From Oscillospiraceae bacterium (GTDB taxonomy: Bacteria; Bacillota; Clostridia; Oscillospirales; Oscillospiraceae), in the NCBI GenBank assembly GCA_009787625.1, contig WQSX01000025.1:1-39529 (forward strand): 39,529 bases of DNA, written 5' to 3'. Position numbers and translations under genes: made by a program. The notes beneath the pieces were generated by a model. That model was not told the DNA's origin. It did not search any database and saw nothing but the letters and a program-made list of their open reading frames with translations. Shown here piece by piece: positions 1-39,529 of this stretch. The number at the start of each line of letters is the position of its first letter. The first letter of the stretch is position 1.

Positions 1-128
1 AAAAAGATGACCGCAGTCAGCATTTTCATCTAGTGCCTAAAAACTTTTTTTACTGAATTTTACCCGCAATTTATTTTCACCCACTTTTACTTGACACATA
101 CCTATAGGATGAATATGCAAGTTGTCTA

Positions 129-157
129 TTTACAAAATACAGTTTTTTGTGTACAAT
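129..157 (+). promoter_or_regulatory. Predicted sigma-A promoter of the lipoprotein hydrolase
   Basis: TTTACA (129-134) and TACAAT (152-157) are separated by 17 nt. They lie about 100 nt upstream of the start at 257. A weaker alternative is TTGACA at 91-96 with a poor -10. The rest of 1-256 holds no gene that I can support. Confidence 0.5.
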
Positions 158-256
158 GAAACTCAAGAAAAACTAAGTTTTTGCCTTGCATGAACGAGCA
201 AATTTTAGTAAAATATATGATGAGATATTTCATAACACCGAGGAGGTCGCGAATAC

Positions 257-1756
257 ATGCAGAAGTCCAAAAGTAAAGCAACAAAGTTGATTGTAGCTCT
301 CGTAATGTCGCTTTTGTTACTGACAATAATTATAGCCTGCGATAATAATGAAGCTCCGCCGGAAGAACCCGCAATCGATCCAATCCCAACAGAAGCACAG
401 CAAGATGACCCTCCTGAGCCGACCGAAGTAGACTGGGAGTTCTTCAACGAACGAGCAGTGGAATTCATAAATTTGACAGCAAGCGGAAATTATGACGATG
501 CGGCGGCAATGTTTGATGAAACCATGACTGAAGTTTTCGGTGCGGCAGGCTTGGAGGTCGCTTGGGCTGAAGTAATCGCGTTAGTGGGAGACTTTATAGA
601 AATACACGATATCGAAAATGCGAATATAGACCCTTATTTCATTTCCGGTGTCATAATACGCCATGAAAATTCCGGTTTTGGTTGGACTGTCGTGTTTGAT
701 GAAAGTGGCAATATATCGGGACTCCATTCGGGTGGAACGGCTCCACTTTCTGACCCAACAGCACAAAATCACTTTCCGTCAGAACCCGTTCAGCGAGACG
801 GATTTACAGATTACCCGATAATTATAGGAGAGCACACAGGCTTTCCTATAGTTGGCATTTTATCGATGCCTGATGGTGCGGCAGAGCCTATTCCCGCGGC
901 TGTGATAGTTCAAGGCTCCGGAGCCAGTGACATGGATGGAACCATCGGAGGAAACAGACCATATAGGGATATCGCAGAGTTTTTAGCCGCAAACGGCATC
1001 GCGGTTGTCCGCGCAGATAAACGGACTTATACGCATGGCGTGAGAATAGTTCAGGAACTTGGCGGATATGCAACAGTTTGGGAAGAAACGGTTGAAGATG
1101 CTCTTTTTGCGACAGAACTGCTGCGAGCCGATAGGCGCATAGATGAAAATAGAATTTTTATAATAGGGCATAGCTTGGGTGGAACGCTCGCGCCGCGTAT
1201 TCATGCATCAAACGGCAACTTTGCCGGACTTATATTGATGGCGACAACTCCAAGGTCATTGCCTGAACTGTTTCTCGAACAAATGAGAGCATCATCGTAT
1301 GCAGGAGTGGAAGAGGGGCTGATAGATGAAAGTGTTCTGGAAGCGGCACTTGAAGAGCTATATGAGTTAGCAGAGTTGCTCGATACAATTAAAAATATGA
1401 CAGCCGAGGAAGCTCGAATAACCCAAATACCCGGATTGGGGGTCTGGGCATATTACCTGGCAGATTTAGAGGCGCACTCCTTTGAAGCTTATATCAGCAG
1501 AGTAAATGTGCCTATCTTGGTAATGCAAGGTCTAAGCGACTTTCAAGTAATCCCGACAGTCGATTTAATATTATTACAGGAATTGCTTGAAGGGCGTGAT
1601 AATGTCAGCTTTAACATATATAACGGACTTGACCACCTGTTCATGGAAACAACAGCGACAAACTTTGTACAGCACGCAATGCGAATAATAGAATCACCGG
1701 GTCATGTTGACGAAATAGTGCTAAAAGATATTGTAGATTGGATAAATGAGCACTAG
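257..1756 (+). CDS. Lipoprotein alpha/beta hydrolase (serine hydrolase, DUF3887-like N-terminal part)
   Basis: This is a 499-aa secreted lipoprotein hydrolase. The start is an ATG preceded by AGGAGGT with 9-nt spacing. Residues 1-28 are a lipoprotein signal peptide: positive N-terminus, hydrophobic core and Cys28 followed by DNN. An acidic, proline-rich linker follows. Residues about 50-150 resemble the DUF3887 domain that precedes many clostridial hydrolases. The C-terminal part is an alpha/beta hydrolase. The nucleophile elbow GHSLGG carries Ser306, and Asp428 (LSDFQV) and His460 (LDHLF) fit the rest of the triad. It probably acts on ester or acyl substrates at the outer membrane face, but the substrate is unknown. 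It ends about 150 nt before the grd operon and has its own predicted promoter, so it need not be functionally tied to glycine reduction. Family assignment is firm; substrate is not. Confidence 0.85.
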   Translation: MQKSKSKATKLIVALVMSLLLLTIIIACDNNEAPPEEPAIDPIPTEAQQDDPPEPTEVDWEFFNERAVEFINLTASGNYDDAAAMFDETMTEVFGAAGLEVAWAEVIALVGDFIEIHDIENANIDPYFISGVIIRHENSGFGWTVVFDESGNISGLHSGGTAPLSDPTAQNHFPSEPVQRDGFTDYPIIIGEHTGFPIVGILSMPDGAAEPIPAAVIVQGSGASDMDGTIGGNRPYRDIAEFLAANGIAVVRADKRTYTHGVRIVQELGGYATVWEETVEDALFATELLRADRRIDENRIFIIGHSLGGTLAPRIHASNGNFAGLILMATTPRSLPELFLEQMRASSYAGVEEGLIDESVLEAALEELYELAELLDTIKNMTAEEARITQIPGLGVWAYYLADLEAHSFEAYISRVNVPILVMQGLSDFQVIPTVDLILLQELLEGRDNVSFNIYNGLDHLFMETTATNFVQHAMRIIESPGHVDEIVLKDIVDWINEH

Positions 1757-1827
1757 CATTCCGCTTGAAAGAAATTGTCATAAGAATGAGAAAATTATGA
1801 AATATTTTACAAAATAAATAAAAAAGG

Positions 1828-1856
1828 TTGAACTTATACTGAGCATGTTGTACAAT
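1828..1856 (+). promoter_or_regulatory. Predicted promoter of the grdX-grdE-grdB-trxB-trxA-grdA operon
   Basis: TTGAAC (1828-1833), a 17-nt spacer and TACAAT (1851-1856) lie 51 nt upstream of the grdX start. No terminator is obvious between here and the one after grdA, so a single transcript to about 7150 is plausible. Confidence 0.6.
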
Positions 1857-1906
1857 AAGAACGTTGTAGTAACCGACATGTAGATTTCCCCAAGGAGCGA
1901 ACAGTT

Positions 1907-2275
1907 TTGCAAGATTCAAAGGGCGCAACCCTCATTACGAATAACCCAAAGGTTAAAGAAAAATACGCAGACAAATACGAAACCCTGTTTATTGACGAGA
2001 GCATAGAAACCGTGTTTAAAAAAGTGCGTGACCACATACACAGAGGGCACAAGCTTCTGACGCATCCGCTATCAGGAAGCGTAAAACCAAATGAGAATCC
2101 ATATAAAACCGTACTGCTCACAAAAGCCCTCGGTAAAACGGACGACGATTCGGTAATGATAATAGAGCAGTGCATTTTAACTGCTCAGAAGTTTGAAAAA
2201 AGAGTAATTCATGAGAGACATCTGCCTGATTTACAAATCGTAGACCTATCACTAATATCAGGAGCTCTTGGGTGA
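1907..2275 (+). CDS. grdX: GrdX family protein, glycine reductase locus
   Basis: This 122-aa protein is the small GrdX protein that heads glycine reductase operons in clostridia. Its biochemical role is not established. The start is TTG at 1907, supported by AAGGAG at 1892-1897 with 9-nt spacing. The sequence begins with a segment on nitrogen-terminal conflicting-number residues (TNNPKVKEKY). A central basic stretch containing the motif GHKLLTHPLSGSVKPNENPY and a C-terminal helix follow, and both look typical of the family. There is no signal peptide or membrane segment. It is the first gene after the predicted promoter and is followed by grdE, which fits the classical order. Confidence rests on family resemblance plus context. 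Confidence 0.85.
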   Translation: MQDSKGATLITNNPKVKEKYADKYETLFIDESIETVFKKVRDHIHRGHKLLTHPLSGSVKPNENPYKTVLLTKALGKTDDDSVMIIEQCILTAQKFEKRVIHERHLPDLQIVDLSLISGALG

Positions 2276-2354
2276 AATTCATTAAAACCTTAATATACAA
2301 CAGAATAAGAACTGTAAACATAAAATAGTTTTCATGAAAAGGGAGGACTGTAGA

Positions 2355-3635
2355 TTGAAACTAAAAGTCGGATACATCGAAATACGTGACATTAAGCTGT
2401 CGGACAAATCAGAGGTCAAAGACGGCGTTTTGTACGTAGAGACGAAAGCTCTTGAAGCGTTAGCGCTTGAAGATGAGCACATCAAGTCTGTGAAATTTGA
2501 TGTTGCAAAGCCGGGAGAAAGCATACGCATTACTCCTGTAAAAGATGTCATTGAGCCGCGAACGAAGGTTGACGGACCGGGAGACATCTTCCCCGGAGTT
2601 ACCACAAAGGTTGCCCCTGTGGGTTCAGGCACAACCCACGTACTACGTGGAGCCGCCGTAGTAACAATCGGCAAAATCGTTGGTTTCCAAGAGGGAATCA
2701 TTGACATGACAGGTGTTGGCGCAGACTATACACCATTCTCTGCGACAAACAATCTCGTAGTTGATTTCACTCCGATTGATGGAATCACTCCTCACGAATA
2801 CGAAGCGGCGATTCGCAAAGCCGGACTCAAAATCGCCTACGAAATCGGCAAGCTTGGCAAAGACTTAACGCCCGACGAGACAAAAGAGTACAATTTCCCG
2901 TCATTGATGGAAGGCATAAAAGCATTCCCCGATTTACCGCGTGTGGGTTATGTCCTAATGCTCCAAAGTCAAGGGCTTTTGCATGACACATACGTATATG
3001 GCGTTGATATGAAACAATCACTCACAACAATGCTCAGTCCCACAGAAATTATGGACGGTGCAATTGTGAGCGGTAACTGTGTTTCTGCTTGCGACAAAAA
3101 TACAACATATCACCATCAAAACAACCCTGTTATCCATGACCTTTTTGAAGAGCACGGCAAGACACTCAACTTCGCCGCCATGATTATCACAAATGAAAAT
3201 GTCTATCTCGCAGATAAAATCCGCAGCAGCGATTGGTCTGCAAAACTTGTAGACTACCTTGACCTTGAAGGTGTCGTAATTTCTCAGGAAGGTTTTGGAA
3301 ACCCCGACACCGACCTAATTATGAACTGCAAAAAAATCGAGGAGACAGGCACACACACAGTCATCATCACAGACGAGTATGCAGGAAGAGACGGTACATC
3401 ACAGTCACTCGCTGATGCCGATGCAAAAGCAGACGCGCTAGTCACAGCAGGCAATGCAAATGAAGTCATCACACTTCCAAAACTCGACCGTGTTATAGGC
3501 ACACTGGATTACACAGAAAAAATTGCCGGTGGTTTTGCAGGAAGTCTGGAATCCGACGGCAGCATAACGGTAGAAATCCAAGCAATCACAGGCGCAACAA
3601 ACGAACTCGGTTTTAATCGAATGAGTGCTAGGTAA
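2355..3635 (+). CDS. grdE: Glycine reductase component B, alpha/beta proprotein GrdE
   Basis: GrdE is the pyruvoyl-containing substrate-binding part of protein B. It binds glycine as a Schiff base and hands it to the GrdB selenocysteine. I place the start at TTG 2355 (MKLKVGYIEIRD), with GGGAGG at 2341-2346, rather than at the upstream ATG 2334. With this start the Asn-Cys processing site (SGNCVSACDKN) has its cysteine at residue 242, the position known for the Eubacterium acidaminophilum enzyme, where cleavage creates the pyruvoyl group. The protein is 426 aa, normal for the family, and cytoplasmic. It sits 18 nt before grdB in the same operon. No defects are seen. Confidence 0.95.
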   Translation: MKLKVGYIEIRDIKLSDKSEVKDGVLYVETKALEALALEDEHIKSVKFDVAKPGESIRITPVKDVIEPRTKVDGPGDIFPGVTTKVAPVGSGTTHVLRGAAVVTIGKIVGFQEGIIDMTGVGADYTPFSATNNLVVDFTPIDGITPHEYEAAIRKAGLKIAYEIGKLGKDLTPDETKEYNFPSLMEGIKAFPDLPRVGYVLMLQSQGLLHDTYVYGVDMKQSLTTMLSPTEIMDGAIVSGNCVSACDKNTTYHHQNNPVIHDLFEEHGKTLNFAAMIITNENVYLADKIRSSDWSAKLVDYLDLEGVVISQEGFGNPDTDLIMNCKKIEETGTHTVIITDEYAGRDGTSQSLADADAKADALVTAGNANEVITLPKLDRVIGTLDYTEKIAGGFAGSLESDGSITVEIQAITGATNELGFNRMSAR

Positions 3636-3653
3636 GGAGGAACAGTCATAAAT

Positions 3654-4967
3654 ATGGGTAAATTAAAAGTAGTTCACTACATCAACCAATTTTATGCGGG
3701 TATTGGCGGCGAGGAGTTCGCCGACCACAAACCTGAAATAAGAGATGGGGTCGTAGGTCCCGGAATGGCTTTCGCCGGAGCATTCGGCGATAAAGCTGAA
3801 ATCGCAAAGACAATAGTCTGTGGCGACTCGTTTTTTAATGAAAACCTTGCCGAGGCAAAGAAAATTCTGCTCGACATGGTTAAAGCAGAGAAACCCGACG
3901 TTTTCATTGCAGGTCCTGCTTTTAACGCAGGACGCTACGGTGTCGCATGTGCAACAATCTGCGATGCAGTACGTGAAGAACTCGGTATCCCTGTTCTTAC
4001 AGGTATGTATGAGGAAAATCCCGGAGCGGAAATGTTCAAAGACAAGCTTCTCATCGTTGCAACCAAAAATAGCGCAGCAGGTATGCGTGATGCCGTTCCT
4101 GTAATGGCAAAGCTTGCACTTAAACTTGCCGGCGGAGAAAAAATCGGTGCCTCAATAGAAGAGGGTTATCTACCGGGTGGCGCACGTGTTAACTTCTTTG
4201 AAAAAGAGCGCGGTTCACGTCGTGCGGTTGACATGCTTCTCAAAAAAATGGCGGGCAAGCCGTTTGTCACGGAATATCCAATGCCTGATTTTGACCGTGT
4301 AGAGCCAAATGCGCCGATAACAGACATGAAATCAGCGACAATTGCTTTGGTAACATCAGGTGGTATCGTGCCAAAAGGCAACCCCGACAGAATAGAGTCA
4401 TCAAGTGCGTCAAAGTATGGCGAATACGACATTACAGGCGTTGATGATTTAACAGAAGCAGGCTACGAAACAGCACACGGTGGTTACGACCCTGTCTATG
4501 CAAACAAAGATGCAGACAGAGTTCTGCCTGTTGACGTACTTCGCGACATGGTGAAAGAGGGTATTATCGGAAAACTCCACAACATGTTCTACACCACTGT
4601 CGGCAACGGTACAGCTACAAAAAGTTCAAAGGAGTTTGCGGCTGAATTTGCACAAAAGCTTAAAAATGACAATGTGCAGGCTGTAATCCTGACATCTACA
4701 TGAGGAACTTGCACACGTTGCGGTGCAACGATGGTTAAAGAAATTGAACGCGCAGGCATCCCGGTGGTGCATGTCTGTACGGTAACTCCAATTTCTATGA
4801 CAGTTGGAGCCAATAGAATTGTTCCGGCTGTAGCGATTCCTCATCCACTAGGCAATCCGTCACTCGGAGCGACGGAAGAAAAACAACTGAGACGCAAGAT
4901 TGTCCAAACAGCGCTGGATGCACTTGCAACAAAAGTTGACGGACAGACTATTTTTGAAGTAAAATAG
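3654..4967 (+). CDS. grdB: Glycine reductase component B, gamma subunit GrdB (selenoprotein)
   Basis: GrdB carries the selenocysteine that removes the amino group from bound glycine and passes a carboxymethyl group to GrdA. The reading frame is interrupted by TGA at 4701-4703. Reading it as selenocysteine gives 437 aa with the motif TSTUGTCTRCGATM and Sec at residue 350, matching the known Sec350 of this family. The frame continues to TAG at 4965-4967. A conventional gene finder would split it into a 349-aa protein and an apparent 78-aa ORF starting at 4731. The start ATG is preceded by AGGAGG about 13 nt upstream. A perfect 6-bp hairpin right after the UGA is a plausible SECIS. It is cytoplasmic and in the operon with grdE. 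Confidence 0.95.
4701..4730 (+). promoter_or_regulatory. Selenocysteine UGA codon with candidate SECIS hairpin in grdB
   Basis: UGA at 4701-4703 is followed after 12 nt by CGTTGC (4716-4721), a GGT loop and GCAACG (4725-4730), a perfect 6-bp stem. Bacterial SECIS elements recognised by SelB lie just downstream of the UGA and usually show GU in the apical loop, as here. The spacing is right; binding is inferred. Confidence 0.7.
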
Positions 4968-4980
4968 GAAAAAGGTATCC

Positions 4981-5076
4981 GCAGATAATATGTAATTTGC
5001 TACACTTTTTTGCGAGCCATCGGGATCTACACCGCTGTTCTCGCAAAAAAGATTCCGCAAACCACATATCATCTGC
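4981..5076 (+). repeat. Hairpin repeat element, copy A (grdB-trxB gap)
   Basis: This 96-nt palindrome has an outer stem GCAGATAATATG paired with CATATCATCTGC (one mismatch) and an inner stem TTTTTTGCGAG / CTCGCAAAAAA. The 23-nt loop at 5017-5039 begins CCATCGGG and ends CCGCTGTT. It ends 15 nt before the trxB start. The same element recurs at 6467, 13962, 17671, 20046 and 24876, always in this orientation. Confidence 0.9.
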
Positions 5077-5091
5077 TATGGAGGATTTTAA

Positions 5092-6030
5092 ATGGCAGAT
5101 ACAATTTATGATGTAATAATAGTCGGTGGTGGGCCTGCGGGTCTATCGGCGGGTCTCTACGCAGGGCGTGGTTTGCTGAAAACATTGCTCATAGAGAAAG
5201 GTCAGCACGGCGGACAAGCCGCTACGACCCACGAAATCGACAACTATCCCGGTGCGGTCGAAGATGAGACAGGTCCCGCACTTGTAGAGAAGATGGTAAA
5301 GCAGGCAGAGCGTTTTGGTGTTGAGTTCCAAACGGACGACATCACAGGTGCAGAGCTTGAGGGCGATGTGAAAACTCTTACGGGCTCGAAAGGCACATAC
5401 AAAGCAAAGACAGTAATCATTGCAAGTGGTGCTTTCCCAAGAACTCTCGGCTGTAAAGGCGAACTTGAGTTCACAGGCAAGGGTGTTTCCTACTGCGCCA
5501 CATGTGATGCGGCTTTCTTTGAAGAGCTGGAAGTCTACGTTGTCGGCGGTGGTGACAGTGCGGTTCAAGAGGCGCTGTTTATCGCCAGATTCGCAAGAAA
5601 AATTACAATCATTCAAAACTTGCCCGAACTCACAGCCGCAAAATCAATACAAGAGAAAGTGCTAAATGACCCGAAATTCAGCTTTGTCTACAGCTCAGTA
5701 GTTGAAGAGTTAAAGGGCGATGACGGTTTGCTTGATACAATCGTGGTGAAAAACGACAAAACAGGCGAGCTGACAGAGTTCAAAGCTGACCCTGAAGACG
5801 GCACATTCGGTCTGTTTGTATTCATCGGATTAATCCCAAGAACAGAGGCGTTTTCCGGTAAAATTGACATGGAACACGGTTACATCAGAACAGATGAAAA
5901 TATGCGCACAAACATAGAAGGCGTATACGCCGTAGGCGATTGCCGCATAAAGCCTTTACGCCAAGTAGTAACAGCAGCGGCAGACGGAGCGATAGCGGCA
6001 ATGCATATTGAAAAATACCTCGCACATTAG
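5092..6030 (+). CDS. trxB: Thioredoxin reductase TrxB
   Basis: This 312-aa flavoprotein transfers electrons from NADPH through FAD to thioredoxin, which in turn drives glycine reductase. The start ATG has GGAGG 7 nt upstream. Residues 10-20 hold the FAD-binding motif GGGPAGLSAG. The redox-active pair Cys135/Cys138 lies in YCATCDAAFF. The NAD(P)-binding motif GGGDSAVQEA follows. The C-terminal FAD motif is YAVGDCR. Length is typical for the low-molecular-weight class. Position between grdB and trxA ties it to the glycine reductase electron supply, as in other grd operons. The nicotinamide specificity is not decided by sequence inspection. Confidence 0.95.
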   Translation: MADTIYDVIIVGGGPAGLSAGLYAGRGLLKTLLIEKGQHGGQAATTHEIDNYPGAVEDETGPALVEKMVKQAERFGVEFQTDDITGAELEGDVKTLTGSKGTYKAKTVIIASGAFPRTLGCKGELEFTGKGVSYCATCDAAFFEELEVYVVGGGDSAVQEALFIARFARKITIIQNLPELTAAKSIQEKVLNDPKFSFVYSSVVEELKGDDGLLDTIVVKNDKTGELTEFKADPEDGTFGLFVFIGLIPRTEAFSGKIDMEHGYIRTDENMRTNIEGVYAVGDCRIKPLRQVVTAAADGAIAAMHIEKYLAH

Positions 6031-6037
6031 AGCGTTT

Positions 6038-6100
6038 GAAAAGAGCAAACACTCTTTTCGAACTTAGACTAATGATACTGAAGACGCACATTTTTGCGTC
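6038..6100 (+). other. Two small perfect hairpins in the trxB-trxA gap
   Basis: GAAAAGAG (6038-6045) pairs with CTCTTTTC (6052-6059), and GACGCA (6083-6088) pairs with TGCGTC (6095-6100). Neither is followed by a clear T-run, so they look like intra-operon mRNA stems (processing or stability) rather than full terminators. The first resembles the hairpin after grdC at 11637-11660. Confidence 0.5.
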
Positions 6101-6124
6101 CCGAAAAGAAAAGGAGCAAAAAAC

Positions 6125-6442
6125 ATGCTTGAACTGGACAAAGACACATTTGAACCCGAAGTGCTTAATGCAGACGGAACAATTTTCGTAGATTTCTACA
6201 GCGACTCATGCGAGCCTTGTCAGGCGCTTATGCCCACTGTACACGCTCTCGCCGACAAATACGGCGACAAGCTGAAGTTTACAAAACTAAACACAATGAA
6301 AGCTCGCCGCTTGGCGATTGCTCAAAAAGTAATGGGACTCCCTGTTATGGCAATCTACAAAGGCGGAGAAAAGATCGAAGAACTTGTAAAAGATGATTGC
6401 ACAGAAGAGGCAATCGAAAAAATGATTCAAGGGCACATCTAG
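6125..6442 (+). CDS. trxA: Thioredoxin TrxA of the glycine reductase system
   Basis: This 105-aa thioredoxin re-reduces the GrdA selenoprotein after each cycle. The active site is CEPC (Cys29, Cys32) within YSDSCEPCQALMP, unlike the usual WCGPC. Thioredoxins of glycine reductase operons often have such altered motifs. The cis-proline region is GLPVMAIY. The start ATG at 6125 has AAGGAG with 9-nt spacing. It is between trxB and grdA in the same orientation. The length is normal and there is no signal peptide. Confidence 0.93.
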   Translation: MLELDKDTFEPEVLNADGTIFVDFYSDSCEPCQALMPTVHALADKYGDKLKFTKLNTMKARRLAIAQKVMGLPVMAIYKGGEKIEELVKDDCTEEAIEKMIQGHI

Positions 6443-6466
6443 AGACAAGAGTAACCGTCTGTTTCC

Positions 6467-6562
6467 GCAGACGATGAGCAATTTACTCCGCTTTTTTGCG
6501 AGCCATCGGGATATACACCGCTGTTCTCGCAAAAAAGACTCCGTAAACAGCCCATCATCTGC
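6467..6562 (+). repeat. Hairpin repeat element, copy B (trxA-grdA gap)
   Basis: Same 96-nt architecture as copy A. The outer arms GCAGACGATGAGC / GCCCATCATCTGC contain two mismatches, and the inner arms CTTTTTTGCGAG / CTCGCAAAAAAG are perfect. The loop has one base change (GATATACAC instead of GATCTACAC). It ends 66 nt before grdA. Confidence 0.9.
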
Positions 6563-6628
6563 TAGACTGGAGGATGGTTGCGAGTCTTTAGTGCTAAATA
6601 ATCAATACACTGGAAAGGAGGAACGATA

Positions 6629-7099
6629 ATGAGTATGTTTGAAAATCGTAAACTCATTGTCATTGGAGACCGTGACGGAATTCCGGGTCCTGCTATTGAT
6701 GAGTGCTTGAAGACAGCCGGAGCAGAGATTGTATTCTCTTCTACTGAATGCTTCGTCTGAACAGCCGCAGGTGCAATGGATTTGGAAAATCAAAAAAGGG
6801 TCAAAGAATATGCAGAGCAGTTCGGTCCCGAAAATGTGATGGTTATCTTCGGCGCAGCCGAAGGAGAGGCAGCAGGTCTTGCCGCCGAAACAGTCACAGC
6901 GGGCGACCCCACGTATGCAGGTCCATTGACAGGAGTCTCGTTGGGACTCGCGGTATATCACGTCTGTGAGGACGCTATCAAAAATGCAGTAGACGCAGAT
7001 GTCTACGAAGAGCAAATCAGTATGATGGAAATGGTTCTTGATGTCGATGAAATCAAAAAAGAGATGGAAGCGATAAGAAGCCAATATACAAAGTATTGA
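6629..7099 (+). CDS. grdA: Glycine reductase complex selenoprotein A (GrdA)
   Basis: GrdA accepts the carboxymethyl group as a Se-carboxymethyl selenoether and passes it to protein C. The frame starts at ATG 6629 with AAGGAGG 7 nt upstream. It contains TGA at 6758-6760 read as selenocysteine 44 in [17 protein letters not shown], the family signature. The product is 156 aa, the normal size. An ordinary gene call would lose the first third of the protein and start at 6776. A SECIS is less clear than in grdB: a short GATTT/AAATC stem with a GGA loop at 6779-6791 is the best I see, at unusual distance. It is the last gene of the first grd transcript and is followed by a strong terminator. Confidence 0.95.
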
Positions 7100-7110
7100 T
7101 AAATGAAAAG

Positions 7111-7152
7111 CAGGGGAAGCGGAAGCAAAGCGAACCGTTTCCCTGTTTTTTG
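7111..7152 (+). terminator. Rho-independent terminator after grdA
   Basis: The left arm CAGGGGAAGCGG pairs with CCGTTTCCCTG with one bulge. A run of six T follows, starting about 7145. It closes the grdX-grdA transcript. Confidence 0.8.
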
Positions 7153-7314
7153 TTACAGTCATTTACTTTATTTTGCTTAGGCACAAAGTTATTGTACCGG
7201 TTCAATCGAGGAAGTAGTAATATGCAAAGGGTTAAGTAAAAATTTCAAGAAATGGAACAAATTACTTCAATACTCGTCAAAAACATGAACGACAAGATAG
7301 AAAGGAAGATTTTT

Positions 7315-7932
7315 ATGTTTAGAAAAGTATTGTTAGTAGTATTAATCCTTACATTATCTTTGGCAGTTATTTCATGTGACGATAATGTAGAAGAGCCTGT
7401 TCCAAATGAAGTAGTTGAAGATGTGCCTGAAACTCCTGAGGCTCCCGAAGTGCCTGAAATTCCTGCGACTGACGATGAAGAAGATTTTGTCGAAGCTGTG
7501 CCGCCTATTGCGGAGCTTCCTGAAGTTGATGTAGTGGAGCCTGATGACAATGATGAATTTGTACTATATCCGGTTTGGGTAGATGGCGTGGGTATTCCAA
7601 ATGCGAGTTTTGTAGTTGTTGGCGATGACTCACTGTTTCCGACTCATGTCTCACTTATGGCACTTGACCTCGCACTCAGCATGGATGTGTTTTGGAACAT
7701 GCAGACAGACGAGCTCTCACTCATGGGGCTAAATGGATTTGTCACCTTCACTGTTGGCTCAACAGAGTTCATAGTTGAAGGGGAAACCATAACCTTGGAG
7801 CAAGAGGTCGTGCGGATTGACGATGAAATATATGTACCGCTTCAATTTTTTAGAGATGTGTACGGAGCGGCAGGGGCATACTTCCTTGAAGGCAGTGTGT
7901 TCATAGACACCGAAGAGACAGATATGCACTAA
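7315..7932 (+). CDS. Lipoprotein with copper-amine-oxidase-like (stalk) domain
   Basis: This 205-aa secreted lipoprotein starts at ATG 7315, chosen over an upstream in-frame ATG at 7252 because AAGGAA lies 7 nt before it and a lipoprotein signal then begins at residue 1. The signal peptide ends at Cys21 (LAVISCDD). Residues about 22-75 are a low-complexity Pro/Glu/Asp/Val linker. The C-terminal domain, with VDGVGIPNASFVV and EIYVPLQFFRDVYG, resembles the copper amine oxidase N-terminal-like domain (PF07833) that is common in Firmicutes surface proteins and has no enzymatic role by itself. It lies between grdA and an antisense gene, outside normal grd operon content. Function is unknown. Confidence 0.75.
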   Translation: MFRKVLLVVLILTLSLAVISCDDNVEEPVPNEVVEDVPETPEAPEVPEIPATDDEEDFVEAVPPIAELPEVDVVEPDDNDEFVLYPVWVDGVGIPNASFVVVGDDSLFPTHVSLMALDLALSMDVFWNMQTDELSLMGLNGFVTFTVGSTEFIVEGETITLEQEVVRIDDEIYVPLQFFRDVYGAAGAYFLEGSVFIDTEETDMH

Positions 7933-7978
7933 TCACCAAACTGCCGGTCATGCTCATCTGCCGGTTCACGCAATGGAA

Positions 7979-8092
7979 GGGTTATTTGTTCCGCTTGTAG
8001 GGGCGGCCGTTTAGGTCGCCCCTTCTTGCCGTTTGCATAATGTAACTGTTACTTCGCAAAGCGTCTCCACAAACTGCCCTGCAGCTGCTACT
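7979..8092 (+). repeat. Disrupted copy of the hairpin element (copy G) with a nested repeat
   Basis: The left part TTATTTGTTCCGCTT (about 7982-7996) and the right part CTCCACAAACTGCCC (about 8068-8082) match the flanks of the hairpin elements. The inner stem and conserved loop are missing and replaced by a GTAGGGGC-type repeat (7997-8023) plus about 35 nt of other sequence. It lies in the gap between two converging genes. Confidence 0.5.
7997..8023 (+). repeat. GTAGGGGC palindromic repeat (copy 1)
   Basis: GGGGCGGCC and GGTCGCCCC form a stem around GTTTA. The T-poor tail makes it a poor terminator, though it sits between converging genes. Related copies are at 12998, 13047, 18778 and 27618. 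Confidence 0.6.
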
Positions 8093-8123
8093 TGTGACTA
8101 AACACAAGCAAACAGCGGTGTCG

Positions 8124-9734
8124 CTACCAAACTGCGATATGCCCGTCACAGCGGGACTCCATGCCACCGCATAAGACACCGCTGGCCGGGTCTCGCCAGA
8201 TGATATGTCCGTTACCAAATTTGACCGTTGCGGTCGAAATTGATACTTCGTGGCATTTTTTGGCTAGATTTTTGCTAATGTTCTCATCAAAATTAGACTC
8301 AATTTCAAACTCTTTGCCTTTAATCCACTGCCAACGCGGACGGTCTAAAGTCGCTTGTGGATTTAGGTTGAAGTCAATCGTATTCATTAGCACTTGCAAA
8401 TGACCCTGCGGTTGCATATATCCGCCCATAACACCAAAAGGTCCGATTGGGATTTCGTTTTTTGTCAAAAAGCCCGGTATTATAGTGTGATAAGTGCGTT
8501 TGCGTGGGGCGAGTGCATTGGCGTGGTCGGGGTTTAGGTGAAAGTCGCCGCCGCGATTTTGCATGGATATGCCGGTGCCGGGAATGACTATACCTGAGCC
8601 AAATCCTGAATAGTTACTTTGGATAAACGAGACCATGTTTCCATCTCCATCGGCAGTACATAGATATACTGTGCCGCCGGAATATGGGCTTATTGGACTC
8701 GGTTCCAGAGCTTTATCGGAGATGTTATCTCGCAGTTTGTCGGCGTATTCCTTACTCAGCAGGCTTTCCACAGAGATGCGCATATGATTGGGGTCGGTAA
8801 TGAATTCTTTGCCTGCTGTAAAGGCTAGTTTCATAGCCTCAAATGATTTGTGGTAACAGTCTTCGGGACTTAGGGAGCTGACATCAAACTCTCTTAAGAT
8901 GTTTAGAGCTATCAGAGTTACAAGTCCTTGTCCGTTCGGGGGCATTTCCCAGACATCATATCCGCGATAGTTTGTGAAAATCGGCTCCACCCACTCCGGT
9001 GTGTATTCCTCTAAATCGGACTTAGAGAGGAACCCACCGGACTTTGCCATGTAATCAGAGATAATGTCCGCCAGCCGTCCGCGGTAAAAACTTTCGCTGT
9101 TTGTTTCGGCTATTTCAAGCAGGTTTTCTGCATGTGCCTTAGAACTCCATATTTCACCGACCTTTGGTGGTTCCCCCTGCGGAGCAAATGTATCAAACCA
9201 CGCTTTAAAGTCATGTTCAGACGCAAGTTTCTTATAAAAAGAGTAGCCGTTACTCCAGTTTTTTGCGAGAACCGGGGATAGGGGATAGCCGCTTGATGCG
9301 TATTCAATTGCAGGTGTAAGGCACTCTTTAAGCGTGAGATTGCCAAATCTTGATGTCAACTCCGCCCAAGCCGCAGGAGCTCCGGGAACTGTAATCGGAA
9401 CAATTCCATGAGTTGGCATTTCTTTATACCCCAAGCTATGCAAAGCATCAATGCTTATGCTTTTAGGTGAATATCCGGAGCTGTTGAGTCCGAACATTTT
9501 GCCATTGAGCCAAACAATGGCGAAAGAGTCACTTCCTATTCCGTTTGAAGTCGGCTCGACAACTGTGAGAGCGGCGGCGGTTGCCACGGCGGCATCAACC
9601 GCATTTCCGCCTTTTTTCAGAACTTCTAAGCCTGCCTGTGCGGCAAGCGGTTGCGAGGTGGCGACCATGCCTTTTTTGCCATAAACGGGTCTTTTCTGCG
9701 TTGAATAAGGGTTGAAATCAGGATTAAAATTCAT
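8124..9734 (-). CDS. Gamma-glutamyltransferase-like hydrolase (YwrD type)
   Basis: This 536-aa Ntn-hydrolase family protein is expected to cleave gamma-glutamyl bonds (glutathione and similar), releasing glutamate. The start ATG at 9734 has AAAGGTGAG upstream. The family hallmark is the autocatalytic Thr355 in SGGTVYLCTADGDGNMVSF, which becomes the N-terminus of the small subunit. MGGYMQPQGHLQ is the conserved C-terminal motif. No signal peptide is present, so it is probably cytoplasmic, unlike the classical secreted enzyme. It is the only gene on the minus strand between grdA and grdC and splits the glycine reductase locus. Alternative: acylase activity on a different substrate within the same fold. 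Confidence 0.9.
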   Translation of the reverse strand: MNFNPDFNPYSTQKRPVYGKKGMVATSQPLAAQAGLEVLKKGGNAVDAAVATAAALTVVEPTSNGIGSDSFAIVWLNGKMFGLNSSGYSPKSISIDALHSLGYKEMPTHGIVPITVPGAPAAWAELTSRFGNLTLKECLTPAIEYASSGYPLSPVLAKNWSNGYSFYKKLASEHDFKAWFDTFAPQGEPPKVGEIWSSKAHAENLLEIAETNSESFYRGRLADIISDYMAKSGGFLSKSDLEEYTPEWVEPIFTNYRGYDVWEMPPNGQGLVTLIALNILREFDVSSLSPEDCYHKSFEAMKLAFTAGKEFITDPNHMRISVESLLSKEYADKLRDNISDKALEPSPISPYSGGTVYLCTADGDGNMVSFIQSNYSGFGSGIVIPGTGISMQNRGGDFHLNPDHANALAPRKRTYHTIIPGFLTKNEIPIGPFGVMGGYMQPQGHLQVLMNTIDFNLNPQATLDRPRWQWIKGKEFEIESNFDENISKNLAKKCHEVSISTATVKFGNGHIIWRDPASGVLCGGMESRCDGHIAVW

Positions 9735-9858
9735 AACTCACCTTTTCTTTCTGACATTTTTTTGAAAATTCCAACTGTAATGTGTTTGTAGATAAGTTTA
9801 ACTTTATCACATTATTTAAAAATAGCCAAATTACTCTTTAAAATACTGCAACACAACC

Positions 9859-9887
9859 TTGACAATACATCGCCAATAGAATATATT
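9859..9887 (+). promoter_or_regulatory. Predicted promoter of grdC-grdD
   Basis: TTGACA (9859-9864), 17-nt spacer and TATATT (9882-9887) are near consensus. Transcription would begin near 9894, leaving an approximately 205-nt leader that contains the long hairpin at 9909-10070. The 9735-10099 gap otherwise holds only the start signals of the divergent gene. Confidence 0.65.
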
Positions 9888-9908
9888 TAGATATACAAAC
9901 AGATACTA

Positions 9909-10070
9909 AGGGTATCTCCGAAAACCCACTGCCCGCCATCTTGGTAGGTCTTATTCCTCCACTCTTCGTCTATTTTCTTGAAATACTGTTAGTATTCCTG
10001 CGAAAATAGCCTTCGATTGGTGAAATAATACCCACCAATCTGCCAGACATTGAGTTTTCAGAGATACCCT
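9909..10070 (+). repeat. 162-bp long imperfect hairpin in the grdC leader
   Basis: The ends AGGGTATCTCCGAAAAC (9909-9925) and GTTTTCAGAGATACCCT (10054-10070) are inverted repeats with one mismatch. Pairing continues inward: TTGGTAGGTCTTATT against AATAATACCCACCAA with few mismatches, and near the tip CTATTTTC / GAAAATAG and AAATAC / GTATT. There is no coding potential. It looks like a MITE-like palindrome or a long leader stem. Confidence 0.75.
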
Positions 10071-10099
10071 AAAGCGAAAAGCTGAAAGGACTTATATTT

Positions 10100-11641
10100 A
10101 TGAATTCTGTACTAAAAGGCACCTCATATGTGCTCGTCCATGCACCTGATATGCTTGTGCATGGCGGAACAACGCAACTCACCGAGCGCATCACAAATCC
10201 TGATTCGGAGTATCTTAAAAATTTACCTAAACATCTGCGTAGCTTTGAAGATGCAGTGACTTATATGCCAAATCAGGTGTATATCGGTAACAATAAGCCC
10301 GAAAATTTAAACTCACTTGAGGGAGCTTGGTATGACAAGCCCGTAAAAGGTGCAGAGCGAACAGGTGAACGCGGTGAGATCATGCCGCAAGACGAGTTTT
10401 ACATATTAATGCAAGTTTCAGATGTGTTTGACTTGCTACTGCTTGAAAAAGGTTTTGTAAGTGAAACGCGCGTAAAGTTTGAAAAGCACCCACTGGTCGA
10501 CGATGAGATGAAAGCTCTGATACGTGAGGGTGTCGAAATAGGCGAAATCAAAAATGCTGTCGAAAACGAACATGCCGAAGGTGTGTATCAAGACGGCAAG
10601 CTAATTGGCTGTGTCAAGAAAGCACACGATATAGATGAAAACCTGTCGTCACATATCATATTGGAAAATTTGGTGTCAAAAGCGTCTGCTGTACTTTCGC
10701 TCTTACATCTAATAAAAGCAACAGGCATTGAAAAATCTGAGGTAGACCTTGTGCTTGACTGCTCGGAAGAGGCGGTTGGCGACATGAACCAGCGAGGCGG
10801 GGGAAATCTTGCAAAAGCTGCGGCAGAGACTGCGGGATTTAAGAATGCTTCAGGTGCGGACATTCGCGCATTTTGTGCGGCACCTGTTCATGCTATAATT
10901 CAAGCCGCCGCTTTAGTTGCAAGCGGAACACATGAAAACGTTGTAGTCGCCGCAGGTGGCTCGATAGCAAAGCTCGGTATGAACGCAAAAGACCATGTGA
11001 AAAAAGAAATGCCCGCCCTCGAAGATGTTATGGGCGGATTTGCTGTGTTAATTTCCAAAAATGACGGCAAAAGCCCTGAAATACTCAGCGCATTTACAGG
11101 CAAGCACAATGTCGGCACCGGCTCATCCCCGCAGGCGGTTATCACTTCTCTTGTGACAGACCCGCTTGACAAGATGGGCATAAAAATTTCCGACATCGAC
11201 AAATATTCAGTCGAAATGCAAAACCCGGATGTGACAAAACCCGCAGGCGCAGGCGATGTGCCACTTGCAAACTATAAGATGATTGCGGCACTCGGCGTAA
11301 AGCGCGGCGAGCTTGAAAGAGCCGGAATTGATGATTTTACAAAAAAACACGGAATGCCGGGTTGGGCACCGACTCAAGGACACATTCCTTCAGGTGTGCC
11401 ATATATGGGCTTTGCACGTGAGGCATTGATGTCAGGTGAAATAGAGCGTACCATGATTGTAGGCAAAGGAAGTTTGTTCTTAGGGCGCATGACAAATCTC
11501 TTTGACGGTGTATCTTTCATAATGCAGAAAAATAGCGGCGGCAGTGCAGATTCAGATTCAAATGCTGTTTCAGAAGCTGAGGTCAAAAAGCTAATTGCGG
11601 AGGCGATGAGAGAACTTGCTCGCTCAATGGGCGCAGTTTAA
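10100..11641 (+). CDS. grdC: Glycine reductase component C, beta subunit GrdC
   Basis: Protein C accepts the carboxymethyl group from GrdA as an acetyl thioester and releases acetyl phosphate. GrdC is the large subunit, 513 aa here, normal length. The start ATG at 10100 has AAAGGA with 9-nt spacing. The sequence shows the family N-terminus (KGTSYVLVHAPDMLVHGGTT) and a thiolase/FabH-like core with AFCAAPVHAII (candidate active-site Cys region) and GWAPTQGHIPSGVPYMGFAR near the C-terminus. It is cytoplasmic. It is separated from grdA by a lipoprotein and an antisense gene and has its own promoter, an unusual split. Confidence 0.95.
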   Translation: MNSVLKGTSYVLVHAPDMLVHGGTTQLTERITNPDSEYLKNLPKHLRSFEDAVTYMPNQVYIGNNKPENLNSLEGAWYDKPVKGAERTGERGEIMPQDEFYILMQVSDVFDLLLLEKGFVSETRVKFEKHPLVDDEMKALIREGVEIGEIKNAVENEHAEGVYQDGKLIGCVKKAHDIDENLSSHIILENLVSKASAVLSLLHLIKATGIEKSEVDLVLDCSEEAVGDMNQRGGGNLAKAAAETAGFKNASGADIRAFCAAPVHAIIQAAALVASGTHENVVVAAGGSIAKLGMNAKDHVKKEMPALEDVMGGFAVLISKNDGKSPEILSAFTGKHNVGTGSSPQAVITSLVTDPLDKMGIKISDIDKYSVEMQNPDVTKPAGAGDVPLANYKMIAALGVKRGELERAGIDDFTKKHGMPGWAPTQGHIPSGVPYMGFAREALMSGEIERTMIVGKGSLFLGRMTNLFDGVSFIMQKNSGGSADSDSNAVSEAEVKKLIAEAMRELARSMGAV

Positions 11642-11660
11642 AAAGAGCACTCTTTTTAAA
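11637..11660 (+). terminator. Hairpin overlapping the grdC stop codon (attenuator or weak terminator)
   Basis: TTTAAAAAGAG (11637-11647) and CTCTTTTTAAA (11650-11660) are perfectly complementary around a two-base gap. The right arm includes five T. It overlaps the grdC TAA and could reduce transcription into grdD. Confidence 0.5.
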
Positions 11661-11674
11661 TTGAATTTATGCTA

Positions 11675-11834
11675 GACAAGAAAGGTATGGTCATTAGTGT
11701 GAACAAGTTCAAACTAACGGGGGAATGTGTGATTTGCTCCCCCTGCGGGGAACCGCAAATGATGCACGTTAATGACCATACCTATTCATGGTCGTTTTGT
11801 GCCTCAAGTAAACAAGAAAGGTATGGTCATTAAT
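11675..11834 (+). promoter_or_regulatory. Candidate translational control leader of grdD with alternative stems
   Basis: Segment 1 (11684-11701, GGTATGGTCATTAGTGTG), segment 2 (11765-11782, CACGTTAATGACCATACC) and segment 3 (11820-11833, GGTATGGTCATTAA) can pair 1:2 (two mismatches) or 2:3 (14 perfect bp). Segment 3 abuts the grdD ATG and includes the end of its AAGAAAGG ribosome binding site. A G-rich/C-rich hairpin (GGGGG at about 11719 with CCCCC at about 11739) sits between 1 and 2. The arrangement would allow 1:2 pairing to free the grdD start. Confidence 0.55.
11699..11833 (+). CDS. Possible 44-codon leader ORF upstream of grdD
   Basis: A GTG start at 11699 lies 21 nt downstream of the beginning of AAGAAAGG (11678), exactly the geometry of the real grdD start (11814 to 11835). 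The ORF ends with TAA at 11831-11833, one base before the grdD ATG. The peptide begins MNKFKLTGECVICSPCGEP and contains a CxxCxxC-like run and several His. Its end resembles the reading of the related element before obg (MMH..FC..GH pattern), though this may follow from nucleotide similarity. It may be a leader peptide that couples translation to grdD. No homologous protein is recognised. Confidence 0.35.
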   Translation: MNKFKLTGECVICSPCGEPQMMHVNDHTYSWSFCASSKQERYGH

Positions 11835-13001
11835 ATGTCAAAACCCGTAGAAAAAGTTATTGCTAATACATTTATGGAGCTTGCTTCGGCGCTTGAAACA
11901 GGCTCGTTCGGAAAACCCACAATTGTTCTGACCGGGCTCGGTAGCGAGCATGGTGAAGATAACATGATAAAAGGTGCGGCACTTGCCGCTTCGCGCGGTG
12001 CAAAAGTGGTTTATATCGGCACTAAAGAGGCTGATGGTGTAAAAACTGTCCATGCAAAGGACGAAAAAGAGGCTCACGGTCTGATGGAGTCCATGCTCAG
12101 TAGCGGCGAAGCAGATGGCGCTGTTACCATGCATTATCTATTCCCAATCGGAGTCTCTACCGTAGGGAGAGTAGTGACACCGGGCCAAGGTAAGGCAATG
12201 TACATTGCCACGACCACAGGAACTTCCTCAACCGACAGAGTTGAGGGCATGGTGAAAAACGCCCTTTACGGTATAATTACGGCAAAGGCTTGTGGTGTCA
12301 AAAATCCGACTGTTGGAATCCTCAATGTTGACGGTGCCCAGCGTGCTGAATCGGCACTCAGGGAACTTTCAAAAAACGGATACGATATAACATTTGCCGA
12401 GTCAGGTCGCTCAGACGGAGGCTCGATAATGCGCGGCAATGATATGCTCTCAGGAACATGTGATGTTCTGGTGACAGATTCGCTCACAGGCAATATCATA
12501 ATGAAAACCATGAGCTCGTTCACAACGGGTGGTAGCTATGAATCGCTCGGTTGGGGTTACGGCCCCGGCATGGGTCAAGGTTATGACAGGCTCGTGTTGA
12601 TTCTATCGCGTGCATCAGGAACTCCTGTTGTTGCAGGTGCAATAGAGTTTGCCTCGGAGCTTGCGGCAGGGCAGTATAAGAGCGTATCGGAAACTGAGTT
12701 TAGTTTGGCGGAAAAAGCGGGCTTAAGTAAAGTGCTTAGCAATATAAGAGCGGCATCGGCACCATCAGGCGGAGCATCTGATGCGGGCAACGCTGATGTA
12801 AAAGAACCTCCAAAAGAGCCTGTGACTGCTGAAATCTCAGGTATAGAAATATCAGATCTCGATGATGCTGTGCTTGAATTATGGAAAGCAGAAATATACG
12901 CCCAAAGCGGTATGGGTTGCACTGGCCCCGTGGTTATGGTAAACGAAGGAAAACTGAGCAAAGCGGAAGAGGTGCTGGGGGCAAAAGGGTTTATTTCGTA
13001 G
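11835..13001 (+). CDS. grdD: Glycine reductase component C, alpha subunit GrdD
   Basis: GrdD works with GrdC to release acetyl phosphate; the family is related to PlsX/phosphotransacetylase-like acyl phosphate enzymes. The start ATG 11835 (MSKPVEKVIANTF) is preferred to in-frame ATGs at 11772 and 11823, because the family N-terminus begins here and AAGAAAGG lies upstream. The protein is 388 aa. A spacer of Ala/Ser/Gly/Pro (about residues 307-330) precedes the C-terminal segment with YAQSGMGCTGPVVMV, which carries a conserved Cys. The TAG stop is part of a GTAGGGGC repeat, so the last residues may have been altered by repeat insertion. Confidence 0.95.
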   Translation: MSKPVEKVIANTFMELASALETGSFGKPTIVLTGLGSEHGEDNMIKGAALAASRGAKVVYIGTKEADGVKTVHAKDEKEAHGLMESMLSSGEADGAVTMHYLFPIGVSTVGRVVTPGQGKAMYIATTTGTSSTDRVEGMVKNALYGIITAKACGVKNPTVGILNVDGAQRAESALRELSKNGYDITFAESGRSDGGSIMRGNDMLSGTCDVLVTDSLTGNIIMKTMSSFTTGGSYESLGWGYGPGMGQGYDRLVLILSRASGTPVVAGAIEFASELAAGQYKSVSETEFSLAEKAGLSKVLSNIRAASAPSGGASDAGNADVKEPPKEPVTAEISGIEISDLDDAVLELWKAEIYAQSGMGCTGPVVMVNEGKLSKAEEVLGAKGFIS

Positions 13002-13078
13002 GGGCATTAGCAATCGCCCGCCAATGTGGATTCTACAGCACCACATGTAGGGGACAGCGTCCTTGACAGGAAAAAACG
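12998..13078 (+). repeat. GTAGGGGC repeats (copies 2 and 3) in the grdD-sortase gap
   Basis: GTAGGGGCATTAGCAATCGC (12998 onward) contains the grdD TAG stop at 12999-13001. A second unit GTAGGGGACAGCGTCC starts at 13047 after the small hairpin ATGTGG/CCACAT. Together they fill nearly the whole 80-nt gap. Confidence 0.6.
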
Positions 13079-13081
13079 GTT

Positions 13082-13933
13082 ATGATAAAAAAACTGGTTG
13101 GCACTAAAGGCAAAAGAGTGGTTAAAAACAAGCAAGCGAAGAGTTTAGGCGGAAAAATCTATATCTCTTCGCTTGTACTCGGTGCTGTGCTCATAATCTC
13201 TGCGCTCGCTATTTTCCTCTATATCATCAACGAAGAGTCAACAGCACGTGCGGAGTACGATATTCTTAGAGAGATTGTTAGCCCATTGCCTGTCACGGAG
13301 GCTACTATTGATATTGATTCTCCTGAAGATTTACCCACGGAAGCTGAAGACATATCTTACTATGATGAAGCGGAGGCAGACCCCGTTGACTACGCTCAGC
13401 TCAGGCGGCTCGCAATGGAAGAGCTTTTGGAGATTAACAGCGACTTCATCGGTTGGATTAGCATAGCGGATTTAATTAATTACCCGATTGTGCGTGGTGC
13501 TAATAATGTCAGATACTTAAATACAACTTTCATGGGCGAGCGCAACCGTGCGGGTGCTATTTTCATGGATTATCGCCATACGCGGGGTTTTGATGAGACG
13601 ATTAAAATTATTTATGGGCACTTGACCGGTGATGGGACCATGTTTTCACAGCTTCATAGGTTTCGTAATAGTACCTTTTTGGCGGAAAACCCGTACATAG
13701 AAATTACAACCCTTGATGGGGAAGTGCTCACATATCGAATTTTTGCGGCAAGAATGACAGATGCATGGAACCCTGCTTACACTTTGTCGTTTACAGATAC
13801 GGAGAGGGCAATCAGAGGGTTCCCGGGCGCTCCTCCGGATGCAGAGCATTTCATGTTGCTTTCGACTTGTACCTACAGCGCTGATGACGACGAGCGTTTC
13901 TTGGTTTTTGCGGCATTGGTCGCTGAGGAATAG
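13082..13933 (+). CDS. Class B sortase
   Basis: This 283-aa membrane-anchored cysteine transpeptidase attaches surface proteins to the cell wall. Residues about 27-48 form a single transmembrane anchor after a basic N-terminus. An acidic linker follows to residue about 115. The catalytic domain shows FIGWISIADLINYPIVRG, IIYGHLTGDGTMFSQL with His180, LLSTCTY with Cys263, and Arg272 in DDDERFLV, the full His/Cys/Arg triad. The ribosome site is weak (AGGAAAAAACGGTT). No LPxTG-type or NPQTN-type substrate is encoded nearby, so its partner must lie elsewhere. Subclass B is inferred from the His/Cys spacing and motifs. Confidence 0.9.
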   Translation: MIKKLVGTKGKRVVKNKQAKSLGGKIYISSLVLGAVLIISALAIFLYIINEESTARAEYDILREIVSPLPVTEATIDIDSPEDLPTEAEDISYYDEAEADPVDYAQLRRLAMEELLEINSDFIGWISIADLINYPIVRGANNVRYLNTTFMGERNRAGAIFMDYRHTRGFDETIKIIYGHLTGDGTMFSQLHRFRNSTFLAENPYIEITTLDGEVLTYRIFAARMTDAWNPAYTLSFTDTERAIRGFPGAPPDAEHFMLLSTCTYSADDDERFLVFAALVAEE

Positions 13934-13961
13934 TTTGTTGTTTACTTTGCGCCTTGTTCCC

Positions 13962-14056
13962 GCAGGCGATGGGCTGTTCTCGAAATATTATTTCGAGCCA
14001 TCGGGATCTACACCGCTGTTCTCGAAATAATATTTCGCAAACAGCCCATCACCTGC
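13962..14056 (+). repeat. Hairpin repeat element, copy C (after sortase)
   Basis: This is a 95-nt copy whose inner stem has a completely different sequence, CGAAATATTATTTCGAG paired perfectly over 17 bp with CTCGAAATAATATTTCG, yet the loop is unchanged. The outer arms GCAGGCGATGGGCTGTT / AACAGCCCATCACCTGC have one mismatch. This is the clearest evidence that the stem is kept by pairing rather than by sequence. Confidence 0.9.
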
Positions 14057-14106
14057 TACTTTTGTAGTAATCTGATATTTTTCCACAAAACTGCACAGGT
14101 TTCGTG

Positions 14107-14221
14107 GTGTTTTTGACAAACTCAAAAGCAAAATCATGTCAGATCCAAAAGTAAAACTATGTCAAAAGTGGAAGTGAAACCATGTCAAAAATAGAAGTAA
14201 ATTCTTGACAATGTTGGAAGT
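14107..14221 (+). repeat. Five 23-bp imperfect tandem repeats upstream of the ATPase promoter
   Basis: Units begin at 14107 (degenerate), 14130, 14153, 14176 and 14199 with an exact 23-bp period. Each carries TGTCA or TGACA near position 8-12, and units 1-4 end in AAAGT or GAAGT. The last unit supplies the -35 box of the promoter at 14205. About two helical turns per unit suggests same-face operator sites. Confidence 0.75.
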
Positions 14222-14233
14222 GCGTACTATAAT
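14205..14233 (+). promoter_or_regulatory. Perfect consensus promoter of the DUF4143 ATPase
   Basis: TTGACA (14205-14210), 17-nt spacer and TATAAT (14228-14233) match sigma-A consensus exactly. Transcription would start near 14240, leaving a leader of only about 10 nt before GTG 14251. Confidence 0.8.
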
Positions 14234-14250
14234 AGCAAAGGGTGGTGCAA

Positions 14251-15519
14251 GTGACTAAGCAATATATGCCAAGAATAATAGACGAAGAGTTAGAGATACA
14301 ATTAGCTATTTCAGGCGCTGTTTTAATAGTTGGTCCGAAATGGTGCGGAAAAACAAGGACGGCAGAAGAGCAGGCAAAAAGCGTTATTTACATGCAAGAT
14401 GCTGACAAAGCCGAAAGTTATAAGGTGACTGCTGAAACGAAACCATCGGCACTGTTAAGTGGTGAAACACCTCGTCTAATAGATGAATGGCAAGTGACCC
14501 CTGTCATATGGAATGCGGTTCGCTTTGCTGTAGATAAAAGGCGAGAACGTGGGCAATTTATCCTCACCGGCTCAGTTGTTCCGCCACAATTTGACGATAT
14601 GCACACCGGCACAGGACGTATAAGCCGTGTAACAATGAGAACAATGTCTCTGTTTGAATCAGGTGAATCAACCGGCATAATTTCGCTTAAAGACTTGTTT
14701 GCCGGCAAAACAGATATGTCCGGTCAGTCCGATATATCACTGGAACAGATGGCATTTCTCATAACTCGTGGAGGATGGCCTGATGCAGTAAATGAAACAA
14801 ATGAAAAATATGCTGTTAAAATTGTAGATAACTATTTTAATGCGGTAGTCAATCAAGACATTTCGAGCGTAGATAAAGTAGAGCGCAGTCCGCAGAGGGT
14901 TAATGCATTGATGCGCTCGATTTCACGAAACATTTCAACAGAAGCGAATGCCACAACTATTCATTGTGATTTGGCTATTAACGATGAAGCCTTATCGGTA
15001 AAGACGATCAGCGAATATGTTAGTGCCTTGAAAAAAATATATGTCATAGAAGATTTGCCGACTTGGAGTCCGCATCTTCGCTCAAAAAGAGCTATCAGAA
15101 CAACTGCAAAGCGGCACTTTGTTGACCCATCTATTGCTACATCGGCTCTGCAAGCTGATTCAAGCAAACTGATGAGTGATTTTCTCACATATGGCATGTT
15201 CTTCGAGTCGCTGTGCATTCGAGACTTGAGAATATATTCGGACAGTTTGGGCGGAAGTGTTTTCCATTATCGAGATCAAGTCGGCGTTGAAGTAGATGCT
15301 ATAGTTCAGCTACGAGATGAGCGGTGGGGTGCGGTTGAGGTTAAAATGGGTGCAGGCATGATTGAGGCTGCGGCAGAAAACTTGCTCAAATTTCGTGATA
15401 ATATTGATACAACAAGAACACCGGCACCGTCATTTTTGATGGTTCTCACGGCGACAGATTATGCATTTCAAATGAAGAACGGCGTATGGGTTGTGCCACT
15501 TGGCTGTCTCCGTGATTGA
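14251..15519 (+). CDS. AAA ATPase with DUF4143-type C-terminus
   Basis: This protein of about 422 aa belongs to the widespread ATP-binding/DUF4143 group, whose cellular role is unresolved. The start is taken at GTG 14251, with AAAGGG 8 nt upstream; GTGs at 14242 and 14245 are in frame but too close to the ribosome site. The Walker A motif is GPKWCGKT (about residues 28-35), a Walker B-like segment is RLIDEW, and sensor region QFILTGS follows. The C-terminal part has FFESLCIRDLRIYSD and VEVDAIVQLRDERWGAVEVK, which resembles the PD-(D/E)xK-like core of DUF4143 (Asp, Glu-x-Lys). It stands alone between other genes, with a strong promoter and tandem repeats, and is convergent with the HAD gene. 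Confidence 0.85.
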   Translation: MTKQYMPRIIDEELEIQLAISGAVLIVGPKWCGKTRTAEEQAKSVIYMQDADKAESYKVTAETKPSALLSGETPRLIDEWQVTPVIWNAVRFAVDKRRERGQFILTGSVVPPQFDDMHTGTGRISRVTMRTMSLFESGESTGIISLKDLFAGKTDMSGQSDISLEQMAFLITRGGWPDAVNETNEKYAVKIVDNYFNAVVNQDISSVDKVERSPQRVNALMRSISRNISTEANATTIHCDLAINDEALSVKTISEYVSALKKIYVIEDLPTWSPHLRSKRAIRTTAKRHFVDPSIATSALQADSSKLMSDFLTYGMFFESLCIRDLRIYSDSLGGSVFHYRDQVGVEVDAIVQLRDERWGAVEVKMGAGMIEAAAENLLKFRDNIDTTRTPAPSFLMVLTATDYAFQMKNGVWVVPLGCLRD

Positions 15520-15535
15520 TTAAAAAGCACATACC

Positions 15536-16105
15536 TCAAAACTCAACACACTCAGCAGATGTAAACACCACGCCTTTGATACCTTCTTTCTCAGCTGCAT
15601 TTATATTCTTCTCTAGGTCATCAAAAAAGATGCAGTCGCTTGCGTTAAGGTTATATCTTCTGAGCAAGAGGCGGTAGATTTCAGGGTTTGGCTTAATTAT
15701 GCGCTCATCACATGAAAATATTCCACCCTCAAATAAACCAATGAAATCATAAGTTTCTACAAGATAGTCGCGCACGTCGAAGGTTATGTTTGATAGATAA
15801 TACAGCTTGTGCCCTGCATCTTTTATTTTGGGCAGGAGCTTCATTGTGTCGAGCGGCTTAAACATGTCGCTTACATTTTTCATGAGATTAATAACTTCGT
15901 TTTTATACTGAGGCAATCGCTCACAGAATATTTTTGTCATCTCGTCACGAGTGAGTTTTCCCTCATCAGCTATTTGCCATTCGTCACTGAGATATACATT
16001 GTGCAAGATTAGGTCAATAGCGGTCTCATCTGCAAACAACCCCTCAAGATACTTTCGCGGCTCATAAGTTACCAGTACATTGCCGATATCAAATATATAG
16101 TTCAT
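15536..16105 (-). CDS. HAD-superfamily phosphatase (subfamily IA-like)
   Basis: This 189-aa protein is a haloacid-dehalogenase-like hydrolase, probably dephosphorylating a small sugar or nucleotide phosphate. The start ATG 16105 has GAGGAG just upstream; an in-frame upstream extension lacks a ribosome site. Motif I is FDIGNVLV (Asp5 as nucleophile; the second motif-I acid is replaced by Gly-Asn, as in several YihX-like members). Motif II is YLSNIT, the motif III lysine is in RIIKPNPEIY, and motif IV is FFDDLEKN. A helical cap lies between residues 15 and 85. YihX-like alpha-glucose-1-phosphatase is the closest resemblance by eye. It has its own minus-strand promoter. Confidence 0.85.
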   Translation of the reverse strand: MNYIFDIGNVLVTYEPRKYLEGLFADETAIDLILHNVYLSDEWQIADEGKLTRDEMTKIFCERLPQYKNEVINLMKNVSDMFKPLDTMKLLPKIKDAGHKLYYLSNITFDVRDYLVETYDFIGLFEGGIFSCDERIIKPNPEIYRLLLRRYNLNASDCIFFDDLEKNINAAEKEGIKGVVFTSAECVEF

Positions 16106-16125
16106 AAAATCAACTCCTCTGTGGC

Positions 16126-16154
16126 ATTGTACCACAACTATGTAATTTGCACAA
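16126..16154 (-). promoter_or_regulatory. Predicted promoter of the HAD phosphatase
   Basis: On the minus strand TTGTGC (16154-16149) and TACAAT (16131-16126) are 17 nt apart, 20 nt upstream of the ATG at 16105. Confidence 0.55.
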
Positions 16155-16183
16155 AGAAGTTTTATAAATTCATATAAATTCTA

Positions 16184-16212
16184 TTGTATTCGTCTCTCGA
16201 ATATGTTAGAAT
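16184..16212 (+). promoter_or_regulatory. Predicted promoter of the dehydrogenase gene cluster
   Basis: TTGTAT (16184-16189), 17-nt spacer and TAGAAT (16207-16212) lie 47 nt upstream of the first gene of the flavin/iron-sulfur cluster. Confidence 0.5.
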
Positions 16213-16259
16213 TTTCTGGACTAAAGAAAAATATACTATAACTTAGGTGGTGAAGAACT

Positions 16260-16586
16260 TTGAGAATTAAGGAACATCCGGTGCTGGATTTTGAGCGTGG
16301 GGAGAAGATTTTTTTTACCTACAATGGTCAGGCAGTTGAGGCATATCCGACAGAGACTATCGCTGCGGCTTTGCATGCGGCAGGAGTCCGTAAGCTGGGT
16401 GAAAGTCCTGAGCTTCACCGCCCGAGAGGGCTGTTCTGTGCCATTGGAAATTGCTCGTCATGTTTTATGATTGTAGATGGTAAGCCCAATATGCGTGTCT
16501 GCGTGATTAATGTCGAGCCGGGTATGTGTGTGGAAGAACAAAGGGGAAAAGGTGAGTTAGGGGTGTCGATACTTGAAAACGATTGA
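16260..16586 (+). CDS. [2Fe-2S] subunit of an amine/imino-acid dehydrogenase
   Basis: This 108-aa protein matches the small ferredoxin-like subunit that in other enzymes is fused to, or encoded beside, the alpha subunit of sarcosine oxidase, opine oxidase or hydroxyproline dehydrogenase. The start is TTG at 16260 with AGGTGG upstream. The plant-type [2Fe-2S] cysteines are Cys60, Cys65, Cys68 and Cys81 (FCAIGNCSSCF then MRVC). It overlaps the following FAD gene by 14 nt, which implies translational coupling and a shared complex. Substrate cannot be told from this subunit. Confidence 0.88.
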   Translation: MRIKEHPVLDFERGEKIFFTYNGQAVEAYPTETIAAALHAAGVRKLGESPELHRPRGLFCAIGNCSSCFMIVDGKPNMRVCVINVEPGMCVEEQRGKGELGVSILEND

Positions 16587-17655
16587 AATTTTAGTTATAG
16601 GCGGCGGCCCTGCGGGGCTTTGTGCGGCTCTGTCTGCGGCGTCTCTTGGTGCGAAAGTGCTTATTGCCGAGCGTGACGAGATTCCGGGTGGTCAGCTTGT
16701 AAAGCAGACACATAAATTTTTTGGGTCGGAGAGGCAATACGCAGGCGACCGTGGTATTCATATCGGAGAAATGCTTGTAGAGAATGCGTTAAATGACCCC
16801 AATATCGAAATCTGGCATGGGAGTACGGTGCTTTCAATATATGAAGATGGTGTTGTCACCATTGAACATGAGGAAAAGCACACTAAAGTTAAGCCGGATA
16901 AAATCATCATCGCAACGGGTGCGGCGGAGAATTTCTTGCAGTTTCCCGGAAACGATCTGCCCGGAGTTTATGGCGCAGGGGCTGTGCAGACACTGATGAA
17001 TGTCGCAGGTGTCAAGCCGGCAGAGCGTGTTTTGATGATAGGTGCGGGGAATATCGGGCTTATCGTTGCCTATCAGCTCAAGCAAGCAGGTGTCGAAGTT
17101 GATGCGGTCATCAGGCGTTCGCCTGTTATTGACGGCTATCTTGTCCATGCTTCAAAGATTCAAAGAGCGGGAATTCCGATTCTCACTCGCCACACCATTT
17201 CTCATGCATATGGTGATGGAAAAGTCGAAGGTGCGGTTATTGTCAAGGTTGGCGAGGATAAAAAGCCAATTCCCGGCGAAGAGATAGATATAAAATGTGA
17301 TGCCATTTGTCTTGCTGTTGGGCTTTCGCCACTCACAGAACTTTGCTTTCAAGCGGGCTGTAAGATGGCATACATCAGCGAACTTTCCGGGCATGTGCCT
17401 ATCGTTGACGAAAACCTTGAGACAACTGTAATGGGCATCTACTGTGCAGGCGATGTCAGTGGTGTCGAAGAGGCTTCTTCAGCAATGGTTGAAGGTCGCC
17501 TTGCCGGTATTTCTGCGGCTTTGAGCCTTGGTTACGGTGTGGGTGTGGCTGAGAATTTGCAAAGAGAGGCGCATATTGAGTTGTCGCAACTTCGTGATGG
17601 GCCTATGGGTAATCATATCCGCAAAGGTTTACTCAAAATGGAAAGTAATCTGTAG
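16573..17655 (+). CDS. FAD/NAD-binding alpha subunit of the dehydrogenase
   Basis: This 360-aa flavoprotein has a TTG start at 16573 inside the preceding gene. The N-terminal FAD motif is VIGGGPAGLCAAL and the second nucleotide-binding motif is MIGAGNIGLIVAYQL (about residue 155). YCAGDVSG binds the FAD phosphate. It resembles the central domain of sarcosine oxidase alpha, HcnB/opine oxidase A and the alpha subunit of archaeal dye-linked proline dehydrogenases, which use it for NAD(H) exchange. Compared with fused relatives it lacks the [2Fe-2S] N-terminus and BFD-like C-terminus, both of which are separate genes here. It probably passes electrons between the catalytic beta subunit and NAD or ferredoxin. 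Confidence 0.9.
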   Translation: MKTIEILVIGGGPAGLCAALSAASLGAKVLIAERDEIPGGQLVKQTHKFFGSERQYAGDRGIHIGEMLVENALNDPNIEIWHGSTVLSIYEDGVVTIEHEEKHTKVKPDKIIIATGAAENFLQFPGNDLPGVYGAGAVQTLMNVAGVKPAERVLMIGAGNIGLIVAYQLKQAGVEVDAVIRRSPVIDGYLVHASKIQRAGIPILTRHTISHAYGDGKVEGAVIVKVGEDKKPIPGEEIDIKCDAICLAVGLSPLTELCFQAGCKMAYISELSGHVPIVDENLETTVMGIYCAGDVSGVEEASSAMVEGRLAGISAALSLGYGVGVAENLQREAHIELSQLRDGPMGNHIRKGLLKMESNL

Positions 17656-17670
17656 TGCGCTTTGGTTCTC

Positions 17671-17764
17671 GCAGATACTGGGCAATTTGTTCCGCTTTTT
17701 TTCGAGCCATCGGGATATACACCGCTGCTTCGAAAAGCGACTCCACAAACAGCCCACTATCCGC
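17671..17764 (+). repeat. Hairpin repeat element, copy D
   Basis: This 94-nt copy has more degenerate arms (GCAGATACTGGGC / GCCCACTATCCGC) and an inner stem CGCTTTT / AAAAGCG plus TCGA pairs. The loop begins CCATCGGGATATACACC and has lost two bases at its 3' side. It ends 39 nt before the ferredoxin gene. Confidence 0.85.
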
Positions 17765-17803
17765 TACATTAGTGGATCGCTGATTGTGTGTTAGAAAGGA
17801 TTA

Positions 17804-18295
17804 ATGTTTTCTATGCTGATAAATGATGGAATTCCTCGAGCGGAAGATTTGATGAAAGTGACACCCTCGGACGAGCGATTTAGCAAAGGCCCTGTTGTCA
17901 TTGTGGAGTGTTTTCAAGAGATACCTTGTGACCCGTGCGTGAAGTCCTGTAAGCGTGGTGCAATTACCATGCCTAATGGTATCAATGATATTCCTGTGGT
18001 GGATTTTGACCTTTGTAATGGTTGTAGTTTGTGTATTTCAATGTGTCCGGGTCTTGCGATATTTGTCGTGGACAAAACTTGGAGTGAAGACCGTGCGCGG
18101 GTGCTGATTCCTTATGAATATTTGCCAATTCCCGACAAGGGTCAGATGGTGAAAGGCCTCGACAGAGCGGGTAAAGAGCTTGGAAGTTTTGAGGTTATTC
18201 GTGTCACTTCTGGTGGTAAAAAGAACAAGACGTGGACAATTTCTCTCGCAGTGCCGCAAGCTCTGGCTATGGATGTGCGCGGATTGCTCGTTTGA
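17804..18295 (+). CDS. 4Fe-4S dicluster ferredoxin-like subunit
   Basis: This 163-aa iron-sulfur protein has two cysteine motifs: Cys42-x2-Cys45-x3-Cys49 with Cys36 upstream, and the classical Cys71-x2-Cys74-x2-Cys77-x3-Cys81-Pro. The first is irregular, with the fourth ligand likely Cys36 or another residue. No signal peptide is seen. Ribosome site GAAAGGA lies upstream of ATG 17804. It sits in the middle of the dehydrogenase genes and is best read as the electron-transfer subunit that links FAD and a soluble acceptor, like the small ferredoxin subunit of archaeal proline dehydrogenase complexes (inference). Confidence 0.85.
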   Translation: MFSMLINDGIPRAEDLMKVTPSDERFSKGPVVIVECFQEIPCDPCVKSCKRGAITMPNGINDIPVVDFDLCNGCSLCISMCPGLAIFVVDKTWSEDRARVLIPYEYLPIPDKGQMVKGLDRAGKELGSFEVIRVTSGGKKNKTWTISLAVPQALAMDVRGLLV

Positions 18296-18305
18296 AAACA
18301 CTGGC

Positions 18306-18434
18306 GTCAACTTAATAGAAACCCTTGTCCCCGTCATTGCGGGCATGACCCGCAATCCCCTTATTTAGCGCGTTATTCAGGGGATTCTGGGTCAAGCCCA
18401 AAATGACTATGATTTTAAGTTTGTTTAAGTTGAC
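18306..18434 (+). repeat. REP-like palindromic repeat (GTCATTGCGGGC type)
   Basis: GTCATTGCGGGCATGACCCG at 18333 pairs imperfectly with CTGGGTCAAGCCCAAAATGAC ending at 18407. Outer perfect inverted ends GTCAACTTAA (18306-18315) and TTAAGTTGAC (18425-18434) bracket it. Repeats of this sequence type occur across many bacterial genomes. It separates the ferredoxin and BFD-like genes. Confidence 0.65.
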
Positions 18435-18493
18435 AGCTGTGAATAGAAAATAGTTTGCACTGTTTATACTAAAAGTTATGAAAGGTTGACCTT

Positions 18494-18781
18494 ATGAAAA
18501 ACAAAGATACAGAGATAATGATTTGTCGCTGTGAAGATGTAACTCGACAGCAAGTACTTGATTGTATAAATGCCGGGTACAGGACAATTGATGAAATAAA
18601 GCGTGTCACAAGGGCGGGCATGGGACCGTGCCAAGGTCGTACTTGTCGCCAGCTCATAGCGTTTGAGCTTTCAAGAGCGTACAACGTGCCGATGGAAGAG
18701 GTCTTAATGCCGACGTTTCGCCCGCCCACAAAACCCATGAGTCTGGGCGCTCTGGCTGATGCCTATAGCGAAAACATGTAG
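18494..18781 (+). CDS. BFD-like [2Fe-2S] protein
   Basis: This 95-aa protein has the bacterioferritin-associated-ferredoxin-like fold signature: Cys11-x-Cys13 (ICRCEDVT) and Cys46-x4-Cys51 (GMGPCQGRTC). In many amine oxidases this domain is the C-terminal end of the alpha subunit; here it is a stand-alone gene, further evidence that the complex is split. GAAAGG precedes ATG 18494. The TAG stop at 18779-18781 is inside a GTAGGGGC repeat. Confidence 0.88.
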   Translation: MKNKDTEIMICRCEDVTRQQVLDCINAGYRTIDEIKRVTRAGMGPCQGRTCRQLIAFELSRAYNVPMEEVLMPTFRPPTKPMSLGALADAYSENM

Positions 18782-18804
18782 GGGCGACCGTCCCCGGTCG
18801 CCCG
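18778..18804 (+). repeat. GTAGGGGC palindromic repeat (copy 4)
   Basis: GGGGCGACCG and CGGTCGCCCG form a stem around TCCC. The TAG of the repeat is the stop codon of the BFD-like gene. Confidence 0.7.
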
Positions 18805-18844
18805 TTTCACAGGTTATGTGATTCTGAAAGGAATGGTCATTTTA

Positions 18845-19993
18845 ATGAAAAAAGCATATGATGTTGTAATAATAGGTGGGGGCATTATTGGGTGTTCCGT
18901 TGCCTTTGAGCTTGCCAAGAATGGGCGTAAAGATATTTTGGTTATCGAGCAAGAGTACCTCACATCGGGGGCCACAGGGCGTTGCGGTGCAGGAATCCGT
19001 CAGCAGTGGGGTTCGTATCTCAATGCAAGGCTTGCCGTAGAGAGCACACATATTTTCGAGAATATGGAAGAATACACGGGTTATGACGGCAGTGTGGGTC
19101 TCAACCAAGGTGGGTATTTACTTGTTGCGTATACAGATAAAGAATGGGCACAGTTTCAAAAAAATCTGGAACTTCAGCACTCGCTCGGAATTAATTCATT
19201 TGCGGTTGATTTAGACGGCATTAAGGATATAGTGCCGCATATCAACACTGACGGGATGTACGGTGCGTGTTTCTGCGCAAAGGACGGTCACGCCGACCCG
19301 TTCCATTGTACCTACGCATATGCAAAAGGTGCTGAGAGATACGGTGTGACTGTTGCAACTTATACAAAAGTGACAGGACTCGTAACTGAAAGCGGGCGCA
19401 TAAAAGCTGTTGAGACAGATAAGGGTACGGTGGAGGCAAAAACTGTCATAAATTGCACCGGAGGTCATGCCGCGCAAATGGCTTCGCTGGTTGGTGAAGA
19501 TTTGCCCATAAAACCTGAGCGCCACCAAATCTTGATAACTGAGCCTGTGGCTCACATCATGGATCCGATGGTCATGTCTTTTCATCGCCATTTCTATGTT
19601 CAGCAAACGCCGCACGGGAGTGTTATAATGGGATTCGGTGACGTAACAGAGCCTATGAGCTACAATATCCGCAGTTCTTGGCAATATTTGGAAGAAAATG
19701 CACATATAGTCACACAGACTTTGCCGGCGTTTCGAGAGCTTCGTGTGGTACGCCAGTGGGCGGGTCTCTACGACATGAGTCCTGACCGCTATCCTATAAT
19801 AAGTGAGGCAAAAGGTGCGGCGGGATTCTGGACAATTGCGGGTTTCTCAGGTCATGGATTCATGATAGCACCACGAGTGGCGGTTCTTGTGGCAAATCAC
19901 CTCACAGGGAAAGAGGACAGCATTGACATAAACATGTTATCAACGGAGCGATACGAGACGGGAGAACTGCTTGTTGAGCCTTCTGTTGTTTGA
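18845..19993 (+). CDS. FAD-dependent amino/imino-acid dehydrogenase, catalytic beta subunit (DAO family)
   Basis: This 382-aa flavoprotein of the D-amino-acid oxidase / sarcosine oxidase beta family should oxidise a secondary amine or imino acid. The start ATG 18845 is chosen because the Rossmann motif VVIIGGGIIGCSVAFEL then begins at residue 7; two in-frame ATG/GTG options upstream are too close to the ribosome site GAAAGGA. The segment SGATGRCGAGIRQQW is the FAD-binding signature of this family, and the C-terminal TIAGFSGHGFMIAP is the conserved end motif. With the genes from 16260 on it forms a heteromeric dehydrogenase. Candidate substrates are sarcosine, proline or hydroxyproline; sequence reading alone cannot choose. 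Confidence 0.88.
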   Translation: MKKAYDVVIIGGGIIGCSVAFELAKNGRKDILVIEQEYLTSGATGRCGAGIRQQWGSYLNARLAVESTHIFENMEEYTGYDGSVGLNQGGYLLVAYTDKEWAQFQKNLELQHSLGINSFAVDLDGIKDIVPHINTDGMYGACFCAKDGHADPFHCTYAYAKGAERYGVTVATYTKVTGLVTESGRIKAVETDKGTVEAKTVINCTGGHAAQMASLVGEDLPIKPERHQILITEPVAHIMDPMVMSFHRHFYVQQTPHGSVIMGFGDVTEPMSYNIRSSWQYLEENAHIVTQTLPAFRELRVVRQWAGLYDMSPDRYPIISEAKGAAGFWTIAGFSGHGFMIAPRVAVLVANHLTGKEDSIDINMLSTERYETGELLVEPSVV

Positions 19994-20045
19994 CCCGTGA
20001 CCCGCAGGGGACGGCATCCTCGACGTCCCGCACCGCATTATTCCC

Positions 20046-20141
20046 GCAGATAATGGGCAATTTGTTCCGCTTTTTTGCGAGCCATCGGGATCTACACCGC
20101 TGTTCTCGCAAAAAAGACTCCACAAATAGCCCATTATCCGC
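20046..20141 (+). repeat. Hairpin repeat element, copy E
   Basis: This 96-nt copy has perfect outer GATAATGGGC / GCCCATTATC and perfect inner CTTTTTTGCGAG / CTCGCAAAAAAG stems. It follows a GGGGACGGC palindrome (about 20007-20027) and ends 38 nt before the fumarase-like gene. Confidence 0.92.
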
Positions 20142-20179
20142 TGGTCTTTAGATAAGATTTTGAATGGAGTATTTTTCAT

Positions 20180-21019
20180 ATGCGAAAAATAGACGCTACC
20201 CTAATTACTCAGGCTGTTAAAGCAATGTGCATTGACGCAAATATTATTTTGCCAAAAGATGTTCGTAGTTCCATTGACTCATGTTTGAAAATGGAAGAAT
20301 ATCCACAGGCGAAGGAATCGCTGGAGCTTATAACAAAAAACTATGAGATTGCCGAACGGGAGGATGTTCCTATATGCCAAGATACAGGTGTGGCATGTGT
20401 TTTTGTGGAGCTTGGGCAGGATGTTCATGTTGTTGGCGATATTACAGATGCAATAAACGAGGGAGTCAGACAGGGTTATAGAGACGGCTATCTGCGCCTT
20501 TCGGTCGTTGGCGACCCTCTACAGCGAAAAAACACCGAAGATAATACACCCGCCATGATTTATTTTGACATTGTGCCGGGAGATAAGTGCAAAATTACTG
20601 TAGCTCCAAAGGGTTTTGGTAGTGAGAACATGAGCAGGCTCGCCATGTTAAAGCCGTCAGAGGGGCTGAGTGGAGTTAAAAGCTTTGTGATACAGACTGT
20701 GGAGCAGGCGGGAGCTAATCCGTGTCCACCCATAGTTGTGGGTGTTGGTATCGGCGGAACATTCGACAAATCGGCACTCTTGGCAAAAAAGGCTTTGATG
20801 CGTGACACAGACGATATTAATCCCAACCCTGAGTATGCAAAACTCGAATCAGAGTTGCTTGAATCAATAAACGCACTGGGCATCGGACCGCAAGGCTTTG
20901 GCGGGCGCACAACTGCTCTGGCAGTGAAGATAAACACCATGGCAACGCATATCGCCGGACTTCCGGTCGCCGTGAACCTAAACTGCCATGTGGCAAGGCA
21001 TATGACAAAATATTTATAA
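20180..21019 (+). CDS. Class I fumarase-like hydro-lyase, alpha subunit (probable mesaconase)
   Basis: This 279-aa protein matches the N-terminal subunit of two-subunit, oxygen-sensitive [4Fe-4S] hydro-lyases (fumarase, tartrate dehydratase, mesaconase). Cluster ligands fit Cys66 in VPICQDTG, the Cys in GANPCPPIV and the Cys in NLNCHVARH. The motif GIGGTFDKSALLAKKA is also typical. It is followed 16 nt later by the beta subunit. Next to glutamate mutase and methylaspartate ammonia-lyase, the likely reaction is hydration of mesaconate to (S)-citramalate, though plain fumarase activity is an alternative. A GGAG at about 20164 gives a long spacing to the start. Confidence 0.9.
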   Translation: MRKIDATLITQAVKAMCIDANIILPKDVRSSIDSCLKMEEYPQAKESLELITKNYEIAEREDVPICQDTGVACVFVELGQDVHVVGDITDAINEGVRQGYRDGYLRLSVVGDPLQRKNTEDNTPAMIYFDIVPGDKCKITVAPKGFGSENMSRLAMLKPSEGLSGVKSFVIQTVEQAGANPCPPIVVGVGIGGTFDKSALLAKKALMRDTDDINPNPEYAKLESELLESINALGIGPQGFGGRTTALAVKINTMATHIAGLPVAVNLNCHVARHMTKYL

Positions 21020-21035
21020 CGTCCGGAGAATACAA

Positions 21036-21614
21036 ATGACTACAAAAGAAATCACAACACCATTGAAGAAAAGTGACGTTAAGTCGCTGAAATGCGGAGA
21101 TTCTGTACTGCTCACAGGTGAAATATACACTGCGCGTGATGCCGCACATAAGAGGCTTGTTGAGGCGATGCAAAAAGGCGAAGATTTGCCATTTGATTTA
21201 CAAGACAGTATAATATACTACGTTGGTCCGACGCCACCTGTACCGGGCAGGGTGATAGGTTCGGCAGGGCCGACAACAAGCGGTCGAATGGATGCCTATG
21301 CTCCCACGCTCATTAAAGAGGGAATTACGGCAATGATAGGTAAGGGTGTCCGCACTTCTGATGTAATAAGTGCAATGAAAGAGCATACGGCTGTCTACTT
21401 TGGGGCGCTCGGAGGAGCCGGAGCTTACCTTGCGGAGTGTGTGGAATCATCTCAACTGGTGGCATATGAAGACTTAGGTGCAGAGGCGATTCGGCGCTTA
21501 ACTGTAGCAAAAATGCCTTTGACCGTCATAATCGACTGCGAAGGCAATAACCTATATGAAAAAGGCAGAGCGTTATATTTGGATTTCAGAGGTAAAGGGG
21601 AAACAGATGAGTAA
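21036..21614 (+). CDS. Class I fumarase-like hydro-lyase, beta subunit
   Basis: This 192-aa protein is the C-terminal subunit partner of the preceding gene. It shows the family segment [20 protein letters not shown] with GPTTSGRMD, which forms the substrate carboxylate site, and IGKGVRT. The start ATG 21036 has GGAG upstream. It overlaps the glutamate mutase S gene by 8 nt, which couples the hydro-lyase to the methylaspartate pathway and favours the mesaconase reading. Confidence 0.9.
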
Positions 21615-22017
21615 AGGTAAACTGGTTTTGGGGGTCATCGGCGCAGATGTTCATGCTGTGGGCAATAAAATATTGTTTCATGCATTCACAGGGGCAGGAT
21701 TTGATGTGACAAACCTCGGTGTTATGGTTTCGCAAGAGGAATTCATTGCCGCGGCTATTGAAACCGATGCAGATGCAATAATTGTCTCGTCACTCTATGG
21801 GCATGGTGAACTTGATTGCAGAGGTATGAGGGATAAATGTATAGAGAGCGGTATTGATAACATATTACTCTATGTGGGTGGCAACATTGTTGTGGGCAAA
21901 CAGCCATTTGAAGATGTTGAAAAACGATTTAAAGCCATGGGATTTGATAGAGTGTTTCCACCGGGAAGTACACCTGAAGATGCAATTGAATCTCTCGCAA
22001 AAGACATTAAGAAATAG
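21607..22017 (+). CDS. glmS: Glutamate mutase (methylaspartate mutase) sigma subunit
   Basis: This 136-aa protein binds adenosylcobalamin for the carbon-skeleton rearrangement of L-glutamate to (2S,3S)-3-methylaspartate. The B12 motif is complete: Asp14-Val-His16-Ala-Val-Gly19 ([11 protein letters not shown]), with Ser/Leu-rich VSSLYGHGE and the GGNIVVG loop later. Start ATG 21607 lies inside the end of the previous gene with a GGGG-containing upstream region. An upstream in-frame ATG at 21556 is rejected because family members begin here. Length is standard. Confidence 0.95.
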
Positions 22018-22034
22018 ACCGGGGCAGGCTGAGC

Positions 22035-23384
22035 ATGGAGTGTATTTTACTAATAGATTATGGAAGCACTTATACAAAGGTAACAGCGGTAGACTTGTCG
22101 ACCGCAAGCATCTTAGGCACTTCATCGGCATTTACCACGGTCGAGACTGATGTAAGCCAAGGGCTTAATAATGCGCTTGATGAACTTTACAAGCAAACAG
22201 GCAAAATCACAGCTCAAAAAACATTGGCGGCGTCAAGTGCCGCAGGTGGGCTGAAAATGGTTGCTATCGGACTTGTTCCGGAACTTACGGCGAAGGCGGC
22301 TTCTATGGCTTCTATGGGTGCCGGGGCAAAGGTCATAGGGTCATACAGCTTTGAATTGACTGAGGACGATATTGCGGAAATAATAAGCCTTTCACCCGAT
22401 ATATTACTTCTAACAGGCGGCACTGACGGTGGCAATAAAAACTGCATTTTACACAATGCTAAAATGCTCTCGCAGGTCAATTGCGTTTTTCCGATAATTG
22501 TAGCAGGCAACAGCAAATGCACTTCCGATATTAAGAAACTTTTGGCAAATCACAGGGCATATTTTTGTGAAAATGTCATGCCTACGATTGGAACATTAAA
22601 TACTGAGCCGACACGGCAGTTGATTCGTGATATTTTCCTTGAAAGAATTGTTTTGGCAAAGGGCTTAAAGGGTGTTTTGATGCCAACACCGTCGGCTGTA
22701 CTCACTGCGGCGGAGCTGCTTGCAAAGGGTCATGAAAACAGTCCCAGATTGGGAGACCTTTTGCTCATTGATGTAGGCGGAGCTACAACCGATGTTTATT
22801 CTGTGGGTTACGGCGACCCATCGCGCGCGGGGACGATACTTCAAGGATTGCCTGAACCGTGGGCAAAACGCACCGTCGAGGGTGATATAGGGATGAGATA
22901 CTCCTCAGGCGGAATTGTTGACGCCGTGGGTTTGAGACGAGTAGCTGAGTTATCGAATCAAAGCGAACAAGCAGTTTCCGAGAGAGTTGACTTTATAATG
23001 AATAATCCATCTGTTCTATCTCAGAATGACGATGAAGCCAAGCTGGATTTTGCGCTGGCGGCTCTTGCGATAGAAACAGCAACTTTGCGTCATGCGGGGA
23101 GCTATGAAGAGGTCTACACAATAGCCGGTCTGACATATGCACAGACTGGAAAAGACTTATCAGAGACAAAAAACCTAATTTTGACAGGCGGTGCGCTCAT
23201 TCACTCCGATAATCAAATCGAGTTGTCGAAATTTGCGCAGCACAGCGAAAATTTCCCGCAATCACTACGTCCTAAAAATGCAAAGCTACTGGTAGACAGA
23301 GAATATATACTCGCATCAATGGGGCTTTTGTGTTCATATGCGCCGGAGACAGCGCTTGAAATAATGTTAGAAAACTTGACATAA
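22035..23384 (+). CDS. glmL: Glutamate mutase accessory protein GlmL (MutL)
   Basis: This 449-aa ATPase-like protein of the actin/hexokinase fold is thought to act as a reactivase or chaperone for glutamate mutase. The N-terminal phosphate motif is [16 protein letters not shown]. The second half carries [15 protein letters not shown] and the adenosine-type motif [10 protein letters not shown]. It lies between the two mutase subunits, the usual order in clostridia. The ribosome site is weak (GGCAGG), so coupling to the upstream gene, which ends 17 nt before, is likely. Confidence 0.93.
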
Positions 23385-23407
23385 GGACATTTTCAGGAGA
23401 AATCAAT

Positions 23408-24856
23408 ATGGAACTACAAAACAAAAAAATCGACAAAGATGAGTTTATGGCTTCGAGGGCAGAGATTTTAACCCAGTGGCCGACAGGGGCGAGAGTAGAC
23501 CTTGATGAAGCTGTGGAGTTTCACAATGCTCTTCCAAAGAAAAAATTATTTTCCAGAAAGCTCCGCGATGCAAAAAAGAAAGGCAAAACCCTAATTCAGC
23601 CGCGTGCCGGTGTAGCTTTGGTGAGTGAGCATATCGAGCTTTTGACTTATCTCCAAGATAAGGGCGAGGCTGATTTATTGCCAACGACTATCGACTCATA
23701 CACACGTCAAAACCGCTATAAAGAAGCGGAGGACGGCATTGAGGAGAGTGTAAAGCAGAGCAAGTCCATGCTCAACGGTTTCCCTGCGGTAAATCATGGT
23801 GTAGACAGTTGCCGCTCAATCGTCACAAGCCTTGATGTGCCTGTGCAAATTCGCCACGGCACACCCGACGCCCGCTTGCTCACTGAAATTTCCTATGCAG
23901 GCGGCTTTACGAGCTATGAGGGTGGTGGAATTTCGTATAATATTCCCTACGCAAAAGATGTCACGCTCGAAAAAACCATACGCGACTGGCAATACGCTGA
24001 CCGCCTTACGGGTCTCTATGAGGAAATGGGTGTGAGCATAAACCGCGAGCCGTTCGGGCCGCTCACAGGCACACTTGTGCCGCCCTGTATTTCTCATGCG
24101 GTTGCTATAATTGAAAGCCTGCTTGCCGCAGAGCAGGGTGTGAAAAACATAACAGTTGGTTATGGGCAGTGCGGCAACCTTGTTCAAGATGTATCTGCGA
24201 TTAGGTCTCTTGAAGAGCTGACAGAGGCATATCTCGCCGAGCATGGGTACACCGATATCTGTGTAACTACGGTTTTACATCAATTTATGGGAGGTTTCCC
24301 TGCTGATGAGGCAAAAGCCTTTGGTGTTATTTCGTGGGGAAGTGCCGTGGGTGCTCTCTCCGGTGCCACAAAAATAATTGTCAAAACTCCGCACGAAGCG
24401 ATAGGCATTCCGACAATGGAGGCAAATGCCCAAGGTCTTCGTTGCACAAAGCAACTGATTTCAATGCTTGCAGACCAGAGACTGGATAATCAGCAGGTAG
24501 ATGAGGAGAAGCGAATAATTAAAGAGGAAACACGCTGTATCATCGATAAGTGTTTTGAACTCGGCGAGGGTGACATTGCAAAAGGTGCTGTGCGTGCCTT
24601 TGAGGCAGGTGTCATCGACATACCTTTTGCTCCGAGCAGACATAACGCAGGAAAAATGCTCCCTGCACGTGACAATAACGGCGCAATTAGAATTTTTGCT
24701 CCCGGAGCATTGCCGTTCAATAAAGAACTTCTTGATTTCCACGCTGAAAAAATAGCGGAGAGAGCGGCATTTGAAAGACGGCAGGCGTCATTCCAAATGG
24801 TCATTGACGACGTTTATGCTATCGGCAAAGGTGACTTGGTAGGCAGACCTAGGTAA
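23408..24856 (+). CDS. glmE: Glutamate mutase (methylaspartate mutase) epsilon subunit
   Basis: This 482-aa TIM-barrel catalytic subunit forms the active mutase with the sigma subunit and adenosylcobalamin. The start ATG 23408 has AGGAG with 8-nt spacing. Family-typical segments include [27 protein letters not shown] with the substrate-binding Arg, [17 protein letters not shown] and [11 protein letters not shown]. Length and order are standard. The downstream gap holds hairpin copy F before methylaspartate ammonia-lyase. Confidence 0.96.
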
Positions 24857-24875
24857 TTTTTGTCGCTTCGTACCC

Positions 24876-24971
24876 GCCCGAAATTGGCTATTTGTTCCGC
24901 TTTTTTGCGAGCCATCGGGATCTACACCGCTGTTCTCGCAAAAAAGACTCCACAAACAGCCAATTTCGGGC
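24876..24971 (+). repeat. Hairpin repeat element, copy F
   Basis: This 96-nt copy has outer arms GCCCGAAATTGGC / GCCAATTTCGGGC, perfect over 13 bp and unlike those of the other copies; the inner stem and loop are identical to copy E. It ends 50 nt before methylaspartate ammonia-lyase. Confidence 0.92.
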
Positions 24972-25021
24972 TACCCCAGTCAAGAATCGGCGATATTTCT
25001 CTAAATAAGAAAGGAAAGTTT

Positions 25022-26266
25022 ATGAAAATAGTAGATGTTGTATGCGCCCCCGGCAGAACCGGATTTTATTTTGACGATCAGCTTGCTATCAAGCAGGGTG
25101 CGACTGCTGATGGAAGTAGGTACAGAGGTACTCCCGTGACGGACGGGTTTATTGCAGTGAGGCAAGCAGGGGAGGCTATCTCGGTTATGCTGGTCTTAGA
25201 GGATGGGCAGATTGCTTGGGGTGACTGTGCGGCAGTGCAGTATTCGGGTACGGGTGGACGTGATCCTCTGTTTCTTGCCGAAAATTTTATTCCATTTATC
25301 GACGAGCATATAAAGCCGGCCCTTGTTGGGCAGGAAATAACAACATTTCGTGAGATGGCTGACAAAATTGAAAAGATGGAAGTAGATGGAAAACTTATCC
25401 ACACCGCGATTCGTTACGGTGTGAGTCAAGCCATTTTAGATGCGGTGGCAAAGTCTATGCACAAGCAAATGTGTGAAGTCATTGCCGCAGAGTACGGTAC
25501 TTCCCTCTGCACAGAGGCAATTCCAATTTTCACACAGAGCGGCGACAATAGATATGACAATGCAGACAAAATGATTATTAAAGGTGCCGAAGTTTTGCCG
25601 CATGCGCTTATAAATAATATAGATAAGCTCGGTGAACGTGGGGAACTGCTTGAGCAATATCTCTATTGGCTCCGTGAACGCATTATTACACTCAGGGCAA
25701 GCGAAGACTATATGCCGATTTTACATCTCGATGTCTATGGTACAATTGGAAACATCTTTGGTTCAGATATTTCGGCCATGGCGGATTATATGTCAAAACT
25801 TGAGCGTGCGGCATATCCATTTAAGGTTCGTGTTGAGGGACCTATGGATGTGGGCGACAGAGATAAGCAGATGTATGCACTTAAAGAGCTTACCAGGGTT
25901 ATAGATGAGCGTGGCATAGGTGTTGAAATTGTCGCTGATGAATGGTGCAATACTCTTGAAGATATAAAGTATTTTGCTGACAACAAGGCGGGGCATATGC
26001 TCCAGATTAAAACTCCCGACCTCGGCGGAATCGGAAATACTGTTGAAGCGGTTCTCTATTGCAAAGAACATGGAATTGGCGCTTATCAGGGTGGCACATG
26101 CAATGAGACAGACCGCTCGGCGGCGGTATGTGTTCATATTGCAATGGCGACCAATCCTGACCAGATTCTCGCAAAACCGGGCATGGGTGTAGACGAGGGT
26201 TACATGATTGTGTATAATGTAATGCAACGAATACTTGCGGTAATGAAAGCTAGAGGAAACAAATGA
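25022..26266 (+). CDS. mal: Methylaspartate ammonia-lyase
   Basis: This 414-aa enolase-superfamily enzyme removes ammonia from 3-methylaspartate to give mesaconate. The start ATG 25022 has GAAAGGAAAG upstream; 54 in-frame codons upstream cover the hairpin repeat and are not coding. His194 (VLPHALINN) and Lys330 (QIKTPDLGG), the two catalytic bases of the Clostridium tetanomorphum enzyme (His194, Lys331), are present. Metal ligands fit ILHLDVYG, RVEGPMD and VADEWCN. It overlaps the next gene by ATGA. Confidence 0.96.
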   Translation: MKIVDVVCAPGRTGFYFDDQLAIKQGATADGSRYRGTPVTDGFIAVRQAGEAISVMLVLEDGQIAWGDCAAVQYSGTGGRDPLFLAENFIPFIDEHIKPALVGQEITTFREMADKIEKMEVDGKLIHTAIRYGVSQAILDAVAKSMHKQMCEVIAAEYGTSLCTEAIPIFTQSGDNRYDNADKMIIKGAEVLPHALINNIDKLGERGELLEQYLYWLRERIITLRASEDYMPILHLDVYGTIGNIFGSDISAMADYMSKLERAAYPFKVRVEGPMDVGDRDKQMYALKELTRVIDERGIGVEIVADEWCNTLEDIKYFADNKAGHMLQIKTPDLGGIGNTVEAVLYCKEHGIGAYQGGTCNETDRSAAVCVHIAMATNPDQILAKPGMGVDEGYMIVYNVMQRILAVMKARGNK

Positions 26267-27621
26267 AAAACGAGTATAGAATACTTTCTACAACTGCAAT
26301 ACTGGGATATGGGTTTCCGATTGAGTCTTTTGAAGAGGGCATGAAGCGTGATCCTCACCTGATAGCTGTTGATGCAGGGTCAACAGACCCCGGGCCGTAT
26401 TATCTCGGAGCGGGAGTCTCGTTCACAGACCGTGGTGCTGTGAAGCGCGACCTCGAATTTATGATAAAAGCGGGAGTAGAGCGCAAAATTCCCGTATGCA
26501 TAGGCACTGCCGGAGGAAGCGGTGGTGAGCCGCATGTGAAGTGGAATCAGGAGATTATTGAGGAAATCGCAAGGGAAAATAACCTAAACTTCAAGCTCGC
26601 TGTTATTCATGCCGAGCTACCAAAAGAATTGGTGAAAAATGCTTTTAAAGATGGAAAAATCGACAAATCAAAGCCGGCACCGCTGACGCTTAAGCTTATT
26701 GAAGAAACCACTCGCATTGTAGCCCAAATGGGCATTGAGCCTTTTATCAAGGCATATGAGGGCGGAGCTGATGTAATTTTAGCCGGGCGTGCATATGACC
26801 CAGCTGTTTTTTCTGCTATAGCGGTCGCAAACGGTTACGACATGGGACTTGCAACTCACTTGGGAAAAATACTGGAATGCGCGGCTATATGTGCGTTGCC
26901 GGGGAGTGGCTCGGACTGCATGTTTGGTTATATCGGGGAGGATTATTTCCGAGTTGAGCCTTTGAGTAATGTGAGAAAATGTACTACTGTTTCGGTTGCG
27001 GCACACACGCTCTATGAAAAAAGTGACCCCAGCATTCTGCCGGGTCCGGGTGGTCACTTAGACTTAACGGAGGCGCATTTTGAGCAGGAGACAGATAGTA
27101 TTGTGCGCGTGAGCGGAAGTAAATATGTGAAAAGTAGTAACTATGCGCTGAAGCTTGAAGGTGCCAGAAAAATTGGCTACCGCACAGTGTCAATAGCCGG
27201 AACTCGTGACCCGATTATGATGGAGCAGATGGACAACATCATAAAAGGTGTAAAAGAGCGGGTGGCGGATAACTTTAAAGACAAAGATGTAAAGTATGAC
27301 TTGAGTTTTATCGTTTACGGCAGAGACGGTGTAATGGGCGCGCTCGAACCTCTGCGAAATTCATCAAAATCGCACGAATTCGGTATTGTCATTGAGGCAA
27401 TAGCCGACACACAGGAGCTTGCCAACACAATCTGTGCAACGGCACGCTCGACCATGTTACACTACGGCTATGAGGGTCGCAGAGCCACCGCAGGAAACCT
27501 TGCGTTCCCATACTCACCAAGCGATTTCAAAGCAGGAGAGGTTTATGCGTTTAGTGTCTACCACCTGATGCAGGTAGATGACCCCGCAGAATATTTCAAA
27601 ATTGATTATATAAACTTGTAG
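26263..27621 (+). CDS. AtuA family protein (DUF1446)
   Basis: This 452-aa protein belongs to the family of acyclic terpene utilization protein AtuA, whose reaction is not well defined. The N-terminal segment VDAGSTDPGPYYLGAG and GTAGGSGGEPH look nucleotide- or acid-binding, and GYEGRRATAGNLAFPYSPSD is a conserved C-terminal motif. It overlaps mal by ATGA and is followed by DUF4387, the usual partner. Context suggests it handles mesaconate, citramalate or their thioesters (inference). Its TAG stop belongs to a GTAGGGGC repeat. Confidence 0.85.
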   Translation: MKNEYRILSTTAILGYGFPIESFEEGMKRDPHLIAVDAGSTDPGPYYLGAGVSFTDRGAVKRDLEFMIKAGVERKIPVCIGTAGGSGGEPHVKWNQEIIEEIARENNLNFKLAVIHAELPKELVKNAFKDGKIDKSKPAPLTLKLIEETTRIVAQMGIEPFIKAYEGGADVILAGRAYDPAVFSAIAVANGYDMGLATHLGKILECAAICALPGSGSDCMFGYIGEDYFRVEPLSNVRKCTTVSVAAHTLYEKSDPSILPGPGGHLDLTEAHFEQETDSIVRVSGSKYVKSSNYALKLEGARKIGYRTVSIAGTRDPIMMEQMDNIIKGVKERVADNFKDKDVKYDLSFIVYGRDGVMGALEPLRNSSKSHEFGIVIEAIADTQELANTICATARSTMLHYGYEGRRATAGNLAFPYSPSDFKAGEVYAFSVYHLMQVDDPAEYFKIDYINL

Positions 27622-27644
27622 GGGCGACCGTCCTCGGTCGCCCG
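27618..27644 (+). repeat. GTAGGGGC palindromic repeat (copy 5)
   Basis: GGGGCGACCG and CGGTCGCCCG pair around TCCT. The TAG at 27619-27621 is the stop codon of the AtuA-family gene. Confidence 0.7.
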
Positions 27645-27686
27645 CGCATGAGCGTGAAATAAAAAACTCAGCAAAAAGGAGAGCCT

Positions 27687-28004
27687 ATGAAAACAAAAAT
27701 TACAGATATTGCAAGTGTTATTCGCAGTAAAAATTCCGGACCGTATGAAATCACATTTGACATTATTTTCAACGAGCGCAAGGATTTTGAGAGGATTTGT
27801 AACTTAAAATGCATAAATGAAGAACTAATTTGTTCATTATATGGCTTGACATCTGATAAAATTGTGAGTATCATAGCATTTGTTCCTGCAAAAGCAATAA
27901 AAGCTACAATTAAGCGTCCGCTTTGTTCGGGCGATATTGGAGAAACAGATGTTTATGGTGCCCAGCAGCACGCACCACTACTCAACTTAGAGTTTGATAT
28001 GTAA
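27687..28004 (+). CDS. DUF4387 protein
   Basis: This 105-aa protein matches DUF4387 proteins found next to AtuA-family genes; in some organisms the two are fused. The motif IRSKNSGPYEITFDIIF is characteristic. AAAAGGAGAG precedes ATG 27687. It is cytoplasmic with no cysteine-cluster motif. It probably forms the small subunit of an enzyme with the preceding gene. The reaction is unknown. Confidence 0.85.
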   Translation: MKTKITDIASVIRSKNSGPYEITFDIIFNERKDFERICNLKCINEELICSLYGLTSDKIVSIIAFVPAKAIKATIKRPLCSGDIGETDVYGAQQHAPLLNLEFDM

Positions 28005-28010
28005 TCGGAT

Positions 28011-28030
28011 ATCTCCTGAAAGCAGGAGAT
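28011..28030 (+). other. Intercistronic perfect hairpin
   Basis: ATCTCCTG, AAAG loop, CAGGAGAT: eight perfect pairs with no T-run. It lies just before the GGGAGG ribosome site of the next gene, so it could modulate expression or stabilise mRNA. Confidence 0.5.
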
Positions 28031-28048
28031 ACGAAGGGAGGAATGATA

Positions 28049-28975
28049 ATGCCTTATTCAGCTAGAATGCAAAAAAGCCACCTTTACAGTATTTTTTTTG
28101 CACCAAGAGGTGGTGAGCGTATGGCTGACCTCGGAATGCAAATTGCACAGCTCTATTTGAGTCCGTTTGATAAACTTATCGGGCTTATTGGTGTTGCAGG
28201 TAGCGGTAAAAGTATGATTATAAAAGGCATGTTTCCCGGACTTGAGCTGACAAATGATGACGAAGGCGTAAATATAAGACCGTTACCACTATTTAATGTT
28301 GATGAGACCGGATTTTATACCGCCCACACATACCACCTTGATATACGATTTGAATCGGCATTCATGCAAATGCATGAGCTTGCCGATGCTATACTCTATG
28401 CAGTAGGCAAAGGTAAGCGTGTTATCGTGGAACATTTTGATCTCATTTATCCGCATCTCGGCGGAAGAAATGCCCATATGCTCATCGGCATAGGCGAGGA
28501 GGTCATAATAACACGTCCAACTCTATTCGGTCCGCGACCACAAGAGATAAGCGACATTGTGTTTAAGTCTGTAACTACGAGGCTGAGAATACACACTGTT
28601 GAGGACTTGTGTGAGTTTTGCCTTAGAAAGCAAGGGGTTGACCCTCATATGTATGACCACGCTGAAGTCCGCAATGGTTTCATTTTAAGTTTTGTGCGAA
28701 AACCGGAAATTGATTTTGACCTTCTTGAAAAGCAGGTCAATCAGTTGATAGAAGATGATGTTGACATATCATATGCAAATGAAACCCACATTTTGATTGA
28801 CGATGAGTTGCATGAGTGTACCGGTCCCAGAATGCATGTGCGCAGTACAGGGGAGATAGAAAAATTCACACTGCTCAAAGAACTCTTGCAAGAACCTATA
28901 ACAGACCTGTATCTACTTGTTGGGGTTGTAGGGGAGATAGACGATGTGAATGATTTGAACCATATTGTACTTTAA
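28049..28975 (+). CDS. P-loop protein with alanyl-tRNA synthetase second-additional-domain-like region
   Basis: This 308-aa protein begins MPYSARMQKSHLYSIFF; ATG 28049 is preferred over 28043 because GGGAGG then has 7-nt spacing. A P-loop GVAGSGKSMIIKG (about residues 50-62) is followed by LELTNDDEGVNIRPLPLF. The middle and end resemble proteins annotated as containing the alanyl-tRNA synthetase second additional domain: LDIRFESAFMQMHELADAI, IVEHFDLIYPHLGGRNAHML and a HECTGPRMHVRSTGEIEKF tail, with His and Cys that may bind metal. There is no membrane segment. Such proteins occur near glutamate fermentation genes in clostridia as far as I recall. Actual function is unknown; an ATP-dependent step or regulation is possible. 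Confidence 0.65.
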   Translation: MPYSARMQKSHLYSIFFAPRGGERMADLGMQIAQLYLSPFDKLIGLIGVAGSGKSMIIKGMFPGLELTNDDEGVNIRPLPLFNVDETGFYTAHTYHLDIRFESAFMQMHELADAILYAVGKGKRVIVEHFDLIYPHLGGRNAHMLIGIGEEVIITRPTLFGPRPQEISDIVFKSVTTRLRIHTVEDLCEFCLRKQGVDPHMYDHAEVRNGFILSFVRKPEIDFDLLEKQVNQLIEDDVDISYANETHILIDDELHECTGPRMHVRSTGEIEKFTLLKELLQEPITDLYLLVGVVGEIDDVNDLNHIVL

Positions 28976-29004
28976 TATTCCATCAATTTATACGTAATAA
29001 ACCA

Positions 29005-29033
29005 TTGCACTTTTTTGAAAACTGTACTATTAT
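29005..29033 (+). promoter_or_regulatory. Possible promoter of the XRE regulator
   Basis: TTGCAC (29005-29010), 17-nt spacer and TATTAT (29028-29033) lie 115 nt before the regulator start. Confidence 0.4.
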
Positions 29034-29147
29034 GAGCAGTAAGTATTTTTTATTAACTGTAGGCATTGAATGCTATTTTGCTATTTATTTTAGTTGTATT
29101 TATCTTGAAGGGGATAAAATAAATTTTTTTAAAGGAGAGGGATCAAA

Positions 29148-29552
29148 ATGACAAACGACATAGTGGATTTTGACAAAAGACTGACAAAAGCAATGGATGA
29201 AAGAGGCGTATCGCAGGCAGATTTATGTAGAATGACAGGGCTTGCATCGTCGATGGTATCACATTACTGCACCGGACAGCGAATGCCGTCAATAGCTGCG
29301 GCGCTGAAAATTGCCAAGGCATTGGGAACGACTGTCAGCTTTCTTGCCTATGGCGAGAGGAGAAAAAGTGCCGGAGCGGAAATGCAAGTAGAAGAAGCAG
29401 AAGGTGTTCCATATGGTGGCAAGAGATCACTTATCACTGACAATGACGACAAAGAAGAGTTGATTGATAAAATTTGCTTGCTCAACAATGCGGGTCAGGC
29501 AAAAGTGTTGGAGTATATTGAGGACATGCTATCTACGGGCAAATATAAGTAA
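29148..29552 (+). CDS. XRE-family helix-turn-helix regulator
   Basis: This 134-aa DNA-binding protein has an N-terminal HTH of the Cro/C1 type, residues about 12-66, with VSQADLCRMTGLASSMVSHY as helices 2 and 3. The C-terminal 65 residues are charged and unassigned. The start ATG 29148 has AAAGGAGAGG upstream. It is followed by obg after 86 nt, with the grdD-like start element in between. Targets unknown. Confidence 0.85.
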   Translation: MTNDIVDFDKRLTKAMDERGVSQADLCRMTGLASSMVSHYCTGQRMPSIAAALKIAKALGTTVSFLAYGERRKSAGAEMQVEEAEGVPYGGKRSLITDNDDKEELIDKICLLNNAGQAKVLEYIEDMLSTGKYK

Positions 29553-29556
29553 TCGC

Positions 29557-29638
29557 CGAATGATGCACAACATGACCATCACTTTTAAATGGTTGTTTTG
29601 TGACTTGAGGCATAGCGAAAAGGGAATAGGTCATAAGA
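29557..29638 (+). promoter_or_regulatory. Start-proximal element shared with grdD leader
   Basis: The 82 nt directly before obg align with 11756-11834 before grdD: AATGATGCAC, ATGACCAT, ATGGT-GTTTTGTG, GAAA-GG and GGTCATAA occur in the same order and end at the start codon. ATGACC and GGTCAT form inverted arms. About two thirds of positions match by eye. Confidence 0.55.
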
Positions 29639-30910
29639 ATGTTCGTAGACAAGGCGGAGGTATCAGTCAAGGCAGGCAAAGGTGGCAATGGTGCGGTATC
29701 GTTCCACCGTGAGAAGTACATATCAGCAGGTGGTCCGGATGGCGGCGACGGTGGTCGCGGCGGTAACATCATATTACGCACAGATACAAACATGTCAACA
29801 CTCATGGATTTTCGTTACAAAAAAAAGTATGTCGCACCAAACGGTGTCGATGGTTCGAGCGGAAATAAGTCAGGAAAAGACGGAAAAGACTTAGTTATTC
29901 GTGTACCAAACGGAACGCTTATACGCGATAAAGATAGCGATGCAATAATAGCTGATATGTCAAACGAAGAAACATTTAAACTGGCGCGTGGCGGCAATGG
30001 CGGATGGGGAAATCGTCACTTCGCCACACCCACGCGCCAAGCTCCAAGGTTCGCAAAAGCAGGTCTCCAGGGTGAGGAGATGAACGTTATACTGGAACTA
30101 AAACTACTCGCAGACGTAGGGTTGATTGGTTATCCCAACGTAGGCAAATCAACACTGCTTTCGGTGGTGTCAAAGGCTAACCCCAAAATCGCTGATTATC
30201 ACTTCACAACTCTGTTCCCAAATTTGGGCGTGGTTTATGTGGGGGAAAACAGCTCTTTTGTTATGGCTGATATTCCCGGCATAATTGAAGGAGCATCGGA
30301 CGGTGCCGGGCTTGGTCATGATTTTCTCAGGCACATAGACAGATGCCGTCTGTTTATTCATGTTGTAGACATTTCAGGTTCTGAAGGCCGCGACCCAATT
30401 GAGGATTTTAATACAATAAACTCAGAGCTTAGTAAATATAACCCTGAAGTCGCCGCAAGGCAACAAATTGTTGCGGCGAACAAAAGTGATATAATTCAAG
30501 ATGAAGAGCTTTATGAAAAATTTTGTGAGCATGTAAAAAAAGAGGGACATAAGCTGTTTAGAATCTCTGCCGCGACTACACATGGAGTTACAGACCTTGT
30601 AAATGCGGCGGCCGCAGAGCTTGTAAAACTTCCGCCAATAAAACGTTTTGAGCCGGATTACGTGCCAAAGCAGCAAATAAAAGGCAGTCCTGAAGAACTT
30701 GTCATTGAAAACTTTGACGATGTGTGGTCAATTGAGGGCGAGTGGATAGAGCGGCTCATGCGAAATGTAAACTTTGAAGATTATGAATCAAGAATGTTCT
30801 TCGATAGAGTTTTGAGAAATGCCGGAATATATAAACGACTCCAAGACATGGGCATTCAAGATGGAGATACCGTGAGCATATATAATATCGAATTTGATTT
30901 TGAAAGTTAG
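29639..30910 (+). CDS. obgE: Obg family GTPase
   Basis: This 423-aa ribosome-associated GTPase is essential in most bacteria. The glycine-rich Obg fold spans residues 1-158. The G domain has G1 GYPNVGKSTL, G3 DIPGIIEGA, G4 NKSD and G5 SAA. The C-terminal OCT domain, about residues 345-423, includes FDDVWSIEGEWIERLMRN. The start ATG 29639 has AAAAGGG upstream at 12 nt. All motifs are intact. Confidence 0.96.
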   Translation: MFVDKAEVSVKAGKGGNGAVSFHREKYISAGGPDGGDGGRGGNIILRTDTNMSTLMDFRYKKKYVAPNGVDGSSGNKSGKDGKDLVIRVPNGTLIRDKDSDAIIADMSNEETFKLARGGNGGWGNRHFATPTRQAPRFAKAGLQGEEMNVILELKLLADVGLIGYPNVGKSTLLSVVSKANPKIADYHFTTLFPNLGVVYVGENSSFVMADIPGIIEGASDGAGLGHDFLRHIDRCRLFIHVVDISGSEGRDPIEDFNTINSELSKYNPEVAARQQIVAANKSDIIQDEELYEKFCEHVKKEGHKLFRISAATTHGVTDLVNAAAAELVKLPPIKRFEPDYVPKQQIKGSPEELVIENFDDVWSIEGEWIERLMRNVNFEDYESRMFFDRVLRNAGIYKRLQDMGIQDGDTVSIYNIEFDFES

Positions 30911-30957
30911 TCAAGGATAATTCTTTCTTGACTAATGGGCGTGGTTTACTGTAAAAT
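30907..30957 (+). promoter_or_regulatory. Hairpin at the obg stop and possible promoter
   Basis: TTAGTCAAG (30907-30915) and CTTGACTAA (30927-30935) are perfect inverted repeats overlapping the obg TAG. The right arm doubles as TTGACT (30928-30933), 18 nt from TAAAAT (30952-30957), a plausible promoter of the next gene. Confidence 0.4.
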
Positions 30958-30996
30958 ATGCAAAGACATCTTATTTAAACGACAGGATAGGGATTT

Positions 30997-31830
30997 ATGA
31001 AAAAACTCGCGATTATAGTGCCTATAATTTCAATACTGGCAGGCGTAGGTGGATTTTTACTCAGAAGCCGCGAGCTAAACTATGTGTTTGACGACGTTAC
31101 AGGACTGCCCGGACGAGGAGCTCTCACAACAATGGTGCTTATAGCTTTTGTTGTCGCTAATCTGCTGGCAGCCCTAATATTTGGAATATGCATCTACAGA
31201 AAACGAAAGGCACCAAAAGGGTTTGATAATGCATTCGGTATTGACCCTATGTTTTATCCAATTGTTTTTGTTGTGATTGGAATTGTTTGGCTTGTCGGAA
31301 CATTTTTACTTTTTCAGTATCAGAGGTCAATCGGGGCGTTTGCTCTGACAGATAGCATTTATTTAATACTTTCAGCGCTTGCAGCAATATGTGTAACATT
31401 TTTTGCTATTGAAATGTATCAAGACTTTAGGCGAAAAGCGATATATGCACTAAGTTTAGTGCCCACAATTTTCCTGTGTTTCTGGCTAATTGTGCTATAT
31501 GACCAAAATGCAACAAATCCAATACTGCTGAGATTTGTGTATCAATGTCTGGCTATTGTATTTGCTTCACTTGCGTTTTATTTTACATCAGGATTTATAT
31601 ACAATAAGCCCGCACCGGGGAGAGCGGTGATATCATATTACTTATCAATTTTATTTAGCTCAATAACTCTTGCCGACGATATTCACATCGGGCAAAAGCT
31701 GATTTTTGGGGCAATTATCGGTGCAAGTTTGGTTCATCTATCAGTAATTCTCAGAAACCTTGAGCCCAAAGAGCCGGAAAAACTTAATGCGAAAGTAATA
31801 GCAGAGCAGATTGTGGATAATTTGCTGTAA
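30997..31830 (+). CDS. Polytopic membrane protein of unknown function
   Basis: This 277-aa protein has about eight hydrophobic segments, the first being [19 protein letters not shown] at residues 3-22, then segments near 43-67, 85-107, 115-140, 146-168, 175-200, 209-228 and 233-255. The C-terminus is a short charged tail. There are no catalytic motifs that I recognise. It lies between obg and pdxS with a weak AGGATAGGG ribosome site. Confidence 0.75.
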
Positions 31831-31864
31831 ATCAACGAGCGAAGAGAAAGGTAATTCCATAAAC

Positions 31865-32737
31865 ATGAGATATCAGTATGAGGTAATAGGCGATAAACTA
31901 AAAAGTCTAAAAGGTGGGGTCATCATGGACGTGACAACTCCGGAACAGGCTAAATTTGCAGAGAAAGCAGGAGCCGCGGCTGTAATGGCTCTTGAACGTG
32001 TACCTGCCGACATAAGAGCCGCCGGTGGTGTTTCACGGATGAGCGATCCAAAAGTAATAAAAGAAATTCAGCATAGCGTGAAAATTCCTGTCATGGCAAA
32101 AGTACGTATAGGTCATTTTGTTGAGGCGGAAATACTTGAAGCTCTCGGAATTGACTGCATAGATGAGAGCGAAGTGTTGACACCGGCTGATGACATGTAC
32201 CATGTTGATAAGCGACAGTTTAAGACACCGTTTGTGTGCGGCGCTACAAATCTAGGCGAAGCGCTACGCCGTATAGAAGAAGGCGCAGTGATGATTCGCA
32301 CAAAAGGCGAGGCGGGAACAGGTGATGTAATTCAAGCTGTGCGCCACATGAGAACGATTAACAGCGATATTCGTAAACTACAATCCTCACGCGAGGACGA
32401 GCTTTTTAATAAAGCTAAAGACCTGCAAGTTTCATACGGGCTTGTGGTTTATGTACACAAAAACGGCCGTTTGCCTGTACTCAATTTCTCAGCAGGTGGT
32501 GTAGCAACCCCTGCAGATGCAGTGCTAATGGTGAAATTAGGCGCAGAGGGCGTTTTCGTAGGCTCAGGAATATTTAAGTCAGGCAACCCTGCAAAACGTG
32601 CGGCGGCAATAGTGAAAGCCGTTAAAAATTATGATAACAGCAAAATACTTGCTGAAGTATCAGAAGACTTAGGCAATGCAATGGTTGGTTTAAATGAAAA
32701 CGAAATAGAAATAATCATGGCTGAGCGTGGAATCTAA
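31865..32737 (+). CDS. pdxS: Pyridoxal 5'-phosphate synthase PdxS
   Basis: This 290-aa TIM-barrel synthase makes pyridoxal phosphate from ribose 5-phosphate, glyceraldehyde 3-phosphate and ammonia. The start ATG 31865 ([10 protein letters not shown]) is chosen by family N-terminus. Asp22 in [10 protein letters not shown], Lys79 in VMAKVRIGH and Lys147 in [11 protein letters not shown] are the catalytic residues. The usual glutaminase partner PdxT is not adjacent; tRNA-Leu follows. PLP is used by many amino-acid enzymes of this metabolism. Confidence 0.96.
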
Positions 32738-32765
32738 AAGAGAAATAAATTGCAAGAATTATAGT

Positions 32766-32795
32766 TTGACTGATAACCACATTTTGTGGTACAAT
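32766..32795 (+). promoter_or_regulatory. Predicted promoter of tRNA-Leu
   Basis: TTGACT (32766-32771), 18-nt spacer and TACAAT (32790-32795), 55 nt upstream of the mature tRNA. Confidence 0.55.
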
Positions 32796-32850
32796 TCTAG
32801 TGGTCAAACGGCATGTCAAGAAACAGAGCGTTAATAGTTGACGTGCATTT

Positions 32851-32935
32851 GCGGATGTGATGGAATTGGTAGACATGCAAGATTTAGGTTCTTGTGCCGA
32901 GAGGTGTGGGGGTTCGAGTCCCTTCATCCGCACCA
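32851..32935 (+). tRNA. tRNA-Leu (UAG)
   Basis: An 85-nt gene with acceptor GCGGATG paired with CATCCGC. The D-arm is TGGAATTGGTAGACA, the anticodon arm CAAGA-TTTAGGT-TCTTG gives anticodon TAG, and a variable arm is followed by GGGTTCGAGTCCC. CCA is encoded at 32933-32935. It reads CUA (and probably other CUN) codons. Confidence 0.95.
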
Positions 32936-32974
32936 TCTAACAGGTGCTCTTACGGCATTTGAGTTGTGAGAGCG

Positions 32975-32997
32975 CTTGTATTTTTATACAAGGATTT
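32975..32997 (+). terminator. Hairpin between tRNA-Leu and dxs
   Basis: CTTGTAT, TTTT loop, ATACAAG followed by GATTTTT: a small terminator-like hairpin. Its right arm contains the AAGG that is the best ribosome site for dxs, so it may also control dxs translation. Confidence 0.45.
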
Positions 32998-33005
32998 TTA
33001 CTAAT

Positions 33006-34886
33006 ATGAGTTTATTGGAAAAACTCAATTCTCCGAATGATATAAAGAATATGAGCATCGCAGAACTTTACGAGCTATGTGAAGATTTGCGAAGCTTTCT
33101 CATATCCAACGTCTCAAATACAGGTGGGCATCTCGCCTCGAATTTGGGTACAGTTGAAATAACTGTTGCCCTGCATAATGTGTTTGACACAGGAATTGAT
33201 AGGCTTATTTTCGATGTTGGACACCAATGTTACACACATAAAATACTCACGGGCAGAAAAGAAGTTTTTTCGACCCTGCGCAAAAAAGATGGAATTTCAG
33301 GATTTCCAAATCCTGCTGAGAGCGACCATGACGCATTTTTGGCGGGTCATGCCTCCACATCTGTATCGGCGGCAATCGGTATGGCCAGGGCGAGAACTGC
33401 ACTTAATAAAGATTACTCAGTCATAGCCCTCATAGGAGATGGGGCTTTAACAGGCGGTCTTGCGTATGAGGGGCTGTCCGATGCAGGACATAGTGAAGAA
33501 CCTCTCATTATTATTCTCAACGACAACGAAATGTCCATCACAGAAAACGTCGGCGGACTTGCTATGCACCTTTCGAGATTACGAGTGCGCCCATACTACT
33601 TGTCACTGAAACAAGTCTATAGAAAAACAGTTGCGAAAATTCCGGTCATTGGCAAGGCGATTGACAAATTCATGCGAAAAATTAAGACAGCCATAAAAAA
33701 AGCGGTACTCCCTTCAAGCATGTTCGAGAACATGGGATTTAACTACCTCGGTCCGGCTGACGGGCACAATATAAAAGAAGTGTGTAAGCTACTTAAAATA
33801 GCTAAGGGAATGTCGAAGCCTACAATCATTCATCTTAAGACTACAAAGGGCAAAGGGTATAAGTTTGCGGAAGATGCGCCTGAGATTTTCCACGGTGTGT
33901 CCGGCTTTGATGTGAAAAATGGTAAGCCTAATGAAATTGCGTCGATTTCATTTGCATCTGAGTTTGGCAACACCTTAATGGAGCTTGCCGTTGAAAATGA
34001 CCGAATATGTGCAATTTCTGCCGCAATGCAATCAGGAACCGGTTTAGATGAATTTGCGAGTGCTTTTGAGGAACGTTTTTTTGACGTTGGAATCGCTGAA
34101 GGTCATGCAGTGACGATGGCGGGTGGACTTTCAAAGCAGGGAATGATACCTATATGCGCCATTTACTCATCATTTTCTCAGCGTGCATATGATATGATTT
34201 TCCATGATGTGTGCCTACCAAATCTTCACGTTATTTTCGCCATTGATCGTGCAGGGCTGGTTGGTGATGATGGGCAAACACATCAGGGCATATATGATGT
34301 GGGCATGTTTTTGCAGATGCCGAACATGAGAGTCTTTTGTCCTTCCGGCATTTCAGAGATGAAGTATATGTTTAAATTTGCCACTGAAAATATGAATACG
34401 CCCGTCGCCATCAGATATCCTCGCGGCGGCGGTGATGTGTATTCATCAAAAGATATTTCACTAGAACCAAAACTACTCAGAACAGGCGGCGAAATTGCAA
34501 TTGTGACATATGGCAGGCTCATTGAAAATGCCATGAAAGCCGCAGAAATACTTGAGAGTGACGGCATTTCGATAAGTGTGATAAAGCTCACAGAAATAAG
34601 TAACTTATCCTATGAGAGACTATCAGATTGCCTAAGCGGTATACGAAGAATTTTCGTAGTTGAAGAGTGCGTTGCAGGAGGTTCGGTCGCATCAGTTCTC
34701 GCACTTACACTACGAGAAAATGACACAAGCATAAGTGTTAATGCAATAAATCTTGGAAGTGCGGTAGTGCCTCACGCAACTGCTGAAGAGCTTATGGAAC
34801 TCTTTGAGTTAGATGCAAAGGGTATAGCAAACAGGGTTCTCTCTGCCACCGAGAAGCAGACGAAAACCCTGAAATTGATTGGATAA
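33006..34886 (+). CDS. dxs: 1-deoxy-D-xylulose-5-phosphate synthase
   Basis: This 626-aa thiamine diphosphate enzyme makes DXP from pyruvate and glyceraldehyde 3-phosphate, the first step of the MEP isoprenoid pathway. The start ATG 33006 fits the family N-terminus (MSLLEKLNSPNDIKNMS); the upstream ATG at 32976 lies in the hairpin. The ThDP motif is GDGALTGGLAYEGLSDAG ending with NDNEMSI. The pyrimidine domain has DRAGLVGDDGQTHQG, and HASTS and DVGHQ are the other catalytic-site segments. It runs tail to tail with cheV, only 5 nt apart. Confidence 0.96.
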   Translation: MSLLEKLNSPNDIKNMSIAELYELCEDLRSFLISNVSNTGGHLASNLGTVEITVALHNVFDTGIDRLIFDVGHQCYTHKILTGRKEVFSTLRKKDGISGFPNPAESDHDAFLAGHASTSVSAAIGMARARTALNKDYSVIALIGDGALTGGLAYEGLSDAGHSEEPLIIILNDNEMSITENVGGLAMHLSRLRVRPYYLSLKQVYRKTVAKIPVIGKAIDKFMRKIKTAIKKAVLPSSMFENMGFNYLGPADGHNIKEVCKLLKIAKGMSKPTIIHLKTTKGKGYKFAEDAPEIFHGVSGFDVKNGKPNEIASISFASEFGNTLMELAVENDRICAISAAMQSGTGLDEFASAFEERFFDVGIAEGHAVTMAGGLSKQGMIPICAIYSSFSQRAYDMIFHDVCLPNLHVIFAIDRAGLVGDDGQTHQGIYDVGMFLQMPNMRVFCPSGISEMKYMFKFATENMNTPVAIRYPRGGGDVYSSKDISLEPKLLRTGGEIAIVTYGRLIENAMKAAEILESDGISISVIKLTEISNLSYERLSDCLSGIRRIFVVEECVAGGSVASVLALTLRENDTSISVNAINLGSAVVPHATAEELMELFELDAKGIANRVLSATEKQTKTLKLIG

Positions 34887-34891
34887 TTATC

Positions 34892-35824
34892 CTATAATAT
34901 GCAAGAATCTATGACTTCCACAAGTTTGCCGATTTGTGGCTTTGTGAGATGGGCATTTACTCCAATTTGCTGACCTTGTTGTTTTTGCGTATCATCTATG
35001 AGGCTCGAAAATACCACAACAGGGACTTTGGAAAGTATCTCATCGCTTTTTATGAGTCTTGTAAGGTGATGTCCATCCATTCGCGGCATTTCAATGTCGG
35101 TAATGACAATTGAAACTTTATTCTCAACTGGTACAATGTTGTCCTTACATTCCGTTCTGCACTTTGCAAGATAATCCCATGCATCTTGTCCGTTGTCAAA
35201 TGACGTGATGTTTGTGTAACCCGCAGCTTCGAGAGCTTGCAGTAACATCCTGCGGAGAAATACAGAATCCTCAACAACCACCACAGGCTTACTTGTATTC
35301 TCACGAATGCCCATACGTGTAACTTCAGCAATTTGCAGCCCTGTCTCAGGATTTATATCGTAAAGAACCTTTTCAAAATCGACTATCGTGATAATTTTAC
35401 CATCAATTTTTGTTGTGCCGGTAACAACACTATCGTTATTACCATAAACTATCTCAGATGGTCTTTCTACATTGCTCCATTTAATGCGGTGCATTCCCTC
35501 GACTGTATGAACAAGAAAAGCCGCACTGACATTGTCAAAATTTGTAATCATCAGCATGTCGTAATCGGGAGTTTCACTCTCTTTCAGCCGCATATATCTG
35601 GGCAGATTTATTACAGTTACGAGGTTTCCACGTGGTTTAAAAACACCATCAACACAAGGGTGAGATTGTGTCATGGGCGTAACCGGACTGTACCTCATGA
35701 TTTCGGTGACTTTGGCGACGTTAATCCCATAAGAATTGCCCGCCATTGTGAATTCCATGAGTTCAAGTGCGCTGGTCTCATCGGTAGTTTTAGACGTCAA
35801 ATCCTTTTTTGCTTTATTTTGCAT
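34892..35824 (-). CDS. cheV: Chemotaxis coupling protein CheV
   Basis: This protein of about 310 aa couples chemoreceptors to CheA. The start ATG 35824 (MQNKAKKDL) has GGAGG upstream; an in-frame extension to 35932 lacks support. Residues about 20-165 are a CheW domain (LMEFTMAGNSYGINVAKVTEIM). Residues about 185-308 are a response-regulator receiver domain, with acidic pair VVEDS, phosphorylation Asp in VITDIEMPRMDG, SS pair and conserved Lys in HLTKPQI. The organism is therefore likely motile or chemotactic, with other che genes elsewhere. Confidence 0.93.
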   Translation of the reverse strand: MQNKAKKDLTSKTTDETSALELMEFTMAGNSYGINVAKVTEIMRYSPVTPMTQSHPCVDGVFKPRGNLVTVINLPRYMRLKESETPDYDMLMITNFDNVSAAFLVHTVEGMHRIKWSNVERPSEIVYGNNDSVVTGTTKIDGKIITIVDFEKVLYDINPETGLQIAEVTRMGIRENTSKPVVVVEDSVFLRRMLLQALEAAGYTNITSFDNGQDAWDYLAKCRTECKDNIVPVENKVSIVITDIEMPRMDGHHLTRLIKSDEILSKVPVVVFSSLIDDTQKQQGQQIGVNAHLTKPQIGKLVEVIDSCIL

Positions 35825-36055
35825 TACTTTCCTCCACTCGAATTGTGTCACAATTGAATCTACAATACCCAATTTACCACAATTTGTCACGATTGGCAAT
35901 ATTAACATGGAAAATATTTGCATAAACCGCAATAAATACCTACATTACTTTGATTTATTAGTTAAAATTTATGGGATGATAAAAAAATATGGTTGCAAAA
36001 TTTGCATTTTTGATTTAAAATATGGCATGAAAAATTAAAACTGCATATTAGCCAT

Positions 36056-36132
36056 CGGGGTGTGGCGAAGTTTGGTATCGCGCACGGTTCGGGACCGTGA
36101 GGCCATGGGTTCGAATCCCATCACTCCGACCA
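36056..36132 (+). tRNA. tRNA-Pro (CGG)
   Basis: A 77-nt gene with acceptor CGGGGTG / CACTCCG (one G-U pair). The D-arm is GTGGCGAAGTTTGGTATCGC, the anticodon arm CACGG-TTCGGGA-CCGTG gives anticodon CGG, and the T-arm is ATGGG-TTCGAAT-CCCAT. CCA is encoded. Sequence beyond its 3' end changes character, as expected for an integration site. Confidence 0.95.
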
Positions 36133-36138
36133 TCGACT

Positions 36139-36186
36139 AACCCCTGCAAAGGCTTGGTATCACAAGACTTGCAGGGGTTTTGTTTT
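36139..36186 (+). terminator. Terminator after tRNA-Pro
   Basis: AACCCCTGCAA (36139-36149) and TTGCAGGGGTT (36169-36179) pair over 11 bp and lead into TTTGTTTT. Confidence 0.85.
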
Positions 36187-36247
36187 GCGGATACATTTTG
36201 CCGATTTACCGTAAAATATCGCAAAAAACTGCTGCTTTTTGAAAAGA

Positions 36248-36335
36248 TGCAAGTAAAATGCAAGTAAATCTATGGGGCTATTTTTGCGGTGATTTCATGG
36301 TTTGAAGTGGCTTAGCGGAAAATTGGTGCAAGTAA
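36248..36335 (+). repeat. Three TGCAAGTAA direct repeats downstream of tRNA-Pro
   Basis: TGCAAGTAA occurs at 36248, 36259 and 36327. Clustered short direct repeats next to a tRNA 3' end resemble integrase arm-type binding sites, though no integrase gene is in this window to confirm it. Confidence 0.45.
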
Positions 36336-36361
36336 TTTTTCAGGTTTTCGTTGCATATGCC

Positions 36362-36498
36362 TTGTCAAGTGCGCCGTTAGGCGTTTCATTTATGAAATCG
36401 GAGACACTTGACAACGTGCCATAGAGCATAATGGGAAGAGATATTAAGGCAATTGTATTTGCTATGCAGGAACGCACCGCAATATAGCTTGCCTTAAT
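36362..36498 (+). repeat. Two palindromes in the 510-bp gap before the first accessory gene
   Basis: TTGTCAAGTG (36362-36371) pairs with CACTTGACAA (36405-36414) and encloses GCGCC/GGCG and TTTCAT/ATGAAA hairpins, a three-way-junction shape. ATTAAGGCAA (36443-36452) pairs with TTGCCTTAAT (36489-36498). I see no gene in 36187-36642. A promoter for 36643 is not clear. Confidence 0.5.
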
Positions 36499-36642
36499 GT
36501 CTTGGTTACTATTTGATTTATGGGAAGAAAAGTTATTGAGTAAACACTTCGCTTATGATAAACTAATTTTGTAATATTATGAACACTGGAAAACTATTTA
36601 GACAAAAGCAATGAAACGTAAATCTAAGGAAGGATTAGCGGC

Positions 36643-37530
36643 ATGGGTAATGCAGATGTAATAATGCAATTCTGTGAAGCGGCTAACGAGCCTGTGACGG
36701 CAAGGCAGATTATTGATGCTTGCTTTCCCGGCAAGCATCAGCCATATATTAATGCCACAATTAATACGCTTGTTCAAAACAAAAAACTCATTCGCAATGA
36801 CTCGATAAGGCCTTATACAATCCGGCTTCCTATGGATGGCGAGGACATACCAGAGCCAAAAGACTACTCAATAGGTAATCGAAATACATACAGCTCTTCT
36901 TGGAACATTGTTGACGACGTGCCAGTGACTACGATTTCGGAAGAATCATTGGAAGAGGCTGCTCGGCGCGTGAATTGTGACCCAAGATATGGCGAAGAGG
37001 CTACGATAATTTGCAATTGCTTCCGCAAGTTCCCAAAAAATAATGACGGCGATATAATCGCAATGAAAATAGCTTTGATTGACATGACCAACTCTACGAA
37101 CCTCAACAAACACTTGAGCAAGATATATTTAACAAAGCTGATTGCAAAGATTTTGAGTTGTGAGTTTGACAAACGTGTTGCCGTAGGCGATGCCACCTTA
37201 ATCAGTGAGTTGGCTCAAAACGAAATCAATTTGTTTTCGTTTTTCAGTAAGTATTGCTTGTACCACAACTATTACGTATATGAGCGAGATGATTTCGCTA
37301 TATTTGACGGTGTAATGCAGAAGCATTTGGGGGAATTCATCTCTCACTACAAGTACAAGGATAAGCTGTATAGGAGTTCACAAATTCACAACTGCATTGA
37401 GACGATGCGCAAAACCTATGATTACGAAGGCTACCTAAAGTTGATTGATACGATACTGGAGAACAATAACATCCAAGGTAAAGGCAAACGCAGGAAATTC
37501 GATTGGCTTGTTTGGTACGACAACAGATGA
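36643..37530 (+). CDS. Hypothetical protein with winged-helix-like N-terminus
   Basis: I do not recognise this 295-aa protein. Residues 1-55 (VIMQFCEAANEPVTARQIID, then ATINTLVQNKKLIRND) look like a winged-helix DNA-binding domain. The rest is mixed alpha/beta, rich in Asn, Asp and Lys, with no membrane segment or catalytic signature. AAGGAAGG precedes ATG 36643 by about 12 nt. It is the first gene of the AT-rich accessory region and is intact, unlike its neighbours. Confidence 0.6.
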   Translation: MGNADVIMQFCEAANEPVTARQIIDACFPGKHQPYINATINTLVQNKKLIRNDSIRPYTIRLPMDGEDIPEPKDYSIGNRNTYSSSWNIVDDVPVTTISEESLEEAARRVNCDPRYGEEATIICNCFRKFPKNNDGDIIAMKIALIDMTNSTNLNKHLSKIYLTKLIAKILSCEFDKRVAVGDATLISELAQNEINLFSFFSKYCLYHNYYVYERDDFAIFDGVMQKHLGEFISHYKYKDKLYRSSQIHNCIETMRKTYDYEGYLKLIDTILENNNIQGKGKRRKFDWLVWYDNR

Positions 37531-37545
37531 CGGAGGAAAACGTTT

Positions 37546-37900
37546 ATGATTAAATTTGAAGATTTTATCAAAGCGCCTGAACCCAAACGAACCAAGTTGG
37601 AAGCAAGCCTTGTCAAGTGTTAAGGGCGTTTATGTAATCACTGACTCGATCAACGGAAAGCTGTATATTGGCTCTGCATCTGGCAACAGCGAAGGAGTCT
37701 GGCAACGATGGGGTGCATATGCCGATATAAAAAATTTGACAGGCGGTAATATAGGTTTTATTGAAATCCTAGAAACCAAGAATGAAGAATACATTCAGAA
37801 AAACTTCAAATACTCTATTGTGGAAATTTTCGATACTAAAACAAAGGTTGAAACTATTATCGAACGTGAGAACGGTAATCTTAAAGAATATGAACTATAA
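37546..37900 (+). pseudogene. GIY-YIG nuclease-domain gene, internally deleted and frameshifted
   Basis: A strong ribosome site (GGAGGA, 37532-37537) leads to ATG 37546 and the peptide MIKFEDFIKAP, which soon stops at 37621-37623. A second frame from 37556 reads LNPNEPSWKQALSSVKGVYV, followed by TDSINGKLYIGSA and VWQRWGAYA: a GIY-YIG domain with Tyr, Tyr-Ile-Gly and the catalytic Arg. Relatives that I know of have an N-terminus like MIKFED and about 150 further residues before this domain, so an internal deletion with a frame change fits best. The C-terminus also ends early (IIERENGNLKEYEL). Alternatively a small intact GIY-YIG protein starts at 37556, but it lacks its own ribosome site. Confidence 0.6.
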
Positions 37901-38168
37901 TTCAGCGACTTCCGCAGTGGAAGTTGGTACGGAAGTCAGTGCGGAAGTTAGTATGGAAGTAAAGCTATCACAAGAAAAACAAGATGCATTGATAAATTTC
38001 TGCTCTACCCCAAGAAGTCGGCGAGAAATGCAGGAGCTCTGTGCCATTAAATCAGATGAGTATTTTCGCAAAAATATTATTATTCCAATGCTCTCATTTG
38101 GATTATTAACGATGACATTGCCGAGCAAACCAAACAGCCGAAACCAAAAGTATGTTAAAGCCCTTTAA
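37897..38168 (+). pseudogene. C-terminal fragment of an AlbA_2/AAA_4-type ATP-binding regulator
   Basis: The readable part is a Val/Glu-rich linker (EVGTEVSAEVSMEV) followed by a winged-helix end (SRREMQELCAIKSDEYFRKN, then LSFGLLTMTLPSKPNSRNQK). It matches the C-termini of ATP-binding proteins of the AlbA_2/AAA_4 group. No N-terminal ATPase part is present upstream, so it is a remnant. It follows the broken nuclease gene directly. Confidence 0.65.
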
Positions 38169-38286
38169 TTTTTATATATTTTTAAAATACAACCTGTGAA
38201 TGATTATGAGCTTTCTCGCTACGCCTGCGGACATGTGAAATAAGGAAAATCGCTGACTCATGCGATTATTAAGAGTGAGGTACAGT

Positions 38287-38807
38287 ATGAAATTAATAGG
38301 AACCCTAATAGACGATTTTTCCGTTTTATCAAAAGAAGGTTTGTGCGAAAACTGTTCAAAGCAAGACCTCAATAAGGATGCTTGTGCAGAGATTGCTATA
38401 CAGAGAATTTCAAAAAGCTTTTACATCCAGATATGGTAGAATTTGTAAAGCAAAACAAAGAAATAACTCCAGAAATAAATCGTCTTTTCTTTATACTCAA
38501 TGATGCAATGGGCGATAGTTTGTGCAATGTTTGCTCATTGAAAGATTTATCTAAAAAAGACGGCAAAGATTTATGTGACATTTGTTTTATAAAAGAAATT
38601 GCTTATTTATTTGCCCGAGACGCAGTTTCCCGTGGAAATGACATAAATAAGTTGTTAGACTATGGTGAAACGTTAGTTTCTGCACATTCGGCTTTTTCTT
38701 TGTTTAGGTGTTTTATTGAATTATTTTGTTTGTATTTTGTAGTCATATCTGACACACCAACCGCACGAGAATACGAAAAAAGCGAAGGAAAAACAAAAAA
38801 TATATAA
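38287..38807 (+). pseudogene. Frameshifted protein with two zinc-ribbon-like CxxC pairs
   Basis: Frame 1 starts at ATG 38287 and reads KEGLCENCSKQDLNKD. The rest, LCRDCYTENFKKLLHPDM, lies in another frame from 38382. Restoring one G near 38380 (GATGGCTTG for GATGCTTG) joins them into about 173 aa with motif LCxxCSxxDLxKDGLCxxC, which then recurs as LCNVCSLKDL..DLCDICF near the middle. The internal repetition supports a true former gene. It may be a genuine mutation or a sequencing error. No family is recognised. Confidence 0.6.
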
Positions 38808-38821
38808 AACATCACCCACAG

Positions 38822-39217
38822 ATGCAATCTGCTGCAAAGAAACATAAGGGCAACTTTAATTTCGAGCAACCCGGAGAGCGTGAACTACGTTGCTTGGCTG
38901 GTGAAATATTAAATAGTTATCAACAGCAATCTCAAAACCAACAATTTAATATAGACTTGCTAAATCAACAATATGATTATTTTTGTTTGTATAATCATAC
39001 TTCTATGAAAGGTATGGATTTTTGGGGAACTCAATTCGAAACCACTGAAGATTCTACAAAATTAAAGGACTTAATAAGACATGTGCTGTCTGATGTTAGC
39101 TGTTTTTCCATGATGATTTTATCTAATGCGCTGAATGTCTGCTTGAGTGCCAAAGAGTTAAAGGGAATAGAAAATGATATTATTTCAGTGATTGATAAAA
39201 TAAATGAGAAAGTCTAA
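38822..39217 (+). CDS. Hypothetical protein
   Basis: A 131-aa ORF that I do not recognise. It is Gln/Asn-rich in the N-terminal half (SYQQQSQNQQ) and helical later, with no membrane segment. No ribosome site precedes ATG 38822 (CACCCACAG), so the true start may differ or translation may be coupled to the upstream gene ending 15 nt earlier. It could be a degraded gene like its neighbours. Confidence 0.4.
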   Translation: MQSAAKKHKGNFNFEQPGERELRCLAGEILNSYQQQSQNQQFNIDLLNQQYDYFCLYNHTSMKGMDFWGTQFETTEDSTKLKDLIRHVLSDVSCFSMMILSNALNVCLSAKELKGIENDIISVIDKINEKV

Positions 39218-39306
39218 TGGAGTTGATATCAAGGTTTGCATTTGGCGCAATGTTCAGCGTATGCACTAGGGCTGAAATTGCTATTGCCCTCTAATTACAA
39301 AGAAAC

Positions 39307-39529
39307 TCACTGCTCTTGAAACTCTCCGGCTTTTCTGTACCATGTGGTCTTACTCATCCCAAGTTCCCTCATTGCCGCAGCTGCGGTGATTTCACCATGC
39401 CTGCTCTTAGCCAAGAGCCGCTCAAAGTCCGGATATACTTTTGGTTTGCGTCCAAGATATTTACCTTTTTTCTTCGCGATTTCGATGCCTTCGCGTTGGC
39501 GGTCTCGTATATATTCATGTTCAAGTTCA
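39307..39529 (-). CDS. Serine recombinase/resolvase, C-terminal end (partial)
   Basis: On the minus strand from the window edge the reading is IRDRQREGIEIAKKKGKYLG, then RKPK and a C-terminal helix-turn-helix ITAAAAMRELGMSKTTWYRK, ending at TGA (39309-39307). This is the typical end of the resolvase/invertase domain plus the Hin-like HTH of the recombinase family. The catalytic Ser domain lies outside the window. It supports a mobile origin for the 36-39.5 kb region. The gap 39218-39306 holds nothing recognisable. Confidence 0.85.
   Translation of the reverse strand, partial: ELEHEYIRDRQREGIEIAKKKGKYLGRKPKVYPDFERLLAKSRHGEITAAAAMRELGMSKTTWYRKAGEFQEQ

Follow-up and report, generated by a model that had tools for sequence, protein, structure and literature searches.

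Palindromic hairpins with a near-invariant loop as probable cores of ISBst12-type MITEs in an Oscillospiraceae genome

The window, i.e., the whole stretch of 39,529 nucleotides of contig WQSX01000025.1 from an Oscillospiraceae bacterium, contains six copies of a hairpin, all in one orientation and at the coordinates given in a preliminary description made from the sequence alone, together with a decayed seventh copy. These features are as follows.

4981 to 5076, minus strand: probable MITE hairpin core, copy 1, with the loop at 5017-5039 on the plus strand (R1 match of 109.4 bits).
6467 to 6562, minus strand: probable MITE hairpin core, copy 2 (R1, 116.2 bits).
7963 to 8090, no strand assigned: decayed relic, a seventh copy without the loop, in which loop and inner arm are swapped for another palindromic repeat (GTAGGGGCGGCCG...).
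13962 to 14056, minus strand: probable MITE hairpin core, copy 3, whose AT-rich inner stem is an almost perfect palindrome.
17671 to 17764, minus strand: probable MITE hairpin core, copy 4, with the CTGCT-TCG variant of the loop end (R1, 97.6 bits).
20046 to 20141, minus strand: probable MITE hairpin core, copy 5, preceding a gene for fumarate hydratase.
24876 to 24971, minus strand: probable MITE hairpin core, copy 6, with outer arms of the GCCCGAAA type (R1, 118.1 bits).

Copy 1 is flanked by grdF-like and trxB-like genes, copy 2 sits between trxA and grdA, and copy 6 is flanked by the genes for methylaspartate mutase subunit E and methylaspartate ammonia-lyase. In a relative (locus L091), the gap equivalent to the site of copy 1 is 40 nt long and lacks the element, and copy 2 is missing from its equivalent site. 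Decayed terminal repeats were recognized by eye on either side of copy 2, at about 6451-6459 and 6573-6581. A nested replacement like that of the relic was also seen at locus L257. As described earlier, the six copies have a 23-nt loop with one variable base (the fourth also has an altered loop end, CTGCT), and their paired arms differ. A scan of the window for the loop pattern with up to three mismatches gave seven matches versus 0.20 expected; the seventh match has three mismatches and seems unrelated. Folding z-scores, which cover copies 3 and 5 of the window, were -12.6 on the plus strand and -12.3 on the minus strand for copy 3 and -8.6 for copy 5 on the plus strand, the one read in the preliminary description; the folding energy of copy 5 was -48.7 on the plus and -54.6 on the minus strand.

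The hairpins had been thought to be confined to a region of amino-acid metabolism, which does not hold, as the loop is present 135 times in the 3.02-Mb genome (G000), 69 times forward and 66 times in reverse. Model searches, which tolerate other loops and in which the best 150 candidates were scored, found the family in 12 of 19 genomes of the same genus, G000 included, with 66 matches in G018, 32 in G006, 25 in G008, 14 in G007, and nine in G009; the three richest genomes are G000, G005, and G018. When 295 genomes of the order were searched with lower sensitivity, G000 and one borderline match were all that came up. The earlier statement that no named family has this loop agrees with all sources consulted: the exact loop is absent from viral contigs and from a genome-contig collection that may leave out G000 and near genomes, a scan of the window against Rfam at the gathering threshold gave no family at the copies, and copy 5 at E<=1 reached only 19.6 and 15.2 bits, under cut-offs of 85 and 55. 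A phage or plasmid origin was rejected after a blastn search with copy 5 gave no match. Several G000 copies share a site with copies of relatives, mostly in the same orientation and once in the opposite one. The arms of five site-matched pairs (identities of 0.63, 0.52, 0.56, 0.48, and 0.70, the 29th to 88th percentile of random pairs) are no closer than those of random pairs, and the claim of orthologous insertions, i.e., of shared ancestry of single insertions, was therefore dropped.

Terminal inverted repeats, GTAACTGTTCA/TGAATAGTTAC, were found at the ends of what appear to be MITEs of 133 bp in G000 and 140-141 bp in G006 and G018, with no transposase gene inside. Both ends are kept in 11-12 of 94 G000 copies, one end in 12, and none in 71; in shuffled flanks, no copy had both repeats. 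Of 162 copies examined, 26 have both ends and served to test for target duplication. The match between flanks at 8 bp was 0.683 versus 0.289 when shuffled (0/500), with the peak at 8, and the duplication is perfect in L078, L208, L215, L307, L313, and L314; L078 is the only such case among the both-ended copies of G000. In the 71 copies without ends no fixed offset stands out, and an exact 8-bp repeat occurs at three of them versus 0.7 when permuted. The preliminary description had left the choice between a mobile palindrome and a cis-acting RNA, and the terminal repeats, the 8-bp duplications, and an IS66-type element with like ends support the former.

This element, L341 in the congener G006, is 1,895 bp long, has the ends GTAACTATTCAG/CTGAACAGTTAC and a perfect 8-bp duplication, CTTTTTCA, and encodes a 519-aa IS66 protein. 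It is the only complete element found that combines matching ends with a perfect duplication, and its ends are slightly unlike the commonest MITE ends seen in G006 (GTTACTRRTCAC). The end motif occurs eight times in IS66 loci, at six of 13 loci, versus 0.82 expected from shuffles; in 22 controls, loci that have Y1 or reverse-transcriptase genes, it is absent. G000 yielded just a fragment of a transposase (L345), no IS66 gene was found in G018, G007, G008, or G009 at E<=0.001, and an examination of orphan ends in G006 revealed no new insertion sequence.

The best explanation as a whole, to which we give a probability of roughly three in four, is that each hairpin forms the core of an ISBst12-type (IS66-family) MITE of 133-141 bp whose palindrome and loop persisted. 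A single-ORF IS66-family transposase of this type would move, or would have moved, the MITEs in trans, presumably acting on ends like GTAACTGTTCAG and making 8-bp target duplications. Most insertions in G000 look old, because 71 of the 94 copies have no recognizable end and the one transposase sequence found is a fragment; the long inner palindrome appears to have persisted in them.

The covarying stems of the preliminary description are strongly borne out across the 94 genome copies. Both sides of a pair have changed in 293 cells versus 67 in shuffles, and the covariation score is 0.312 versus at most 0.069 when the arms are slid. In 148-150 of 157 copies from eight genomes, the strand that folds better is opposite to the one read in the preliminary description; for the relatives' copies the strand was assigned by a model trained on copies from G000, except for L207 and L219, set by hand, which on the model's strand lower the count from 150 to 148. 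L207, one of the 58 rows of alignment A2 and there probably on the wrong strand, is also among the G018 rows of the identity comparison given below. Mismatches left in the stems comprise 100 A.C cells versus 16 G.T cells, so that on the structured strand they are mostly G.T/G.U, as a folding preference of that one strand would leave them. The bias is alike in every class of neighboring-gene orientation. Deamination of an exposed strand is thought an unlikely source of it, because the unpaired loop would suffer most and is nearly invariant. The mismatched middle block was found perfected in either direction, so arm-to-arm copying (quasipalindrome correction) probably lies behind part of the covariation. 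No linkage between inner-stem type and outer arms was seen in G000.

Loop and arms behave differently between genomes. Loop identity is 0.977 within G000, a value inflated by the choice of the 94 copies by their loop, and 0.618 to G005, whereas outer-arm identity is 0.602 within G000 and 0.593 to G005; a genome-specific loop thus stands on outer arms common to related genomes. The outer arms, being short and saturated, may only look shared. In G000, 66 of the 71 copies without recognizable ends keep the exact loop. A loop nearly identical in G000 on arms common between genomes suggests that it may be homogenized or held in trans, for instance by a protein that binds it, a partner RNA, or conversion among the copies. 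A tentative and rather unlikely extension is that immobile copies have been taken over as a genome-wide system, in which a trans-acting factor recognizes the genome-specific loop of one strand and about 135 loops are kept in step with it and exchanged jointly whenever the recognition code shifts from one species to another.

The same observations bear on whether anything beyond an ordinary decaying MITE is needed, in which covariation would come from arm-to-arm template switching only, loop identity would reflect only recent spread or recombination among copies, and neither folding nor loop would be constrained. Mobility is indicated by the ends and duplications, the arms have been perfected in both directions, and template switching is described, in the available part of the source, as turning imperfect palindromes perfect (PMC7202029). 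In G005 loop type shows no linkage to outer arms, as expected from recombination. The one-sidedness of the mismatches speaks against this account, since arm copying alone should be symmetric, as does the loop that outlasts the ends, and we regard it as unlikely. A merely decaying MITE had been expected to occur in both orientations, with target-site duplications and arms diverging without compensation; both orientations and target duplications were found, but the arms diverge with compensation.

The positions of the copies relative to genes would also suit a cis-acting RNA element, such as an attenuator, stabilizer, or terminator, in the transcripts of neighboring genes. No called ORF is overlapped by 104 of 106 copies, 15 sites are convergent versus four divergent, and both window copies tested fold stably. 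The placement before start codons noted earlier is better described as just after stop codons, at a median of 24-26 nt, with the next start 95 or 52 nt away. The reported agreement in orientation with flanking genes is a bias rather than a rule, holding for 39 of the 57 copies that lie between co-directional genes, and in these 39 the structured strand is antisense. The strand bias is moreover unchanged by the strand of the neighboring genes, the wobble-tolerant strand is opposite to the one on which an RNA had been proposed, and no Rfam match exceeds threshold. No intrinsic terminator was called at copies 1-5 or the scanned part of copy 6 (4950-24949), in a search that allows loops of at most 8 nt and would therefore miss the hairpin, and no T run was seen by eye 3' of the hairpins. 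A cis-acting RNA is very unlikely as the explanation, and one on the strand first read is not supported.

Another reading, a palindrome of REP/REPIN type that a Y1 transposase (RAYT or IS200/IS605) mobilizes as single-stranded DNA, was considered and rejected as extremely improbable. TAG does stand at the 5' foot of the structured strand in 62 of the 94 copies, compensatory changes are described for REPINs in the accessible text of one study (PMC3116915), and Y1 genes are present in G006, with its 32 family matches among the best 150 candidates scored. Y1_Tnp (PF01797) occurs in eight of 19 genus genomes, including the family carriers G006, G003, G004, and G016, but was not found in the three richest, G000, G005, and G018, nor in G007, G008, or G009. 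The 8-bp duplications do not fit either; Y1 elements are not known to make target duplications. The tested features thus contradict this reading unless a Y1 gene sits in sequence missing from these genomes. Mobilization by a reverse transcriptase was rejected as well: RVT_1 (PF00078) was found in G018, G007, and G009 and not in G000, G005, G006, or G008.

In a dead MITE all parts should decay about equally fast; here the ends are unrecognizable in 71 of 94 copies, and stem pairing and the 23-nt loop stayed. The family offers a natural test of what share of covariation in a DNA palindrome comes from arm-to-arm copying and what share from selection on the single-stranded form, and it warns that covariation alone is no proof of a functional RNA. 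The findings also suggest that an element of ISBst12 type probably moves, or moved, a large MITE family, a combination of ISBst12 and MITE that one search of the open-access literature did not return.

Among known systems, the palindromes of the REPIN/REP class (RAYT) are likewise high-copy and intergenic, with compensatory hairpin changes, as far as the consulted part of their description goes (PMC3116915); unlike them, the present family has terminal repeats and 8-bp duplications and no Y1 gene found in its three richest genomes. The bcr1 repeats of Bacillus cereus, structured repeats of Firmicutes, similarly have a predicted conserved stem-loop and a similar size (147-167 bp), and a genome-specific invariant loop on shared arms is not described for them in the portion of the report available (PMC2267715). 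ISDge4 of the ISBst12 group has, according to the section consulted, the ends GTAACTGCTCAGCA/GTGACTACTCAGCA, an 8-bp repeat, and one ORF (PMC12898284), and its end GTAACTGCTCAG is alike at 11 of 12 positions to the MITE end GTAACTGTTCAG. On the traits given there, the group has in common with these MITEs the 8-bp duplication and, in the presumed partner, a single-ORF IS66 transposase; unlike the elements of that group, the MITEs carry no gene, and a 96-nt hairpin takes its place.

All six hairpin copies were recovered from the window sequence where the preliminary description had placed them (4981, 6467, 13962, 17671, 20046 and 24876), and a decayed seventh lies at 7963–8090. The loop pattern matched these six and one unrelated-looking site with three mismatches, against a chance expectation of 0.20 matches. 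Glycine/sarcosine-reductase and methylaspartate genes surround the hairpins, and the family had been thought confined to this amino-acid metabolism region. That confinement does not hold, as 135 loop matches (≤3 mismatches; 69 forward, 66 reverse) occur across the window's genome, G000 (3.02 Mb in 94 contigs, 95% complete, 5.5% contamination), where a reversed-pattern control gave none. Ninety-nine distinct G000 copies, all picked via their loop, were extracted; 94 were aligned and five, cut by contig ends, were dropped. A covariance model of the 94 found at least 150 matches in G000, several of them the opposite strand of the same hairpin. Of eight weaker matches inspected, L254 and L256 have a different loop, L257 has its hairpin centre swapped for another palindromic repeat, and the remaining five have the main loop intact or slightly altered, some with different, damaged or truncated arms. 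L256 (G000:C36:1–105) has a loop and arms like those usual in the congener G005, and might have been transferred recently or belong to a contaminating contig.

Other features of the window were observed alongside the hairpins. A SECIS match (4704–4741) lies directly past the TGA ending a grdF-like ORF, and grdA (~6629–7110) is seemingly interrupted by an in-frame TGA; both genes of this glycine/sarcosine reductase cluster probably encode selenoproteins. Several near repeats of ATGTCAAAAgtgGAAGT, noted by eye within 14100–14240, stand immediately before a perfect match to the sigma-70 promoter consensus (TTGACA-17-TATAAT, 14205–14233) and look like an operator array.

The evidence that the family is mobile is good, and its mobility is of a known type. 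Information in the flanks of the 94 copies falls to background within ~15–18 nt outside the hairpin, and terminal repeats of the GTAACTGTTCA/TGAATAGTTAC type occur at both ends of 11 copies, one end of 12 and neither end of 71; shuffled flanks gave no copy with both. A slightly wider end pattern, applied to 162 copies of four genomes, found both ends in 26 (12 in G000, 5 each in G005 and G018, 4 in G006). The 8 bp outside these ends match at 0.683; pairings made by shuffling gave 0.289 (0 of 500), and lengths of 7, 9 and 10 bp gave 0.363, 0.440 and 0.327. The full element measures 133 bp in G000 and 140–141 bp in G006 and G018. Two sites occupied in G000 lack the element in a relative, and one further site is empty in G007. 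By ORF calling, 104 of 106 copies lie outside any ORF, at a median of 24–26 nt past a neighbouring stop codon; convergent gene sites outnumber divergent ones (15 vs 4), and the strand on which the hairpins had been described is the sense strand in 39 of 57 copies flanked by co-directional genes. Relatives carry some copies at the same sites, mostly in identical orientation; since the arms of these copies are no more alike than those of random pairs, they are read as target preference.

At ≤2 mismatches, the loop was absent from all others of the 60 genomes searched with G000, 18 of them congeners. The covariance model did detect the family in congeners, but with other loops, and a second model, built from 58 copies of eight genomes, placed it in 12 of 19 genomes of the genus, G000 included.

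Second-model matches per genome (counts include some second-strand matches)
Rich genomes: G000, at least 149 of the best 150 scored; G005, 107; G018, 66
Middle genomes: G006, 32; G008, 25; G007, 14; G016, 13; G009, 9
Poor genomes: G004, 3; G002, 3; G003, 2; G015, 1

Matches in G002, G003 and G015 are weak (best E 6e-6 to 1.4e-5), and G002 has none at E ≤ 1e-5. Among 295 genomes of the order, searched with stricter filters and the best 13 candidates per genome, only G000 and one borderline match (E 8e-4) emerged. The closest named relatives of a trxB-like gene adjoining a hairpin are Oscillospiraceae and Clostridiales MAGs, whose source, read from isolate names, we take to be termite guts.

Of the decaying MITE that the preliminary description had set against an RNA role, both orientations and 8-bp target duplications were found; the arms do not diverge without compensation, the covariation score being 0.312 in the 94 G000 copies against ≤0.069 with slid partners. 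Pairing is kept in 95.8% of their stem cells, double changes occur at 19 of 30 pairs, and both sides changed in 293 cells (67 in shuffles); the 58-copy set scored 0.540 against ≤0.131. These counts are not independent events, because changes are inherited among related copies. In many copies the arms do not complement each other in a middle block, where a short motif has the same orientation on either side. Both arms carry the block's common 5' form in L007, L079 and L083 and its common 3' form in L014, L039, L065 and L070, and in all of these the block is perfect; the order in which the forms arose is assumed. At least 25 of 27 inner positions are paired in 15 of 94 G000 copies. Template switching at imperfect palindromes would yield such perfected arms (PMC7202029), and the covariation is therefore not to be read as selection only.

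Folding favours one strand. On the strand of the original description, unpaired cells comprise 100 A.C, 16 G.T and 17 others, with A.C favoured at 16 pair positions and G.T at two; an A.C on one strand is a G.U on the opposite strand. The reverse complement is the better fold in 148–150 of 157 copies from eight genomes: 87 of 94 in G000, the only figure fully independent of R1 (the model trained on G000 copies), and, as first run, 63 of 63 from seven other genomes, whose strands R1 assigned except in L207 and L219, set by hand (150/157) or by the better model score (148/157). One stem pair is G.U on that strand in 41 of 58 copies. The G000 mismatch bias, in 65 of 84 labelled copies, is alike beside genes on the described strand (36:5), on the other strand (17:3), convergent (11:2) and divergent (8:0), which ties it to the element itself rather than to the surrounding transcripts.

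Loops and arms seem to have separate histories, given the high loop identity, the shared outer arms and the exact loops in end-less copies. With L254 and L256 added to the 94 aligned copies, 87 of the 96 G000 rows carry an identical loop. Loops average 0.977 identity among G000 copies and 0.618 when compared with G005; the corresponding outer-arm values are 0.602 and 0.593. Individual pairs from two genomes can have outer arms up to 93% identical and loops only 57% identical. The exact loop persists in 66 of the 71 G000 copies that lack recognisable ends, whose stems pair at 95.5%, compared with 94.5% in copies with ends. Selection on the loop or conversion between copies could each account for loop identity, two possible readings that choosing copies by their loop favours. 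Loop uniformity is not universal, G005 and G008 having several loop kinds; the 32 G005 copies divide into types of 16, 8 and 5 with 3 others, and their outer arms are at least as alike between types (0.639) as within them (0.618). Saturation of short arms might also produce the loop–arm contrast. Counting against that contrast, the best arm match of a G000 copy is, with equal partner numbers, slightly higher inside G000 (0.787 vs 0.750 in G005), and 82 of 96 have their nearest arms in G000. One-strand folding with genome-specific loops is an unusual, unexplained combination.

Further palindromes accompany the family. A second repeat (GTAGGGGCGACCGTC...GGTCGCCC), at window 18772–18804, 27612–27644 and ~7995–8025 and in L257 and L262:560–720, repeatedly lies inside, or in place of, MITE hairpin centres, and another is inserted in the MITE loop of L329 (G006:C10, near base 183); MITE loops may be targets for such palindromes. 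A different 162-bp hairpin element in G018 (L214:570–731) has ends of the type seen in the MITEs (GTTGCTATTCAG/CTGAATTGTTAC) and is flanked by a perfect 8-bp duplication, ATGTAGGG; it may represent another MITE family served by the same mover.

IS66 transposase genes (PF03050) occur in seven of 19 same-genus genomes (G000, G001, G003, G005, G006, G010 and G016). At the locus L341 (G006), a 1,895-bp element bounded by GTAACTATTCAG/CTGAACAGTTAC is flanked by the perfect duplication CTTTTTCA and encodes a 519-aa protein exceeding the NCBIfam IS66 cut-off. L344 (G001) has matching ends without a matching duplication, and one end of this kind lies close to each of L343, L345, L350 and L351; the proteins of these five loci exceed the Pfam cut-off, those of L343, L344, L345 and L350 fall under the NCBIfam one, and that of L345 (G000) is a 217-aa fragment. 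The end motif occurs eight times across 13 IS66 loci, in six of them (0.82 in shuffles); it is absent from 22 loci with Y1 or reverse-transcriptase genes that served as controls. Other IS66 copies of the genus (L339, L340, L347) have a different end, GTAAGCG. A short ORF (~150 aa) adjoins the transposase gene in L350 (144–599), L343 and L344, bearing cysteines in L350 and L343; that of L350 had no Pfam match.

An ISBst12-type, single-ORF IS66 transposase would move the MITEs in trans. PF03050 was not found in MITE-carrying G018, G007, G008 and G009, which slightly lowers confidence in this explanation, now put at roughly three chances in four. The terminal repeats, 8-bp duplications, IS66 loci with the same end motif and likeness to ISDge4 place the family among ISBst12-type MITEs. 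In published work, the ISBst12-group element ISDge4 is bounded by GTGACTACTCAGCA and GTAACTGCTCAGCA, contains one ORF and shows an 8-bp repeat (PMC12898284), and a table includes IS66 elements with 8-bp repeats (PMC3281130). The hairpin family resembles the ISDge4/ISBst12 group in its ends and 8-bp duplication, with a single-ORF IS66 element as its presumed partner.
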